NCBI RefSeq assembly: GCF_036322705.1
Contig: NZ_AP027270.1
Span: 1 to 64,000 of the forward strand
Length of the DNA: 64,000 bases
DNA from: Maricaulis maris
GTDB lineage: Bacteria; Pseudomonadota; Alphaproteobacteria; Caulobacterales; Maricaulaceae
Direction of reading: 5' to 3'
Positions within the stretch are counted from its first letter, which is position 1; each line of letters starts with the position of its first letter. A model generated the notes under the pieces. That model was given only the letters and a program-made list of their open reading frames with translations, did not search any database and was not told the origin of the DNA. A program made the position numbers and the translations under genes. This document shows positions 1-64,000 of the stretch, one piece after another.

Positions 1-100
1 GGCACGACTGGGTGACGTGCTGTTTGCGGGGGGATTTTGCCACAATTACAAACACATAGCTTTCGCATCAGCGGAAGAAAAAATAAAAGTGTGACCGACG
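1..100. other. dnaA leader, edge of window
   Basis: This is the 100 bases in front of dnaA. I see an AT-richer stretch at about 40-90 but no convincing 9-bp DnaA box and no clear Shine-Dalgarno sequence before the dnaA ATG. The replication origin probably lies further left, outside the window, as is common where dnaA borders oriC in alphaproteobacteria. That placement is inference. Confidence 0.4.
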
Positions 101-1552
101 ATGGCATATAACAAACTGGCTGTTTCCGAGGCGAATTCACCATCTTTCGAGGGGGCGGAAGCCGCGGAAATTTCGGCGATCTGGCGGCGGGTGCGGGCTC
201 ACCTGCGTGAGGAGTGCGGACCGGCACTCTACTCCCAGGAAATCGCGCGTCTGCGGGTTCGCCTGACGGAAGCCGGAGTCCTGATCATCATTGCGCCGAG
301 CAGCTTCAATCGCGATTGGGTGGAAGATCATTGGGGTGCGCGAATTCGGGCACTCTGGTCGGAACTCGACACGTCGGACCGCGAGATCCGCCTGCTGTCC
401 GAAGACCAGGATCTGGTCCAGTCGGCGGCAGTGCCGCGTGCCCGGGCCCCGCAGGCCGCTGTTGCCAAGCCGGCTGCCGACCTGCCGACAACAAATATTG
501 CCGATACGGCTTCGGATGCCGCTCCGGTCGACGCCCGTTTCACCTTTGACAGTTTCCGCGTTGGCCCGGCGAATGAAGTCGCCGCCGCCGCGGCACGGAC
601 CATGGTCGGTGCCGCGACGCCGCCCTTCAACCCGGTGTTCTTCTACGGCGATTACGGTGTCGGCAAGACCCACCTCCTGCATGCCGTTGCGTCGGCCGTG
701 CAGAAGACGTCCAGGCCGCGCAAGGCGCTTTATCTGACGGCCGAGGAATTCCTCTCGGGCTTCGTCACGGCCATGCGGGCCCGTGACACGATTTCCTTCA
801 AGGAAATGGTCCGGGGTGTTGATGTCCTGCTGATCGACGATGTCCACTTCATCGCCGGCAAGCCGAAAACCGAAGACGAGTTCCTGCACACGATTGCGGC
901 GCTGGTGGCCGAGAACAAGCAGGTGGTGCTCGCCTCGCACAAGCCGCCAGCCGAGCTGCAGATGCAGGACGAGCGCCTGCGCTCCCTGCTGACCGGTGGG
1001 CTGTCCTGCCCGCTCGGCAAGCCGGATCTCGATCTTCGCCGCCAGATCCTTGATTGCAAGATTGCCCAGGCGACCTGCCATTACCCGACATTCGACGTGT
1101 CCGAGCCGGTCCGCGACTTCCTTGCGGCCCGCATCACTTCGAGCCCGCGTGAGATGGAAGGCGTGCTCAATAATGTGATCTGCCGGACCGCCCTGATCGG
1201 TCAGCCGGTGACCATGGAGGTCGTGTCGACCGCCTTGCGGGAGCTCTCGCTGAGCTCGGAGCGCCGGCTCACGGTCGACGAGATACAGAAAGTGGTGGCG
1301 ACCCATTTCGGCATCACGACTGCGGATATCTGTTCCAAGCGCCGGACCCAGGCCGTTGTCCGTCCGCGTCATATCGCCATGTATCTGGCCAAGACGCTGA
1401 CCACACGGTCCTTGCCGGATATCGGGCGCCGTTTCGGCGGGCGCGATCACTCGACGGTGATCCACGCGGTGTCGAAAGTCACCCACATGATCGAGTCCGG
1501 GGATCCGATCGCTGACGAGATTGATGCGCTGACGCGAGAGTTGCAGAACTGA
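101..1552 (+). CDS. dnaA: chromosomal replication initiator DnaA
   Basis: Replication initiator AAA+ ATPase, 483 residues, normal length. An N-terminal interaction domain and a variable Ala/Pro-rich linker (about 90-145) come before the AAA+ core. Walker A is GDYGVGKTH at 183-191, and Walker B is VLLIDD ending at D246-D247. The C-terminal DNA-binding domain carries the DnaA signature GGRDHSTVIHAV from G446. Odd point: the box VII stretch that reads SRFGWGL in E. coli reads SLLTGGL here (S295-L301). The usual arginine finger (E. coli R285) is therefore Leu296, while the preceding conserved Arg (R292) is kept. It is followed by dnaN after a 208-bp gap. Confidence 0.97.
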   Translation: MAYNKLAVSEANSPSFEGAEAAEISAIWRRVRAHLREECGPALYSQEIARLRVRLTEAGVLIIIAPSSFNRDWVEDHWGARIRALWSELDTSDREIRLLSEDQDLVQSAAVPRARAPQAAVAKPAADLPTTNIADTASDAAPVDARFTFDSFRVGPANEVAAAAARTMVGAATPPFNPVFFYGDYGVGKTHLLHAVASAVQKTSRPRKALYLTAEEFLSGFVTAMRARDTISFKEMVRGVDVLLIDDVHFIAGKPKTEDEFLHTIAALVAENKQVVLASHKPPAELQMQDERLRSLLTGGLSCPLGKPDLDLRRQILDCKIAQATCHYPTFDVSEPVRDFLAARITSSPREMEGVLNNVICRTALIGQPVTMEVVSTALRELSLSSERRLTVDEIQKVVATHFGITTADICSKRRTQAVVRPRHIAMYLAKTLTTRSLPDIGRRFGGRDHSTVIHAVSKVTHMIESGDPIADEIDALTRELQN

Positions 1553-1581
1553 AGCGGGCGTAACCCTTGCCGAAATTCGCG

Positions 1582-1596
1582 TTAACGCTGGATAAA
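1582..1596 (+). promoter_or_regulatory. possible CtrA-like half-matched site upstream of dnaN
   Basis: The dnaA-dnaN gap contains TTAA-N7-TAAA, one base from the TTAA-N7-TTAA consensus known for CtrA in Caulobacter relatives. The same gap holds the 10-mer CGCGAATTCA twice (1610-1619 and 1711-1720). A chance match is quite possible; no other evidence supports a functional site. Confidence 0.2.
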
Positions 1597-1760
1597 CCTC
1601 TTGCGAACGCGCGAATTCATGTATCCTCTTTGACCCATCCTGGACGATGCAGTCGATTTGCGGTCTGTCCCGGCAAGACTGACCCGGAAAAGACCGACAA
1701 AGTTCGTCGACGCGAATTCAGGAAGCTGACGCAGAAGACGTTGAAAGCGGAACGCGAGAT

Positions 1761-2879
1761 ATGAAGCTGACGATCGAGCGCGCGACGCTCCTCAAGGCAC
1801 TGGGCCATGTTCAGGCCGTTGTCGAAAAGCGCAACACCATTCCGATCCTGTCCAATGTGCTGATCTCGGCCGGTCCCGACGGGGCCAGCTTTGCGGCCAC
1901 CGACCTGGATATCGAGATCCTCGAGACCACCGATGCGCGCTGTGATGGCGAAGGCCTGGTGACGGCTCCGGCCCACACGCTTTACGATATCACCCGCAAG
2001 CTCCCGGACGGGGCCGATGTGACCCTGGAGATGAATGGCAGCGATCCGCGCCTGACGCTCAAGGCCGGTCGCTCCAGCTTCTCCTTGCCCTCCCTGCCGC
2101 CGGGCGACTTCCCGGTCATGCCGACCGAGGATCTCGAGCACCGCTTCCAGGTGCCGGCCCGCGAGCTGGCCCGCCTGATCGACAAGACCCGTTTCGCGAT
2201 CTCCACCGAGGAGACCCGCTATTATCTCAACGGTATCCATCTGCATGCCGCCGAGCAGGACGGTCGCAAGACCCTGCGCGCCGTGGCGACCGATGGCGTG
2301 CGCCTGGCGCTGGCCGAGGTGGATCTGCCCGAGGGTGCCGACGGCATGCCCGGCGTGATCATCCCGCGCAAGACCGTGCAGGAAGTCAAACGCCTGCTGG
2401 AAGACGCTGACGAAATGGTCGAGGTCTCCGTGTCCGAGGGCAAGATCCGCTTCCGTCTCGGCAAGGCTGTGCTGACGTCCAAGCTGATCGACGGCGCCTT
2501 CCCGGACTATGAGCGGGTCATTCCGCGCGGCAATACGCGCATGATGTCGGTCGAGAACAAGCGCTTTGCCGAAGCGGTGGATCGCGTGGCCACGATCTCG
2601 GTCGAGAAATCCCGCTCGGTGAAGCTGTCGCTGGGTCCGGACGCCTTGACCCTTGCGGTCAACAATCCGGAAAGTGGCCAGGCCGAGGAAGAACTCGCCG
2701 TCTCCTATTCCGATGAAGGCTTCGCGATCGGCTTCAATGCCCGCTACATGCTTGATGTGGCGTCGCAGATCGAAGGCGATGAAGCCCGCTTCCATTTCGC
2801 CGATGCGGCCTCACCCGCCCTGGTCACCGATAGCGGTGATCCGGACGCGCTTTACGTGCTGATGCCGCTGCGGGTGTGA
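1761..2879 (+). CDS. dnaN: DNA polymerase III beta subunit (sliding clamp)
   Basis: Ring-shaped processivity clamp of DNA polymerase III, 372 residues. It shows the family start MKLTIERATLLKALGHVQ, the ATDLDIEI segment of domain I, and a conserved C-terminus ending in LMPLRV, where the hydrophobic partner-binding pocket is completed. The ATG at 1761 follows a purine-rich AACGCGAG leader. Its stop overlaps the GTG start of recF by four bases, so the two are translationally coupled. Confidence 0.97.
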   Translation: MKLTIERATLLKALGHVQAVVEKRNTIPILSNVLISAGPDGASFAATDLDIEILETTDARCDGEGLVTAPAHTLYDITRKLPDGADVTLEMNGSDPRLTLKAGRSSFSLPSLPPGDFPVMPTEDLEHRFQVPARELARLIDKTRFAISTEETRYYLNGIHLHAAEQDGRKTLRAVATDGVRLALAEVDLPEGADGMPGVIIPRKTVQEVKRLLEDADEMVEVSVSEGKIRFRLGKAVLTSKLIDGAFPDYERVIPRGNTRMMSVENKRFAEAVDRVATISVEKSRSVKLSLGPDALTLAVNNPESGQAEEELAVSYSDEGFAIGFNARYMLDVASQIEGDEARFHFADAASPALVTDSGDPDALYVLMPLRV

Positions 2880-4057
2880 CGGACGACGCCGCCACGCTGA
2901 AAACCGAGACACCGCCGCCGGTTCCGCCTGCGGCGGTTCGTCGTTTGCGACTGACCAACTTCCGCAGCTATGCCGATCTCGATCTTGACCTGGCCCCGAT
3001 CCCGGTCGCCCTGTTCGGTGAGAACGGGGCCGGCAAGACCAATCTGCTGGAAGCGATTTCCTTTCTGGCTCCGGGGCGGGGCTTGCGCTCGGCCGGTGCC
3101 GATGGCGTGGCGCGCAAGCAGGCCGGGGGCGTGGCGCCGGAATGGGCGGTTTTCGCCGAGGCTGACACGCTGGAGGGTGGCTACCGGCTCGGTGTCGGGG
3201 CCCGCGGTACGGCGCGTCGCGAAACCCGGATCGATGGCGAGCCGGCTGCCCAGAATGCCCTGGCGCGTCTTCTGCCGATGATCTGGCTGACCCCGGCGCA
3301 GGACCGCCTGTTTGCCGGCCCGCGCGCTGATCGCCTCAAATTCTTCGACCGTCTGGTCCACGCGGCCGATCCCGCCCATGCCGATGCGGCGAGCGCCTAT
3401 GAGAAAAGCCGGACCCGACGCCAGCGCCTGCTTGATGAAGGCAGTCAGGATCCCGCCTGGCTGAGCGCGATCGAGGTCGAGATGGCCGGTCACGGCGTCG
3501 CGGTCGCGGCCGCACGGCTGGATGCGTTGATCCGCCTGCAAGGCGAGATCGACCGGCGACCTGACGGTGTCTTTCCGCGCGCCGATCTCGCCCTTGATGG
3601 CGCAGTCGAGGCCGATCTGGCGGAGGGTCTGACAGCCGGCGAGGCCGAGGACCGGTTCCTGCTTGCCCTGCGCGAGGGCCGCCGCCGCGACAGCGCCGCC
3701 GGCCGGACCCTGACCCGCGGTCCGCACCGCACCGAATTGCTCGCCCGGCACCGGGCCAAGGACCAGGCCGCCGGCGATTGTTCGACCGGTGAGCAGAAAG
3801 CCCTCATCCTCACCCTCGCCCTCGCCCAGGCGCGCGCGCTGGGGCAGCAATGGGGTGTCGCGCCCCTGCTGCTGCTGGATGAGGCGTGCGCCCATCTCGA
3901 TGCCACCCGGCGCGAGGGTCTGGCCCAGGAAATCATCGCCTCGGGTTCGCAGGCCTGGCTGACCGGGGTGGAGCGGGTCCTGTTCGAGCCATTCGGCAGC
4001 GGGATCCAGTTTCGTGAGGTCCGGGACGGTGCGGTCCGGGACCTCTCTTCGGGTTGA
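2876..4057 (+). CDS. recF: DNA replication and repair protein RecF
   Basis: SMC-like ATPase that loads RecA at gaps, 393 residues. The GTG start lies inside the dnaN stop region. Visible features: the LTNFRSYADLDLDL opening strand, Walker A GENGAGKTNLLEAISF, the RecF signature around STGEQKALILTLALAQA, and Walker B LLLLDEACAHLD. It ends immediately before the convergent CPBP protease gene, with the two stop codons adjacent. Confidence 0.96.
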   Translation: MTDDAATLKTETPPPVPPAAVRRLRLTNFRSYADLDLDLAPIPVALFGENGAGKTNLLEAISFLAPGRGLRSAGADGVARKQAGGVAPEWAVFAEADTLEGGYRLGVGARGTARRETRIDGEPAAQNALARLLPMIWLTPAQDRLFAGPRADRLKFFDRLVHAADPAHADAASAYEKSRTRRQRLLDEGSQDPAWLSAIEVEMAGHGVAVAAARLDALIRLQGEIDRRPDGVFPRADLALDGAVEADLAEGLTAGEAEDRFLLALREGRRRDSAAGRTLTRGPHRTELLARHRAKDQAAGDCSTGEQKALILTLALAQARALGQQWGVAPLLLLDEACAHLDATRREGLAQEIIASGSQAWLTGVERVLFEPFGSGIQFREVRDGAVRDLSSG

Positions 4058-4828
4058 TCAGGCCGGTAGCGCGGCCGACCCATCCTCCCCCGCATTTTCT
4101 GCCATGACCTGGTCGACACGCTCATGGGCATCGGTCAATGCGACCAGGCATCCAGCCAGCGCGTCGGCAAGAATGTGGATGATGATGGCCGGCCACAGAG
4201 ACCCGCCCAGCCACACCACCGTTGTCATCAGCACAGTTATCGGCAGGATGCGCAACATGCCGGACACGCCCTGGTAGGCGTGGGCTAAAATGAACAGGCT
4301 CATCGATGCCACCGCGGCGGCCCACAGCGGCATGGCCAGTGCCAGCGTTGCCATCAGGAAGCCGCGAAAGACCACTTCCTCGGTGATGCCGGCGGTGACG
4401 GACAGGGCCTGAAAGCCGAGATGCTCAGAGACACGCCGCGGGCGCAGCAAGTCAAAGCCCTCCGCTTCTGCCAGTTGAATCCGCAGCTTGCTGCGGGCTG
4501 TCCGGTCCAGCGCCGTCGTGACCAGGGAGTAGAGACCGTACAGGATCGCAGCGCCGGCCAGTATCCAGGCCAGCACGCCGCCCGATCCCGTGGTAGCTTG
4601 CAGGCCGAGGTCGGTGAAGGGGAGGTTGGCAAAGTGCCAGCACGCGAGACATGTCGCGCACAGGAGCCACAGGCTCAGGCCGGTCTTGAGGTATTGGTGA
4701 CTGACCGGCGGCCTGTCGTCGGGTTCACGTCTCTTCAGTCGGATGTCGCTGATCACTCCGCTTATCAGGACAGCTGCGATGGCTAGTAGTCCCAGCATCA
4801 GTGACGGTGTTTGCGTGAGCGTCTGCAT
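4058..4828 (-). CDS. CPBP family intramembrane metalloprotease
   Basis: Multi-pass membrane protein of about 256 residues in the CPBP (Abi/CAAX protease and bacteriocin-processing) family. The motif EEVVFRG supplies the paired glutamates, and later histidines sit in FILAHAYQG and IIIHILADALAG. The start at 4828 is chosen because GGAG sits about 8 nt upstream and the protein then begins at MQTLTQTPSLMLG, just before the first membrane helix. A longer frame to 4927 would cross the operator-like palindrome and the divergent tetR leader. Substrate unknown. Confidence 0.85.
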   Translation of the reverse strand: MQTLTQTPSLMLGLLAIAAVLISGVISDIRLKRREPDDRPPVSHQYLKTGLSLWLLCATCLACWHFANLPFTDLGLQATTGSGGVLAWILAGAAILYGLYSLVTTALDRTARSKLRIQLAEAEGFDLLRPRRVSEHLGFQALSVTAGITEEVVFRGFLMATLALAMPLWAAAVASMSLFILAHAYQGVSGMLRILPITVLMTTVVWLGGSLWPAIIIHILADALAGCLVALTDAHERVDQVMAENAGEDGSAALPA

Positions 4829-4892
4829 GTGGGAGTCTCCCGTGAAGTCTTGACTGGCGCGTCGCCAGCGTGCGATCGCTTTGTTATCATGC

Positions 4893-4910
4893 GAATGCGA
4901 ATTCGCATTC
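4893..4910. promoter_or_regulatory. perfect 18-bp palindrome, likely TetR operator
   Basis: GAATGCGAATTCGCATTC is a perfect palindrome in the divergent gap between the CPBP protease gene and the TetR-family gene. It lies 21 bp before the regulator ATG, the usual position for a self-binding site of a TetR repressor. Binding is inferred from position and symmetry. Confidence 0.6.
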
Positions 4911-4931
4911 ACATTTAGGAGTGCCAAGCAG

Positions 4932-5582
4932 ATGAGTCAAGGGGTGCGGCCGACGCAACAGGCCAGATCACGTGAAACCCGGGACAAGCTGGTGCGGGCG
5001 CTGGATAAAAAGCTGCGGGAAAAGTCCTTTGCCGAGGTGTCGATAGCCGAGCTGGCGGAGGCTGCCGGGCTGTCCGTTGGCGCCGTCTACCGCCGCTTCG
5101 AGAACAAGGATGCCTTCATACCGGTCATCTTCGAGCTGTATCGTGAACGCCTCGAAGCCTTCATGGTTGGCGAGGGCCGAGTCGAAATCGAGCCGGCTGA
5201 CGGATTGCGGACAGCGCTTCATGTGGCTTGCGCCGTGGCCTGGAAATTTCTCGACCAGCATGGATATCTGGTCCGGGCCGCGCATATCTATAGCCGTCTG
5301 CGACCGGACCTGATCGGTGATGACTGGGAAGCGATGCTGGACCAGGCGCGACAGTCTGCAGAACATTTGCTGGATCTTTTTGGCAATGAAGTGAAACGCC
5401 AGGATCGCGCCGAGGCCGCCCAGATGTTTACCTATCTGATGAACACCCTGCCCATCGAACGAGGGCTCTACCGTGCGGAGGGTGCCGCGGTGGTCCTCAC
5501 GATTGGTGACGAACAATTCGTCCGGGCCATCGCCGATACCCTGTACGGCTATCTCGTGACCGCTGACAGCCGTGACGATTGA
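4932..5582 (+). CDS. TetR/AcrR family transcriptional regulator
   Basis: DNA-binding repressor of 216 residues. The N-terminal TetR helix-turn-helix reads IAELAEAAGLSVGAVYRRFENKD (about residues 38-60). The C-terminal ligand/dimer domain is variable, so the effector cannot be named. The start at 4932 is chosen over 4881 because AGGAG lies just upstream and the longer version would read through the palindrome at 4893-4910. The stop overlaps the GTG start of the LysE exporter gene by 11 bases, suggesting the regulator and exporter are one unit. Confidence 0.88.
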   Translation: MSQGVRPTQQARSRETRDKLVRALDKKLREKSFAEVSIAELAEAAGLSVGAVYRRFENKDAFIPVIFELYRERLEAFMVGEGRVEIEPADGLRTALHVACAVAWKFLDQHGYLVRAAHIYSRLRPDLIGDDWEAMLDQARQSAEHLLDLFGNEVKRQDRAEAAQMFTYLMNTLPIERGLYRAEGAAVVLTIGDEQFVRAIADTLYGYLVTADSRDD

Positions 5583-6195
5583 AACCCTGCTTCTCTTTGC
5601 CGGCGCCCTGCTGGTCCTGTTCGTGACCCCTGGTCCGGGTATTGCGGCGATGATCGCCCGCACGCTGGATACCGGTCCCTGGCATGCCGCGCTGTACGGG
5701 TCGGGCATCCTGCTGGGCGACATGTTCTGGTTCACCCTGGCCGTCACCGGCCTGTCGACGGTGGCCCAGCAGCTGGGTCCGTTCTGGCTGGTCGCCAAGA
5801 TTGTCGGGGCGTCCTATCTGGCCTGGATGGCGTTCAAGGCGTTCTGGAGTGCGTGGACCGGCGCCCGCCCCAAGCCGGTCTTCAAGGCCGGCTCGAAACG
5901 CGGCTGGATCGCGACCTTTTTCGCCGGTGTGGCGATGCCCTTGTCCAATCCCAAGCCGATTGTGTTTTATCTCACCCTGGTCCCGGCCTTCATCCCGATC
6001 GAGGCGATCACGCCGGTCAGCTATGTTTTGATGCTGCTCATCATGGTGGTCATGGCGGTGCCGACGGCGGGTTTCTACATCGCGGCGGCGCACCGGGCCC
6101 GGACCTGGCTTTCGACGCCGGCGGTGCGCCGTGGCGCTGACATCCTGACCGGTCTGGTGATGACCGGAATCGCGCTGCTTTTGCTGTTCCGCTAA
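5572..6195 (+). CDS. LysE/RhtB family exporter
   Basis: Inner-membrane amino-acid or metabolite exporter, 207 residues with about six hydrophobic segments. The family hallmark TPGPG follows the first helix (residues about 19-23), and a conserved PLSNPKPIVFYLTL segment is in the middle. The GTG start lies inside the tetR end. The overlap suggests control by that TetR protein. Transported compound unknown. Confidence 0.87.
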   Translation: MTIETLLLFAGALLVLFVTPGPGIAAMIARTLDTGPWHAALYGSGILLGDMFWFTLAVTGLSTVAQQLGPFWLVAKIVGASYLAWMAFKAFWSAWTGARPKPVFKAGSKRGWIATFFAGVAMPLSNPKPIVFYLTLVPAFIPIEAITPVSYVLMLLIMVVMAVPTAGFYIAAAHRARTWLSTPAVRRGADILTGLVMTGIALLLLFR

Positions 6196-6278
6196 GGCGC
6201 TGGCATCCGCCTCGCATTCTCATTTGATACGGCGGCCAAAGCGGCACACAATCGCGCCCGCAAGTCTGGGGTACAAGC

Positions 6279-7055
6279 ATGAGTGAGACGATCAATACGG
6301 ACTTCCGTCGGCCGGACCGGACGGGGGCGCCCTTGCGCGCATCGGTGGTGATCGCGGTCCTCGACGAGGCCGAGAATGTGGCTGCCGTCTGTGACGAGGT
6401 CCTGCGCGAGATGGATCGCGCCGGAGCGTTCGAGATTGTCTTCGTCGATGACGGATCGACCGATGCCACGCCCGACATCCTGCAAGGCATTGCCGACAAG
6501 GATGACCGGGTCCGCCTGATCCGCCATGACCGCCGTTGCGGCAAGTCCCAAGCCGTGCGCTCCGGCGTGCTGGCCGCGCGTGCACCGTGGATCGCGACCC
6601 TGGACGGCGACGGCCAGAATGATCCGGCCGACCTGCCCGACATGCTGGAGAAAGCCTGGTCTGCCGAGGGCGATGCGCCGCTGGTTGCCGGCACGCGAGT
6701 GCGCCGCAATGACCCGGTCTCGCGCCTGATCGCGACCCGGATCGCCAATGGCTTCCGCGCCACGGTGCTGGGTGACCATTGCCCGGACACCGGCTGCGGG
6801 GTCAAGGTTTTCAATCGCGACAGCTTCCTGCTCCTGCCCTGTTTCGAGGGCATGCACCGCTTCCTGCCGGCGCTGTTCCAGCGCTATGGCCATCCGCTGA
6901 TCAACCACCCGGTCCAGCACCGCGCTCGCCATGCCGGCCAGTCGAAATACACCAATATCGGCCGGGCCTTTGTCGGCATCTTCGACACGATGGGGGTGAT
7001 CTGGCTGGTCCGCCGGACCAAGGCGCCGGGGCGTATTGACGAGCGACAGTCGTGA
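6279..7055 (+). CDS. family 2 glycosyltransferase (dolichyl/undecaprenyl-phosphate sugar transferase type)
   Basis: Cytoplasmic GT-A fold glycosyltransferase of 258 residues. The opening strand ASVVIAVLDEAENV, the nucleotide-binding VDDGSTDATPD, and TLDGDGQNDP with its metal-binding aspartates match polyprenyl-phosphate glycosyltransferases. No C-terminal membrane helices are visible. Its stop overlaps the next gene, a GT83/ArnT-like membrane transferase. The natural reading is that it makes a lipid-linked sugar used by that enzyme for envelope glycan modification. Confidence 0.85.
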   Translation: MSETINTDFRRPDRTGAPLRASVVIAVLDEAENVAAVCDEVLREMDRAGAFEIVFVDDGSTDATPDILQGIADKDDRVRLIRHDRRCGKSQAVRSGVLAARAPWIATLDGDGQNDPADLPDMLEKAWSAEGDAPLVAGTRVRRNDPVSRLIATRIANGFRATVLGDHCPDTGCGVKVFNRDSFLLLPCFEGMHRFLPALFQRYGHPLINHPVQHRARHAGQSKYTNIGRAFVGIFDTMGVIWLVRRTKAPGRIDERQS

Positions 7056-8721
7056 TCGCGGCCGGCCCGCGTCTGGGCTGGAAGGGCTGGCTGATCCTGG
7101 TCGGTCTGTCCTGTCTGGTCCTGCTTCCCGGTATTTCCTCGCTGCCGCCGGTTGATCGCGACGAGGCCCGCTATGCCGTGGCGACCAGCCAGATGTTGGC
7201 GACCGGTGACTTCATCGATATCCGCTTCCAGGAGGAGCAGCGCTATCTCCAGCCGGCCGGGATCTACTGGCTGCAATCGCTCGCGGTGACGCTGACCGGC
7301 ACGGCCGATAACCGCGCGATCTGGGCCCATCGCATTCCGTCCTTTCTCGGCATCCTGGCGGCCGTGTTGATGACCGGCGCCCTGGCCACGCGGCTCTATG
7401 GCCGTCAGGCCGGACTGGCCGCCGCGCTGTTGGTCGCGACCAGTTTCGCGGTCGGCTTCGAGGCCCGCATCGCCAAGACCGACGCCATGCTGCTGGCAAC
7501 CATAACCGCCGCGCATATCGCGCTGATGCAGGTCTATCTCAAACCTGTGGGGCATTGGTGGCGACCGGCCCTGTTCTGGGCGGCGCTGGGCGCCGGCATG
7601 ATGATCAAGGGGCCGATCATCCTGCTCTTTGTCGGTCTGGCTCTGGCCGCACTTCTGGTCTGGGACCGCAAGCTCGCCTGGCTGACCGCGCTCAAGCCGC
7701 TCTGGGGCGTGCCGCTCTTCCTCGCCATCGTCCTGCCCTGGTACGTCGCGATCGGCATTGTGTCCGATGGCGGTTTCTACGCCGAGGCGGTCGGTGACAG
7801 CCTGATGGGCAAGGTCGGTGAGAGCCAGCAATCGCATGCCGGGCCGTTCGGCTATTATCTCGGCCTGTTCTCGCTGACCTTCTGGCCGGGCTCGCTCTTC
7901 TTTGCCTATGCGGGGTATTGGACCTGGTGCAATCGCAAGGAGGCGGCGGTCCGCTACCTGATCGCCTGGATTCTTCCCGGCTGGATCGCCTACGAGCTGA
8001 TCGCCACCAAGCTGCCGCACTACATCATGCCGCTCTACCCGGCGATGGCCTGCCTGGCCGTCGCCGCGATCTTTGTGCCCGGCCAGATCCGGGCGCCGAT
8101 TTGGGTTCGTATCGGGGCGGGCCTCTACGCCGCAGTCTGGCTGGCCTGTTCCATGCTTGTCGCCGCGCTCGGTCCGGGCGGGTTGTACTGGATCGAGGGC
8201 CGGATTTCGCCGATGCTGATCCTTGCCGGTGTGCTGATCGGCCTCGCGGCTGTGGCGACGCTGACCCTCTATCTTACCGGTCGCCGCCCGGCGGCCCTGA
8301 TTGCCGGTGTGATCGCGGGCGGTCTCGGTGCCGTGACAGTCTATGGCAATACCCTGCCGCGGCTCGAGACGTTCTGGCTCACCCCGCGCATTGTTGCGGC
8401 GGTCGAGGCCCACGGCGCCTGCGAAACGACCCGGCTGGTGACCTCCGCCTTCCGCGAGCCGAGCCTGGTCTTCCGGCATGGCCCCTATGACACGCTGCTC
8501 GCTGACGGGCCGGCGGAGGCCGCCGATGCCCTCGCCGCTGACCCCTCATGCTCGCTGGCGCTGATTGATGCCGCCGAGGCCGCACCCTTCCTTGCCCGGG
8601 CCGGGACGCTGAGCCTGACACCCCAGGCACTGGCCGTGATCGAGGGGCAGAACTACTCCAATGGCGACGAGATGGCACTGACGCTCTACCGCGCCGGCCC
8701 GGCCCCGACAGGACCGGGCGA

Positions 8722-8725
<4 letters not shown>
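7052..8725 (+). CDS. ArnT/PMT-type membrane glycosyltransferase
   Basis: GT-C integral membrane transferase of 557 residues with about 11-12 hydrophobic stretches. The first periplasmic loop has the typical acidic motif PPVDRDEARYAVATSQML. Members move a sugar from a polyprenyl-phosphate carrier to lipid A, protein or other envelope acceptors. Overlap with the GT2 gene upstream and with the TVP38 gene downstream indicates one operon. The C-terminal soluble part is not diagnostic, so the acceptor is unknown. Confidence 0.85.
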
Positions 8726-11905
<3,180 letters not shown>

Positions 11906-11928
11906 GGCGCCACCACTGACGGAAATGA

Positions 11929-11959
11929 AAACGCCCGCCTGATTATGGCGGGCGTTTTT
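11929..11959 (+). terminator. rho-independent terminator of gyrB
   Basis: The 9-bp arms ACGCCCGCC (11931-11939) and GGCGGGCGT (11947-11955) surround a 7-nt loop and are followed by a T run. It lies 24 bases after the gyrB stop. Confidence 0.9.
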
Positions 11960-11990
11960 GTGACCGGACGGGACCGGTCCGTCCGGTCAC
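11960..11990. repeat. nested palindrome after the gyrB terminator
   Basis: The arms GTGACCGGAC (11960-11969) and GTCCGGTCAC (11981-11990) are perfect inverted repeats. Their spacer is itself the palindrome GGACCGGTCC (11971-11980) plus one base. It directly abuts the terminator T run. The rest of the 11991-12248 gap shows no gene. Confidence 0.6.
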
Positions 11991-12248
11991 CCACGCTCCC
12001 TACGCGCTACCAAAAGGTTGACCCGCACTCGGGCAGACTGAAGTGGGTGGATTTCGCCGGATGGCGGGTCGCCATGCTGTTCCCTTGCGTGGTCTGCCGC
12101 CAGGTCGGAGCGGCCTGCCTCGTCGACACATGAGCCGGCGCAGGGCCTTGCCGCAACAGCCGAAAATGGCGGCAAACCGGTCTCCCCACACGCCTGACAA
12201 TCCCTAGCGCCGCCTCATATCCGGTGCCGGGGATGCTGCTCAAACCTA

Positions 12249-12268
12249 TTGCACAAATATTTGTACAA
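12249..12268. promoter_or_regulatory. AT-rich imperfect palindrome, likely MarR operator
   Basis: TTGCACAAATATTTGTACAA is symmetric except for one base pair (C/T mirrored by A/G). It sits 38 bp before the start of a MarR-family gene in otherwise GC-rich DNA. The size and AT-rich dyad fit MarR-type operators. Binding is inferred. Confidence 0.55.
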
Positions 12269-12305
12269 ATGCATGTAGACCAAAGCAGCAGCGCAGGAGC
12301 GACCC

Positions 12306-12794
12306 TTGTCTGACATTCCCCATTTCGACGGCCGGGCGGCCTTTCTGCTGCGGACACAGAGGTTCATGGACCGCTTGACCGAGCAGCTCGATAGGGCGCT
12401 GGCGGCGCGCGGACTGTCGATCACGGTGCAACAGGCGGGCTGCGTCCAGGCGCTCTTCCACGCCGGGCCGGCCTCGCTGGCTCGGCTTGCCGCCGAACTG
12501 GGCATTTCCCATCAGCTGGTCTCGCACCGGATCAACGGCCTCGTCCGGCTGGGCCATGTCGAAACCTCGCCCGATCCGCAGGATGCCCGCAAGCGCGTCG
12601 TCTCGCTAACCGTGTCCGGACGCGACCAGGCCGAGTGTTTGCAACCATTTCTCGACGGCCTCGATGCCGCCTATGCCGACCTCTTCTCCGAGATTGGCGT
12701 CGATCTCAACACGGCGGTCGAAGCGGCCACCCAAGGCCTGTCAACGCGCCCGGTCCTCGACCGCATGTCCGGCGTGCTGGCCGCGCCCGTCTGA
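12306..12794 (+). CDS. MarR family transcriptional regulator
   Basis: Winged-helix repressor of 162 residues. The recognition region is LARLAAELGISHQLVSHRINGLVRLGHVE (about 59-87), followed by the wing DPQDARKRVVSLTVSG. The start is a TTG at 12306 with AGGAG seven to eight bases upstream; a later ATG would remove helix 1. It is followed 24 bp later by a CPBP protease gene in the same direction and preceded by an operator-like palindrome. Ligand unknown. Confidence 0.85.
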   Translation: MSDIPHFDGRAAFLLRTQRFMDRLTEQLDRALAARGLSITVQQAGCVQALFHAGPASLARLAAELGISHQLVSHRINGLVRLGHVETSPDPQDARKRVVSLTVSGRDQAECLQPFLDGLDAAYADLFSEIGVDLNTAVEAATQGLSTRPVLDRMSGVLAAPV

Positions 12795-12818
12795 TCGCAA
12801 CCCAAGAAAGCGACAATC

Positions 12819-13676
12819 ATGTCCCGCCTGAAACCCTATCTCAATGTCCTGATTGGGCTCGGCCTTGCCATCCTCGCACTCGTGGTCACAGGCGCGGCAG
12901 TGCGGCTGGGTGTCGTGCCGCTGATCGCCCTGACATTCGACCCTAGCGACGAGCATCTTTCCCTGATCCGTCGCGGCCTGATGCTGGTCGCCTTCGTGGT
13001 CGGGTTCTGGGCCTATGTGCGGCTGGCAGAACGTCGGCCCGCGACCGAGCTGGGCTTTGCGCCCAAGACCATTGCGTTCTGGATCGCTGCCGGCGCACTG
13101 ATGATCGGACTGCCGCTGGTCCTGCTCTACCTGACAGGCGCCTATACACTGGTCGCGGTCGCCGGGCCCGGCGGCATGCTCGGCGTCGGCCTTACCATCC
13201 TCGCCGCGGCCATGTTCGAGGAGATCGTCTTCCGGGGTGTCTTGTTTGCCATTGTCTGGCGTCATTTCGGGATCTGGCCGGCGCTCCTGATCCCCAGCCT
13301 GATCTTCTCGGCCCTGCACATCTTCAACGACAATTGGGGTGGCTGGACACCGCTCATCGCCGGTCTCGCCATCGGGATATTCTGGTCACTCGTCTATGTC
13401 CGGACCGGCAATGTCTGGGCGGTCGGCCTCAACCACGCCGCATGGAACTACTCGATCTTCGCCACCGGCCTGCCGCTGACCGGTCAGGAGGACTGGCGCG
13501 CCATGGCGCCGTTGCAGACCGACCTCACCGGTCCGGACTGGCTGACCGGAGGCCTGGCTGGTCCGGAAGACTCCTGGCCGATTGTCGCAATGGTCATCAT
13601 CGTGACCGGCTTCTTCCTGGCGGATTGCTGGCGGCGGGGTGAGCTGAAGCGGCGGCCGACTGAGGATGACGGCTGA
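12819..13676 (+). CDS. CPBP family intramembrane metalloprotease
   Basis: Second CPBP protein of the window, 285 residues with about eight hydrophobic segments. The catalytic motifs are FEEIVFRGVLF, the histidine in FSALHIFNDN, and a third site at VGLNHAAWN. It probably forms an operon with the MarR gene 24 bp upstream, echoing the TetR-CPBP pairing at 4058-5582. Substrate unknown. Confidence 0.85.
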   Translation: MSRLKPYLNVLIGLGLAILALVVTGAAVRLGVVPLIALTFDPSDEHLSLIRRGLMLVAFVVGFWAYVRLAERRPATELGFAPKTIAFWIAAGALMIGLPLVLLYLTGAYTLVAVAGPGGMLGVGLTILAAAMFEEIVFRGVLFAIVWRHFGIWPALLIPSLIFSALHIFNDNWGGWTPLIAGLAIGIFWSLVYVRTGNVWAVGLNHAAWNYSIFATGLPLTGQEDWRAMAPLQTDLTGPDWLTGGLAGPEDSWPIVAMVIIVTGFFLADCWRRGELKRRPTEDDG

Positions 13677-13717
13677 GCGGTTGCCGGTGGGACGCAAAGG
13701 CCGCATCCCTCTGGACT

Positions 13718-16504
13718 TTAGTGAGCCTCACCCCAGGTCATCCCCGCCTTCGCATCGACAACCAGCGGAACGCTCAGTTCCAACGCCGGCGTACAAGCCT
13801 CGCCCATCACCTTTGACGCCAGCCCGATCAAATCGTCAGCCTGGTTCTCCGGCACTTCGAAGACCAGTTCATCGTGGACCTGGAGGAGCATTTTCGCGTC
13901 GAGATTGGCGGCGCGCAGGGCGTCGTCCATGCGGATCATGGCGCGGCGGATGACGTCGGCGGCTGAGCCCTGGATGGGGGCATTGATGGCCTGGCGTTCG
14001 GCGAACATGCGCATGTTCGGGTTCTTGTCGCGAATGCCCGGGAAATGGGCGCGGCGACCGAAGATGGTCTCGACATAGCCGGTCAAGGCGGCTTTGGCCT
14101 TGGTCTCATCCATATAGGCGCGGATGCCGGGGAATTTCTCGAAATAGGCGTCGATGAAGGCCTTGGCCTCTTCCCGCTTGACGCCGATCTGATTGGCGAG
14201 GCCGAAGGCCGAAATGCCGTAGATCACCCCGAAATTGATCGCCTTGGCCTTGCGGCGGACCATCGGATCCATGCCCTCGATCGGCACGCCGAAGACTTCC
14301 GAGGCGGTCATGGCGTGGATGTCGGCGCCCTCGCGGAAGGCCTGTTTCAGGCTCTCGACGCCGGCGATATGGGCCAGCAGGCGCAGCTCGATCTGGGAAT
14401 AGTCGGCGGCGACCAGGACATGACCCGGCTCGGCGATGAAGGCTTCGCGGATCTGACGGCCGGCCTCGGTGCGGATCGGGATATTCTGCAGATTGGGCTC
14501 GGTCGAGGACAGGCGTCCGGTCGTTGTCGCCGCCAGCGAGAAGGAGGTGTGGACCCGCTTGGTGTCACGATTGATGTGGGCGAAGAGGCTGTCGGAATAG
14601 GTCGATTTCAGCTTGGCGTATTGCCGGTACTCCAGCAGCGCGACCGGCAGGGCGTGGCCCTCGGCGGCGAGCTGGTCGAGCACGGCGGCGTCGGTCGACC
14701 AGGCCCCGGTCTTGGTCTTCTTGCCCCCCGGCAGGCCCATTTCGCCGAACAGGATGTCGCCGATCTGCTTGGGCGATGCCACGTTGAAGTCACGACCGGC
14801 GGCCTCATGGGCCTCGGCCTCGGCGGCGGCCATCTTCTGGGCGAAGTCCGAGGACAGGCGGTTCAATTGGTCCGGATCGACCTTGATGCCGACCCGCTCC
14901 ATCTTCGACAGCACATCGGCCATCGGCCGTTCCAGCGTCTCGTAGACGGTCGCCATCTTCTTGGCGACCATGGCCGGTTTGAGGATTTCCCAGAGCCGCA
15001 GGGTGATGTCGGCATCCTCGGCGGCGTATAGCGTCGCCTTGTCGAGCGGCACCTTGTCGAAAGTGATCTGGTTCTTGCCGGTGCCGCAAATCTCCTTGAA
15101 GGGGATGCAGGGATGGCCGAGATGCAGCTCGGCCAGCGCATCCATGCCATGCCCGTGCAGGCCGGCGTCCATGACGTAGGAGATCAGCATGGTGTCGTCA
15201 TAGGGCGCGACATCGATGCCATAGCGCGACAGCACGCCGAGATCATATTTGAAGTTCTGGCCGATCTTGAGGACGGTCAGGTCTTCCAGCAGCGGCTTCA
15301 GCGCTTTCAGGGCCTGATCGATCGGGATCTGCTCGGGCGCGACGCCGGTATCGAACATGTCGCCCGTGCCCTGCGGATCGACATGGGCGAGCGGGATATA
15401 GCAGGCCTCGCCCGGCGCTGTGGCCAGCGAGATACCGACCAGGCCGGACGCCGTCGAAGACAGGGCATCGGTTTCGGTATCGACCGCGATCTGGCCGGCC
15501 TCATGGCATTTGGCGATCCAGCGCTCGAGGTCCGCCAGGGTGGTGACGCACTCATAGGCATCGCGATTGATCGGCGCGGTCGCGTCGCCGGTCTCGTCGG
15601 CCGGCGGTCCGCCCAGCGCCTCCTCGACCTTGCGCGTGAAGGAGCGGAATTCCATCTCGCGCAGGAAGGGCACGAGCACGTCCGGATCCGGCTCGGACAG
15701 GCCGAAGGCTTCGAGCTTCTCCGGCATCGGCGCGTCGAGCCGCAGCGTCACCAGGTCGCGCGAGATGCGGGCGTCCTCGGCATGGGCCAGCAGTTTCTCG
15801 CGGCGGCCCTTCTGCTTGATCTCGCCGGCCCGTTCCAGCAGCGTGTCGAGATCGCCGTATTCATTGATCAACAGGGCCGCGGTCTTGATCCCGATCCCCG
15901 GCACGCCGGGCACATTGTCGACGCTGTCGCCGGCCAGCGACTGGATATCGATCACCTTGTCCGGCCCGACCCCGAACTTTTCCATCACTTCGGGCGCCTG
16001 GATGCGCTTGTTCTTCATGGCGTCGAACATGGAGACCTTGTCGGTCACCAATTGCATCAGATCCTTGTCCGAGGAGACGATGGTGACATCCGCGCCCAGC
16101 GCCTCGGCCTGGCGGGCATAGGTGGCGATAATGTCGTCGGCCTCGAAATTCTCCAGCTCGATACACGGCGTGCCGAAGGCCCGCGTGGCGTCGCGGATGA
16201 TGGAGAATTGCGGCACCAGGTCTTCCGGCGCCGGCGGCCGGTGCGCCTTGTACTGGTCATAGAGCTCATTGCGGAAGGTCTTGCCGGAATGATCGAAGAT
16301 CACCGCCAGGTGCGAGGGCTGGTCCTCGCCCTTCAGATCTTCCAGCAGTTTCCACAACATGTTGCAAAAGCCCTGCACCGCCCCGACCGGCGTCCCGTCG
16401 GTCCGGGTCAGGGGCGGCAACGCATGATAGGCCCGGAAAATATAGCCCGAGCCGTCGATCAGATAGACGTGGCTGGTCTCGTCGACGGGTTTGGTCGTGG
16501 CCAT
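13718..16504 (-). CDS. polA: DNA polymerase I
   Basis: Repair and Okazaki-processing polymerase, 928 residues. All three domains are present: the 5'-3' exonuclease (FDHSGKTFRNELYDQYKAHR and the H3TH region GVPGIGIKTAALLI), the 3'-5' proofreading domain with an intact DTETDAL motif, and the polymerase domain (motif A VAADYSQIELRLLAHIAG, motif B RRKAKAINFGVIYG, motif C LQVHDELVFEVP). The ATG at 16504 is followed by a short variable leader before HVYLIDGSGYIFRAYHAL. Confidence 0.97.
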   Translation of the reverse strand: MATTKPVDETSHVYLIDGSGYIFRAYHALPPLTRTDGTPVGAVQGFCNMLWKLLEDLKGEDQPSHLAVIFDHSGKTFRNELYDQYKAHRPPAPEDLVPQFSIIRDATRAFGTPCIELENFEADDIIATYARQAEALGADVTIVSSDKDLMQLVTDKVSMFDAMKNKRIQAPEVMEKFGVGPDKVIDIQSLAGDSVDNVPGVPGIGIKTAALLINEYGDLDTLLERAGEIKQKGRREKLLAHAEDARISRDLVTLRLDAPMPEKLEAFGLSEPDPDVLVPFLREMEFRSFTRKVEEALGGPPADETGDATAPINRDAYECVTTLADLERWIAKCHEAGQIAVDTETDALSSTASGLVGISLATAPGEACYIPLAHVDPQGTGDMFDTGVAPEQIPIDQALKALKPLLEDLTVLKIGQNFKYDLGVLSRYGIDVAPYDDTMLISYVMDAGLHGHGMDALAELHLGHPCIPFKEICGTGKNQITFDKVPLDKATLYAAEDADITLRLWEILKPAMVAKKMATVYETLERPMADVLSKMERVGIKVDPDQLNRLSSDFAQKMAAAEAEAHEAAGRDFNVASPKQIGDILFGEMGLPGGKKTKTGAWSTDAAVLDQLAAEGHALPVALLEYRQYAKLKSTYSDSLFAHINRDTKRVHTSFSLAATTTGRLSSTEPNLQNIPIRTEAGRQIREAFIAEPGHVLVAADYSQIELRLLAHIAGVESLKQAFREGADIHAMTASEVFGVPIEGMDPMVRRKAKAINFGVIYGISAFGLANQIGVKREEAKAFIDAYFEKFPGIRAYMDETKAKAALTGYVETIFGRRAHFPGIRDKNPNMRMFAERQAINAPIQGSAADVIRRAMIRMDDALRAANLDAKMLLQVHDELVFEVPENQADDLIGLASKVMGEACTPALELSVPLVVDAKAGMTWGEAH

Positions 16505-17289
16505 GGGCTGTGTCTCCGGGCGGTCTGTCAGGCAGGCAAATCAGTTGCGGCGGAGACTAGCGCGGCGATGCGCCGGGGTCATGGGGGGAGTGCGGTGAGG
16601 ATTGGATGGGGCGAGGCCTCAGCGCGCGTCCCATCACCCATGCGCATTTTCCCGGAGGCGCGGATCGCCATCCGGGACCGACAGGAGCCTCATCGTTGGC
16701 GGGCAGGCCAGTCGGTCCCGGTGCTCCACCCCGCTCTTGCGGGGCTGCGGCCGGGAAAAATGTGATGGGTTCTGACACGGTTTTGTGCCTTTATTCCCGC
16801 CTTGCCCCACTTTCCTTCTCCCTTGGGAGAAGGTGCGCGCAGCGCGGATGAGGGGGATTCTTCCTGCTGGAACCGGGATTTATCCCTCACCCTGACTCTC
16901 TCCCAAGGGAGAGGGAAAGCGTCTTGAACCCAAAAACTTATCCGCCCCCCGTTGGCGCCATTGCATAATCCTCCCGTTCCCAAGCCATCTTGAGGCCCGG
17001 ACCGGTTATCCGGGGGTTTGGGGATAGCGGAGCGCATCCGGTTTGGTGGAGTTGACCACCGCCAGACCCGGTGCGGCCATCGGCAGGACTCGCGGCACAA
17101 CGATTGACCGCCCTGATCCTGCTGATTTCGATTCGGGGGCTGGAAGGCAACCCGGGAAATCTCCGCGTGCGGGATGCTTGTCTGGGCTACCGTTATTAAA
17201 TCAGCGCTTTATCGGCTCCGGCCGGTATCCCGCACACCCTCTTTGCCCAAAACGCCAGGCGGTCACGCCGTGGCGCCTTTCGGCCTGTG
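16505..17289. other. 785-bp gene-free stretch between polA and the SLC13 gene
   Basis: No frame here looks like a protein: the open frames are low-complexity shadows with no recognisable family or ribosome-binding site. It contains the palindromic repeat at 16811-16920, and presumably the polA promoter near 16505-16600. I looked for 6S RNA, SRP RNA, RNase P and tmRNA hallmarks in the right half and found none. Confidence 0.5.
16811..16920. repeat. REP-like double-hairpin intergenic repeat
   Basis: Two palindromes, CCTTCTCCCTTGGGAGAAGG (16814-16833) and CTCTCCCAAGGGAGAG (16898-16913), bracket a GATGAGGG / CCCTCACCC core. The element as a whole is thus an imperfect inverted repeat of about 110 bp. 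Repeats of this sequence type are widespread between genes of proteobacteria. Copy number elsewhere in this genome cannot be seen here. Confidence 0.65.
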
Positions 17290-18849
17290 TCAGCCCAGCA
17301 GGACAGACAGGGCAACGATGATGGCGATGGCCGCGAAATTGATGCGGACGCCGGCTTTCATCATCTGCAGCTGCGTCACCGCCCCGGAGGCATAGACGAT
17401 GGCATTGGGTGCCGTGGCGACGGGCAGCATGAAGGCGGTCGAGGCGGCGATCGCGACCGGAACCACGAGGTCCTGCGGAGGTACGCCGGCTTCGAGCGCG
17501 ATCACGCCGAGAACGGGCAGGAAGGCGGTGGTGGTGGCGACATTCGAGGTCAGCTCGGTCAGGAAGACGACGGTGGCGACAAAGATCAACAGCAGGACGG
17601 GGATCGGCATGTCGGCGAGGAAGCCGAGTTGCCCGCCCAGCCAGTCGGCCAGCCCGGTCGAGGACAGGGCTTCCGCCAGCGACAGGCCGCCGCCGAACAG
17701 GATGATGACATTCCAGGGCAGGCGGGCCAGGCCCTCCCAGTTCATCAGCATTTCGCCCTGGCGGGTCCCGCGATCACCGGCCGGGACGAGGAAGGTGGCG
17801 AGCGCGCCGAGGACCGCGATCTGGGTATTGCCAAGGGCCAGGGTGATCGGCAGGTCGAGCGTGGTTCCGAGCCAGGCGAGCAGGGGGTTCCAGCCCCATT
17901 CGGTGCCCGGCTGGCCGATCAGTTCGCCAGGCAGGACCCGGCCCATCCACAACAGGGCGACGGTGCCGAACAGCAGGGCGACACGCCATTCCGGCCGCGT
18001 CATCCGTCCGAGCTTGACGAGCTCGCGATGCACCAGTTCCCGGGCCGCCTGGCTGTCGCCGCCGCCGTCCAGCCTGAAGGCGAGGCGGGTCAGGATGAAC
18101 CAGGCGACGGGGATCAGGATCGCCACGATGGGCAGACCGATCCCCATCCAGCTGGCAAAGTCGATCGCGATGTCGAACTCGTTTTGCAGATAGCCGATAC
18201 CGATCAGATTGGTCGGGGTGCCGACCGGGGTCGCCATGCCGCCGATCGAGGCTGCATAGGCGACGCCGAGGGCCAGTGCCGGGGCGAAGAATCTCGACGA
18301 TGCGCCTTCGCGCTCGACTTCCTGGGCCACCCGCAGCGCGATCGGGATCATCATCAACGTGGTCGCCGTATTGGAAATCCACATCGACAGGATGGCCGAG
18401 GCCAGCATGAAGCCGAGAATGAGGGCCGCCGGGCGTCCGCCGAACCCGCTGACGATATTGAGCGCGATCCGGGTGTGCAGGTTCCAGCGCTCGATCGACA
18501 GGGCGACGATGAAGCCGCCCAGCAGCAGCATCACGATCGGGCTGGCATAGGGGCTGGTCGCGGCGCCGGTCGAGGTGATGCCGAAGAGCGGGAAGAGCGC
18601 CATCGGGATCAGCGCCGTGGCGGCAATCGGGATGGCTTCGGTCGCCCACCAGGCGGCCATCAGCAGGGCCAGCGAGGCCAGCATCCAGGCTTCCCGGCTC
18701 AGCCCCTCGGGCAGCGGTACAAACTGCAGGCCGATGGCCAGAGCCAGACCGGTCAGCAGGCCGATGATCTGGGACGGAGACTTGCCGCCGCCGGCGGGCG
18801 GGGTCGCGGTGTCTGGCGCGTTTGTGTCTGGCACTTCAGTGTCTGGCAC
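17290..18849 (-). CDS. SLC13/DASS family sodium-coupled anion transporter
   Basis: Membrane transporter of 519 residues with about 11-12 helices, of the divalent anion:sodium symporter family (dicarboxylates, sulfate). Two hairpin signature motifs are visible, WISNTATTLMMIP and LTSNVATTTAFLPV, equivalent to the substrate-binding SNT motifs of VcINDY; the second reads SNV. A Thr/Pro-rich N-terminal tail (about 25 residues) precedes the first helix. Substrate not resolved. Confidence 0.87.
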   Translation of the reverse strand: MPDTEVPDTNAPDTATPPAGGGKSPSQIIGLLTGLALAIGLQFVPLPEGLSREAWMLASLALLMAAWWATEAIPIAATALIPMALFPLFGITSTGAATSPYASPIVMLLLGGFIVALSIERWNLHTRIALNIVSGFGGRPAALILGFMLASAILSMWISNTATTLMMIPIALRVAQEVEREGASSRFFAPALALGVAYAASIGGMATPVGTPTNLIGIGYLQNEFDIAIDFASWMGIGLPIVAILIPVAWFILTRLAFRLDGGGDSQAARELVHRELVKLGRMTRPEWRVALLFGTVALLWMGRVLPGELIGQPGTEWGWNPLLAWLGTTLDLPITLALGNTQIAVLGALATFLVPAGDRGTRQGEMLMNWEGLARLPWNVIILFGGGLSLAEALSSTGLADWLGGQLGFLADMPIPVLLLIFVATVVFLTELTSNVATTTAFLPVLGVIALEAGVPPQDLVVPVAIAASTAFMLPVATAPNAIVYASGAVTQLQMMKAGVRINFAAIAIIVALSVLLG

Positions 18850-18904
18850 AGAACGCCTCCCCAGCCGTCTGTTCGGGACCCGAGGGTCAGTCAGGCGGGT
18901 GGTG

Positions 18905-19102
18905 TCAGGCGTTCGGGTCTTCCGACGAGCCGGACTTCACGAAGCGGCGGTCGCAATAGGGGCATTCCACGAAATCATCCTGGCCCATTTCCAGATAGAC
19001 GCGGGGATGGCCGAGCGCTCCGCCACCGCCATCGCAGGCCATGCGGTGCTGGTCGGTGACAATGATTTCGGACGGCGGAATGGTGTTGGCAGCATCGGCC
19101 AT
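18905..19102 (-). CDS. zinc-finger domain protein (CHCC type)
   Basis: Small protein of 65 residues with the CHCC zinc-binding pattern of NDUFS6-like bacterial proteins: Cys in RMACDGGGG, His in LGHPRVYL, and CPYC near the C-terminus. The start at 19102 (MADAANTIPPSE) is chosen because the longer frame to 19174 is not conserved in style and has no clear ribosome-binding site. Relatives are linked to complex I, but no complex I genes are nearby. Confidence 0.78.
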   Translation of the reverse strand: MADAANTIPPSEIIVTDQHRMACDGGGGALGHPRVYLEMGQDDFVECPYCDRRFVKSGSSEDPNA

Positions 19103-19193
19103 GGACAAGCCCTCATGGACAGGACGAAAGACGGTCCCTAGGTATGGCACCTTATTATGGCCTTTGGCCCTCATCCGTCAATTCCGAGGCGAC

Positions 19194-20156
19194 ATGTCCG
19201 ACAGCTCCGATCTCCCCGATTTCGCCCTCGAAGCCACCGGTCTGAAGAAGACCTATCGCGGCTCCAAGCTCGCCGCGCCGAAGGAGGCGCTCAAGGGCGT
19301 CGACCTGAAAGTGCCACGCGGTTCGATCTTCGGCCTGCTGGGGCCGAACGGGGCGGGCAAGTCGACCTTCATCAATATCTTCGCCGGCCTGGTGAAGAAG
19401 ACCGGCGGCACCGCGAAGACCTGGGGCATCGACATCGATCAGGACAGCCGGGCCGCACGGGCGGCGATCGGGGTCGTGCCGCAGGAAATCAACATGGACG
19501 TCTTCTTCACGCCGCATGAGACGCTGGAGCTGATGGCCGGTTTCTATGGCGTGCGCAAGGCCGAGCGGCGAACCGATGAATTGCTCGAGGCGGTTGGCCT
19601 CAGCGACAAGCGCGACGCCTATGTCCGCCAGCTCTCGGGCGGCATGAAACGGCGGCTGCTGGTCGCCAAGGCCATGGTTCATACCCCGCCCGTCCTGGTC
19701 CTCGACGAACCGACTGCCGGGGTCGATATCGAGCTGCGGCGTCAGCTCTGGGATTATGTTCGTGAGCTGCATGCCCGCGGCACCACGATCGTGCTGACGA
19801 CGCATTACCTGGAGGAGGCGCAGGAGCTGTGCGACCAGATCGCCATCATCGATCATGGCCAGGTGATTGCCTGCGAGCCGACTGAAACCCTGCTCAAGCG
19901 GATGGACGGGAAGACGCTGGTGATCGAACCGGCCGAGCCGCTCACCGAGGTCCCCGCCGAGCTGGCCGAATACGACGCCGAGATCCGGTCCGACGGGGCG
20001 CTGGCGATCACCTACCGTCATGGTCAGCAATCGGTGGCCGGGATGATCGAGAAATTCAACGCGGCCGGCGGCCGGATCGCAGATCTGCGCACCGAGGAAG
20101 CCGATCTCGAGGACGTCTTCCTGGCGCTCACCTATAACCGTCAGGATGCGTCATGA
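19194..20156 (+). CDS. ABC-2 type transporter ATP-binding protein
   Basis: Cytoplasmic ATPase of 320 residues. It has Walker A GPNGAGKST, Q-loop VVPQE, signature LSGGMKRRL, Walker B VLVLDEPTAGVD and the switch H in TTHYLEEA, plus a C-terminal extension typical of drug/polysaccharide exporters. The start at 19194 gives MSDSSDLPDF; the frame extends to 19041 without support. The membrane permease that normally follows is missing: the next gene is an unrelated small membrane protein. Confidence 0.9.
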   Translation: MSDSSDLPDFALEATGLKKTYRGSKLAAPKEALKGVDLKVPRGSIFGLLGPNGAGKSTFINIFAGLVKKTGGTAKTWGIDIDQDSRAARAAIGVVPQEINMDVFFTPHETLELMAGFYGVRKAERRTDELLEAVGLSDKRDAYVRQLSGGMKRRLLVAKAMVHTPPVLVLDEPTAGVDIELRRQLWDYVRELHARGTTIVLTTHYLEEAQELCDQIAIIDHGQVIACEPTETLLKRMDGKTLVIEPAEPLTEVPAELAEYDAEIRSDGALAITYRHGQQSVAGMIEKFNAAGGRIADLRTEEADLEDVFLALTYNRQDAS

Positions 20157-20282
20157 CCGCCGGCCTGTCAGCCGGGACGGCTGGATCGTCTGTCCCCGGT
20201 CTCCTGCCCCTTTTTGGGCATGATTGGCGGGCATTCTGAGGTCGGCCAAAGGAGGGCCGATTGCCGAACACGGGAGGCTGAC

Positions 20283-20657
20283 ATGTCGATGCGTTCTATC
20301 CGGAAGTTTTTCGCCATCACGGTGAGCGCGCCGCTCTTTGTCGCCCTGGCCTGGTTCTTCGGCATCTTCCTGCAGCCGCAAGGCGAGCTGGGCGCCGGTT
20401 TCTCCCTTGTCCTTATCCTGCTCAGTGCGGGGGCTGCGATCTGGCTGTTCGGCTGGATCATGCGACCCGGCCCCAAGGCCCGCTTCCGCAATCGCGGGGT
20501 TGATGGCTTTGATCGCGACTGGGGTGTCGGCCTGACCGGCTATTCCCAGCACAAGGGGGATCGCCGTCGCCGTGATGACACGGATGGTGATGACCTTGGC
20601 GGTCGTCGGAATTCCAACGACATGGATGATGATGTCGGTGATATCGATCCCGGCTGA
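20283..20657 (+). CDS. small membrane protein of unknown function
   Basis: Not recognised. It is 124 residues: a basic N-terminus (MSMRSIRKFF), two hydrophobic segments (about 11-30 and 38-58), then a hydrophilic tail ending in a very acidic Asp-rich stretch. GGGAGG lies directly before the ATG, which decides the start. A terminator follows at 20683-20721. It stands alone between the ABC ATPase gene and the sdpR-type gene. Confidence 0.65.
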   Translation: MSMRSIRKFFAITVSAPLFVALAWFFGIFLQPQGELGAGFSLVLILLSAGAAIWLFGWIMRPGPKARFRNRGVDGFDRDWGVGLTGYSQHKGDRRRRDDTDGDDLGGRRNSNDMDDDVGDIDPG

Positions 20658-20682
20658 CGGCCCCTTTCACAGATCCGAACCG

Positions 20683-20721
20683 CGCCCCGGATAGCGCTCC
20701 AGCGAGCGTCCGGGGCGTTTT
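20683..20721 (+). terminator. rho-independent terminator
   Basis: The arms CGCCCCGGA (20683-20691) and TCCGGGGCG (20709-20717) flank a 17-nt interior that can itself fold, followed by TTTT. It closes the small membrane protein gene. Confidence 0.8.
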
Positions 20722-20745
20722 CTGTCGGGTTGGATTTGACATCAA

Positions 20746-20761
20746 TTAGATAATTAGCTAA
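20746..20761. promoter_or_regulatory. ArsR/SdpR-type operator palindrome
   Basis: TTAGATAATTAGCTAA is symmetric in 14 of 16 bases and ends 10 bases before the ATG of the ArsR-type repressor gene, in an AT-rich island. It overlaps the expected promoter and ribosome-binding region, which fits autorepression. Inferred from position and symmetry. Confidence 0.5.
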
Positions 20762-20771
20762 ATGTCGCTTC

Positions 20772-21077
20772 ATGAGTGATGTTTTCAAAGCCCTGTCCGA
20801 CCCGACCCGCCGGGAAGTCCTGCACATGCTGAAAGCCGGGCCACTGTCCGCTGGCGATCTTGCCGCGGCCTTTCCGGTCTCGCGGCCGACCATGTCCGCC
20901 CATTTCAACGTGCTCAGGGCGGCCGGCCTCGTCTCGACCGAAAAGGCCGGGAAATCGGTCATCTACCATCTCAATGTCTCGGTGCTGGAAGAGGCGCTGC
21001 TTGGTTTCGCCGGAGCCTTCGGGCTCGGCGCTCGCCCTGCCGCCAAGGGGCCGACAGAAGAAAAGGAATTGCCATGA
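20772..21077 (+). CDS. ArsR/SdpR-family autorepressor
   Basis: Winged-helix repressor of 101 residues. The N-terminus MSDVFKALSDPTRREVLHMLK and the recognition helix region VSRPTMSAHFNVLRAAGLV are typical of SdpR-like members. No metal-binding Cys cluster is seen, so it is unlikely to be an arsenic or zinc sensor. The stop overlaps the start of a membrane protein gene, an arrangement like the sdpR-sdpI immunity pair of Bacillus. Confidence 0.85.
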   Translation: MSDVFKALSDPTRREVLHMLKAGPLSAGDLAAAFPVSRPTMSAHFNVLRAAGLVSTEKAGKSVIYHLNVSVLEEALLGFAGAFGLGARPAAKGPTEEKELP

Positions 21078-21484
21078 TCACCCGCTCCCTCAAGGGCTCG
21101 ATCGCCCTCGCCGCCGTCCTCCTGATCACCGCCTACGGACTGTCACTGCTGGCTGATTTCAACTGGGTCGGTCCGGACATGCCGGACCGCGTTGTCCAGG
21201 TCATGATCGGTCTGATCCTGGTGCTGTTCGGCAATGCCACCGGCAAGCGCCCGTCCGAGGCCGATCCGGCCCGCGACGGAAAACCGGCCCTGATGGCGGC
21301 CCGCCGCTTCTTTGGCCTGGCACTCGTCATGGGCGGTCTTGTCCATGCCGGCGCCTGGCTCCTGGCGCCGCTGGAGCTGGCGAACACGCTCTCCATGGTC
21401 GCGGTCATGGTGGCGGTCGCCGCCGGATTGGCCCGTGTTGCCTACGCCGTCGTGGTTCAGCGCGAAACGCCGGACCAGGGCTGA
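21074..21484 (+). CDS. four-helix membrane protein paired with the ArsR repressor
   Basis: 136 residues with four hydrophobic segments. A cytoplasmic loop FGNATGKRPSEADPAR lies between helices 2 and 3. By position it resembles SdpI-type immunity or signal proteins that inactivate their SdpR partner, but I do not see enough sequence similarity to assign that family. It is translated from an ATG overlapping the repressor stop. Confidence 0.65.
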   Translation: MITRSLKGSIALAAVLLITAYGLSLLADFNWVGPDMPDRVVQVMIGLILVLFGNATGKRPSEADPARDGKPALMAARRFFGLALVMGGLVHAGAWLLAPLELANTLSMVAVMVAVAAGLARVAYAVVVQRETPDQG

Positions 21485-21581
21485 GCTGTCAGGGCTCCGG
21501 CGGCGGGCGTCCGTCGCTGAACACCAGGCGTACAGCCGCGTTGCGCGGACCTGCGGCATCGGCTATGGGTTCGCGTTCAAC

Positions 21582-21658
21582 GCACCCATAGCTCAGCTGG
21601 ATAGAGCGCTGCCCTCCGAAGGCAGAGGTCAGAGGTTCGAATCCTCTTGGGTGCGCCA
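21582..21658 (+). tRNA. tRNA-Arg (anticodon CCG)
   Basis: A complete 77-nt cloverleaf. The acceptor arms GCACCCA and TGGGTGC pair, the D-loop is GCTCAGCTGGATAGAGC, and the anticodon stem CTGCC/GGCAG carries loop CTCCGAA with anticodon CCG. The T arm is AGAGG-TTCGAAT-CCTCT, and CCA is encoded. The target duplication of the Tn7-like element begins at the very next base, so the tRNA gene is intact and is the probable attachment site. Confidence 0.97.
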
Positions 21659-21663
21659 TTTCT
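21659..21663. repeat. target site duplication, left copy (TTTCT)
   Basis: The five bases TTTCT lie between the tRNA CCA end and the TGT terminus of the element. The same five bases follow the ACA terminus at 57655-57659. A 5-bp duplication is the hallmark of Tn7-family transposition. Confidence 0.92.
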
Positions 21664-21711
21664 TGTTGGACGTCACAAGTCGTTGGACAAAGTCCAAGAA
21701 GCTTGGACAAA
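21664..21711 (+). repeat. left transposon end with tandem TnsB-type sites
   Basis: After the TGT terminus come two adjoining copies of a roughly 21-bp motif. At 21671-21691 it reads CGTCACAAGTC then GTTGGACAAA; at 21691-21711 it reads AGTCCAAGAAG then CTTGGACAAA. The shared core is GTCxxAAG-N3-4-TTGGACAAA. The same motif recurs in the right end. Bases 21712-21947 follow without a recognisable gene. Confidence 0.8.
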
Positions 21712-21947
21712 CCAAGCTGGAAAGCGTCGGGGTTCATGATCCAAGTGGATCGTTTGTGTGTTCAAAAGGGCCACGACAAGGTCGACAGCCCTGATCTGCT
21801 GTACGATCATTTGGCCGCATTGACTTCTTGCCAACACCTAGCATCCGCTTTGGCTTAGGAGGGGTCATAACCTGTCGGCTGAGTTCTGTATTCGGCGGAT
21901 GTCTGAATTGTCCGGTTCACCGCACAAAGCGCATGATGTGCCGTACT

Positions 21948-22199
21948 CTAACACCCAAGCCGACGAGCGCGGGGAGGCCACCCTGCTGCACAGCACGCAT
22001 CGCCCTCCTGAATAGGCGGGCACGGTACGGTTCCAAAGGAGCAGAAGACGCAGCAATCGCCCGGCTTCGGTTTCAGCAGCGTGCTGCATGACGGACAGTC
22101 CCAGAAGAACTGGCAGGCGTTCGTCGGCATCTCCAAGTCGGCGTGTACGCCGCTACAATGGGGACAGGTGAGGGTTGATTTGAGTTGGATATCAGCCAT
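21948..22199 (-). CDS. GDCCVxC-motif small metal-associated protein
   Basis: 83 residues. CPHC near residue 12, a second CPSC, and the signature GDCCVFCSFGTVPCPPIQ mark the GDCCVxC family, whose members often sit beside mercury-resistance genes and include selenoproteins; here all positions are plain Cys. The C-terminal tail of about 20 residues after CPPIQ is longer than I expect for the family. It is the last gene of a leftward merT unit, 6 bp after the preceding gene. Role probably metal binding or redox; not established. Confidence 0.8.
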   Translation of the reverse strand: MADIQLKSTLTCPHCSGVHADLEMPTNACQFFWDCPSCSTLLKPKPGDCCVFCSFGTVPCPPIQEGDACCAAGWPPRARRLGC

Positions 22200-22205
22200 C
22201 GGACT

Positions 22206-22730
22206 TTAAAGAACGCTCCCATTGATCAATTGCACCACCGGCCCGGGACATTCGTGATCGCGGGTTTTATGCCCTGCTATCCGGCCGATCAATATCGGTA
22301 TTGCGCGCATTTCGCAGCCGGGCGTTCCGAAGAGAGCAGCCAGGAAAAATGAACCACCAAGGCGGAGATAGACATAGATATTGAGCCAATAGGCGGTCGA
22401 CCATAGATGTGAATGGATCCAGTCGCCGGATGATCGCCAGCCGACAACCGCGGCGCCGATCAACAAGCCCGCTGCCAGCAGTCGAGGCCAAAACCCCAAC
22501 CGAAAACCCAGTCCAATGTTCAGCGTGTATGGGACCAAGTGGACAGCAAACGCCGTGAACCCGATCACCCATGCATTGGTCAAGGCATCCATCTCGCCGA
22601 AGCGAAACAATTGGGCCGCCCAATAGATTGCGCCTGCGCCGAAAATCAGGCGTGAGAGACGACCGATAGGCCCGGGCGGCGGAATCGTTCCTCCGTCGCG
22701 AAACTGATAGGTCGGCGAAGGTTTGGCCAT
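22206..22730 (-). CDS. multi-pass membrane protein of the merT unit, family not recognised
   Basis: 174 residues with about four hydrophobic segments and a C-terminal tail bearing Cys (TPGCEMRAIP and HECPGPVVQ). The start at 22730 (MAKPSPTYQF) lies one base after the merT stop. The longer frame to 22823 would lie inside merT. Position between merT and the GDCCVxC gene suggests a role in metal handling. No family assignment is possible from the sequence alone. Confidence 0.7.
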   Translation of the reverse strand: MAKPSPTYQFRDGGTIPPPGPIGRLSRLIFGAGAIYWAAQLFRFGEMDALTNAWVIGFTAFAVHLVPYTLNIGLGFRLGFWPRLLAAGLLIGAAVVGWRSSGDWIHSHLWSTAYWLNIYVYLRLGGSFFLAALFGTPGCEMRAIPILIGRIAGHKTRDHECPGPVVQLINGSVL

Positions 22731-22731
22731 A

Positions 22732-23094
22732 TCAAGCTCGGAGCCAGTCCAATAACCAGCTTTGCAATCGCATCTCGTAGTTCGGCAGGATGAGCGACAC
22801 GGCGAGAAATACCGCGCCAACAATCCACCATATCCAGAATATCCGGCCCGGGCTTCCGCGCCACAACGCCAGCGTCAGCGAGAACGCGAGCATGCCGGTC
22901 GCCCCCCAAGCGAACCAATCCTGCCAGCGTGCAAAGAAACCGAGCTTTGCAACCAAGCCGGAGGCGACACCAAGTTGAACAAGTAGGATCGGAACCACGC
23001 AGCAGGACGCGCCGACAAAAGCGAGAAAGCCGCTGACTGCCCCGCTGCCAGATACGAAGGATGAAGGGATAAGGTTTTTCTGGGTCGATCTCAT
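22732..23094 (-). CDS. merT: MerT-like mercuric ion transporter
   Basis: 120-residue inner-membrane protein with three or four hydrophobic segments. The paired cysteines GASCCVVPILLVQLG in the first helix correspond to the Hg(II)-accepting CC pair of MerT. MerT normally delivers Hg(II) to cytoplasmic MerA, but no merA or merP gene is present in the element. It is transcribed from a MerR-type promoter shared with the divergent regulator. Confidence 0.8.
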   Translation of the reverse strand: MRSTQKNLIPSSFVSGSGAVSGFLAFVGASCCVVPILLVQLGVASGLVAKLGFFARWQDWFAWGATGMLAFSLTLALWRGSPGRIFWIWWIVGAVFLAVSLILPNYEMRLQSWLLDWLRA

Positions 23095-23103
23095 AACTGC
23101 AGA

Positions 23104-23134
23104 ATGGTAGCCCCTGTAGTAACTACAGGATCAA
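23104..23134 (-). promoter_or_regulatory. MerR-type promoter/operator of the merT unit
   Basis: Read leftward: -35 TTGATC (23129-23134), a 19-bp spacer, and -10 TACCAT (23104-23109). The spacer contains the dyad CCTGTAG-TT-ACTACAGG (23113-23129). A 19-bp spacer with a central dyad is the hallmark of promoters untwisted by MerR-family activators. It lies between merT and the divergent merR. Confidence 0.8.
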
Positions 23135-23164
23135 GAGAAATTTGCATGGGGACTGGTTGACCCG

Positions 23165-23581
23165 ATGAAGGGACCGCTTAAACGAGGCGCCGTCGCGAAG
23201 CTGTTGGACAGCAACATCGAGACGATCCGATACTATGAGAGCATCGATCTGGTCGCCGCATCGGCGCGCTCCGACGCTGGCCACAGGCTGTTTTCGCAGG
23301 CGGACGTCGAGCGCCTGCGGTTTGCACTTCAGCTAAGACAGTTGGGATTTGCTCTCGCGGAAGTCAGGGAGCTTCTTACCATGACGGAGAAGCAGACCTT
23401 TTCCTGCAAACAGGTTGCAGGGATTGCCGAGATGCATCTGTCCCAAATCCATCGCAAGGTCGCCGATCTCAGGCAGCTCGCAGCGTCTCTGGAAGAGATC
23501 ACGAGCCAGTGCCAGCGCACAGACACGCCGGACTGTGCGCTCGTCCTGTCACTAAAGGCACCGAGCAAGACTCTAAACTAA
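23165..23581 (+). CDS. merR: MerR family regulator, probable mercury sensor
   Basis: 138 residues. The N-terminal HTH is VAKLLDSNIETIRYYESIDLV, then a coiled dimer helix. The metal ligands line up as Cys81, Cys116 and Cys124, equivalent to MerR Cys82/117/126 with one residue fewer in the final loop. The Cys near 81 points to a divalent-ion sensor rather than a CueR-type Cu(I) sensor. It is divergent from merT across the MerR-type promoter. Mercury specificity is inferred from context. Confidence 0.8.
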   Translation: MKGPLKRGAVAKLLDSNIETIRYYESIDLVAASARSDAGHRLFSQADVERLRFALQLRQLGFALAEVRELLTMTEKQTFSCKQVAGIAEMHLSQIHRKVADLRQLAASLEEITSQCQRTDTPDCALVLSLKAPSKTLN

Positions 23582-23627
23582 CGCCTGATGTAGAATTCGC
23601 GATCAGGATTCGAGGATCTACGCTCCG

Positions 23628-24182
23628 CTACCAATACCGACCGACCTTGCGCGCATACTGATCAAACGTATCTCCGAAGGTTCTGCGAATGTGCGGCTCC
23701 TCTACCCAAGTGATGAACACGTGGATGATCGCGATGAAGGCCAATGCGGAAAACAGTGCGAGTCCGGATCCGGCCGCGATGGCAGCACCGAGAAACATGC
23801 CGCTGTAGCCGACATACTGGGGATTGCGTGTGCGCTTATAGATACCGTGTTGGATCAACTCATCTTCGAGCAAGCCGTAAACCCGCTTCTGTGAACCATA
23901 GGCGTAGCGGCCAAGGAAAATGACGTAAGCGCCACCAAGGAAGAGCCCTCCCCCGATCGCCAGCGAGATCATGTTCGACGCGAACAAACTGCCACGATCG
24001 AGCCAGGCGAGAGCGATCGTGGCGAGGAAGTGCCCGTGCATGATGAGGCCCGAGAAGGCAGCGGTCAGCGGCGACCATTTACCTTGCTGTCGAAACTCAG
24101 ACCGCGCTCGAAACATGAATGGGATCGAGAGAGCGGCCGTTATGAGAACATAAGCGACGACACCGGTGAGCAAAGGGGACAT
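23628..24182 (-). CDS. isoprenylcysteine/phospholipid methyltransferase-like membrane protein
   Basis: 184 residues with about five hydrophobic segments. The C-terminal half has the ICMT/PEMT fold features IYKRTRNPQYVGYSGMFLG and the acidic EEPHIRRTFGDTFDQYARKVGRYW. Members methylate membrane substrates using S-adenosylmethionine and often travel with CDF/RND metal exporters. Its start overlaps the stop of the CDF gene, so they are co-transcribed. Confidence 0.8.
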   Translation of the reverse strand: MSPLLTGVVAYVLITAALSIPFMFRARSEFRQQGKWSPLTAAFSGLIMHGHFLATIALAWLDRGSLFASNMISLAIGGGLFLGGAYVIFLGRYAYGSQKRVYGLLEDELIQHGIYKRTRNPQYVGYSGMFLGAAIAAGSGLALFSALAFIAIIHVFITWVEEPHIRRTFGDTFDQYARKVGRYW

Positions 24183-24817
24183 TACGCTTCTCCTGTGTTG
24201 GCGACTGCTGCGTGGTCGCGAAGCTCTGAGAGAGCCTGCGAGCAGATGGACCAAGCCGAGCGGGTGAATATGCCGGCGAGCACAAACGCGAGAATGAGAT
24301 CCGGCCAGGCTGACCCTGTCAGGGCAACGAGGCCACCGGCGATCATGACGCCGACATTGCCGATAGCGTCATTACGAGAGCAAAGCCAAACCGAACGGAC
24401 GTTTGCGTCACCGTCTCTCCATTTGAGAAGGATCAGCACGCTGATAGCGTTGGCGAGTAGTGCCGCGAACCCGACAATGCCCATGGTCTCTGCGACTGGC
24501 GGCTCGCCAGAGAATGCGCGGAGCAGTGTCATGCTCAGCACGGCAATCGCGATCGCGAACAAAAGGCCACCTTTGAAGAGAGCGGCTTTGGCTCGAACCG
24601 CGAGAGCGGAGCCAATGACCAGAAGGCTGATTGTGTAGGTCATCGTATCGCCTGCGAAATCCAGGGCATCGGCTTTCAGCGATTGCGAACCTGAAGCGAA
24701 GCCTGCCGAGATTTCGACGACGAACATCACAAGATTGATAAAAATGACGGCCCACAGGGCGCGTCTGTACGCGACCGATGATCCATCGAACTTTTGGTCG
24801 CTTGGGCAACAACTCAT
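24182..24817 (-). CDS. CDF-family divalent cation exporter
   Basis: 211-residue inner-membrane protein with about six hydrophobic segments, beginning MSCCPSDQ. The membrane Asp site is in SLKADALDFAGDT, and a second is in CSRNDAIGNVGVM, matching the A-site aspartates of CDF transporters. It is shorter than CzcD, lacking the long His-rich loop and cytoplasmic domain. It is driven by a PbrR/ZntR-type promoter and divergent from its regulator. Likely Zn, Cd, Pb or Co; not resolved. Confidence 0.83.
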   Translation of the reverse strand: MSCCPSDQKFDGSSVAYRRALWAVIFINLVMFVVEISAGFASGSQSLKADALDFAGDTMTYTISLLVIGSALAVRAKAALFKGGLLFAIAIAVLSMTLLRAFSGEPPVAETMGIVGFAALLANAISVLILLKWRDGDANVRSVWLCSRNDAIGNVGVMIAGGLVALTGSAWPDLILAFVLAGIFTRSAWSICSQALSELRDHAAVANTGEA

Positions 24818-24843
24818 TTTCTTGACTCCTACGTTTAAGATGG

Positions 24844-24874
24844 AGTCTAATTTCTACAGCGACTGTAGAAGCAA
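24844..24874 (-). promoter_or_regulatory. MerR-type promoter of the CDF unit
   Basis: Read leftward: -35 TTGCTT (24869-24874), a 19-bp spacer, and -10 TAGACT (24844-24849). The dyad TTCTACAG-CGA-CTGTAGAA lies at 24852-24870. The same -10 hexamer and spacing recur at 26076-26106 before the czc operon. Confidence 0.8.
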
Positions 24875-24881
24875 GAGAAAA

Positions 24882-25328
24882 ATGCAAAAAGAATTCACCA
24901 TCGGCCAAGCGGCAGAAACGTCAGGCGTCAAAGTGACGACGATCCGGTATTACGAGAGCGTCGGCCTAATGCCAGAACCGAGGCGGGTTGAAAGCGGACG
25001 GCGCGTCTACGGGCAAGCCTCGGTGGACTTGCTCGGCTTTATCCGACATGCGCGTGATCTAGGTTTTACCGTCGAAGCCATTCGAGACCTGATCGATCTT
25101 CAGGAGAACCCTGGCACAGATTGTGCCAAGGCGGACGAACTTGCGCGGCATCATCTAGTTGAAACGCAAAAACGCATCGAGCAGCTTCGTGTGCTCGAAA
25201 GCGAACTTATGCGCATGATCGACGGCTGCGCCGGTGGCAAAGTCGGCTCTTGTGAAATCGTCACAAGCCTCTTCGATCACTCCAAATGCCTGTCGGATCA
25301 CAAATCAAAGGCTCTCAAAGAGCAATAG
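24882..25328 (+). CDS. MerR family regulator, PbrR/CadR/ZntR type
   Basis: 148 residues. The HTH is IGQAAETSGVKVTTIRYYESVGLM. The ligand pattern is Cys81, Cys116 and Cys124, with a further C-terminal His/Cys pair in DHSKC (Cys136). This is the divalent-ion (Pb/Cd/Zn) class. The start at 24882 follows AAGAGAAAA; the frame to 24735 would read through the promoter of the divergent CDF gene. It probably regulates the CDF unit and perhaps the czc operon. Confidence 0.83.
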   Translation: MQKEFTIGQAAETSGVKVTTIRYYESVGLMPEPRRVESGRRVYGQASVDLLGFIRHARDLGFTVEAIRDLIDLQENPGTDCAKADELARHHLVETQKRIEQLRVLESELMRMIDGCAGGKVGSCEIVTSLFDHSKCLSDHKSKALKEQ

Positions 25329-25332
25329 TTGA

Positions 25333-25866
25333 CTATTGCTCGCCGCCTTCCAAATTCTGAGACCCATTCCTCCATGCGATCAGTAACAGAACTACGCCAA
25401 TGAAGATAAGAATGTCGGCCAAATTGAATGTGGGCCAGCGGAGCGCCTGCCATCCAAAATCCAAATAATCTGTTACGGCTCCATCGCCAAGCCTATCGAT
25501 CGCATTTGCCAACCCGCCCGCCGCAAACAGAATGCCGGCGAAGTTGATGAGTTTGGAGCTTTGCCGTGCGGCCCAGCTCAATGCAAAAACAACCAAGACG
25601 ATGGCGAAACTTGAAAGCAGATAGGGCGCAACCCAATGCGAACTATCCAGGATTCCGAAGCTAACCCCCCGATTGCGGCCTAAGGTAAAGTTGAACCCAG
25701 GGAAGATCGGGATCGACGCGCCAACCTCGGTGAGAATTTGTTCAACTTTGAATTTCGCAAGAAGATCGGACGCGATCAGAATTGGCAACATTACCAGTTG
25801 GTCGCCGCGAATTTGGCTTAGGCTGGACGCGGTGCGATCAAGAAATTTCGACTTAAAAATTGACAT
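25333..25866 (-). CDS. lspA: LspA-like signal peptidase of a metal-resistance unit
   Basis: 177-residue membrane aspartyl protease-like protein. Signal peptidase II motifs are recognisable: NRGVSFGIL, GGLANAIDRLGDGAVTDYLDF and FNLADILIFIGV, with the two catalytic Asp in AIDR and NLAD. The substrate-facing N-terminus is divergent. Accessory LspA homologues (PbrC type) occur in lead/cadmium operons next to PbrR-type regulators, as here. It is convergent with the regulator gene, 4 bp apart. Confidence 0.82.
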   Translation of the reverse strand: MSIFKSKFLDRTASSLSQIRGDQLVMLPILIASDLLAKFKVEQILTEVGASIPIFPGFNFTLGRNRGVSFGILDSSHWVAPYLLSSFAIVLVVFALSWAARQSSKLINFAGILFAAGGLANAIDRLGDGAVTDYLDFGWQALRWPTFNLADILIFIGVVLLLIAWRNGSQNLEGGEQ

Positions 25867-26075
25867 GAAAACAGCAATCTTGGCGGGTTACACGGCGGTG
25901 GAAGTGTCATGCCGAATAGCCCGACATTTCCACATTTGTCTTCAGCCAGCTAGTCACGCCATCAGGTCGAGAGACTAGATCGGCGCCCATCGGTCGTTTG
26001 CATCACTACCGAAAATGGCAGTCGATCATCTGATCTGAGCCCTTCGGCTCGTTTGACAAGGCACAGACGATTAGG
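25867..26075. other. gap upstream of lspA and the czc promoter
   Basis: Together with the promoter at 26076-26106 this forms a 301-bp stretch without a gene. It must hold the lspA promoter, which I cannot pin down. Nothing else is recognisable. Confidence 0.4.
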
Positions 26076-26106
26076 TTGAACCTCCAGCCGCTAGATGGAT
26101 TAGACT
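26076..26106 (+). promoter_or_regulatory. MerR-type promoter of the czc operon
   Basis: -35 TTGAAC (26076-26081), a 19-bp spacer with the imperfect dyad CTCCAG-CCG-CTAGATGGA, and -10 TAGACT (26101-26106). The -10 hexamer and spacer length equal those of the CDF promoter at 24844-24874. This suggests the PbrR/CadR-like regulator also controls the RND operon. Confidence 0.6.
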
Positions 26107-26167
26107 GTTCCAATTGCTTGAGAGTTGATCGACACGGCGCTTCTCTGTAGGAACTGTCGAACCGGAG

Positions 26168-26488
26168 GTGTTGGTGCTAAACTTGCTGCGCACATTGCTG
26201 GCTCTCCTGACTGTCCTATCCTTCTCGGGAGAGGTGGTGGAAGCCGCTGTGCCAGGGTACGACCACCATCAGGGCCATGAGGACCGCGCCGAGGACGATT
26301 CCGGTGAGAGCAATCACCGTCATGCGCAGCACCCCGTCCATGCCTGTGGGGTTTGCCATCATGCGATGCCGGCCAAAACGGGCGCGCCGCACCTGAGTGC
26401 GCCGGCCGGTCGGGTCTCCTATCGCCTTTCCCACGAATCCGGTACGGGCCGAGCGCAGGCGCCGCCATACCAGCCGCCGATTGCCTGA
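26168..26488 (+). CDS. CzcI-like exported His-rich protein
   Basis: About 105 residues. A hydrophobic signal peptide is followed by a His/Asp-rich segment (YDHHQGHEDR, NHRHAQHPVH) and a CxxCHH cluster, then a tail ending APPYQPPIA. It resembles CzcI-type periplasmic proteins that head czc operons. The start is one of the consecutive GTG/TTG/GTG codons 26168-26176, with GGAG just upstream; the exact start is uncertain. A similar gene heads the cus operon at 34928. Confidence 0.65.
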   Translation: MLVLNLLRTLLALLTVLSFSGEVVEAAVPGYDHHQGHEDRAEDDSGESNHRHAQHPVHACGVCHHAMPAKTGAPHLSAPAGRVSYRLSHESGTGRAQAPPYQPPIA

Positions 26489-26536
26489 CGAGAGCGTTCG
26501 AACCCCTCGTTCTCTTCAGACAACTGGAAAAACTGA

Positions 26537-27847
26537 ATGTATTCAGACAAATCTCCCCGGCCGAATTGGCCGGGTCGAGGGGTTGCAGGCATGGCTTGCA
26601 GCGCTCTCATCGCGTCCGCGGTGCTGGCACAGCCGGTCTCGCAGAATGGTCCGCTTGAACTCTCCTCGGCCCTGCAACGCGCCGTACATTCCAACCCGCA
26701 TATCGCTTCGTTGCGCGCTGAGGTGACCGCCCGACACGGCGACGCCCTTCAAGCTGGGCTGTGGGACAATCCCTCCTTCGAGGCAGAACTCGAAGGCTTT
26801 GGCGGTGATCGCGGCGGTATAGGAGATGGCGACCTCACCGTCGCCGTGCGCCAGACCATCCCGCTGGGCGGCGACCGTCGCCGCGCCCGTGAGGCGGCCG
26901 AGGCCTGGGCCGGTGTCGAGACAGCAAGGCTGAACGCCGAGATTGCCGGCCTTCTGGGCGAAGCGGCCACGGCATTCGTAGACGCCCGTGCCGCCCAGGA
27001 AACCGCCCGCGTCAGGGCGGAGCTCCAGGATCTCGCGGAAGCTGCCGCTTCGGCCATACGCCAGCGCGTCGAGGCGGGGCGGTCCTCGCCGATCAATCTC
27101 GACCGGGCCGATATTCTGGCCGCCACGGCCGGCATCGAGGCGGCATCGGCGTTGACCGAGGCGCGGCGTGCAGGTCTTGCGCTGGCCGCGATGTGGGGCG
27201 GCGCGGCGGCGGGCGAGGTCGCGCCCCCGTCCGTGCTTGTGAACAACCCGGAACTGTCGGCACTGACGCCGGAGGCGATGATGCGGCGCAATCCGGATCT
27301 GGCGGTGGCCCAGCAGACATCCCGGGCACGAAGCGAAGAGATTGCCAGGGAACGGGCCGAAGCCATCCCGGATATCACGGTCGGTGCCGGGATTAGGCGC
27401 TATGGCAGCGATAGCGAGACGGCGTATCTCGCCATGGTCGAAATGCCGATCCCGGTGATCGACCGGAATCAGGGCGCGATCGCCGCAGCCGCGGCGCGCG
27501 AGACCGGGGCCCGACTGGACGAGGAGGCTCTGCGGCGGCAATTGCTGGCGCGACATGCAGCCGCCTACCGTCGGTGGAGCGACGCGCAGCAGCGTTATGC
27601 AGCATTGAGCGGACACGTGCTGCCTGCCGCTGAGAACGCCTTCTCCCGTACCAGTCTCGCCTATCGCGAGGGCGCGCTGCAGCTTCTCGATCTGCTGGAC
27701 GTCCAGCGCACTTACTTCGACACACGCATCCAGGCGATTGAGGCCCGGGCAGAACTCGCTCGCTCGGCCATCGAACTTGACGTGCTCTTCGGAGCACCTC
27801 GCCTGAAACAGCTCGCCGGCGTTGCCGGCGCGGAGGCAAACCCATGA
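26537..27847 (+). CDS. czcC: CzcC-type outer-membrane efflux channel
   Basis: TolC-family outer-membrane factor, 436 residues, with an N-terminal signal segment and two repeated long helical/strand regions (LSSALQRAVHSNPHIASLRAEV and YREGALQLLDLLDVQRTYFDTR). It forms the exit duct of the CzcCBA pump. The stop overlaps the czcB start. The first 16 residues before MACSALIASAV are basic, so the true start may lie slightly downstream. Confidence 0.87.
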   Translation: MYSDKSPRPNWPGRGVAGMACSALIASAVLAQPVSQNGPLELSSALQRAVHSNPHIASLRAEVTARHGDALQAGLWDNPSFEAELEGFGGDRGGIGDGDLTVAVRQTIPLGGDRRRAREAAEAWAGVETARLNAEIAGLLGEAATAFVDARAAQETARVRAELQDLAEAAASAIRQRVEAGRSSPINLDRADILAATAGIEAASALTEARRAGLALAAMWGGAAAGEVAPPSVLVNNPELSALTPEAMMRRNPDLAVAQQTSRARSEEIARERAEAIPDITVGAGIRRYGSDSETAYLAMVEMPIPVIDRNQGAIAAAAARETGARLDEEALRRQLLARHAAAYRRWSDAQQRYAALSGHVLPAAENAFSRTSLAYREGALQLLDLLDVQRTYFDTRIQAIEARAELARSAIELDVLFGAPRLKQLAGVAGAEANP

Positions 27848-29076
27848 CAATGACCAGAACACTGCTCGCCGGCACGGCGGCATTTTCCCTCCTGGCTGCT
27901 TGTTCGGGCCCGCCCGCTCAAGTGTCCGCGCACGAGGCTCCAGTAGGCGCAGATGCCCATGACAACGCGACTGACACCGGGCATGCAGAGGACAATCACG
28001 CCGATGAAGTCGGAATCATAGAGCTGTCCGACGACGATATCGCCGCGCTCGGCATTACGGTTGACGCGGTCGATTCTGGCCCCGTGGATGGCGAGGTGGA
28101 ATTGCCCGCCGAGGTCAGGTTTGACCAAACGCGTCTGGCCCATGTCTCGCCGCGGGTATCCGGTATCGTTCATGCCGTCCATGTCACCGAGGGTGACGCG
28201 GTCGAAACCGGCCAGCTCCTCGCCGTGCTCGACAGTCGCGCCCTGGCGGACGCCAAGGCCGGATACCTGTCCGCCCTGGCCCGCCTCGACCTCAACCAAT
28301 CGCGGTTCGAGCGCGAGAGGCGGCTGTGGGAGCAGCAGATTTCGGCGGAACAGGATTTCCTCGACGCCCGCCAGGCGTTGGAGGAATCGCGCATCGAGGT
28401 GCGCAGCGCCCGCCAGCAATTGGAGGCGCTGGGCGTTGACGAGGCGGCGCGCGCCACCCTTGCCTCGGGAACCGATCAGCCCCTGACACGCTACGCGCTC
28501 GCGGCACCGATCTCCGGAATCGTCATCGAGCGCCACGCCGTGCTGGGCGAGGTGATCGAGGAAGGCGCGCAGCCGCCGGCCTTTATCATTGCCGATACGT
28601 CCACGGTCTGGGTCGATGCGGCCATCTACGGTGCCGATCTCGACCAGCTGCGGGCCGGAAGTCCCGTCCGGATCGATCCGGGCGACGGCGGCCCCGAAAT
28701 CGTCAGCGAGATCGCCTTCGTCAGCCCCCAGCTCGGCGAAAGCACTCGCACGGGCCGGGCACGGATCGTGCTCGACAATGCCGGCGAGCGCTTGCGTCCG
28801 GGCATGTTCGTCACGGTTCACGCCGAGGCGCTCGCCGCCCGAGCCAGCACCCGTGTGCCGGCCAGTGCGCTGCAGACGATCGACGGCGCCGATGCGGTCT
28901 TCGTACGTACCGATCACGGTTTCGAAGTTCGTCCGGTCCGCATCGGACGGCGCTCTGACCGCTTTGCGGAAATCCTCGCAGGGGTCGAGCCGGGCGAACG
29001 TATCGCAACCGCCGGCGCCTTCGCTCTGAAATCGGAACTGCAAAAAGGGGAGTTCGAAGATGGACACGCCCACTGA
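27844..29076 (+). CDS. czcB: CzcB-type periplasmic adaptor (membrane fusion protein)
   Basis: 410 residues. A lipoprotein-like signal with AAC lipobox near residue 20, then a His/Asp-rich stretch (EAPVGADAHDNATDTGHAED), then the lipoyl/hairpin core VSPRVSGIVHAVHVTEGDAVETGQ and a beta-barrel region. It links the RND permease to the outer-membrane channel. It overlaps both neighbours (4 bp with czcC, 17 bp with czcA), giving one translationally coupled operon. Confidence 0.88.
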   Translation: MTMTRTLLAGTAAFSLLAACSGPPAQVSAHEAPVGADAHDNATDTGHAEDNHADEVGIIELSDDDIAALGITVDAVDSGPVDGEVELPAEVRFDQTRLAHVSPRVSGIVHAVHVTEGDAVETGQLLAVLDSRALADAKAGYLSALARLDLNQSRFERERRLWEQQISAEQDFLDARQALEESRIEVRSARQQLEALGVDEAARATLASGTDQPLTRYALAAPISGIVIERHAVLGEVIEEGAQPPAFIIADTSTVWVDAAIYGADLDQLRAGSPVRIDPGDGGPEIVSEIAFVSPQLGESTRTGRARIVLDNAGERLRPGMFVTVHAEALAARASTRVPASALQTIDGADAVFVRTDHGFEVRPVRIGRRSDRFAEILAGVEPGERIATAGAFALKSELQKGEFEDGHAH

Positions 29077-32000
29077 CAACACCTCCCCGGAATACCAAGG
29101 GGCGGCCACGCGGCTCCTGCATCGCCTCGCCGGCGGACGCCTCCTGGCGGTGCTCGGCTTCATCGCGGTCATCGTAGCGGGCGGCGTCACCTTCCGGACC
29201 ATGCCGGTTGACGCTTTCCCCGACGTCACGCCCGCCCTGGTGCAGGTCTTCACCGAAACCGAAGGCCTCGCCCCCGAAGAGGTGGAGCGCTACGTCACCT
29301 TCCCGGTCGAGACGGCCATGAACGGGCTGCCGCGGCTGACGGAGGTCCGCTCCACCTCGAATTTTGGCCTGTCGGTGGTGAATATCTATTTCGAGGACGG
29401 GACCGATATTTACTGGGCCCGCCAGCTTGTCGGCGAACGTCTCCGGCTGGCACGCGAGGACATACCCGACGGTTTCGGCGAACCCGCCATGGGGCCGATC
29501 ACCACCGGGCTCGGACAGATCCTCTTCTATTTCCTCGACAGCGCCGATGGCGCCCTGAACGGTGTCGAACTGCGCACCATCCAAGACTGGCTGGTGAAGT
29601 TCGACCTGCAAACCGTACGCGGCGTGACGGAGGTTCTCTCGCTGGGCGGGTTCGAACGGCAATACCAGATCGAGGTGCGGCCGGACGCGCTCCTGCGCTA
29701 CGACCTCACCGTTGCGGACGTGGTGGCGGCCGTCGGGGCCAATAATGCCAATGCCGGGGCGCAGTTCCTGGTCGAGAATTCCGAACAATATACGGTACGG
29801 GCGGTCGGCCTGGCCGAAGGCGAGCACGATTTGGGCGATATCGTCGTCAAGGTCGTCGATGGCGTGCCGGTGCGCGTTCGGGATATCGCCGGGATCGGGA
29901 TCGGCGGCGCACCCCGCCAAGGCCTGGCTACGATGAACGGCCAGGGCGAGATTGTCGCCGGGCTGGTGCTCAAGCTGATCGGGGCCAATACCAATGAAGT
30001 GATCGGCCGCGTTCACGACCGGCTGGACCGCATCAACGAAACCCTGCCCGAAGGTGTCGAGGCCGTGCCCTATTACGACCAGTCCGAACTGGTCGGTGCC
30101 GCCGTCTCGACCATGACGACGGCACTCTGGCAGGGGGCCCTGCTGGTTGCCGTCATCCTGTTCGCCTTCCTGCGCGGCTGGCGGCCGAGCCTGATTGTGG
30201 TGGCGTCCATCCCATTCTCGGTCGGCTTTGCCCTGATCGCGATGCGTCTCTTCAACGTTTCGGCGAATCTGATGTCGCTGGGCGGGATCGCGATCGCTAT
30301 CGGCATGATGGTCGACGGGGCGGTGGTCATGGTGGAGAACGCTAATCGCCGCCTGCGTGAGGCCGAAGCTGAGGCAAACCGGCGCAATGTGGTGGCACAA
30401 GCCTGCGCCGAGGTGCTGCAGCCGCTGGTTTTTGCCATCCTCATCGTCGTGGTCGTCTTCCTGCCGATTCTCACGCTCGATGGCGTCGAGGGGAAAACGT
30501 TCCGGCCGCTTGCATTTGCCGTTGTCTTTGCCATGGCGGGTTCGCTGGTCTTCGCCGTCCTTCTGGCGCCGGCCGCTGCCTTTCTCGGTCTGCGGCCAAG
30601 GTCGGCCCGTGCGCAAGGCGGCGGACTCTATGCCCGCTGGTTTGGTCCGGCGGTCGGCTTCTTCGTGGCGCGGCGCTGGGCGGCCGTCCTGCTCGCCGGC
30701 GTCATGCTGGCGGCGGGCGCGCTGATCTTTCCGCGCCTCGGCTCGGAATTCACACCGCGCATGAATGAGGGCGATCTGCTGATCCGTTTGACGATGGCGC
30801 CCTCCATCAGCCTGCCGGAGGCCCGCAATACGGTCACCCGGTTCGAGCAGACCCTGCTCGACGATTTTCCGGAGGTCGAGCGCGTGGTGACACGGGTCGG
30901 CCGCGGCGAAGTCGGCGCTCATGCCGATCCGGTCAACAGCGGCGAAGCCTTCGTTGCCTTGAGGCCGAGATCGGAATGGACGACGGCGCGCACGCAGGCG
31001 GACCTCCTGGCTCGCATGAGCGAGCGCTTCGAGGACTTCCCCGGAGCACGGTTCAACATCACCCAGCCGATCGCGGCCGCGACGGACGAACTGCTCACCG
31101 GCACCAAGGCGGACCTCGCGATCAAACTGTTCGGCGAGGACATGGCGGTGCTGGAACGGGAAGCGGCGGAGATCGCCCGCGTGATCCGCGGCATCGACGG
31201 GTCGGCGGACGTCCAGACCGACCAGGTGACCGGAGCGCCGCAATTGCGCATCACGGTCGATCGCGACGCGATGAGCCGCTTCGGGCTCAACGTCGAGGAC
31301 GTTCTGTCGGTCGTGCGCAGTGCAGTCGGTGGTGAAACCGCCGGGCAGGTCTTCGAGGGCATTCGGCGGTTCGATATCGTCGTGCGCTATCCCGAGGCCG
31401 ATCGCGCCAATGCGGAGCGCATCGGCCGTATCGTCCTGACCGGGCCGGGCGGCGAACTGATCCCGCTGAGCCAGGTGGCGAACGTGGAACGGATCGAGGG
31501 GCCGCGCCAGGTGACCCGCGAGAACGGGCGGCGCTTCATCACCATCCAGACCAATGTCCGCGGCCGCGACATCGGCTCCTTCGTGACCGAAGGGCAGCAA
31601 GCCGTTGCCGCTGGAGTTGACCTGCCATCCGGCTACTACGTCGAATGGGGCGGTCAGTTCGAACTGCAGCAGCAGGCCAATGCCCGCTTCGCCGTGGTCA
31701 TCCCGGTCACGCTGGGCATCGTGATGCTACTGCTCCTGTTCAGCTTCGGCCGCCTGAAAAGCGCCCTGCTGATCGTGGCCAACATCCCGCTCGCCCTGGT
31801 CGGCGGCATCGCAGCGCTCTGGCTGACCGGCCAGAACCTGTCTGTGCCGGCCTCGGTCGGCTTCATTGCCCTGTTCGGCATCGCCCTGGGCAATGGCATG
31901 GTGCTGGTCTCCTTCCTCGACCGCTTTGCGCGGACGCGGCGGGATGTCGACGCCTTCAGCGTCGAGGCCGCCGTGATGCGGGCCCAACCGGTGCTGATGA

Positions 32001-32197
32001 CTGCCACGACGACCGGGCTCGGCCTGATGCCGCTCCTGTTTGCCAGCGGGATCGGTTCGGAGGTGCAGCGTCCCCTGGCGGCGGTGGTCATCGGCGGACT
32101 GGTGACGTCGACCGTCCTGACGCTGCTGGTCCTGCCGGCCGTCTACAAATGGTTTGCGCCGCGGCCGGTGCTGCCGGAACAGGAGGAGCAGACCTAG
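29060..32197 (+). CDS. czcA: CzcA-type heavy-metal RND permease
   Basis: Proton-driven trimeric exporter, 1045 residues, 12 membrane helices in the usual 1+5+1+5 pattern with two large periplasmic loops. The helix IV motif IAIGMMVDGAVVMVENANRR carries the proton-relay Asp (about residue 418). The Cu-specific Met triad found in the second RND pump is absent at the matching places. It therefore belongs to a divalent-cation (Co/Zn/Cd/Ni) clade; the exact metal is unresolved. Confidence 0.9.
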   Translation: MDTPTDNTSPEYQGAATRLLHRLAGGRLLAVLGFIAVIVAGGVTFRTMPVDAFPDVTPALVQVFTETEGLAPEEVERYVTFPVETAMNGLPRLTEVRSTSNFGLSVVNIYFEDGTDIYWARQLVGERLRLAREDIPDGFGEPAMGPITTGLGQILFYFLDSADGALNGVELRTIQDWLVKFDLQTVRGVTEVLSLGGFERQYQIEVRPDALLRYDLTVADVVAAVGANNANAGAQFLVENSEQYTVRAVGLAEGEHDLGDIVVKVVDGVPVRVRDIAGIGIGGAPRQGLATMNGQGEIVAGLVLKLIGANTNEVIGRVHDRLDRINETLPEGVEAVPYYDQSELVGAAVSTMTTALWQGALLVAVILFAFLRGWRPSLIVVASIPFSVGFALIAMRLFNVSANLMSLGGIAIAIGMMVDGAVVMVENANRRLREAEAEANRRNVVAQACAEVLQPLVFAILIVVVVFLPILTLDGVEGKTFRPLAFAVVFAMAGSLVFAVLLAPAAAFLGLRPRSARAQGGGLYARWFGPAVGFFVARRWAAVLLAGVMLAAGALIFPRLGSEFTPRMNEGDLLIRLTMAPSISLPEARNTVTRFEQTLLDDFPEVERVVTRVGRGEVGAHADPVNSGEAFVALRPRSEWTTARTQADLLARMSERFEDFPGARFNITQPIAAATDELLTGTKADLAIKLFGEDMAVLEREAAEIARVIRGIDGSADVQTDQVTGAPQLRITVDRDAMSRFGLNVEDVLSVVRSAVGGETAGQVFEGIRRFDIVVRYPEADRANAERIGRIVLTGPGGELIPLSQVANVERIEGPRQVTRENGRRFITIQTNVRGRDIGSFVTEGQQAVAAGVDLPSGYYVEWGGQFELQQQANARFAVVIPVTLGIVMLLLLFSFGRLKSALLIVANIPLALVGGIAALWLTGQNLSVPASVGFIALFGIALGNGMVLVSFLDRFARTRRDVDAFSVEAAVMRAQPVLMTATTTGLGLMPLLFASGIGSEVQRPLAAVVIGGLVTSTVLTLLVLPAVYKWFAPRPVLPEQEEQT

Positions 32198-32907
32198 CTT
32201 GGACTCGCGTTCGGGCCCTCGGATCGCCGCCCCGGTCCGGGGGCTCACTACCAGTTCCAATCCCACCCCGCGCCGACGCCGGTGTTGGCCCTGTAGTCGC
32301 TAGAGGAATTAGGTTGTTCCAGATTTCGCCAAGGAGTAGCCCGATGCCACCGGACCATGACGAGCTTGGAGCCGAAATGCAGTCCGGCGAGAGTCGGGCG
32401 TTTGCTGCCAATCGGGAAAAGGCCTGCTGACCGTGGCCCGAAGCCTGGGCAGCCTCTAGCCAGCTGTCCGCGTCCTGGTCGCCGATGCGTTTCACAGTTT
32501 TACCGAGAAGCTGCGCGGGGCGTCACAATCTGTCGGTCAAGGAGGACGACGATGTTCAACGAAACTCTGCGCGAGAGTGACGACGGCCAAGGCGGCACCT
32601 GCGAGAGACGGCGCTCGCAGGTCAATCTGCAATGTGTGCACGTATTGTTGCCCCGGCGGCTCAATTCTGCGAGCCGCCGCCGCAGCGTGCTGGTTGATGC
32701 CACTATATTCGACGGTAGCGATGAGTCCAAAGAGGTTACGAGCAACGTTGAGATTAAGCTTGAACGATGCATCTACCTCCCTCACCGTGCCCTCGTGGAA
32801 CCTGTTGGTGAATTGAATGAGTTCAATTGTTCCGCTGTTGCTTCACAGGTGCCGAAATTCTCTGTCTCGGCATCATGCTCCCTGTTCGATTTGGCCGAAG
32901 TGTGATC
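32198..32907. other. decayed junction between the czc and cus cargo blocks
   Basis: No intact gene can be defended. A plus-strand frame at 32552-32905 has a strong AAGGAGGACGACG leader but no recognisable family and an improbable composition. On the minus strand a stretch near 32540-32840 reads like a protein fragment, and a short reading ending GVGAGWDWNW lies near 32250-32300. These look like remnants of disrupted genes. Confidence 0.4.
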
Positions 32908-33328
32908 ATGAGCCGTAGTCTGACATCGGCCTGGGCCGAAGAAATGAACCGCGCGCGCTGCTTATGCTCTCCTTGAGGACGAACTGGCGTTCTGCCATTT
33001 TGAGCGGGTCCACATTCTCGGCCAACGCTATTTTCTCAAACACTTGTCCGCGCACTGGTGGATGCTGAAGCTCGGTATCCGCCGGTCCAACCGGCAGGAA
33101 AATCGCGGACAGGTTGTGCGGCTCGTGGCCGTGATACCGGGCTACGTCTTCGGATGGGTCCCCAAGGGCAACACCGGAGGGGCAGGCGTTCTCGCTATCA
33201 AGCCAATGGCGATCCCGAAAGACCTCGAGGCGTTGCTGCAGAACTACTCGGTAGCCCGTGGTGTCATCGGTAGGGGCCCTGTACTCGCCCTCCTCGCGGC
33301 TTCGGCTTTTATCGTCCTGAATCGTTGA
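32908..33328 (+). pseudogene. DUF3703 gene with a frameshift
   Basis: The ATG at 32908 opens MSRSLTSAWAEEMNRA and stops at 32976 (MSR...CLCSP). The next frame continues with AAYALLEDELAFCHFERVHI, then LGQRYFLKHLSAHWWMLKLG, VFGWVPKGNTGGAG and IKPMAIPKDLEALL, which is a DUF3703 protein. The frames join at a CGCGCGCG run near 32951-32958; loss of one CG unit would explain it. DUF3703 genes are often found in metal-resistance regions. Programmed frameshifting or a sequencing error are alternatives. Confidence 0.7.
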
Positions 33329-33353
33329 CGTGGACTGAACCGGAGAGCGCGGG

Positions 33354-33497
33354 ATGGACAAGGCGACGGAAAACCAAACGATCACTTCCCGCAGCCCTGA
33401 GCTTTATCTGCCAGTACGCGCCGATATTTCCAGCCACATGGTGTTGGCTTATTGCCATCAGCTTGACCCACAGGAGAGATCGTGGCCGCTTGGTTGA
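33354..33497 (+). CDS. short ORF, 47 residues, unknown
   Basis: A small frame running ATG 33354 to TGA 33495-33497, beginning MDKATENQTITSRSPELY. It sits between the broken DUF3703 gene and the permease gene and has only a weak ribosome-binding site. It may be a remnant rather than a gene. Confidence 0.25.
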   Translation: MDKATENQTITSRSPELYLPVRADISSHMVLAYCHQLDPQERSWPLG

Positions 33498-33518
33498 AGC
33501 TGTTGCCGCGAGGGTGTC

Positions 33519-34850
33519 ATGACTGAGCACAAACAAACGCATTACAACGCTGGCTCCATCTCGCTTCCCGGTGCTGTTGCGATGGGAACAGGCGTGATGA
33601 TCGGCGCCGGCATTTTTGCGCTGACTGGTCAGGTGGCAGAGCTGGCTGGCCGCCTTTTCCCGCTGGCGTTCATCATCGGCGCTGTGATCACGGGATTCAG
33701 TGCCTATAGCTATATCAAAATGTCCAATGCGTGGCCGTCCTCTGGCGGCGTCGCCATGATCTTGGAGAAGTGCTACGGGTCGGGAGCGATTGCAGCCGGC
33801 GCGGCTCTCCTTATGGCGTTGAGCATGGTGATCGCGGAAAGCTTGGTGGCGCGGACTTTTGCGACTTACGTCCTGCGAGGTTTCGATGTGTCGGGAGGTC
33901 CGCTGGTGCCCGTCCTGGCGGTCAGCGTCATCGGATTTGCCTTTCTGATCAACATTTCGGGCAATCGGTCCATCGGACTGTTCTCGATGTTCATGGCCCT
34001 GCTCAAGATCGGCGGGATTGCCGCGTTTGGGATCGCGGCGCTCTGGTCCAGTGGAATCGGGTTTGCCGCTAGCGCAGCTGGTGATGAGGGCGCGAGCGGA
34101 CTGCTCGGATTCGTCGCGTCAGTAGCGCTAGCCATTCTCGCCTTCAAGGGGTTCACCACCATCACGAATAGCGGCGCGGAAATCACCGAACCGCATCGTA
34201 ATGTCGGACGCGCTATCATGGCGTCGATCCTGGTGTGTGTCCTGCTCTACCTACTCGTGGCATTCGGTGTCGGGTCCAGCTTGCCACTGGATAGGATTGT
34301 GGCGGCACGGGATTTCGCGCTGGCAGAAGCCGCCGAGCCGGCGCTCGGGCGTTTCGGGTTTTATCTTACGGTATTGCTCGCGGCGGTGGCGACTGCTTCG
34401 GCCGTGCTCGCCAGTGTATTTGCCGTCTCTCGCATGCTGGCCATGTTGACCGATATGAAAATGATTCCACACAGGCATTTCGGAATGCCTGGGCCGATCC
34501 AGCGCCACACCTTGGTATACACGGTCGTTATCGCGTCCGTGCTGGCGGTGTTCTTTGATCTGGGCCGGATCGCGTCACTCGGCGCCTTCTTCTATCTGGT
34601 CATGGACATGGCCGTTCATTTCGGTGTGTGGAAATTCCGCCGTGTGGAAATTGGCGCGTCCGGTGTCATTCTACTGATCGCTCTGGGGCTGGATGCTGTG
34701 GTTCTGATGGCGTTTACCGGTCTCAAACTGCAGCAGGACCCGTTGATTGTTCTGATCGCTGTGATTTCGATCGCTGCCGTTTTCGCGTTCGAACGCATCT
34801 ATCTGTCTCATTGGGTCCGGACGGCAGCTGCCGAGCAGAGCGGAACGTGA
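33519..34850 (+). CDS. APC-superfamily permease
   Basis: Amino-acid/polyamine/organocation-type transporter, 443 residues, about 12 hydrophobic segments. The helix 1 motif GTGVMIGAGIFALTGQ is the substrate-binding broken helix of APC permeases. The conserved FKGFTTITNSGAEITEPHRNV region follows. Substrate not deducible. It is unusual among the metal cargo; it could feed a ligand amino acid or simply be hitchhiking. Confidence 0.82.
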   Translation: MTEHKQTHYNAGSISLPGAVAMGTGVMIGAGIFALTGQVAELAGRLFPLAFIIGAVITGFSAYSYIKMSNAWPSSGGVAMILEKCYGSGAIAAGAALLMALSMVIAESLVARTFATYVLRGFDVSGGPLVPVLAVSVIGFAFLINISGNRSIGLFSMFMALLKIGGIAAFGIAALWSSGIGFAASAAGDEGASGLLGFVASVALAILAFKGFTTITNSGAEITEPHRNVGRAIMASILVCVLLYLLVAFGVGSSLPLDRIVAARDFALAEAAEPALGRFGFYLTVLLAAVATASAVLASVFAVSRMLAMLTDMKMIPHRHFGMPGPIQRHTLVYTVVIASVLAVFFDLGRIASLGAFFYLVMDMAVHFGVWKFRRVEIGASGVILLIALGLDAVVLMAFTGLKLQQDPLIVLIAVISIAAVFAFERIYLSHWVRTAAAEQSGT

Positions 34851-34879
34851 GCCTCCCGGATCATAAAGGGGACACGCCT

Positions 34880-34910
34880 GTGACATTCCGTGTGAGGGAA
34901 ATACCAATAC
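34880..34910 (+). promoter_or_regulatory. CueR-like box and promoter of the cus operon
   Basis: GTGACATTCC-N7-GGAAATACC-N0-AATAC aligns base for base with the CueR box before copA: -35-like GTGACA, TTCC-N7-GGAA (34886-34900), 19-bp spacing, -10-like CAATAC (34905-34910). It lies just before the CzcI-like gene that heads the cus operon. Confidence 0.55.
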
Positions 34911-34927
34911 TCATCGTATAGGGTGTC

Positions 34928-35329
34928 ATGATCGGCGCGCGAAGGAGGCACACGATTTTGGTTTGGCGACGGTTCAGCCTGATCCTGGTTTTGCTGGGCG
35001 CACTCGCGCTGGGCGGGACAGGCTATGCCTCCGACGTCGGCCCGGATGCCGCGGCCCCAAGCGACATGACCCAAATGTTGGACCATGATTGCTGCCCGCA
35101 AGGCAGCGGCATTGAAGATGTCGGCGCCGCAGAGCGTGGCCAGCCCTGTAATGGCATGGATGCGTGCTCCGGTAATCCGTGCGGCCTTGCTTGTTCCTTT
35201 TCGACCCTGATCCCAGATAGTGCGACGACGCGCCCGGCAGCGGGCCATATCGAACGAACTACCCGCAGGGTCGTGCTCCGGCCGGTTTCCACCATTCTGG
35301 ATCATCTGGATCGTCCTCCGCGCGCGTGA
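34928..35329 (+). CDS. Cys-rich exported CzcI-like protein heading the cus operon
   Basis: 133 residues. A twin-basic N-terminus and signal helix (LILVLLGALALGGTGYAS) precede a Cys-rich segment: HDCCPQG, QPCNGMDAC, NPCGLACS. The tail ILDHLDRPPRA resembles the end of CzcI proteins. It precedes cusC by 61 bp, paralleling the His-rich protein before czcC. Periplasmic metal binding is likely but unproved. Confidence 0.65.
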   Translation: MIGARRRHTILVWRRFSLILVLLGALALGGTGYASDVGPDAAAPSDMTQMLDHDCCPQGSGIEDVGAAERGQPCNGMDACSGNPCGLACSFSTLIPDSATTRPAAGHIERTTRRVVLRPVSTILDHLDRPPRA

Positions 35330-35390
35330 CGAAGCCGAGCCTTGTTAATGGGCTCATTTCACCTTCGTTCTGCCCGCATCGGAGACATTC

Positions 35391-36641
35391 ATGTCCATGC
35401 CCGCCATTGCCGCATTTGCGGCTGCGCTTCAGCTTTCAACTGCGATTGCGCAACCTGCTTCTGAACCCTCTCCGCTCAGCTTGGCGGAGGCCGTGTTGAT
35501 CGCCGGCCAAACCGAAGACCCGGCCATTGGGAGTTTGAGATCGCGTGCCGTAGCGCTCGAGCGTGCTGGCGAGGCGGCCATGGCTCTGCCGGATCCGACG
35601 TTGCGGGTTGGCCTCGCCAACCTCCCCCTCAGCAATCTAGACCCCAACAGTGAAGCGATGACCCAGATGCAGGTCGGCGTGCGGCAGGTCATACCCAGCA
35701 ACGCGAGCCGTCACCTGCAGCGAGAGCGGCAGCGGGCGCAGGCCCAGGGCGTTCTGGCCCTTGGCGGGTTGGAACAGCGATTGATCACACGATCAGTCCG
35801 TCTGGCCTGGCTGGAAGCCTATTACTGGGAACAGGCAGGTGAATTGACGCGGGCCCGGCGCGAAGAGATCCGACAGCTCAGCGAGGTGGCTACGGCCCTG
35901 TTTGCCAGCGGGCGAGGCAATTCCCATGACGTCATCCGCGTGGACCTGGAAACCGCATTGCTGGATGCCAGGCAAATTGAGATCGATCGGCAAATTGGAA
36001 CAGCCCGGGCGCAGTTGGCGCGTTATGTCGGCGCTGCCGCAGCAGGACGAGACATGCTGCCGCGATTACCTGTCCTGCCGGCATTGCCCGGGGGCGACGA
36101 GGCTTTGGATGCCTTGACCAGACATCCGTCCGTGATGTCCCGAAACGCCCGGATCGAGGCAAGCGAGCGGGAGATCGATCTGGCACTGGAGGCCTACAAT
36201 CCGGTCTGGAGTGTGGATGCCGGATATGGCGTGCGAGGCAGCCGGTCGGACGTCGCCAGCATCGGTGTGAGCGTGCAAATGCCCATTTTCAGTCAGCGTC
36301 GGCAGGATGAAAGCGTGGCTGGAGCCCGTCAGATGCGTTCCGCCGAAGAGCTGGACCGTCGAGCGTTGCTGCTCGATCTGCGCCGACAACTGGATGAAGA
36401 CTGGATCCGCTTCCAGCGCCTCAACGAAACGGCCATGATTTATGAAACGGGTGTGCTGGAGCGCGCGCGTGAAACAACGGCAGCCGTCCTTGTAGCCTAC
36501 GAAAACGAGCAGGCAGACTTTGCCGAACTCGTGCGCTCCGAGCTCGCCTTGCTGGATATCGAGCTGACCTTGATCCGGACCCGCGTTGATGCGTTGCAGG
36601 CGCAGAGCCGGATCCTGTTCCTGACGGGAGACGTCCAATGA
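35391..36641 (+). CDS. cusC: CusC-type outer-membrane efflux channel
   Basis: TolC-family protein of 416 residues. A short signal segment (MSMPAIAAFAAALQLSTAIA) and the two OEP repeats are visible, including LPDPTLRVGLANLPLSN, the family motif next to the first strand. It completes the tripartite Cus pump for periplasmic Cu(I)/Ag(I). The stop overlaps the cusB start by four bases. Confidence 0.86.
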   Translation: MSMPAIAAFAAALQLSTAIAQPASEPSPLSLAEAVLIAGQTEDPAIGSLRSRAVALERAGEAAMALPDPTLRVGLANLPLSNLDPNSEAMTQMQVGVRQVIPSNASRHLQRERQRAQAQGVLALGGLEQRLITRSVRLAWLEAYYWEQAGELTRARREEIRQLSEVATALFASGRGNSHDVIRVDLETALLDARQIEIDRQIGTARAQLARYVGAAAAGRDMLPRLPVLPALPGGDEALDALTRHPSVMSRNARIEASEREIDLALEAYNPVWSVDAGYGVRGSRSDVASIGVSVQMPIFSQRRQDESVAGARQMRSAEELDRRALLLDLRRQLDEDWIRFQRLNETAMIYETGVLERARETTAAVLVAYENEQADFAELVRSELALLDIELTLIRTRVDALQAQSRILFLTGDVQ

Positions 36642-38356
36642 CCCCGCGTACAATCCTTCTGGGTACCGGCACTTTGTTGGCGGGGATCGCTCTTGGCGCG
36701 CTCGGCATGAGCCTTGTGGGCGGAAGCGATATTGCCGCAACATCCGACGAGCGGGAAATTCTCTACTGGGTCGCTCCGATGGACCCAAATTTTCGCCAGG
36801 ACGAGCCGGGCAGGTCGCCCATGGGTATGGACTTGATCCCGGTATATGCCGGTAGTGAGCCCACGGACGATTCCACCATTACCATCTCCTCGGCTGTCGA
36901 GAACAACATCGGAGTCCGGACGGCAAATGTGACACGGGGTCGGTTTGCGGAAGACCTGGCCACGGTTGGCTATGTGCGGCCCATTGATGACCTAGCCTCT
37001 GTGGTTGATGTGCGGGCGCAAGGCTGGATCGAGGATCTGCGCATCGCCGCTGTAGGTGATGTGGTGGAAGCGGGCGACCTGCTTTTCCGTATGTACTCGC
37101 CGGAAATTGTCACGGCTCAAAGTGAATTCCTGCAAGCCGTCAATGTGTCCCGCCCGGGCCTGGTGGCGGCGGCGGGCTCGCGTCTGCGAGCCCTTGGGGT
37201 CAATCAGGCCCAGATTGACTCAATCGCGCAACGCGGCACGCCACAAAGATTGGTTGACGTTTACGCGCCACGAACAGGCGTTGTGCTGGAGATGAATGTT
37301 CGCGAAGGCGCGCATGCTCATCCGAGCATGGTGGTGATGACGATTGCGGACCTGCGAGAGGTCTGGGTTGTCGCGGATTTGTTTGAAGATGAGGCTGCAG
37401 CGATCGAGCCAGGGCAAAGCGTCCGGCTGCAGTCGCGCGCCCAGCCAGGCCGGATGTGGCACGGTCAGGTAGAGTATCTCTACCCGACTGTGGACCCGCG
37501 AAGTCGTTCCATTCCGGTGCGCATGCGCTTTGCAAACAGCGATGGTGCCTTGCGCCCCGAAGCCTATGTGAATGTTCGCATCGAGGCGTCGCCGCGCGAC
37601 AATGTGCTGTCAGTTCCGTTCGAGGCGGTCATCCGTACCGGTCAATCGGAGCGGGTGGTTCTGGCACTGGGTGACGGCCGGTACCGTCTGGCGCAAGTGC
37701 GCACGGGTGCTGAGGCCGGTGGACGCGTCGAGGTTCTCACTGGCCTGTCGGAAGGTGAGCGCGTGGTGGTGTCCAGCCAGTTCCTGATCGATTCCGAAGC
37801 TAGTCTTCAGGGTGTCGCCTTGCGCATGGCGGGGGCTGACGCGCCCGCCGCACCCCCGGAGACTGTCCAAGGCACAGGGGTTGTCGACGGGGTGATGGCG
37901 TCGCACGGCATGATCGACCTGACACATGATCCGATCCCGGAACTCGGATGGCCGGTGATGAGCATGTCGTTCTTCGCGTTGGATGCCGTTTCGCTCGACG
38001 GCTTGTCGGAGGGTGATGAGGTGAGCTTCACCCTGCGTCAGAACGATGAAGGGCAGTGGCGTCTCGCCTCGATCGCTAGATCGGACGCGGCGCAGCCGGA
38101 TCCCGTGGTCGAAGGGCAAGGCCGTGTCGTTACCCTTATGTTCGATATCAACATGATCGAGATCGATCATGAGCGCATCGAGGCGATCGATATGCCGGCC
38201 ATGAGCATGGTCTACGAGTTGGGCGACGGTGTTACGCTTGATGGGGTCTCTGAAGGCGACCATGTCAGCTTTTCGATTGATGAAACGCGGCCAGGCCAGT
38301 GGCAGCTTTCTGGCATCACGGTCGTGCGGCCGAGCGATGCTGGAGGCGAGGAATGA
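36638..38356 (+). CDS. cusB: CusB adaptor fused to two CusF-like domains
   Basis: 572 residues, well over the usual length of about 400. In order: membrane anchor (5-30), heavy-metal-binding segment YWVAPMDPNFRQDEPGRSPM GMDLIPVY (about 46-72), the adaptor core with hairpin and beta-barrel (about 80-400), then two CusF domains (about 412-480 and 488-565). The first has H430, W438, M441, M443, with the exact 8-3-2 spacing of E. coli CusF H36/W44/M47/M49. The second has H511, M519, M522, M524, so Trp is replaced by Met. It overlaps cusA by 4 bp. The fused domains probably hand Cu(I)/Ag(I) to the pump. Confidence 0.9.
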   Translation: MTPRTILLGTGTLLAGIALGALGMSLVGGSDIAATSDEREILYWVAPMDPNFRQDEPGRSPMGMDLIPVYAGSEPTDDSTITISSAVENNIGVRTANVTRGRFAEDLATVGYVRPIDDLASVVDVRAQGWIEDLRIAAVGDVVEAGDLLFRMYSPEIVTAQSEFLQAVNVSRPGLVAAAGSRLRALGVNQAQIDSIAQRGTPQRLVDVYAPRTGVVLEMNVREGAHAHPSMVVMTIADLREVWVVADLFEDEAAAIEPGQSVRLQSRAQPGRMWHGQVEYLYPTVDPRSRSIPVRMRFANSDGALRPEAYVNVRIEASPRDNVLSVPFEAVIRTGQSERVVLALGDGRYRLAQVRTGAEAGGRVEVLTGLSEGERVVVSSQFLIDSEASLQGVALRMAGADAPAAPPETVQGTGVVDGVMASHGMIDLTHDPIPELGWPVMSMSFFALDAVSLDGLSEGDEVSFTLRQNDEGQWRLASIARSDAAQPDPVVEGQGRVVTLMFDINMIEIDHERIEAIDMPAMSMVYELGDGVTLDGVSEGDHVSFSIDETRPGQWQLSGITVVRPSDAGGEE

Positions 38357-41300
38357 TCGGCTCTATTATCCGCTGGTCGATAGGCAATCGGCTGATCGTC
38401 CTCATTCTGGCAACCTTGTTGGCAGGGAGTGGTGTGTATTCGCTCGTCCGCATGCCAATGGACGCCATTCCCGACTTGTCGGATGTTCAGGTCATCATCA
38501 AGACAACCTACCCCGGGCAGGCTCCGCAGGTTGTCGAGGATCAAGTCACCTATCCACTGACAACGGCCATGCTGGCGGTGCCGGGCGCCGTGACAGTTCG
38601 CGGCTACTCCTTTTTCAACGACAGCTATGTCTATGTCATTTTCGAGGATGGGACCGATCTCTACTGGGCTCGTTCTCGGGTTCTGGAATACCTGTCCCAG
38701 GTGGCTCCAACCTTGCCAGACGCGGCCCGTCCGGCATTGGGGCCGGATGCAACCGGCGTTGGCTGGATCTATCAATATGCCCTGGTCGACCGGACCGGGC
38801 AGCACGATCTGGCCGACCTCCGCTCACTGCAGGACTGGTTCCTCAAATACGAACTCCAGACAATCGAGGGTGTGTCCGAGGTGGCCACGATTGGCGGCAT
38901 GGTGCGGCAATACCAGGTTGTCGCCGACCCCGACCGGCTGCGTGCCCTGGGTATACCACTCTCTGCGGTCCGAACCGCGATCGAACGGGGCAACCAGGAA
39001 AGTGGCGGCCGAGTCATCGAGATGGCGGAAGCCGAGTACATGGTTCGGGCATCCGGCTATATCGAGGGTGTCGAGGACCTGGAAGCGATCCCGGTTGCGG
39101 TTACTGAAACTGGCACACCAATACTGATGTCGGACATTGCCGACATCACAATTGGACCGGAATTGCGGCGGGGCATCGGCGAGCTCAATGGTGAGGGCGA
39201 GGCGGTCGGCGGCGTTGTCGTCATGCGATATGGCGAGAATGCCCGCGCGACCATCCAGCGCGTCGAAGAGCGTCTGAATGAACTCGGTGCATCGCTGCCC
39301 GAGGGCGTGGAGATCGTCACCACCTACAACCGGGCGGGCCTGATTGAACGGGCAGTCTCCTCCCTGCGGGAAAAGTTGATCGAAGAATTCCTCGTCGTGG
39401 GGCTGATTTGTGCGCTTTTTCTTTTCCATTTCCGCTCGTCACTCGTGATCTTCCTGAGCTTGCCGCTGGGTATTCTCACCGCGATCATCGTCATGAATGC
39501 CCAAGGCATTAATGCCAATATCATGTCGTTGGGCGGCATAGCGATCGCCATTGGCGCCATGGTGGATGCCGCGATCGTCATGATCGAGAACATGCATAAG
39601 CATGCTGAGCGTGAACCGATCACGCGCGAAAACCGTTGGGAGATCGTCACCAAGGCCTCGGTCGAAGTGGGGCCGGCGCTCTTCTTTTCGCTCCTGATTG
39701 TGACCTTCAGCTTCGTTCCGATCTTCGCACTGGAAGCCCAAGAGGGGCGGCTCTTTCATCCGCTCGCCTTTACCAAGACCTACGCCATGGCGGCGGCTGC
39801 CGGCCTGGCCATTACCCTGGTGCCGGTTCTGATGGGTTATCTTGTGCGGGGCCGGATCACGCCGGAGCACAAGAATCCGGTCAATCGCCTTTTGATCGCG
39901 GGCTATCGGCCTTTCATTGGCCTTGCGATCCGCCGTCCTGTCGCCGTGCTGGTCGCGGCCGGCCTGGTGCTCGCCAGTGCCGCCGTGCCGTTGTCCCGCA
40001 TGGGAAGCGAGTTCATGCCGGATCTCGATGAAGGTGACATCCTCTACATGCCGAGTGCTTTCCCCGGCGTGTCGGCGGGCAAAGTCACCGAATTGCTGCA
40101 GCAGACCAACCGCCTGATCATGACCGTGCCGGAGGTCCTCACAGTGCACGGGAAGGCGGGGCGAGCCGAGACCGCCACAGACCCGGCACCGTTGACCATG
40201 ATCGAGACCACCATCCAGCTGCGACCGCGCGAAGAATGGAGGCCGGGCATCACAATTGACGACATTCGAGCCGAACTGGATGCCGCTGTGGATGTGCCCA
40301 GTCTTACCAATGCCTGGATCATGCCGATCCGCGGCCGAATCGATATGCTGGCCACAGGGATCAAGACTCCTGTCGGTATCAAGATTGCCGGCCCGGACCT
40401 AGATGTTATTGCCGAGATTGGCGAGGAGGTGGAAGCCATTATCCGGACACTGGACGGAACCGCATCGGTTTATGCCGAACGGGTTACCGGAGGCCGGTTT
40501 GTTGATATCGACGTCAATCGGCTGGAAGCCGCCCGGTTCGGGCTGAATGTCGCCGACGTCCATGATGTTGTTCGGACTGCGATCGGTGGCATGACTGTTG
40601 GCGAGAGTGTCGAGGGCCGGGAGCGATATCCCATCAATCTTCGCTACCCGCGTGACTATCGTAATTCTGTGGACTCGATCCGGGATCTGCCGGTGGTCAC
40701 GCCGACCGGTGCCGAGATTCCGCTGGGGCGGGTTGCTGATATCTCGATCGCCGATGGCCCTGGTGTGATCCGCAGCGAAAATGCCCGTACCAATGGCTGG
40801 GTTTATGTCGATATCAATGGGGTCGATATCGGGAGCTATGTTGAGGAAGCCCAGCAGGCTTTGGCCGAGTATATGGAACTGCCGCCGGGATATTCGGTCA
40901 GTTGGTCCGGGCAGTTCGAATACATGGAGCGGGCACAGGCAAAGCTGGCGGTGGTCGTTCCGGTGACCCTGGTCATCATCTTGCTGCTGCTCTTCCTGAA
41001 TTTCCGGAGGTTGACCCCGGTCCTGATGATCATGGGAACGCTGCCGCTGGCGCTGGTTGGCGGGGTCTGGCTGCTCGACATGCTCGGATATAATCTCTCC
41101 GTCGCTGTCGGTGTGGGTTTCATTGCCCTGGCAGGCGTTGCTGTCGAGATCGGGGTGTTGATGATCGTCTATCTGGAGCAAGCGCTCACCCGCCATCAGT
41201 CTCTTGCAGATGAAGTCGGCCGGCCGCTGAACAGATCGGATATTGACGAGGCGGTGATCGAGGGGGCCCTGATGCGGGTGCGCCCGATCATGATGACTGT

Positions 41301-41511
41301 CATTGCTACGATTGCCGGCCTATTGCCGATCATGTTCGGTGATGGAGCCGGGTCGGAAGTGATGCGACGGATCGCGGCACCCATGGTCGGCGGTATGACC
41401 AGCGCCACCATCCTGACCCTTCTGGTTATTCCAGCGGCGTTCCTGATCTGGAAACGTGTGGGGCTGGCCGGGCCGACACAATCCGCCGCAGTGGCAGGAG
41501 GCGTGCAGTGA
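38353..41511 (+). CDS. cusA: CusA-type copper/silver RND permease
   Basis: 1052 residues, 12 membrane helices. The helix IV motif IAIGAMVDAAIVMIENMHK carries the proton-relay Asp at 405, the same number as in E. coli CusA. The three metal-binding Met of CusA (573/623/672) are matched by M566 (YMPSAFPG), M616 (LTMIETTIQL) and M665 (RIDMLATGIK) with identical spacing (50, 49). This identifies the monovalent Cu/Ag class. ATG overlaps the cusB stop, and its own stop overlaps the GTG of cueR. Confidence 0.95.
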   Translation: MIGSIIRWSIGNRLIVLILATLLAGSGVYSLVRMPMDAIPDLSDVQVIIKTTYPGQAPQVVEDQVTYPLTTAMLAVPGAVTVRGYSFFNDSYVYVIFEDGTDLYWARSRVLEYLSQVAPTLPDAARPALGPDATGVGWIYQYALVDRTGQHDLADLRSLQDWFLKYELQTIEGVSEVATIGGMVRQYQVVADPDRLRALGIPLSAVRTAIERGNQESGGRVIEMAEAEYMVRASGYIEGVEDLEAIPVAVTETGTPILMSDIADITIGPELRRGIGELNGEGEAVGGVVVMRYGENARATIQRVEERLNELGASLPEGVEIVTTYNRAGLIERAVSSLREKLIEEFLVVGLICALFLFHFRSSLVIFLSLPLGILTAIIVMNAQGINANIMSLGGIAIAIGAMVDAAIVMIENMHKHAEREPITRENRWEIVTKASVEVGPALFFSLLIVTFSFVPIFALEAQEGRLFHPLAFTKTYAMAAAAGLAITLVPVLMGYLVRGRITPEHKNPVNRLLIAGYRPFIGLAIRRPVAVLVAAGLVLASAAVPLSRMGSEFMPDLDEGDILYMPSAFPGVSAGKVTELLQQTNRLIMTVPEVLTVHGKAGRAETATDPAPLTMIETTIQLRPREEWRPGITIDDIRAELDAAVDVPSLTNAWIMPIRGRIDMLATGIKTPVGIKIAGPDLDVIAEIGEEVEAIIRTLDGTASVYAERVTGGRFVDIDVNRLEAARFGLNVADVHDVVRTAIGGMTVGESVEGRERYPINLRYPRDYRNSVDSIRDLPVVTPTGAEIPLGRVADISIADGPGVIRSENARTNGWVYVDINGVDIGSYVEEAQQALAEYMELPPGYSVSWSGQFEYMERAQAKLAVVVPVTLVIILLLLFLNFRRLTPVLMIMGTLPLALVGGVWLLDMLGYNLSVAVGVGFIALAGVAVEIGVLMIVYLEQALTRHQSLADEVGRPLNRSDIDEAVIEGALMRVRPIMMTVIATIAGLLPIMFGDGAGSEVMRRIAAPMVGGMTSATILTLLVIPAAFLIWKRVGLAGPTQSAAVAGGVQ

Positions 41512-41894
41512 ATGTGAAAGACGTCTCCCGTGCGACCGGCTTGCCCTCGAAAACCTTGCGGTATTACGAGGAGGTGGGCTTGGTCGCGCCGGCGCGGGCG
41601 GACAATGGATACCGCGTCTACTCAGAAACAGATGTTCACAAGCTCGCTTTTGTCGGTCGGGCGCGAAGTCTGGGCTTTTCGCTCGACGACTGTCGCGCTC
41701 TGCTGTCGCTGTACGAAGACCGGTCGAGGGCGAGTGCCGATGTGAAGGCATTGGCGATGGATCATGTTGCACAGGTTGATCGGAAATTGGCCGAGATGAC
41801 GATGATCAAGTCAGAGCTGCAACGTCTCGTTCTGGCGTGTCATGGCGATGATCGGCCAGACTGTCCGATCATGAACGGACTGGCCGGCGATTAA
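41508..41894 (+). CDS. cueR: CueR-type Cu(I)/Ag(I)-responsive MerR regulator
   Basis: 128 residues, GTG start overlapping cusA. The HTH is VSRATGLPSKTLRYYEEVGLV. The metal loop Cys111-HGDDRPD-Cys119 matches CueR Cys112/Cys120 with the same spacing, and Ser is found where divalent sensors have Cys (RASADVKALA). Its place inside the cus operon gives the pump and its sensor one transcript. It likely acts on the boxes at 34880 and 41910. Confidence 0.9.
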   Translation: MNVKDVSRATGLPSKTLRYYEEVGLVAPARADNGYRVYSETDVHKLAFVGRARSLGFSLDDCRALLSLYEDRSRASADVKALAMDHVAQVDRKLAEMTMIKSELQRLVLACHGDDRPDCPIMNGLAGD

Positions 41895-41909
41895 TCAGAA
41901 ACGTGCCGC

Positions 41910-41940
41910 TTGACCTTCCAGCCACTGGAAGCCTCACAAC
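41910..41940 (+). promoter_or_regulatory. CueR box and promoter of copA
   Basis: -35 TTGACC (41910-41915), a 19-bp spacer, and a weak -10 CACAAC (41935-41940). The perfect dyad CTTCCAG-CCA-CTGGAAG (41915-41931) matches the CueR consensus ACCTTCC-N7-GGAAGG almost completely. The box lies 26 bases before the copA ATG. Confidence 0.8.
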
Positions 41941-41966
41941 CGGGAAATCCAAAGGAGGACTGCCCG

Positions 41967-44327
41967 ATGAGTTGTCAGCATTGCACATCAGATAAGGCCG
42001 ACGAACATATGCATCACCAGCCCGTCGCGACCGATCCGGTCTGCGGCATGGAGGTGCGGCTGGGTGCCGGCAAGCCCAGCTACGAGCACGCAGGAGACGC
42101 ATACCATTTCTGCTCGCAGCGCTGTCATGATCGTTTCGCTGAGGATCCCGAGCATTTTTTAACCGGAGCCCATCGAGACGCGTATGAAGACATGCCGGCA
42201 GGTACGACATACACCTGTCCAATGGATCCCGAGATCATTCGCGACGAGCCGGGTGATTGCCCGATCTGCGGCATGGCGCTCGAGCCGATGGGGGTGCCAA
42301 CCGGTCAAGAGGGACCCAATCCTGAGTTAATCGACTTCACACGTCGCTTCTGGTTCGGTGCCGCCCTGACCCTTCCGGTCCTGGTTCTGGCGATGGGGCC
42401 GATGCTTGGTCTCGGCTTCCTGCGCGAAGCCTTGGGTGAGACCCGCGCGGCTTGGGCTGAGCTGGTTTTGGCAACACCCGTCGTCCTGTGGTCGGGCTGG
42501 CCTTTCTTTGAGCGCGGCGTGAAGTCAGTCATTAACCGTCATCTCAACATGTTCACCCTGATCGCGATGGGAACCGGTGCGGCCTATCTTTTCAGTGTGG
42601 TGGCGGTGTTGGCGCCTGGACTTTTTCCGGACGCCTTTCGCCACGCGAACGGTCATGTGGGCGTTTATTTTGAAGCGGCGGCGGTGATTATCGTCTTGGT
42701 GCTGCTCGGGCAATTGATGGAGTTGCGGGCCCGGGAACAGACCGGGTCGGCGATCCGGGCCCTTCTGGATCTGGCGCCCAAGACGGCATTGCGGGTCAAT
42801 GTGGATGGGGACGACGAGGAAGTGCCTCTCGAGCATATCCGTGAAGGCGACCACTTGCGTGTCCGTCCGGGCGAAAAAATTCCGACCGATGGTGTTGTGG
42901 TCGACGGCCGGTCCTCGGTCGATGAATCGATGATTTCCGGTGAGCCCGTCCCGGTCGAGAAGGTCAAGGGCGAGGCGGTCACCGGGGCGACGGTCAACGG
43001 CAATGGGAGTCTTGTGATTGCGGCTCGCCGGGTCGGCAAAGACACGGTGTTGAGCCAGATCGTGGAAATGGTTGCCAACGCCCAGCGCAGCCGAGCGCCC
43101 ATCCAAAAGTTCGCTGACATGGCGTCGGGTCGTTTTGTGCCGGCCGTGATCGTCGTCGCGGCGATCGCCTTCATTTCCTGGTCGGTCTGGGGGCCTGAAC
43201 CGGCATCGGCCTATGGCCTTATCGCGGCCGTTTCCGTCTTGATCATTGCCTGTCCCTGCGCCCTGGGCTTGGCCACGCCGATGTCCGTGATGACCGCAAC
43301 GGGGCGAGGCGCCCAGGCCGGAGTTCTGATCAAGAATGCTGAGGCGTTGGAACGATTCGCCAAGGTAGATACCCTGATCGTCGACAAGACCGGTACGCTG
43401 ACCATGGGGCGCCCCGAACTCGCGGCCGTGATCGCGTTCGCGGGTCATCTGGAGGATGACGTCCTGCAAATGGCCGCAAGCCTCGAGCGCGGGTCCGAGC
43501 ATCCACTCGCGGAGGCCATAGTACAAGGCGCCAAGAGTCGCGGGGCGACGATGGAAGTCGCCGACCAGTTCGAGGCCATCACGGGCAAGGGCGTGACAGG
43601 CCGGGTCTCCGGAAAGGCTATTGCTCTTGGCAATGCTGCGCTCATGGATGCCGCGGGCATTTCGGTCAGTGAGACCGCAACCGCCGACGCCAATGCTCGC
43701 CGGGACGAAGGTGAGACCGTGATGTTTGTTGCGATTGAAGGCCAACTGGCCGGCATGGTCTGCGTGGTCGATCCGATCAAACCGAGCGCGGCCCAGGCGC
43801 TTGAAGATCTTCAAGAACTGGGTTTCCGGCTGGTGATGGCAACCGGCGACAATGAGCGCACGGCCAGATCGGTTGCGGCCAGGCTCGGGCTGAACGATGT
43901 GCGGGCTGATGTATTGCCGCGTGACAAGGCCCGGATCGTGGAAGAGCTCCAGGCGGACGGGTGCAGGGTCGCCATGGCCGGCGATGGCGTCAATGACGCG
44001 CCCGCCCTTGCGCAGGCTGATGTCGGCATTGCCATGGGGACTGGCGCTGATGTGGCGATCGAGAGCGCGGGCCTGACCCTTGTGAAAGGCGATCTGACCG
44101 GCATTGTCAGGGCCCGCAAGCTTGCTCTCGCGACTATGCGCAATATCCGCGAGAACCTGTTTTTTGCCCTGGTTTACAATGCTGCTGGCGTCCCGGTGGC
44201 GGCCGGCATTCTCTACCCGGTCTTCGGCATCATGTTGTCACCAATGATAGCGGCTGCGGCGATGAGCCTGTCCTCCGTCTCGGTCATCACGAACTCCCTG
44301 CGCTTGAGGTCGGTCCGCTTGGGGTGA
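41967..44327 (+). CDS. copA: copper-exporting P1B-type ATPase
   Basis: 786 residues. The N-terminus is not a ferredoxin-like HMA domain. It has a Cys/His-rich start ([17 protein letters not shown]), a YHS domain (DPVCGMEV...[10 protein letters not shown], about 22-65) and a heavy-metal-binding motif YTCPMDPEI...[11 protein letters not shown] (about 78-105). Then come the P-type core with the transport site CPC at 429-431, phosphorylation DKTGT at 473-477 and [10 protein letters not shown]. It exports Cu(I)/Ag(I) from the cytoplasm. GGAGG precedes the ATG at 41967. Confidence 0.93.
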
Positions 44328-44378
44328 GGGAAAACTCGTGGACGTGCGTATCTCCATCAAACCAAGGTGGAGATACGC

Positions 44379-45137
44379 GTGTCCGGATTTCGAATAGGCA
44401 TGATGGCGGTGTGTGCCATCGTTGCAGCGGCCGGCTTGTCCGCCGCCGGATGGAGCCATCCGCCTGCGGAACACGATCCGCCCGCTGCCGGACAAGTTGA
44501 GCCGGCGACCACGTCACGAGAGGCTGAGACAAGCGTGAGACCGACGTCCGAACCGGCTGCCATGCAGATGGTTGGGTCGGATCATGTGCATGATGGCGAA
44601 GAGTCTCCTCATATGGATGAGCTTGATCACGCTGACGCGTTGTCCCCGACGACGGCCGGGCACGCCCATTGGGGTGAACGGGGCGCTTCGACGCCTTTCG
44701 AGCGGGCCATGTCGCGACTCGGGGCTTTCCACTCTGTTGCAGTACATTTCCCGATTGGCCTGATCCTCGCCGCTGCCCTCGCACAGGCACTCTCATTGGC
44801 TGGGCGTTTGCCCGCTGGAGCGGAAACGGTCCGCTTTCTCGTTTGGACAGGCGCGGCGACAGGAGCGCTCGCTGTCCTGCTGGGTTGGGCTCATTCGGGG
44901 CCAATGGCAACCGGCGAGACGGGGGTGATGTTAGCGCACCGGGTCATCGGCACCGGCCTTTTGGTCGGATTGGCCGGGCTTGCACTGCTGGGGGAATGGT
45001 CGCGCAAGACTGACAGCCAGACGCCGGCGCTTCTCTTCTCGCTGATGCTGTTCGGACTTGCCGCAGCCCTCATGCTCAACGGCTTTCTTGGCGGAGCGCT
45101 CGCCCATGGCGGCTTGCGCCACCTGTTCGGTGGCTGA
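44379..45137 (+). CDS. DUF2231-like membrane protein with His-rich leader
   Basis: About 252 residues. A signal-like segment is followed by a long periplasmic stretch rich in His, Asp and Glu (DHVHDGEESPHMDELDHADA). Four membrane helices follow with the DUF2231 motif FHSVAVHFPIGLILAA. AAGGTGGAG precedes the GTG at 44379; the frame opens at 44367. Proteins of this kind often accompany copper-resistance genes, but no activity is known to me. Confidence 0.7.
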   Translation: MSGFRIGMMAVCAIVAAAGLSAAGWSHPPAEHDPPAAGQVEPATTSREAETSVRPTSEPAAMQMVGSDHVHDGEESPHMDELDHADALSPTTAGHAHWGERGASTPFERAMSRLGAFHSVAVHFPIGLILAAALAQALSLAGRLPAGAETVRFLVWTGAATGALAVLLGWAHSGPMATGETGVMLAHRVIGTGLLVGLAGLALLGEWSRKTDSQTPALLFSLMLFGLAAALMLNGFLGGALAHGGLRHLFGG

Positions 45138-45166
45138 CCCGAATTCGAGACCCTCAAAGGAGATTG

Positions 45167-45613
45167 ATGATGCATCGTACTTTGGCTTTGACGATGGTTT
45201 TGGCTACGAGCCTTTCGACACCGGCCCTCGCGAACGAGGTGGACGAGATCGAACAGGTTTTGGAAAACTATTCCGGCGCCCTGTCGGACGAGGATGTCGC
45301 GGCGGCCGAACGCTGGGTGATGGCGGAGGGGGAAGACTTCACCATTTTCGAGGGAAGTGGCAGTGATATCGGCTGGGCCGTATATCGCGACCACCATCTC
45401 GTGCCCGAATTTGCCGCCGAGCACGTGACATTCCATGTGTACGACTGGTCAGGGTATTCTGTCCAAGTTGATCAGGAAATGGCATTTGCGACCTTCGACA
45501 TCCGGATGGAGTATGAAGTCCGGGGCGAGGCCCGTGAACGGGATGCCCACGGCACCGCTATTCTGGTCCGCACCGGAGATGGGTGGAAGCTTGCCCATCT
45601 ACACACATCCTGA
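45167..45613 (+). CDS. exported NTF2/SnoaL-like protein
   Basis: 148 residues with a clear signal peptide (LALTMVLATSLSTPALA) and a cone-shaped NTF2-like domain: EIEQVLENYSGALSDEDVAA, HLVPEFAAEHVTFHVY, and the end GTAILVRTGDGWKLAHLHTS. AAAGGAG lies before the ATG pair at 45167/45170. Probable periplasmic binding or sensing role; unknown. Confidence 0.72.
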   Translation: MMHRTLALTMVLATSLSTPALANEVDEIEQVLENYSGALSDEDVAAAERWVMAEGEDFTIFEGSGSDIGWAVYRDHHLVPEFAAEHVTFHVYDWSGYSVQVDQEMAFATFDIRMEYEVRGEARERDAHGTAILVRTGDGWKLAHLHTS

Positions 45614-45625
45614 CGGAGGGCTTTG

Positions 45626-45931
45626 ATGTCCGATGAACACATGAATGATGTCCTGGAACGGATCGCTGCCGATCATACAAGTCTGGACCTCGAGCGCTTC
45701 CAGAAGAATGTTTGGGACGGTCTTGAAGCGCCGGCTCGTCGTGTGCCGGACATTTCGGGGCTGTCAACTGGCCTGGCGATCCGTGCCGCACCTGCCGTTC
45801 TGGCGCTACTGGTCGGTAGCGTCGTCGGGGTTGGCCTGGCTCCGTCTGGCGAGCCCGACTTGCTCGCTGTATTTGGCGCCCGTGCCGAATTGCCTTTGAC
45901 AACCCTAATGGGCGAGGGGACTGAGCTGTGA
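45626..45931 (+). CDS. CnrY-like membrane anti-sigma candidate
   Basis: 101 residues. The soluble N-terminal half (MSDEHMNDVLERIAADHTSLDL) and a single membrane helix (IRAAPAVLALLVGSVVGVGL) match the size and layout of CnrY, which holds the ECF sigma factor CnrH. Sequence identity is not obvious; the call rests on gene order Y-X-H. GGAGGG precedes the ATG, and the stop overlaps the next gene. Confidence 0.6.
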   Translation: MSDEHMNDVLERIAADHTSLDLERFQKNVWDGLEAPARRVPDISGLSTGLAIRAAPAVLALLVGSVVGVGLAPSGEPDLLAVFGARAELPLTTLMGEGTEL

Positions 45932-46362
45932 TCTGGCGCGCAGGCGTTACAGCGGCAATCTTGGGGCTTCTGGGCGGACTGGCAGGCGTGTGGCTGGGCG
46001 CTCAGCTAGGCAATCGTTCCGATACCGTGACGGTCAGCCTTCACGCCGTGATTCACGGCCAGCTCCATTTGACCCGCGATCAGGAAGCGGAAATCGAGGC
46101 CTTGGAGGCGGATTTTGCTCGCGAAAAATCTGCCTTCGACCAACGACTGGCAGAGGCCCGGCACGCGATCGGCACGTCCTTGATGGAAAGTCGGGAAATG
46201 TCACCGGAAGTCGTCGAGGCTGCAGAGGCCCTTCATGATGTGATGGGCGAATTGCAGCTGTCCACGCTCAATCACATCCTCGCCATGCGCGCCGTGATGG
46301 ACGTCGAGCAGCGCGAAATATTCGATGCGCGCCTGGCGGCGGCCCTTGATGCCGAACGCTGA
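45928..46362 (+). CDS. CnrX/CpxP-like periplasmic metal sensor
   Basis: 144 residues, GTG start. One N-terminal membrane anchor is followed by an all-helical hairpin domain (HGQLHLTRDQEAEIEALEADFAREK and VMDVEQREIFDARLAAAL) like CnrX and Spy/CpxP-type heavy-metal resistance proteins. His residues in VSLHAVIHGQLHL could bind metal. It overlaps both its neighbours, so the three products are made together. Confidence 0.75.
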   Translation: MIWRAGVTAAILGLLGGLAGVWLGAQLGNRSDTVTVSLHAVIHGQLHLTRDQEAEIEALEADFAREKSAFDQRLAEARHAIGTSLMESREMSPEVVEAAEALHDVMGELQLSTLNHILAMRAVMDVEQREIFDARLAAALDAER

Positions 46363-46918
46363 CGCCCCCGGTCTGACGCCCAGCGACGAACAATTGGCTT
46401 GCCGGGCGCGGGCGGGCGATCGAATGGCCTTCAATCGCCTGATGCAACGCCACGCGCCCCGGCTGGTGAATTTCCTCGAACGGCAGCTCGGCAGTCGGTC
46501 CGATGCCGACGATGTTGCGCAGAACACTTTTATCGCCATCCACCGAAACCTTCACCGCTTCGACGAGACCCGCGCCTTCGTAACCTGGATGTTTGTGATC
46601 GCCCGGAACAAGGCGAAGGACCATCATCGCCGCCGCGCGGTGCGCAACTGGATAGGCCTGGAAGAACCTTCGGTGCCCGCGCCAGTCGATCCGACCACAC
46701 CTGAACGGATCGTTTCTGACCGGGATGAGCTGGCGCGCGTGAATACTGCCATCCAAGCCATGCCCGAGGGTTTGCGGACACCGCTCTTGCTTTCCGTAAT
46801 CGACGGGATGAGCCACGCTGAAATCGGATCGGTCATGGGCTTGTCTGAAAAGGCTGCGGAAGTGCGTGTCTACCGGGCGCGCAGGCGGTTGCGGGACAGC
46901 TTTCCGCCTGAGGGATAA
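46349..46918 (+). CDS. ECF sigma factor, CnrH-like
   Basis: 189 residues. Region 2 (AFNRLMQRHAPRLVNFLERQLGSRSDADDVAQNTF) recognises the -10, and region 4 (RTPLLLSVIDGMSHAEIGSVMGLSEKAAEVRVYRARRRL) the -35 element. The ATG at 46349 lies within the end of the sensor gene. With the anti-sigma and sensor genes upstream it forms a CnrYXH-type envelope metal-signalling module, here placed in a copper cluster. Confidence 0.85.
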   Translation: MPNADAPGLTPSDEQLACRARAGDRMAFNRLMQRHAPRLVNFLERQLGSRSDADDVAQNTFIAIHRNLHRFDETRAFVTWMFVIARNKAKDHHRRRAVRNWIGLEEPSVPAPVDPTTPERIVSDRDELARVNTAIQAMPEGLRTPLLLSVIDGMSHAEIGSVMGLSEKAAEVRVYRARRRLRDSFPPEG

Positions 46919-46975
46919 CCCGATGGGCTGCGTACGGGACGTTCTGATTGCTCGCAGATCGCCCCGGAGGCCCCC

Positions 46976-47698
46976 ATGACCGTGCTGCTTCGCTGGACCC
47001 TTCGCATTCACAAGTGGCTCGCCCTGGTGGTCGGAATTCAGATCGTACTATGGATTGCCGGCGGCGTTGTGATGAGCGCCTTGCCGCTGGACCGGGTTCG
47101 CGGGGAACACAACATCGCGGAGTTCACGGCACCGGCGCTCGATGTGTCAGGGGTCCTGCCAGTGCAGGCCGCACTCTCTGACCTCGCGATCGGAGGGGCG
47201 CTTGAAGCTATCGATCTGCGCGTATGGCAGGGCCGTGTCGTTTACTGTGTCACCGAACTGAGCGGGGCGAGCGTACTCGTGGACGCCGAGACAGGGGAAC
47301 GCCTCACACCGATTTCCCGTGAAATGGCGATTGAGATAGCCAGCGCCGATCATGCTGATCGACCGGAAATCGCTGCCGTTCGATTCTTCGATGAACCGAG
47401 CTGGGAATACCGTCGCTCCGGGTCGGCCTGGCGGATCGATTTCGCGGATGGCGAGGGCACGCGCATCTATGTGTCTCCGGAGACAGGGATGGTGACTGCG
47501 CGCAGGAATGATACCTGGCGCGTCTTCGACTTCTTCTGGATGCTCCACATCATGGACTATGAGGAGCGGGAAAACTTCAACAATCCCCTGCTGATCACAG
47601 CGTCGGTGTTTGCATTGGTTACGGTGCTCGCCGGCTTGCTTTTGCTCGTCTTGCGTTTGCAGCGCTTGGTCCGAATGGAATTGGCAAAGCGCCGTTAA
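46976..47698 (+). CDS. PepSY-domain membrane protein
   Basis: 240 residues. An N-terminal helix starts RIHKWLALVVGIQIVLWIAGGVVMS, a large periplasmic part carries PepSY-like repeats (VLVDAETGERLTPIS, RIYVSPETGMVTARRN), and FFWMLHIMDYEERENFNNPL precedes the C-terminal helix. PepSY-TM proteins are common in metal and siderophore regions, and His residues at the membrane edge suggest metal or heme reduction. Function unproved. Confidence 0.78.
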   Translation: MTVLLRWTLRIHKWLALVVGIQIVLWIAGGVVMSALPLDRVRGEHNIAEFTAPALDVSGVLPVQAALSDLAIGGALEAIDLRVWQGRVVYCVTELSGASVLVDAETGERLTPISREMAIEIASADHADRPEIAAVRFFDEPSWEYRRSGSAWRIDFADGEGTRIYVSPETGMVTARRNDTWRVFDFFWMLHIMDYEERENFNNPLLITASVFALVTVLAGLLLLVLRLQRLVRMELAKRR

Positions 47699-47776
47699 GC
47701 AGATCGTCGGCTTGAGGGATGCGCGCGTCCTCCGCGTATTCTGGCAAGGGCCGATGGAGGGACTGACATCGCAGGT

Positions 47777-48853
47777 TTGATAACGATCGGGACGGCATTC
47801 GCGGGTCGCGACAATCGGCTCACGCCGATCCGTCTGGTGTTGGCGGCTGCCGTGCTTGCTGAACATGCAATTATCGTTACGCAGGGGCCCACGTTGCCGC
47901 CCCCATTGGTCATCAATGGCTGGTCGCTCAGTTATGCGGCGGTAAATGCTTTTTTCGTCCTGAGCGGTTTTCTGATCGCCGACAGTCTCGAGCGTCGATC
48001 CAATCCATTCCAGTTCGCCGCGGCGCGCATGCTTCGGATCTGGCCAGCGTTGCTCGCTCTTTCGCTTCTGGCCGTCCTGGCCATTGGTCCAGTTGTAACA
48101 GACCTGAGCGCCGCATCTTATTTCGGCTCATTGCAGACGTTGAGCTTTCCCGTCCAAGTACTTGGCTTTCTTGATACGAGCCAGGGCCCCGCAGGCATCT
48201 TCTCGGACAATCCTTGGGCGGGCGAGTTCTCGGCGACTCTCTGGACCTTGCGCTATGAGGTGCTGGCCTATGCTGGTGCTGCGCTGATTTTCTTCTCTCC
48301 GCTGCCTTGGGGGCGGGGCGCTAAACTTTTCCTTTTTGTCGGAGTGACCGCCGCTTATTTGGTCGTCCGGTCCTTCTGGTCCGATGCGCCGGCCATGATC
48401 GAGAGCGGCCTGCGTCTGGCGTCGGCGTTCACTCTGGGCATGCTGGTTCATGTTTGGCGTGAAAAGATTCCGGTTCTTCCTTGGCCGACCCTAATTGTAT
48501 TGCCGGTCTGGATTGCGTTGGGCAGTCATCCCTTGGCAGAGGTATTTCTCAACCTCACACTGGCGTCCATATTGTTTGCGGTCGCCTTTGCAGGGCTGGG
48601 GCGCTGGCCGACCGGCGCCCGCCTGCCCGACTGGTCCTATGGTATTTATATCTGGCATTATCCGGTCATGCAGGTGGTGCTGTACTGGTATCCAGCGGCG
48701 GACCCGCTGGAGGTCGCCATTTATTCAATTCCCGTTACGCTTTTGATTTCCGCCGCGTCCTGGTCCTGGATCGAGAAGCCCAGCTTGGCGGGCAAGGCTG
48801 GATTGGGCCGCTGGTTGGAGCTGGCTTTCAAGGGGATGCGGCCATCCCCCTGA
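47777..48853 (+). CDS. acyltransferase 3 family membrane protein (OafA-like)
   Basis: 358 residues with about ten hydrophobic segments. Family motifs are the conserved His in VLAEHAIIV, NAFFVLSGFLIADSL, and LPDWSYGIYIWHYPVMQ. Members O-acetylate surface polysaccharides. The start is TTG at 47777 preceded by a weak ribosome-binding site; a later start is possible. Its role in a metal island is unclear; envelope modification is one option. Confidence 0.8.
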   Translation: MITIGTAFAGRDNRLTPIRLVLAAAVLAEHAIIVTQGPTLPPPLVINGWSLSYAAVNAFFVLSGFLIADSLERRSNPFQFAAARMLRIWPALLALSLLAVLAIGPVVTDLSAASYFGSLQTLSFPVQVLGFLDTSQGPAGIFSDNPWAGEFSATLWTLRYEVLAYAGAALIFFSPLPWGRGAKLFLFVGVTAAYLVVRSFWSDAPAMIESGLRLASAFTLGMLVHVWREKIPVLPWPTLIVLPVWIALGSHPLAEVFLNLTLASILFAVAFAGLGRWPTGARLPDWSYGIYIWHYPVMQVVLYWYPAADPLEVAIYSIPVTLLISAASWSWIEKPSLAGKAGLGRWLELAFKGMRPSP

Positions 48854-48864
48854 GGCCGGCATGG

Positions 48865-49191
48865 TCAGTGGTGTGATAATTCGGCGTCAGCGATCTGGAA
48901 CCCGTCCGCAGTATTCACGACGGTAATCATCAGGTGTGCACCTGGCCGGAAGAGATCGAAATCCACGGTCTCAGCTACAGAGAAGCGCATCGTCATGGCC
49001 GACATGCCCAGCTCGGTAAGAGCTTCATGACTGACGACAGCAGTGCGCCCATCAGCGTCGGCTGTCCGCACCTCCGCCGCGACCGTCGAGCTGGCCTCGG
49101 TATGCCCGTGATGGTTTCCATCGTGGCTAGGCTGATCATGGTGGTCGACTGTCGTGAAGATCAGGGCAGACGCGGCAATAAGTGTGATCAT
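48865..49191 (-). CDS. stand-alone CusF-like copper-binding protein
   Basis: 108 residues: signal peptide (MITLIAASALIFTTV), a His/Asp-rich linker (DHHDQPSHDGNHHGH), then a CusF-type barrel with HEALTELGMSAMTMRF. The His and the two later Met keep CusF spacing, and Met stands where CusF has Trp44, as in the second CusF domain of the CusB fusion. It probably shuttles Cu(I)/Ag(I) in the periplasm. Transcribed opposite to the neighbouring genes. Confidence 0.8.
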   Translation of the reverse strand: MITLIAASALIFTTVDHHDQPSHDGNHHGHTEASSTVAAEVRTADADGRTAVVSHEALTELGMSAMTMRFSVAETVDFDLFRPGAHLMITVVNTADGFQIADAELSHH

Positions 49192-49700
49192 GGGGTCTCA
49201 TTTCTGGGTTGATGAAGGGACTTCAGCATTACGCGCAAACTGGCGTCACCCCTCACGCAAGCAAGCCGCCAGCACGTTGGCCAGCGCCGACTTTACCCCG
49301 AGCGTAAGCCCAGCAAAACAAGATATCACCGGCCTATGAGGAAGCGCGCCGCATCACATGGGCAATCTGGCAGCTGCGGGTTTAAGGTGCATTTTGAAAT
49401 AGTCCGCATCTAGTTGGTTTGGAATTTGCGGGATGCTCGAGTTCTTCCCGTAGCGCCGGGGAAGATGCGCTGTTGGTTGAACGTGTGAAACGCAAGGTGT
49501 CCCGGGCAATGACATCCATGTCTACATGAATTGACCCGACAGTGGGGAGATCGCGTTGCCAAATCGGCGCCCGCGCTTCAGCCGGCGTCTTCTTGTCAGG
49601 CGACAACTATGGGGCGTCGGTTCGCTCAACTTTCCTGTTGTCACCGCGCCGTTGCCAATTGGAACTTATTGTTTTTCTTGCATTATTGGAATTCTGTGGT
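49192..49700. other. gap with no convincing gene
   Basis: About 500 bp between the CusF-like gene and the next hypothetical gene. Short frames exist on both strands (for example minus 49382-49606) but none resembles a known family. An AT-richer segment at 49665-49700 could be a promoter for the following gene. Confidence 0.4.
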
Positions 49701-50387
49701 ATGGTCATCACAACTCTTATTCAGAAAATATGGAGGTCGCCGTTGCGGCTCTTTTGTCTCCGCCTGCCGTCGGAAGAAACGGCTATTGCGTCGCTCAGTG
49801 AGTGGGTTGGCCACGCGGGCTCGCCCAGACGCATTCCGGAATGGGTCGGTGGAAAGCGGCAGGCCCTGGATCAGCATTTCCCGTGCTTCTTCGGGCAACC
49901 TGGCAGTATCTCCCGCCGCATGGTCCGCTGCGGGCGCTTTCCAGACGATGCCGAGAGTGTTCGCATCACTCAGTCCGAGCCGTACATGCAATCGACGGAG
50001 CGGGCAGTCCTAGCCATCGCGGCGATTGAGGGCGATTGTCGTAGTTTTAATTTTGACGGTCACCTGGATGTCACTAGTGCAGAGGGATCTATCTTATTTC
50101 TCGCTGGTGAGGTGTACCGCGCCAGGAGCTATGATGCTGATCCGGTGTTCTGGCCTTGTATCGTTCAGTCGCCGGCGGACATTGGTCGAGCGACGCCATG
50201 GTTTCCCTTGATCCTGCGCCCATTCGAGCTTTCCGAGTGGTTTCGTCCTACCTACGGTCACACTGACTTGATCCGTGATCTCCCAACTGGTTCGCTACGC
50301 GTGAAGCATACGAGCTATACTGCGGAGCGACCGAGGTCGGCTTTTGAAGTGAAGCCAGCTCGCGAGGCATGGGAATCCTTTGGATAG
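49701..50387 (+). CDS. hypothetical protein, unrecognised
   Basis: A 228-residue reading if the ATG at 49701 is used; the frame is open from 49542, and a later ATG at about 49920 is also possible. The C-terminal half (RSFNFDGHLDVTSAEGSILF, FWPCIVQSPADI, FPLILRPFELSEWFRP) looks protein-like and faintly recalls the end of SRAP/YedK proteins. The conserved N-terminal Cys and His-Arg-Met-Pro are not found, so I do not assign it. A minus-strand frame at 49683-49991 is a competing reading of the first half. Confidence 0.35.
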   Translation: MVITTLIQKIWRSPLRLFCLRLPSEETAIASLSEWVGHAGSPRRIPEWVGGKRQALDQHFPCFFGQPGSISRRMVRCGRFPDDAESVRITQSEPYMQSTERAVLAIAAIEGDCRSFNFDGHLDVTSAEGSILFLAGEVYRARSYDADPVFWPCIVQSPADIGRATPWFPLILRPFELSEWFRPTYGHTDLIRDLPTGSLRVKHTSYTAERPRSAFEVKPAREAWESFG

Positions 50388-50710
50388 CCTAGCCTAAGCA
50401 TAGCAGGGTTTCAGCTCTCTCGGGCCCCGGCTGAAGTGGGGCGGGCTTTACGTAGTCGGCCCCACCTAAGCCGACACCTGTTCAATCTGGGTAAAATTTG
50501 GCGGGCGCGATCTACCAGCTGTGCGCGAGGCTCGTGGCGCATCGAGCTGGTGGCCGCCCTAGAAGGCTTATTGATTTGCAGGGTTGAGCGTCTATCGAAG
50601 GTTTCTGAGCCATTTCGTTGGAGTTTTTAGAACGCCAAGTGGTCTTCCCGTCAGGCGAGGTGCCTGCCCTCCAAAACGCACTAGTAGATGAGTCTCTCAA
50701 TAGGATTAGA
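50388..50710. other. gene-free gap near the transposition genes
   Basis: About 320 bp between two hypothetical genes. I see no coding frame, RNA gene or repeat here. Confidence 0.4.
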
Positions 50711-51265
50711 TCAGGCGTCGAGAGCTTTGATCAGAAAGAGTGGATGATCAGCTTGATCAGCGACCCAGTCGCCGAGTGCGATCAAATTTAACTGTCGCAT
50801 CGCGATCACTTCATCGAGCTCGTTTGCTCCCGGCACGTTCTTGTTGAGCTCTGGCGGGCCGTTGTCCGCCCAAGTAATTGAGATAACTTGCTGAGTGTCG
50901 CCGAGACCGCTCACGCCCCGTGCGATATGGTCGTGCTCGGAATATTGCGCGAAAAACTCGGCCACTGCTGAGCGTGTCCCCTCTACTTTCAGTGTCGAAG
51001 GCGAGTTGATAATAGCAGCGTATAATACGCTCGCCGCTGTTGCTTGGCCCAGCTGCTCACTTTCGCGCGGCGGAAAGCCAAGTGACGAAGCCCAAGCGCG
51101 GACCGCGAGAGCCGCGACGGACCTTGTCCTCATTTTTCCACGCGTGCCATCGCTCGGACCTAGGTGCCCTCGGTGTCGCCAGTTCCGTTGACCGTCCATT
51201 GCCAAGCTCGTCATTTCCGCAACTCGCTTAGGTCCGTGTAATGTCTCTTCAATTTCGAACTTCAT
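50711..51265 (-). CDS. hypothetical protein divergent from tnsA
   Basis: 184 residues from ATG 51265 (MKFEIEETLHGPKRVAEMTS); the longer frame from 51304 lacks support. No family recognised. Mixed helical composition, no signal peptide, no Cys cluster; segments such as AVAEFFAQYSEHDHIARGV and ELDEVIAMRQLNLIALGDWV look like a folded cytoplasmic protein. It shares its upstream region, with the inverted repeat at 51318-51347, with tnsA. A regulator or accessory of transposition is possible but unproved. Confidence 0.55.
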   Translation of the reverse strand: MKFEIEETLHGPKRVAEMTSLAMDGQRNWRHRGHLGPSDGTRGKMRTRSVAALAVRAWASSLGFPPRESEQLGQATAASVLYAAIINSPSTLKVEGTRSAVAEFFAQYSEHDHIARGVSGLGDTQQVISITWADNGPPELNKNVPGANELDEVIAMRQLNLIALGDWVADQADHPLFLIKALDA

Positions 51266-51317
51266 TGCAGCTCTTGTCCTTGCCCAGCCGCGAGCATTAA
51301 CCATAGACTAAAAAAAT

Positions 51318-51347
51318 TTGTCAACTTCCTTAAATTGACATTGACAA
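51318..51347. promoter_or_regulatory. inverted repeat in the divergent tnsA upstream region
   Basis: TTGTCAA (51318-51324) and TTGACAA (51341-51347) are inverted copies in an AT-rich gap, with a TTGACA hexamer at 51335-51340. It could be an operator and promoter for tnsA and/or the divergent gene. Position and symmetry only. Confidence 0.4.
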
Positions 51348-51369
51348 TTTTTACTCGTCATCGCAAATT

Positions 51370-52131
51370 ATGGTCATGACCGATAAAGCCACATTCGCGC
51401 CGCGGGGAAGCCGCGCTTCAAAATTTCGCCAGCTCGGACTCTATCAAGGCGCGGAGCCCACGAGAACTTGGAAGCCCGGAAAGGTTTGGGTCGCACGCGA
51501 CGGGATTTTCGCCAAAACTCCCAAATGCCTGAATTCATACGCGCCGTTTGAAAGCCACCTCGAAAGCTTAGGCCACCTCCTTCTTTCGGTAGACCCTCGC
51601 ATTCAATACTATGTCTGCCAGCCGAATCCGCTCCTCTATTGGATGGAAAGCAATAATAGCGGGCGAGTTAGGCGTGAATACACACCTGATTTCATCGCTT
51701 TGAATAAAGACGAACGCCTTTTTGCTATTGACACGAAGGCAAGCTACTTCGCTGAAGCGGACCAATGGGTGTCGCGAGTAGCCGCTATTCGCCAAGCATA
51801 TCGTTTTGATCACGGCGTTGAATTGCTCGTCTGGACGGAGCGCGACCTTTACGCAGAGCCCAGGCTGTCAAACGCGCGGACGATGTACCGCCACCGGCAT
51901 GCACCGCAGGATCCGTCGAGTGAATACACGGTGCGACGTACGCTTGAAGCACACGGCGGCGTCTCAAGCATCGGCCAACGCTGCGAAGAAGCATCAATCG
52001 AAGCGCGTTGTCAGATGGCCGGGGCCTTTGGCTCGGTAATGCGCTTGGGCCTTGCCGGCGAGGTCGTACTCGCTTCAGGCGCAAAGTATGGGCGCAACAC
52101 TGAAGTGCGGTTCAATGAGGCCGCTGAATGA
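51370..52131 (+). CDS. tnsA: TnsA endonuclease
   Basis: 253 residues. TnsA cuts the 5' strands of the element so that it moves by cut-and-paste. The restriction-enzyme-like active site is visible: E61 (FESHLE), D107 (YTPDF) and D121-x-K123 (AIDTKAS), against E63, D114 and Q130-x-K132 of Tn7 TnsA. The ending (about 190-253) would be the part that meets DNA and TnsC. ATGA overlap with tnsB. Confidence 0.9.
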   Translation: MVMTDKATFAPRGSRASKFRQLGLYQGAEPTRTWKPGKVWVARDGIFAKTPKCLNSYAPFESHLESLGHLLLSVDPRIQYYVCQPNPLLYWMESNNSGRVRREYTPDFIALNKDERLFAIDTKASYFAEADQWVSRVAAIRQAYRFDHGVELLVWTERDLYAEPRLSNARTMYRHRHAPQDPSSEYTVRRTLEAHGGVSSIGQRCEEASIEARCQMAGAFGSVMRLGLAGEVVLASGAKYGRNTEVRFNEAAE

Positions 52132-54332
52132 CCAGTTCTCACCTCAAATCAGTCGAGGTTCCACATGGCAATCTCTATCCCCGGCTGAGACTTGTTGTCG
52201 GCGATAGTGTTTGGATTAACGGTGAGGAGCACTTTGTCCAAAAGCGCCAACGCGACAAGTGGATACTTATTCACCTCGAGACACAAGAATTGCTGATCGA
52301 AACCGATCTTCGGTTGGTCGACCTCTATGGCTCTGGGAAACTTAAATACCGATCCCGATCATCTATGTGCCCACCCCTTTCTCCGATGGCACCGCACCTG
52401 GAAGACCCACACGCGCGAGCCGCCGCGGCGCTCAAACATGACTACGTGAAATATGTGATGCAGCATCCGACCGGATTTCGAACAAGCCGGAAGTGGCTCA
52501 AGGATCGGATCGCCGAGAAAGCCCTTGAACGCGGTGAGGAAACCTCGCCCTCGCCTACCTCGGTGCTCAACTGGAAGCGCTTGCACGACGCCCATTTCCA
52601 AGAAATCGGCCTCGCCGCTTACGCTCCGCGTCATGACCTGAAGGGAAAAAGGGGCTCAAGGCTCCCCGAAGCGAAAAAGGTCGCGCTTGATCGCGCTGTC
52701 GACCGGTACCTTCAGGGCGGTTCGATAAAAGATGCTCACCTCGAGGCACTGAGCTACATCTCTGACGTCAACCGCTCGGCGGAAGGCAAGAAATATAGCG
52801 AGTCCGCTCCGCTCAAACACCTCGACGAGAAAGGACTTCTGACGCCGCCGAGCCTGTCGACGCTTGAGCGCGAGATTCGCAGGAAGGTGTCGCCTTTCGT
52901 GAAACAGGCGGGACGTATCGGCACATACTATGCGCGTAAGAATTGCCAGAGCTACCAGACGCGTGGGTTGCCTGATCGCCCTTACGGCGAGGTTGAGGTC
53001 GATTTTACGCCTGTGGATCTCATTCTCGTCGACGACAACCGCGTCATTCTCGGACGTCCTTACCTTATCGCGTTTCTGGACCGCGCCACCCGCATGGTTG
53101 TCGGGTTTTCGATCTCGTTCGACGTCCCGGGCTACGCTTCCGTTCTAGACGGTCTGCGCAATGCAATCTTTCAGAAGCGCATTGACCATATCGATGGCCT
53201 CAATGACGAAGACTGGCCTTGTATGGGCCGGATTGAGAATCTCTACATCGACAACGGAAGAGAGTTTGCCAACGGTCACCTCTTGGCCGCTGCTGCGGAC
53301 CTGGGCTTCAATCTCATTCGCCTTCCCCCGCGTGAACCCTGGCACAAGGGCCTTGTCGAACGCTTCATGCGCGAAGTGGCGCGCTTTAGCCACCGCTTCC
53401 CCGGCACGACCCACTCTAACGCGGTTCAGCACCGCGATTACGAGGAGCCGGAGGCGCCTGTTTTGACGCTGTCAGAGTTTCGTGATCTCGCGACCAAATG
53501 GATCGTCACGGACTACAATCGGCGGCCGAACCGGGGACTCGGCAGGGCGCCGGGGGTTCCAAGGGCACCGATCGACGCGTGGCGAGACAAGCTGGACCTT
53601 CTCGACAGCCCGAGCCTTCCCAGCGAGGAGCTCTTCATCGCGCTCGCTGGGCAGACCGCCGAGCGTACGGTCCAGAAGTACGGCGTTGAATGGGATCATA
53701 TCAGGTACTGGTCGCCTGACCTGGATCGCATTCTCGCCCATCCCGATCACAGAGGTCAGTCGTCCAAGGCTTGTTCAGCCAAGTACCACGTCCGCCGCGA
53801 TCCCTACGATGTCTCTAAGGTGTACCTCTACAACCATCACGCCAAAGAGGTCATCGAGCTTCCGGTCGTCGACAAGTGGCGGAAGTACACCAAGGGGCTC
53901 TCTGTTTTCCAGCACCGGCTTTGCCGCGAGCACGAGCTGATGCGGGAGGAACACCGCAGCGACCCGGAAGCGCTCTGGAAGGCTAGGGCGGCCCTGATAA
54001 ATGCAGGGATGGGTGCCCTCCGGTCGGGCCGCCGCAAGCAACTCGAACGCAAGCTCACCCGCTATCTCTACGGCAACCGTGCCCATCCGGGCGTAAGCGA
54101 GCTCGTATTCGAGGATCAGTGTGGAGGCGAAGCAGATCTCATACCCCTGACCGCAGTCCACGAAGAGCCTGTGCTTGTGACCTCGGATCCGACCACCGGT
54201 TTGGAAACGCCTTCTACCGGCGAAACCCAAATTTCCAAGATCGAAATCAACTCGGCTGCCGGGAGCGACGACATGGACGAGATCCTCATGCTCGCCGCGC
54301 AAGTCAATTCAGGGAGTAGAAGTGATGCGTGA
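52128..54332 (+). CDS. tnsB: TnsB DDE transposase
   Basis: 734 residues. It binds the end repeats and joins the 3' ends to target DNA. N-terminal DNA-binding domains (about 1-270) lead to an RNase H-like core with the catalytic triad D292 (VEVDFTPVD), D375 (YIDNGREF) and E411 (KGLVERF); D375 and E411 are separated by 35 residues as expected for the D,D(35)E class. A C-terminal beta-barrel and tail follow. The first 14 codons overlap nothing but the tnsA stop; its end overlaps tnsC. Confidence 0.93.
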   Translation: MTSSHLKSVEVPHGNLYPRLRLVVGDSVWINGEEHFVQKRQRDKWILIHLETQELLIETDLRLVDLYGSGKLKYRSRSSMCPPLSPMAPHLEDPHARAAAALKHDYVKYVMQHPTGFRTSRKWLKDRIAEKALERGEETSPSPTSVLNWKRLHDAHFQEIGLAAYAPRHDLKGKRGSRLPEAKKVALDRAVDRYLQGGSIKDAHLEALSYISDVNRSAEGKKYSESAPLKHLDEKGLLTPPSLSTLEREIRRKVSPFVKQAGRIGTYYARKNCQSYQTRGLPDRPYGEVEVDFTPVDLILVDDNRVILGRPYLIAFLDRATRMVVGFSISFDVPGYASVLDGLRNAIFQKRIDHIDGLNDEDWPCMGRIENLYIDNGREFANGHLLAAAADLGFNLIRLPPREPWHKGLVERFMREVARFSHRFPGTTHSNAVQHRDYEEPEAPVLTLSEFRDLATKWIVTDYNRRPNRGLGRAPGVPRAPIDAWRDKLDLLDSPSLPSEELFIALAGQTAERTVQKYGVEWDHIRYWSPDLDRILAHPDHRGQSSKACSAKYHVRRDPYDVSKVYLYNHHAKEVIELPVVDKWRKYTKGLSVFQHRLCREHELMREEHRSDPEALWKARAALINAGMGALRSGRRKQLERKLTRYLYGNRAHPGVSELVFEDQCGGEADLIPLTAVHEEPVLVTSDPTTGLETPSTGETQISKIEINSAAGSDDMDEILMLAAQVNSGSRSDA

Positions 54333-55227
54333 CTTCAAGGAACGGCTGCCGGCGGATCGTCAGAGGCAGATGACAAACATCTTCGTTGACCATGCCAACC
54401 ATCAGCAAGCAACGAAGGCCATTAGGCGATTCTTCAAACCCGTCGAAGGTGGAGTGCCGGGTCGGGGCAATATCTGTGCGCTGATCGGCGAAAGCCGGAC
54501 CGGTAAGACTTACGGCGCATCTGAAGTTCTGGCGGAATACAAGCCGGAGATCGGAGCAGATGGGATTAAGCGCAGCGTTTTGCTGGTCGATTCTCCCATC
54601 GAGGGCGGAGCTCGCGCAGTGCTGGACAGCATCGCCAGCGGACTTGGCATGCAGGTCTCGCTGCGGATGACTAACTCCAACTTAATCCTGGCGATCCTGC
54701 GGGAACTCCAACGGTCGGAAGTTCAGTTTGTCATCTTTGATGAGGCTCAGGAGCTCTTCCCTGAGAAGAACAGGAAGGTGCTTAGTTTTTCGCGCAAACT
54801 GCTGCGCAAGATGCTCAACCTCAATCAGTTCAACATCCTTTGCATCGGACTGCCGGAGACTTATTCGATCCTCGCAGAGGATTCTCAGCTCATCGGGCGC
54901 GGCGGCCTGCCTTACAAGCGGCTGCGTCCCTACGACTGGACGGACCCCGTAGACTGCCAGCATTTTCGGGTCCTTTGTCACAAGTTCGACGAGGAAATGC
55001 CGTTCGAGCTCTCTGATTTTGCCTCAATGGATTTTTCGAGCCGACTCTTCAAAGCGACAAAAGGATGTATCGGCATCCTCAAGGTCTACATGATCGCCGC
55101 GGGCGAAATCGCGCTCGAAGCCGGTTCGGATAGGCTGGAACTCTGCCATTTCGCGGAGGCATACGACAATCGCAAGCGCCCCAATGAGGTTTTCAATCCA
55201 TTCCGCAACGACCCGTCGCTCTCATGA
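54325..55227 (+). CDS. tnsC: TnsC/TniB AAA+ ATPase
   Basis: 300 residues, short compared with Tn7 TnsC (555) and closer to TniB size. Walker A is GESRTGKT (55-62), Walker B is FVIFDEAQ with D139-E140, and LPETYSIL follows as the sensor region. It links target selector TniQ to the TnsAB transposase. A GTG at 54322 is an equal alternative start; AGGGAG lies 5-8 bases upstream. The start lies inside tnsB and the stop overlaps tniQ. Confidence 0.9.
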   Translation: MRDFKERLPADRQRQMTNIFVDHANHQQATKAIRRFFKPVEGGVPGRGNICALIGESRTGKTYGASEVLAEYKPEIGADGIKRSVLLVDSPIEGGARAVLDSIASGLGMQVSLRMTNSNLILAILRELQRSEVQFVIFDEAQELFPEKNRKVLSFSRKLLRKMLNLNQFNILCIGLPETYSILAEDSQLIGRGGLPYKRLRPYDWTDPVDCQHFRVLCHKFDEEMPFELSDFASMDFSSRLFKATKGCIGILKVYMIAAGEIALEAGSDRLELCHFAEAYDNRKRPNEVFNPFRNDPSLS

Positions 55228-57452
55228 CCGCGGCAATGGAAGGAAATAAGATGGTCAGTGCCCATCAAGACGTAGTGGATATCGCTAGGCTTCCCATGTC
55301 GAACTGGCCGGGTGAGGTCTATCCGCACGAGCCCGTTTACGGATTTTTGCAGCGGGCAGCGACCGCCAACTACGCGTTCAGTACCGAGGCCTTTCTGCTC
55401 TCGCTAGGCCTGAACGGACTAGACTGGGATTTCGACGAGCAGTTGGAGGTTGTGAACCAACTCCCCATCTACGGTAGCGACGAACTCGCCTGGAACACGC
55501 CCAGGCGCACGACTCAAGGCTATGAAATCTGCGGTCATCTGCTCCCCAGTCGGACGTTCTCGAAGGGTCGACGCCGGGTCTGCCCGCTCTGCCTGGAGGA
55601 AGAGCGCTATATCCGGATTTGGTTCGACATCGTGCCGGTGGCCGCATGCCCCATCCATGACGTGAGGCTGATCGAGGGACTCGACGGCGACCCGATTGAT
55701 TGGCGGTACCCGGAGGCCGGCTGGACCCAGCGGGGTGTAATGATTGGCCAAGACCACGCCATACCCTACCCCGCCACCGCGTTGGATCGTCACGTCTTCA
55801 ACAAGGTAACGGGGGTGGAGACGGCAGAGCCTTCTCACTTTGCTGGACAGTCCTTGCATTCCGTTCTCCGGGCTGCGGTCGTCCTGACCAAGCTCCACCG
55901 AGGGATAGAATCGCCTTCGCACACACCATGTGAGCTCCGAAATTTGGCGCAGTTCAGTTTTCCGTCACTGCTTGCGGGCCGAGACGCAATCGTGAAATTT
56001 CTCGCGGAGGCTAAGTGGCTGCAGCCTGATTCCGATCAGACTCGCTATCACTCGCGCTGCCACTACGCCCCGCAGCTCACTCGCACCATTCCAACGGAAG
56101 GCTTGCGTACGCTGGTCAGCGATTGCTTTGGCGAAGTTCGGGTTCGTAGTGGTCTTGCTACTCCCTCCGGCAGGCTGTCTCAACATGACGGCGCGGACGG
56201 GGCCTGGACTTTGGAATCAGTCGCTACTGACTTGAAGCTCGAAAGCAAATATCTGCGCAAGATTTTGGAGGCGGCGGCGGTTCCGACTCAGCGATGCGCT
56301 CACACACGGGCTTATCGCCTCAGTAGTGACAACATCGATGCTGTCAGGCGCTATATTGCCACCGCTTTATCTTTGGAGCACGTCGCGGCGGAGCTGGGCT
56401 GCACAATTGATGAGGTCGACGAGCTGGTCAGCAGGGGGACCCTCAAAATGGACTTCCGGTGTGATGGGCAGCGCTATTTCCAGGAAGACGCGATCAAAGC
56501 CTTTATCGCCCGGGCGCACCAGGGGCGGCGCGAGGGCTTCGACCCCAAGGGAATGCCTCTCGCGTCGTTTGCCGCTAAAGTCGGCATCTCGCTCCCCGCA
56601 GCCTATTCACAGCTCATTCGGAATAATACCATTGGCCTGATCGATTATGATCAAGATGCGCCGTTCTTCCATGGTGCGAGGGTCGCCTATTTCCAAAAGA
56701 CACGCCTTCGGCCCGGTGCCCAGATCAAGAACGCAATCACGTTCGCGAAAGCAAAGGCACGTCTCGGAACGGAAACTGACGGTTTGGCCCAGCTGGTTGA
56801 GCTTTCTTACCTGAAGATTGTCGAGGATGAATCTGGCCGATCACGGATTTGCGAGGCGTCTCTCGATGCATTCGAGGACGCCTACGCCAGGGCGGCTGAT
56901 TATGCCCCGTTGTTGAGATGCTCTGCGCGGAGCGCGCTCAAGTTGCTCAGAAAAAAAGGCGTGGAGCCGATCAACGAGTATGGGAAACGTGTAGTTTGTT
57001 TCGTCTCTCGGGAACAGGTTCACAGTCTTGTGGGCATTAGGCTAGAGAGTCGCACCGGCTTCCAAGCCCTTGAGGTACTGCGCGATGAACTTACCGAGAA
57101 GTTCGCATCGGCATCGGTGCCTGGAACAGCTCGCGTGATTACTGATCCTGCGATTGTAGTGGAGGCGACATCGCGGAATTGGTCATTCAAAGTTACCCGC
57201 AAGCCGACACTTGATCGCTATGACCTTGTGGCATTGTTCAGGTCTGTCAATGAGGGCGGCCGTTTGCGGAAGATCCTCGCTGCTGCTGTTGAGCCTGAGA
57301 AGATCTGGCCTGGAGCCGAAGTGCGGCGGGAACCTGGTGGCGGCTTCGTACTCGTTGATGGTGTTGGATTCGGTGTTTCGCCGGAGTCTGAAACCTCTCA
57401 TCTCGTCGACCGAATTGTGGGTCGTGCGCACGAACTTCACCGCTACCTCTAA
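55224..57452 (+). CDS. tniQ: TniQ/TnsD-type target-selection protein
   Basis: 742 residues, much larger than the compact TniQ of Tn5053 or CRISPR-linked elements and similar in build to TnsD-like proteins. The N-terminal TniQ domain (about 20-200) has zinc ligands C120-PLC123 and C142-PIH145. The long remainder holds several helix-turn-helix-like segments, e.g. EHVAAELGCTIDEVDELVS, LASFAAKVGISLPAAYSQLI and PLLRCSARSALKLLRKKG. It probably recognises the tRNA-Arg gene. Ends 202 bp before the right terminus. Confidence 0.9.
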   Translation: MTAAMEGNKMVSAHQDVVDIARLPMSNWPGEVYPHEPVYGFLQRAATANYAFSTEAFLLSLGLNGLDWDFDEQLEVVNQLPIYGSDELAWNTPRRTTQGYEICGHLLPSRTFSKGRRRVCPLCLEEERYIRIWFDIVPVAACPIHDVRLIEGLDGDPIDWRYPEAGWTQRGVMIGQDHAIPYPATALDRHVFNKVTGVETAEPSHFAGQSLHSVLRAAVVLTKLHRGIESPSHTPCELRNLAQFSFPSLLAGRDAIVKFLAEAKWLQPDSDQTRYHSRCHYAPQLTRTIPTEGLRTLVSDCFGEVRVRSGLATPSGRLSQHDGADGAWTLESVATDLKLESKYLRKILEAAAVPTQRCAHTRAYRLSSDNIDAVRRYIATALSLEHVAAELGCTIDEVDELVSRGTLKMDFRCDGQRYFQEDAIKAFIARAHQGRREGFDPKGMPLASFAAKVGISLPAAYSQLIRNNTIGLIDYDQDAPFFHGARVAYFQKTRLRPGAQIKNAITFAKAKARLGTETDGLAQLVELSYLKIVEDESGRSRICEASLDAFEDAYARAADYAPLLRCSARSALKLLRKKGVEPINEYGKRVVCFVSREQVHSLVGIRLESRTGFQALEVLRDELTEKFASASVPGTARVITDPAIVVEATSRNWSFKVTRKPTLDRYDLVALFRSVNEGGRLRKILAAAVEPEKIWPGAEVRREPGGGFVLVDGVGFGVSPESETSHLVDRIVGRAHELHRYL

Positions 57453-57476
57453 TCGATACAGCCAAATCGTCTAAGG

Positions 57477-57505
57477 GCCGCCCCCAACTGGGGCGGCGCT
57501 TTTTT
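57477..57505 (+). terminator. rho-independent terminator of the tns operon
   Basis: The arms GCCGCCCC (57477-57484) and GGGGCGGC (57490-57497) with a 5-nt loop are followed by GC and TTTTTT. It closes the tnsABC-tniQ operon inside the right end. Confidence 0.88.
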
Positions 57506-57548
57506 GCCCGATGAGAGGAAGATCCAACTTGTTCTGCTGAATGAGACG

Positions 57549-57654
57549 TTTTGTCCAAACTGATTTGACGTTTGGTCTAGCCAAATTGGACGCACGCTTC
57601 GGCTAAGATATTGAATGTACTTGCGCAACGTCCAACGACTTGTGACGTCCAACA
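57549..57654 (-). repeat. right transposon end with spaced TnsB-type sites
   Basis: Read inward from 57654: the terminal 25 bp equal the left end exactly, with one site at 57629-57647. After a 36-bp gap two abutting sites follow at 57571-57592 (CGTCCAATTTG then GCTAGACCAAA) and 57549-57570 (CGTCAAATCAG then TTTGGACAAAA). The arrangement is looser than in the left end. Confidence 0.78.
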
Positions 57655-57659
57655 TTTCT
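57655..57659. repeat. target site duplication, right copy (TTTCT)
   Basis: TTTCT directly follows the ACA terminus and equals the five bases between the tRNA CCA end and the left terminus (21659-21663). Removing the element and one copy would restore tRNA-Arg followed by TTTCTTTCCTTG. Confidence 0.92.
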
Positions 57660-57897
57660 TTCCTTGTTCCCGCTCCGCTCGACCCGAGCCTGTCGCTGAC
57701 TTCGGCGATGGGGTCGATGCTCACACGGAACGCGCTCAAGGCTGTGGGGTTTGGATCTGGTTCCGCAAGGTGCGTTATTTTTCACCGATCTCACGGCAAT
57801 TCGCGACGCTCGCGCTTCCGAAGGGGTGGGCTGACCGCCCGGCGCGCGGCCGCGCTTGCCGACCCGGTGGGTCCCGGGGTGCTGGAGCGGCGACTGC

Positions 57898-58080
57898 CTA
57901 CTGCAGGCACCAGAGGCCGGTGCAGACACCGAAGAAGAGCTGCATCGCCAGGTCGAGCAGGCCGGTGATGACGAGGAGCGGGACGCCGACATAGAGAAAG
58001 GCCAGCCAGACGGCCATCAGGGTCGGGCGGGGTTCGGCGATGGTGTGGCCCATGACGGTTTCGGGGCGTTTCGCAAACAT
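57898..58080 (-). CDS. small membrane protein, unknown
   Basis: 60 residues from ATG 58080 (MFAKRPETVMGHTIAEPRP), with two hydrophobic segments and a C-terminal GVCTGLWCLQ. The longer frame to 58143 would overlap the divergent FemAB-like gene. No family recognised. Bases 57660-57897 before it show no gene. Confidence 0.5.
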   Translation of the reverse strand: MFAKRPETVMGHTIAEPRPTLMAVWLAFLYVGVPLLVITGLLDLAMQLFFGVCTGLWCLQ

Positions 58081-58141
58081 CACTGCGTCCTTCCGGTTAT
58101 GCTTAACTCTCATTAACCGGATATCCCTAACGCTTCCTCTC

Positions 58142-59050
58142 ATGCGTATCGATCTGGATATCGGTCAACCGACCTGGGACCTCGCCTTGATGGCGAAACC
58201 GGCTGCCCTGCAGCAGGACTGGAGCTATGGCGAGGCAGTCAAAAGCCTCGGCGGACGGGTCATTCGCGCCGGTCTGGTCGAGGACGGGACCCTGATCGGC
58301 CTGGCGCAGTTCACGGTTCGAAGGATGGGTGGCCTGGTCAACATGGCGCTGTGCACCCGCGGCCCCGTGTGGCTGGAGGATGTCGGGCCCGCGACCAAGG
58401 TTCGAGCGTTCAAGGCCCTCAAGTCGGGGACCGGATTGAGCTGGCCTCGCAACACCCTGTTTTCGCTCGATGAGACCGATCCGCAAGCGGGACGTTCCTT
58501 GAGCCGGGTCATGACCGGGTATTCCACGGTGATGCTCGATCTCGCCCAGCCTCTGGACTCCCTGCGCGCCGGTCTCGAGTCCAAATGGCGCAATAATCTC
58601 ACCGCCGCCGAGAAGGCTGGCCTGTCCGCGACCGTCAACGGCACCAAGCTCGCCCAGTATCGCTGGCTGTTGACGACCGAGGAGGGGCAGCGTGAAACCC
58701 GCGGCTACAAGTCGACACCGGCCGCACTCGTCCCGGAATTTGTGGCGGCCAAGGGTGACCGCGATGCCCTTCTGGTCCTGCGACTGGATGAGGGCAAACA
58801 AAAGCGGGCCGCCATGCTGTTTGTCCTCCACGGCGCCGCTGCCACCTACCAGATGGGCTGGCTGGATCACGCCCACGCCCCCCGAGGGGCGCATAATCTC
58901 CTGCTGTGGACCGCCATCGAGAACTTGCGGGCACGCGGCGTGAGACAGCTCGACCTCGGCGGTGTCAACACCACGTCCGGTGCCGGAATTGCCCGCTTCA
59001 AGATCGGTACGGGCGGTGCCGTAGTCACCCTCGCCGGAACCTATCTCTGA
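58142..59050 (+). CDS. FemAB/BioF2-like GNAT-fold acyltransferase
   Basis: 302 residues. A double GNAT-like fold as in FemAB-type peptidoglycan bridge enzymes: QDWSYGEAVKSLGGRVIRAG near the start, ESKWRNNLTAAEKAGL in the middle, and the ending NLLLWTAIENLRARGVRQLDLGGVNTTSGAGIARFKIGTGG typical of the family. The start at 58142 (MRIDLDIGQPTWD) is preferred over 58040. In Gram-negative bacteria these proteins often act on exopolysaccharide or lipid; substrate unknown. Confidence 0.8.
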   Translation: MRIDLDIGQPTWDLALMAKPAALQQDWSYGEAVKSLGGRVIRAGLVEDGTLIGLAQFTVRRMGGLVNMALCTRGPVWLEDVGPATKVRAFKALKSGTGLSWPRNTLFSLDETDPQAGRSLSRVMTGYSTVMLDLAQPLDSLRAGLESKWRNNLTAAEKAGLSATVNGTKLAQYRWLLTTEEGQRETRGYKSTPAALVPEFVAAKGDRDALLVLRLDEGKQKRAAMLFVLHGAAATYQMGWLDHAHAPRGAHNLLLWTAIENLRARGVRQLDLGGVNTTSGAGIARFKIGTGGAVVTLAGTYL

Positions 59051-59071
59051 CCCGAAACGGAGCAGCTTGCC

Positions 59072-59635
59072 GTGCGTTCAGCCATCTTGATTGCCATCGG
59101 CGCCCTGTCGCTCTGTAGCTGCCAACCCGCCGCGGGACCGGCATCCCCGGGACCGGACATCGTGACGGTTTTCGGCAATGGTATCCGGTCGGACCGGGGC
59201 GCAATGCGGCCGGCCGAGGAGCCCATGTTCGCCAGCTATGGTCTTGCATTCGACAGCGCGCTCGGGCTGACCTTTGCTGAGCTGGCAGCGTTCGACCGCG
59301 TCACGCTGACAACCGACTTTCCGGCCGGTGGTGAGATCCACTCCTTCTCCGGCCCGCTATTGCGGGATGTCCTGGCCGATGCCGCCTCGGCCGGTCTCAC
59401 CCTCCGCATCACTGCGCTGGATGGGTATCAGCGCGAGTTTTCGGCTGAGCGTGCCCGCCGCCATGATGTCATACTGGCGCTCTATCAGGATGGGCATCCA
59501 TTGGGTCTGGGCGGTCGTGGACCGGCCATGCTGGTCTGGCCACGCGGGAGCGATCCGGCGCTCGCCGGGATGAGCGATGATGACTGGGTGTTCGGAATTT
59601 TCGCGATCGAAGCCCTCGTTGATCCGGAGGGTTGA
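59072..59635 (+). CDS. lipoprotein with sulfite-oxidase-like molybdopterin-domain fold
   Basis: 187 residues, GTG start 21 bp after the preceding gene. The N-terminal signal ends at a lipobox-like LCSC. The body resembles oxidoreductase molybdopterin-binding domain proteins: LTFAELAAFDRVTLTTDFP, SFSGPLLRDVLADAASAG, RITALDGYQREFS, GRGPAMLVWPRGSDP. The cofactor-ligating Cys is not evident, so it may have lost catalysis. Function unknown. Confidence 0.68.
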   Translation: MRSAILIAIGALSLCSCQPAAGPASPGPDIVTVFGNGIRSDRGAMRPAEEPMFASYGLAFDSALGLTFAELAAFDRVTLTTDFPAGGEIHSFSGPLLRDVLADAASAGLTLRITALDGYQREFSAERARRHDVILALYQDGHPLGLGGRGPAMLVWPRGSDPALAGMSDDDWVFGIFAIEALVDPEG

Positions 59636-59783
59636 CCCCCGCGTCACGGACCTCAAATGAGCCTCCACCCGACCCGCCACCGGACCGCAATGGCGGTGAT
59701 GCAGGCCCGTCAGGCTGTCATCCAAGCGCAGAAAAGCCTTTCCACACCCCGCGACTAATTCCTAATGTGCGCGCAGCAAGCAA

Positions 59784-61256
59784 ATGGGGAACGGCATGGA
59801 CATCATTTCTGGGTATGTCGACATCGTGAATGGATTTGTGTGGGGTCCGCCAATGCTGGCCCTGCTTCTGGGGACCGGCCTTTATCTGACAATCGGGCTG
59901 AAATTCATGCCCCTGCGCAAGATCGGCTTTGCCTTTGGCGAGCTGATGAAGGGGCGCAAGTCCGAGGGCGAAGGGGATGTGACGCCTTTCCAGGCCTTGA
60001 TGACGGCGCTGTCGTCGACCATTGGTACCGGTAATATTGCCGGTGTTGCGGTCGCGATCGCGATTGGTGGTCCGGGCGCCCTGTTCTGGATGTGGATGAC
60101 CGCCCTGGTCGGCATGGCGACCAAGTTCTCCGAAGGCGTCCTCGCGGTGAAATTCCGCGAAGTCGACGCGAGCGGACGCCGGGTCGGTGGCCCGATGTAT
60201 TACATCAAGAACGGCATGGGTAAGCGGTGGGTCTGGCTCGGCGGCCTGTTCGCCTTCTTCGGCGTCATGGCGGGCCTGGGCACGGGCAATGCGATCCAGA
60301 CCGCTGAAGTCGTCCGCACCGTGGGCAATACCTACGGCGTTGAGTACTACATCACCGGCGGCATCATGGCGCTGCTGGCGGGCATGGTCATTCTCGGCGG
60401 GATCAAGCGGATCGCCAGTGTTGCCGAAAAGATCGTGCCGGCAATGGCCCTGACCTATATCGCGGTCGGCCTTGTCGTGGTCGCGATCAACTTCCAGGCC
60501 ATTCCAGCCGCCTTCGGGACCATTTTCGCGAACGCCTTCGGTTTCGGCGCTGCCGCCGGCGGCTTCTCCGGTGCGTTGCTGATGCTGGCGATGCAGCGCG
60601 GCGTGGCGCGCGGCATCTTCTCCAACGAGGCCGGTCAGGGGTCGGCCCCGATCGCGCACGCTGCGGCCCAGAACGATGACCCGGTTGACCAGGGTATCAT
60701 CGCGATGCTCGGGACCTTCATCGACACGATCATGGTCTGCACCATCACCGGTCTCGCCATTCTGACCTCGGGCGTGATCCCGGCCGAATGCAATGCCGGC
60801 CTGATCGCCATGAGCGGCAATGTCCCGGAGATCTGTGATACCGGTGCCCGCATCACCACCGCCGCCTTCGCAGATGCCCTGCCGGGGTTCGGTGATCACT
60901 TCGTGACCGCAGCGCTGGCGCTGTTCGCCTTCACCACCATTCTTGGCTGGTCCTATTATGGCGAACGGTGTGCGGAGTACCTGCTGGGCGAGAAAGTCAT
61001 CCTGCCCTTCCGCCTGGCGTGGATTGCGATGATCCTGGGCGCGACCTTCCTGCTCTATGCCGGGGACAATGTCACCCAGCTGATGAACACGGTCTGGCTC
61101 ACGACGGATACGCTGACCGGCCTGATGGCCGCGCCAAACCTGATCGCCCTGCTGGTGCTGTCACCCTTGGTGTTCAAGATGACCCGGGCCTATTTCGACA
61201 AGCTCGAAAAAGGCTCATCCGATGATGCGGCAAGCGAGCAGACGCCGTCTGCCTGA
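59784..61256 (+). CDS. AGCS family sodium:amino-acid (alanine/glycine) symporter
   Basis: 490 residues, about 11 membrane helices. The AGCS signature TALSSTIGTGNIAGVAVAIA is followed by GGPGALFWMW and GGPMYYIKNGMG, and EAGQGSAPIAHAAAQ is conserved. It imports small neutral amino acids with sodium, fitting a marine host. ATG 59784 or, equally, the ATG at 59796 (MDIISGYVDIV) is the start; a strong terminator follows. Confidence 0.9.
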   Translation: MGNGMDIISGYVDIVNGFVWGPPMLALLLGTGLYLTIGLKFMPLRKIGFAFGELMKGRKSEGEGDVTPFQALMTALSSTIGTGNIAGVAVAIAIGGPGALFWMWMTALVGMATKFSEGVLAVKFREVDASGRRVGGPMYYIKNGMGKRWVWLGGLFAFFGVMAGLGTGNAIQTAEVVRTVGNTYGVEYYITGGIMALLAGMVILGGIKRIASVAEKIVPAMALTYIAVGLVVVAINFQAIPAAFGTIFANAFGFGAAAGGFSGALLMLAMQRGVARGIFSNEAGQGSAPIAHAAAQNDDPVDQGIIAMLGTFIDTIMVCTITGLAILTSGVIPAECNAGLIAMSGNVPEICDTGARITTAAFADALPGFGDHFVTAALALFAFTTILGWSYYGERCAEYLLGEKVILPFRLAWIAMILGATFLLYAGDNVTQLMNTVWLTTDTLTGLMAAPNLIALLVLSPLVFKMTRAYFDKLEKGSSDDAASEQTPSA

Positions 61257-61277
61257 TCCGTTATCCGGACGAGATGA

Positions 61278-61307
61278 AAGGGCCCCGCAATGCCGGGGCC
61301 CTTTTTT
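61278..61307 (+). terminator. rho-independent terminator, possibly bidirectional
   Basis: The 10-bp arms AAGGGCCCCG (61278-61287) and CGGGGCCCTT (61294-61303) with a 6-nt loop are followed by a T run. It sits between the convergent AGCS and VanZ-like genes. Confidence 0.9.
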
Positions 61308-61319
61308 CATGGCCGGCGC

Positions 61320-61721
61320 TCAGCGCTGCGGTTCACCAAGGTTTCGAGCGGCAAAACCGGCGATGAGCAAGCCGGCTGTGACCCCGAGCCCGTCTGCGAC
61401 CAGGTCGGCCAGTGAGGCGGTTCGACCGGCCTCTCCAATACCCTGCAACCACTCGATACCGGCGCCATAGCCGATCAGCGCAAACAGCGCGACCCAGCGC
61501 GGCAGACCGGGGACAGCGATCCGCGCCAGCACCGCGAGGACCAGAAACGCGCCGAAATGTTCCAGCTTGTCCTGTCCGAAAAGCCGCGCCGGCAGCGCGG
61601 TTCCAGGTTGCAGCGCGAGGTCTGTGATGAGCACAATGGCGACCACAAACAGGATCCGCGCCGCCCAGCGCAGTGCCATGTCTGGACGCGGCGCGTCGGT
61701 CTTCCTAGTTTCCGGTGTCAT
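61320..61721 (-). CDS. VanZ-like membrane protein
   Basis: About 133 residues with four hydrophobic segments and the VanZ pattern DKLEHFGAFLVLAVLARIA plus GIEWLQGIGEAGRTASLADLVADGLG. Function in non-resistant hosts is unknown. Two ATGs fit: 61721 (MTPETRKTDA) and 61742 (MEDQSRKM). The upstream one overlaps the divergent bioB ATG by two bases, so the inner start is preferred. Confidence 0.75.
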   Translation of the reverse strand: MTPETRKTDAPRPDMALRWAARILFVVAIVLITDLALQPGTALPARLFGQDKLEHFGAFLVLAVLARIAVPGLPRWVALFALIGYGAGIEWLQGIGEAGRTASLADLVADGLGVTAGLLIAGFAARNLGEPQR

Positions 61722-61740
61722 TTTTCGGGACTGATCTTCC

Positions 61741-62745
61741 ATGAGCCTTCTGAACGATATCGACCAACTGACGCAAGTTCGTACGGACTGGACGCGGGAC
61801 AGCGCCGGCGAAATCTACCGTGCGCCGTTTAACGATCTCATCTTTGCCGCGCAGTCCGTGCACAGGCGATGCCATCCGGCCAACCAGGTCCAGACCAGCC
61901 AGCTCTTGTCGATCAAGACAGGCGGCTGTGCCGAGGATTGTGGCTATTGCAATCAGTCGGCTCATTTCGATACCGGCCTGAAAGCCTCCAAGCTGATGCC
62001 GCTGGACGACGTCATGGAGGCCGCGAAGAAGGCCCGCGATGGCGGCGCGACCCGCTTCTGCATGGGCGCGGCCTGGCGCGAGTTGAAGGAACGCGACGAG
62101 GACAAGATCTGCGACATGATCACCGGGGTGAAATCCCTCGGCATGGAAACCTGCGTGACGCTGGGCATGCTGACCGACGGACAGGCGGTGAAGCTGCGCG
62201 ATGCGGGTCTCGACTATTACAACCACAATCTTGATACCGCGCCGGAAGATTATGGCCGCGTGATCTCGACGCGGACCTATCAGGACCGGATCGACACCCT
62301 GTCCCGCGTTCGCGGGGCCGGCATCCACGTCTGCACCGGCGGCATTGTCGGGATGGGCGAGGACGAGGCGGCCCGGATCGGTCTGCTGACCGAACTGGCC
62401 TCGATGGACCCGCATCCCGAGAGCGTCCCGATCAATCACCTTGTTGCCGTGCCCAACACGCCGCTCGGTGACAGCAAGCCGCTGGACGGGATCGATTTCG
62501 TTCGCACCATCGCCACCGCGCGGATCCTGATGCCGCGCTCGATGGTGCGTCTGTCGGCTGGTCGCGAAGGCATGAGCCGTGAGCTTCAGGCCCTGTGTTT
62601 CCTCGCCGGCGCCAATTCCATTTTCGTCGGCGAAGAGCTTTTGACCACGCCCAATCCGGAGCAGAGCGATGATTTCGACCTGTTCAAGGCGCTGGGGATC
62701 GAGCCAATGACGCTTGGCGCGACGACGTCGTTACCGGCCGAATAG
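61741..62745 (+). CDS. bioB: biotin synthase
   Basis: Radical SAM enzyme that inserts sulfur into dethiobiotin, 334 residues. The [4Fe-4S] motif CAEDCGYC (after KTGG) is intact. The later conserved [14 protein letters not shown] and the [2Fe-2S]-site Arg/Cys neighbourhood ([36 protein letters not shown]) are present. No other bio genes are nearby. No strong ribosome-binding site precedes the ATG, but the N-terminus fits the family. Confidence 0.95.
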
Positions 62746-62768
62746 GCTGCGGATCAGGGAGAGATCGA

Positions 62769-63050
62769 ATGCAGAAGATCGGAGCACAGGCCGCGCTGAA
62801 AAGCGTGTCCGGCTGGCAAGCCGTCGACGACCGCGATGCCATCCGCAAGGTCTTCGAATTCGCCGACTTCAACGAGGCCTGGGGCTTCATGAGTCGGGTT
62901 GCCGTAAAGGCCGAGGCAATGGACCACCATCCCGAATGGTTCAATGTCTGGAACAAGGTCGATGTGACCCTGGCCACGCATGATGCGGGTGGGGTAACCG
63001 CGCTCGATGTCGAGCTGGCCGGTTTCATGGACAAGATCGCCGTCGGCTGA
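62769..63050 (+). CDS. phhB: pterin-4a-carbinolamine dehydratase
   Basis: 93 residues. It dehydrates 4a-hydroxytetrahydrobiopterin formed by aromatic amino-acid hydroxylases and can act as a transcriptional cofactor. Family motif [32 protein letters not shown] includes the catalytic His pair and is followed by [21 protein letters not shown] lies before the ATG; it follows bioB by 23 bp. Confidence 0.93.
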
Positions 63051-63056
63051 GGTCGC

Positions 63057-63512
63057 TCAGTCGCCGTGGATCATGATCATGCCGATCAGGACTTCGGCGC
63101 CTTCCTGGCCAAGCGTGGTGTCGGTCGCCTCTTGCAGGATCCGGGAAATCCGGTCCGCGTCGGGCACGTCGCCATAGCGATAATACATGCCGGTATAGGT
63201 CGACAGGGCTGACAGATAGGCATTGCGCAGGCGCGGCATGTACAGCTCGACCCGCTGCCTTAGTCGGGCGTCGGAGATCTCCAGCCCGGCTTCGATCTGC
63301 AGCAGGCCCCGAGCGCGCCGGTTGGACTGGACCGTGGCCGCGATGGCCGGCAGCGGCATGTAGGTTTCCGACGAGGTTATGGTGCGGTGACGGCCGTCTT
63401 CGGCTGGCGCCGGAGCCGCGGCAGGCGGGCTGGCAACCGCGCCGGCCAGCGGCGCGACCAGGGCGAGCACAAGACCCAGAAGGGCCGGCAGAAGACGAGA
63501 CGACAGGTTCAT
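63057..63512 (-). CDS. exported protein, FliL-like or unassigned
   Basis: 151 residues with a signal peptide (LLPALLGLVLALVAPLAGAVA) and a conserved-looking body: YMPLPAIAATVQSNRRARGLLQIEAGLEI, RVELYMPRLRNAYLSALSTYTG and DTTLGQEGAEVLIGMIMIHGD. The pattern is like small FliL-type periplasmic proteins common in Caulobacter relatives, but I cannot assign it firmly. Convergent with phhB, 6 bp apart. Confidence 0.6.
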   Translation of the reverse strand: MNLSSRLLPALLGLVLALVAPLAGAVASPPAAAPAPAEDGRHRTITSSETYMPLPAIAATVQSNRRARGLLQIEAGLEISDARLRQRVELYMPRLRNAYLSALSTYTGMYYRYGDVPDADRISRILQEATDTTLGQEGAEVLIGMIMIHGD

Positions 63513-63599
63513 CCCGGCACCCTAACCCGTGGCGGTAAAGGAAGCGTTCTCGGAGCAGGGTTTGTCGGGGCGGCCGGTGTGGTCGGCGCGGCGAGGCGT

Positions 63600-64000
63600 T
63601 CACCTCAGCGTATGCAGGACCATCGGCCCGTCACGCCGGGCAAGGGTCGCGCTGTAGGCCTCCGGGCCCAGCTGCTTCATGGCGCAATGCAGATACCAAC
63701 CACCATCGGATGACCGGATCGGGGTCATGATGCCTTGCCAGTGATTGGTCTGGTGATCGACCTCGGCGGTCCAGACCGCATCGATGGCCGTGACCTCGCC
63801 GGCAAACACGCCGCTTCCGATCGCGCGGAGCAACAGCCTTTCGCCGTCGCGGCTGGCTTCCTTGCGAACGGTTTGCCCGACCTCAATCTTGCGGAATTGG
63901 GGGTGTTCGCGGAATCCGCGTGACAGCGCGACATAGCGCACATTGTCACGGGCCTGCTGAACCAGGCAGACCACATGCGGGCTGAACTGGATAGCCGTCA
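63600..64000 (-). CDS. uncharacterised protein, truncated by the window edge
   Basis: The frame is open from the TGA at 63600-63602 to the last base of the window, so the N-terminus is missing. About 133 residues are visible (TAIQFSPHVVCLVQQARDNV... to the C-terminal VLHTLR). Features: a probable beta-rich domain (VFAGEVTAIDAVWTAEVDHQ) and WYLHCAMKQLGPEAY. No family recognised. Confidence 0.6.
   Translation of the reverse strand, partial: TAIQFSPHVVCLVQQARDNVRYVALSRGFREHPQFRKIEVGQTVRKEASRDGERLLLRAIGSGVFAGEVTAIDAVWTAEVDHQTNHWQGIMTPIRSSDGGWYLHCAMKQLGPEAYSATLARRDGPMVLHTLR

Follow-up and report, generated by a model that had tools for sequence, protein, structure and literature searches.

A Tn7-like transposon with metal-efflux cargo lies 5 bp behind tRNA-Arg(CCG) in three Maricaulis genomes

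Insertion behind tRNA genes and carriage of metal-resistance genes are both known among Tn7-like elements. In CyCAST, the type I-D and I-B2 CASTs and other tRNA-homing Tn7-like elements akin to them, insertion behind a tRNA gene is reported to be directed by a TnsD-type protein; the CyCAST insertion lies 30–33 nt from the tRNA, and a TnsA–TnsB fusion is described for that branch (PMC10293859, PMC11406308). Tn7-like elements with metal-resistance cargo are also reported from Burkholderia (PMC10702557), and a Tn7-like copper element from Pseudomonas syringae (cited in PMC8649781). We analysed 64,000 nucleotides of Maricaulis DNA (the window) containing a 36-kb element that resembles the former in its insertion downstream of a tRNA gene, and the latter in its metal-resistance cargo. 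With Tn7 itself it shares TnsA, TnsB, TnsC and a TniQ-domain selector, as well as TGT ends, a 5-bp duplication and a safe site behind a conserved gene. Because tRNA-targeting and metal cargo are already known for Tn7-like elements, we do not regard it as a new transposon type. The initial annotation of this DNA knew of no description of the element, and an open-access library yielded no paper combining "Tn7-like" and "Maricaulis"; elements of this kind, however, have been described.

The boundaries and target site in the window are as follows.

21582–21658, + strand: tRNA-Arg (anticodon CCG) with encoded CCA end, the presumed attachment site (ARAGORN; Rfam RF00005)
21659–21663, no strand: left copy of the TTTCT target-site duplication, single in three empty sites
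21664–21688, + strand: terminal inverted repeat at the left, 25 bp without mismatch
21664–21708, no strand: left end array, TTGGA/TCCAA motifs at positions 3, 20, 30 (inverted) and 40
57553–57654, no strand: right end array, TTGGA/TCCAA-type motifs at positions 3, 20, 65 (inverted), 79 (inverted) and 97 from the outer end
57630–57654, – strand: terminal inverted repeat at the right, 25 bp without mismatch
57655–57659, no strand: right copy of the TTTCT duplication

The element is a single unit of 35,991 bp (21664–57654), and the perfect 25-bp ends (TGT...ACA) and TTTCT duplication from which, together with the core genes, a 36-kb Tn7-like unit had initially been proposed are far beyond chance. 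The window contains 223 TGT/ACA pairs with a common flanking 5-mer and a spacing of 2 kb or more, and of these the element pair alone has no mismatch over 25 bp. With the ends removed, the best of the remaining 222 pairs has 8 mismatches, and shuffling the window 200 times (2-base blocks) gave no pair with fewer than 7. Matches to the element ends occur at these two places only in the 3.14-Mb genome. Within the window alone the string common to both sides is ATTTCTT (7 bp); it is read as a 5-bp duplication because of the symmetrical ends, the copy in a second genome (G016) and the empty sites described below. The internal end motifs noted in the initial annotation are real and differ in arrangement between the two ends: over the outermost 130 bp, TTGG(A/T) or (A/T)CCAA occurs at positions 3, 20, 30, 40, 48 and 77 on the left and at 3, 20, 65, 79 and 97 on the right, against a window average of about 0.4 per 130 bp. 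Those in the left end are probably TnsB sites.

Four consecutive overlapping genes, all open, make up the tns operon, which contains no other gene.

51370–52131, + strand: tnsA, 253 aa, E65/D107/K123 (alignment with Tn7 TnsA)
52128–54332, + strand: tnsB transposase, 734 aa, D292/D375/E411 (Pfam Mu-transpos_C; PDB TnsB matches; tree)
54322–55227, + strand: tnsC AAA+ regulator, 301 aa (Pfam TniB and AAA_22)
55224–57452, + strand: tniQ, TnsD-like target selector, 742 aa (Pfam; homologues)

This arrangement, as well as most of the residues first assigned to the proteins, stood up to closer analysis. TnsB D292, D375 and E411 align with D273, D361 and E396 of Tn7. An alignment of seven TnsA sequences places E65, D107 and K123 opposite Tn7 E63, D114 and K132; D107 and K123 were thus correctly named, but E61 falls opposite a Leu and should be replaced by E65. 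The Tn7 residues used in both alignments are the catalytic ones. TnsA matches NCBIfam NF033179 with an E-value of 5.8e-7, yet below the cut-off of the model, and a sequence search of the PDB found no TnsA. AlphaFold models from two-sequence alignments were too poor for fold searches, both for TnsA (pLDDT 41.8) and for TniQ (pLDDT 40.6). The best PDB match of TnsB by sequence is PseTnsAB, from a type I-F3 CAST. TnsC matches Pfam TniB (E 1.4e-14), and the Walker A and B motifs claimed for it are readable as GESRTGKT and VIFDEAQ. TniQ scores 43.1 bits against Pfam TniQ (cut-off 27); the domain spans residues 32–149, with a long C-terminus beyond, and the proposed zinc ligands are readable as CxxC...CxxH. 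Five suspected HTH repeats in the C-terminus were dropped, as one of the five matched HTH_17, below threshold. With four open genes and aligned catalytic residues, it is plausible that the element may still be mobile.

Between the left end and the tns operon lies the cargo.

22732–23094, – strand: ORF with weak, sub-threshold MerT match (Pfam)
23165–23581, + strand: MerR regulator (Pfam)
24182–24817, – strand: cation-efflux family protein (Pfam)
24735–25328, + strand: MerR-like ORF, judged by eye
25333–25866, – strand: signal peptidase II family protein (Pfam)
26537–32197, + strand: Czc-type RND efflux operon (Pfam; TIGR00914, 1061 bits), comprising OEP (26537–27847), HlyD-type adaptor (27844–29076) and CusA/CzcA-family pump (29060–32197)
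33519–34850, + strand: amino acid permease (Pfam)
35391–41511, + strand: Cus-type RND efflux operon (Pfam; TIGR00914, 1249 bits), comprising OEP, adaptor with CusF domains (36638–38356) and CusA/CzcA-family pump (38299–41511)
41508–44327, + strand: MerR-family regulator and CopA-type copper P-ATPase (Pfam; TIGR01511, 584.5 bits)
44367–48853, + strand: DUF2231, SnoaL-like, Metal_resist, ECF sigma factor, PepSY_TM and acyltransferase (Pfam)

The cargo thus includes metal regulators and efflux genes of the copper/silver type and the zinc/cobalt/cadmium type. A Pfam scan of 30 element ORFs found no tyrosine or serine recombinase, no resolvase and no cas gene, the one integrase-core match being the DDE domain of TnsB itself. 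PADLOC, run on 10 element ORFs, matched CAST tns/TniQ models and gave a weak mads hit, with no cas gene.

Several features separate the element from its closest counterparts. Its TnsB is 28% identical over 213 aa to that of Tn7 (R721 copy), from which it also differs in the 742-aa length of TniQ and in having no recognised TnsE. In R721 tnsA reads inward from a start about 130 bp within the right end, whereas the Maricaulis tns operon reads outward at the right end, with the tRNA at the opposite end. Relative to CyCAST, the insertion is 5 bp, not the reported 30–33 nt, past the tRNA, tnsA and tnsB are separate instead of fused as in that branch, and neither a cas gene nor a second TniQ was detected. 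Type I-F3 CASTs (Aeromonas pAsmA, Vibrio pTHAF190c) likewise have separate TnsA and TnsB, and their TnsB is 28% identical over 495–563 aa; the Maricaulis element is unlike them in its long TniQ and in that no cas genes were found. Elements of the Tn402/Tn5053 family make a 5-bp duplication, are not known to carry TnsA and have a resolvase gene. The Maricaulis element shares their TniA/TniB/TniQ logic (R751) but has TnsA and no detected resolvase, and its TnsB falls outside the TniA group in a tree whose backbone is weak.

We searched 19 Maricaulis genomes with a 24-base pattern of the ends, allowing three mismatches. Matches occur in three, the window genome, G016 and G018, which are the three having tns genes; ends without tns genes, which the initial annotation named as evidence against a mobile unit, are absent from all 19. 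G016 (MAG Biocath_Alpha_04) carries a 35,992-bp copy, 99.2% identical over its whole length, with the duplication TTTTT. In G018 (M. maris DSM 4734) the copy is in two contig pieces, 98.5% and 99.5% identical, with the duplication TTTCT; its ends lie on separate contigs, 266 bp of the element are absent from both, and only the 3' part of the tRNA adjoins the element. All three copies have TGT/ACA inverted ends and a 5-bp duplication, and all lie 5 bp past the CCA of tRNA-Arg(CCG). The other outcome named there, an empty site at odds with a 5-bp duplication, did not appear either: in G015, G014 and G006, three sites read of the 16 genomes without the element, the 5 bp are present in single copy. 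Identity between the flanks of the copy-bearing genomes is 79–81% on the left and about 72% for the right-flank gene. The duplication TTTTT in G016 versus TTTCT implies an independent insertion at the same base; the full 36 kb, which the initial annotation had supposed to have moved as one unit, has thus done so on more than one occasion. The element has made separate jumps into one identical spot in at least two marine bacterial species, and has spread recently between species.

Two diverged relatives extend the comparison, one in another genus of the family (G105) behind tRNA-Arg(CCG) and one in Erythrobacter crassostrea behind tRNA-Thr(TGT), at distances of 4 and 5 bp and in the same orientation as in the window. 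All five insertions examined lie downstream of a tRNA, with the left end facing it, 4–5 bp after a CCA followed by T-rich bases. TniQs that are 36% identical have tRNA-Arg in common, and one that is about 40% identical uses tRNA-Thr. The left end of G105 has the same four motif positions (3, 20, 30, 40), that of Erythrobacter keeps 30 and 40, and both right ends have a motif pattern similar to that of the Maricaulis element. Neither relative shows a clean 5-bp duplication, so the duplication is tested on the near-identical copies only. The Erythrobacter left junction has a counterpart empty site in G984; its right-end region was matched in one of 40 other genomes of the genus, in short pieces only. 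A tRNA-Leu some 200 bp past the tniQ of Erythrobacter was considered as target and rejected, since the left end lies behind tRNA-Thr; with the right end beyond it, this tRNA-Leu is probably inside the element. The cargo of the relatives differs from that of the Maricaulis element (polysaccharide genes; DndB-like and helicase genes). In a tree of 36 TnsB sequences (27 loci from homologue searches, the window, Erythrobacter and 7 plasmid-borne; all 36 passed a 380-aa filter; L017–L023, L125, L126, L130 and hits yielding no locus omitted), the window, G105 and Erythrobacter form one clade with 100/100 support. The three belong to a small branch of alphaproteobacterial elements in which tRNA and insertion point lie close together. 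No tRNA was found near more distant TnsB relatives in six of six genomes (80 kb each in G596, G651, G885 and G942, 60 kb in G873 and 20 kb in G779), where a single end pair, in G651 with 8/24 mismatches, passed the scan. Neither TnsC nor a TnsB alignment retrieved a relative from IMG/VR.

We conclude with high confidence that this is a complete Maricaulis Tn7-like transposon, in which TnsABC cut-and-paste would be aimed by TniQ at tRNA-Arg(CCG). As a TnsD-type selector, TniQ would bind the 3' half of the tRNA gene, and TnsC would be recruited to the TniQ-bound gene. TnsB on the asymmetric end arrays would, together with TnsA, excise the element, which would be joined, left end facing the tRNA, 5 bp after the CCA. 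The 5-bp duplication would arise when the 5-nt gaps are repaired; the tRNA would be left whole and the efflux genes delivered. Recognition of the tRNA gene by TniQ, the cut-and-paste route and present-day mobility are inferred.

A genuine Tn7-like unit could instead depend for its targeting on a host factor, or on the T-rich sequence that follows the tRNA, with TniQ only bridging. The T-rich bases in every insertion, the lone HTH match, below threshold, in the C-terminal part of TniQ and the choice of tRNA-Arg or tRNA-Thr at similar TniQ identities are compatible with this. We nevertheless consider it unlikely: Tn7 TnsD is reported to bind its site directly (PMC2918618) and CyCAST to require its TnsD for tRNA homing (PMC10293859), and the tns operon offers no additional gene. 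An old insertion passed on vertically within Maricaulis, as opposed to repeated transposition, would explain the one site in all three species, but is very improbable given about 99% identity of the element against 72–81% for the flanks, ends missing from 16 of 19 genomes and a duplication that differs between copies. Least credible of all is an integrase-type island with the tns genes as passengers: integrase-borne islands often insert at tRNA 3' ends, and G018 does have an island carrying conjugation genes in this tRNA, but site-specific recombination does not produce the observed recurrence of inverted ends and a 5-bp duplication whose sequence varies, none of the 30 scanned ORFs matched a tyrosine or serine recombinase, and the TTTTT/TTTCT difference at identical ends already contradicts it.

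Beyond a TniQ-aimed transposon, we tentatively suggest, as a possibility we would not yet favor, a distinct alphaproteobacterial Tn7-like subfamily in which a single selector sets the near end 4–5 bp from the CCA, specificity has switched between tRNA-Arg and tRNA-Thr with ends, spacing and orientation fixed, and travel between species may occur on tRNA-sharing elements such as the M. maris conjugative island. The Maricaulis copies amount to a natural experiment, with a 36-kb unit at one base in three related species, two duplications and empty sites alongside, and the two diverged relatives show the same transposition machinery with other cargo. Two related selectors with different tRNAs open target change of TnsD-type proteins to direct testing, and the small gap between tRNA and insertion point is relevant to spacing control. 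The element also represents one route by which marine alphaproteobacteria come to share a set of Czc/Cus/CopA metal-resistance genes.

Over 25 bases, the right end of the element (57630–57654) is the exact reverse complement of the left end (21664–21688), with TTTCT on either side, as the initial annotation had read directly in the window. A chance scan of the window found 223 TGT/ACA pairs that share the same flanking 5-mer and are separated by 2 kb or more. The element ends are the sole perfect pair (25/25); with them removed, the best of the remaining 222 has 8 mismatches, and the best pair in 200 shuffled windows has 7. These ends occupy only these two places in their own genome (3.14 Mb, one contig), where TnsB also occurs once. 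Taken alone, the string common to both flanks is ATTTCTT. Its shared A is assigned to the CCA of the tRNA on the left because of the empty sites in other Maricaulis genomes, and its last T is excluded as target because of the copy in G016 (the Maricaulis MAG Biocath_Alpha_04). Provided that the ends are symmetrical, the target duplication would be 5 bp. Positions 57655–57872 hold a member of a ~220-bp repeat family scattered through Maricaulis genomes, with a tRNA-Arg gene within ~150 bp at all six loci checked.

The tnsA, tnsB, tnsC and tniQ genes overlap head to tail as described, ending 202 bp from the right end. In an alignment with the Tn7 proteins from plasmid R721, TnsB D292/D375/E411 match Tn7 D273/D361/E396, and TnsA E65, D107 and K123 match Tn7 E63, D114 and K132. 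The catalytic residues first proposed thus stand for TnsB and for D107 and K123 of TnsA; E61 does not, since E65 is the match to Tn7 E63. The aligned active-site residues of TnsA argue for movement by cut-and-paste. Among 30 element ORFs scanned with Pfam, none was recognized as a TnsE, a cas gene or a further TniQ. The cargo comprises two CusA/CzcA-family RND efflux operons, together with a CopA-type ATPase, CusF domains, a cation-efflux protein, MerR regulators and small proteins related to metals. An ORF of 197 aa that points away from tnsA (50711–51304), and that may not be a gene, had no match to Pfam, NCBIfam, PADLOC or PHROGs under the thresholds applied.

In a tree of 36 TnsB proteins, the window sequence forms one clade (100/100) with those of G105, from another genus of the same family, and Erythrobacter crassostrea (Sphingomonadales). 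This clade is nested in a supported seven-member group (99/96), whose other four sequences come from the family of the Erythrobacter genome. Tn402 TniA and two type I-F3 CAST TnsBs fall outside that group, deep branches being weak (59/20), and Tn7 TnsB sits on a long, unsure branch. The TnsB/TniQ branch is rare within the sampled genomes: a TniQ search of 385 genomes of the class (E limit 1e-6) gave two further genomes at 26–36% identity; among 396 other members of the Erythrobacter genome's family none exceeded 35% identity to the Erythrobacter TnsB, with 19 matching at E 1e-20 or better; and 4,611 plasmid records matched, none at ≥60% identity, with 23–29% among the matches listed. Passages in PMC8649781 and PMC11406308 record both insertion beside tRNA genes and metal cargo in Tn7-like elements, and we therefore count the window element among the known Tn7-like elements. 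It is a newly found transposon of a known type: the open-access literature yielded no description of a Tn7-like element in Maricaulis and, for a Maricaulis copper transposon, nothing beyond a Caulobacter genome paper.

The G105 element (37,614 bp) starts 4 bp 3′ of the CCA of tRNA-Arg(CCG); its TnsB and TniQ are 49% and 36% identical to those of the window, and its tnsB frame is broken. Its left end has 5/25 mismatches to the known ends (next best place, 7), and the element lacks a clean duplication: ATTCTT occurs on both sides, yet the symmetrical-end 5-mers differ by a one-base shift. The Erythrobacter element (25,911 bp) starts 5 bp 3′ of the CCA of tRNA-Thr(TGT), with identities to the window of 56% (TnsA), 59% (TnsB) and 41% (TniQ). 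Its right end is a candidate from a mismatch scan (7/25, next best 9) backed by the motif pattern; CTTTC lies outside it, compared with TTTCT on the left, so there is no clean duplication. G984, a relative, provides the empty site: synteny (79%) extends up to CCA-TTTCT, the exact Erythrobacter insertion point, and resumes (81%) ~1.3 kb past the right end. A cargo scan of these relatives covered ten larger ORFs, nine of them within the elements. G105 carries polysaccharide-synthesis genes, together with a GlmS-like protein with SIS and glutamine amidotransferase domains (L105:8196–10022) and a phosphomannomutase-family enzyme (L105:11672–13069), possibly GlmM; the classic attachment gene of Tn7 is glmS. 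Erythrobacter carries DndB-like and helicase proteins. A tRNA-Leu(CAG) at L026:15469–15555, 96% like another in the same genome, seems to be internal to the Erythrobacter element. Left-end motifs lie at 3, 20, 30 and 40 in the window and G105 elements and only at 30 and 40 in Erythrobacter; right-end motifs lie at 20, around 65–79, and at 97 across the three. The left end is towards the tRNA in 5/5 insertions examined, which fits a remark in PMC11406308 that the recognized sequence appears to lie closest to the end whose sites overlap.

For targeting, excerpts on two known systems offer precedents: in Tn7, TnsD binds glmS DNA and insertion occurs about 25 bp away (PMC2918618), and CyCAST shows TnsD-dependent insertion 30–33 nt after a tRNA (PMC10293859). 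By this analogy, the likeliest model is that TniQ would recognize the tRNA gene and TnsC would set the spacing from the tRNA to the insertion. Should the ~25-bp offset apply in this element, the part of the tRNA gene read by TniQ would be its T-arm to anticodon side. In M. maris DSM 4734 (G018) the element adjoins only the 3′ 45 bases of the tRNA, which would fit such a reading. In this genome, a ~54-kb island (G018:C9:35051–88747; L088–L091) splits the native tRNA-Arg(CCG) and leaves an 18-bp repeat; it carries TrbI and VirB4/TrbE-like conjugation proteins and, ~130 bp inside, a complete tRNA-Arg(CCG) gene of its own that differs from the native one.

A search for other copies found the same ends in 3/19 Maricaulis genomes, the window's own included, and TnsB matches of 100% identity in G018 and G016. 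The G016 copy (35,992 bp) is 99.2% identical to the window element end to end, and the G018 copy, split over two contigs, is 98.5% (~3,100 bp) and 99.5% (32,626 bp) identical. The left flanks are 79–81% identical between the window and the other element-bearing genomes, and the right-flank gene ~72%. These near-identical copies with diverged flanks and differing duplications uphold the earlier proposal that the whole 36 kb moved as a unit. Divergence among the three copies is clustered at window positions 21664–23600 and 37700–45700 (up to 4%/kb versus 0–1% elsewhere), which suggests recombination with unsampled element variants. Three genomes, chosen by best left-flank match among the 16 without the element, provided the empty sites that the initial annotation had proposed to look for. 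Each has a single copy of the 5 bp; the bases after CCA are TTTTTCTTAT in G015, TTTCCTTGAT in G014 and TTTCTTCGAT in G006, whose two flanks come from separate contigs that overlap within the tRNA. The duplication is TTTTT on both sides in G016 and TTTCT in the window, each directly 3′ of the tRNA-Arg CCA. From these differing duplications at the same base, the empty sites and the ~99% identity of copies with diverged flanks, we infer that the element has inserted at least two times at an identical base and has recently spread between species.
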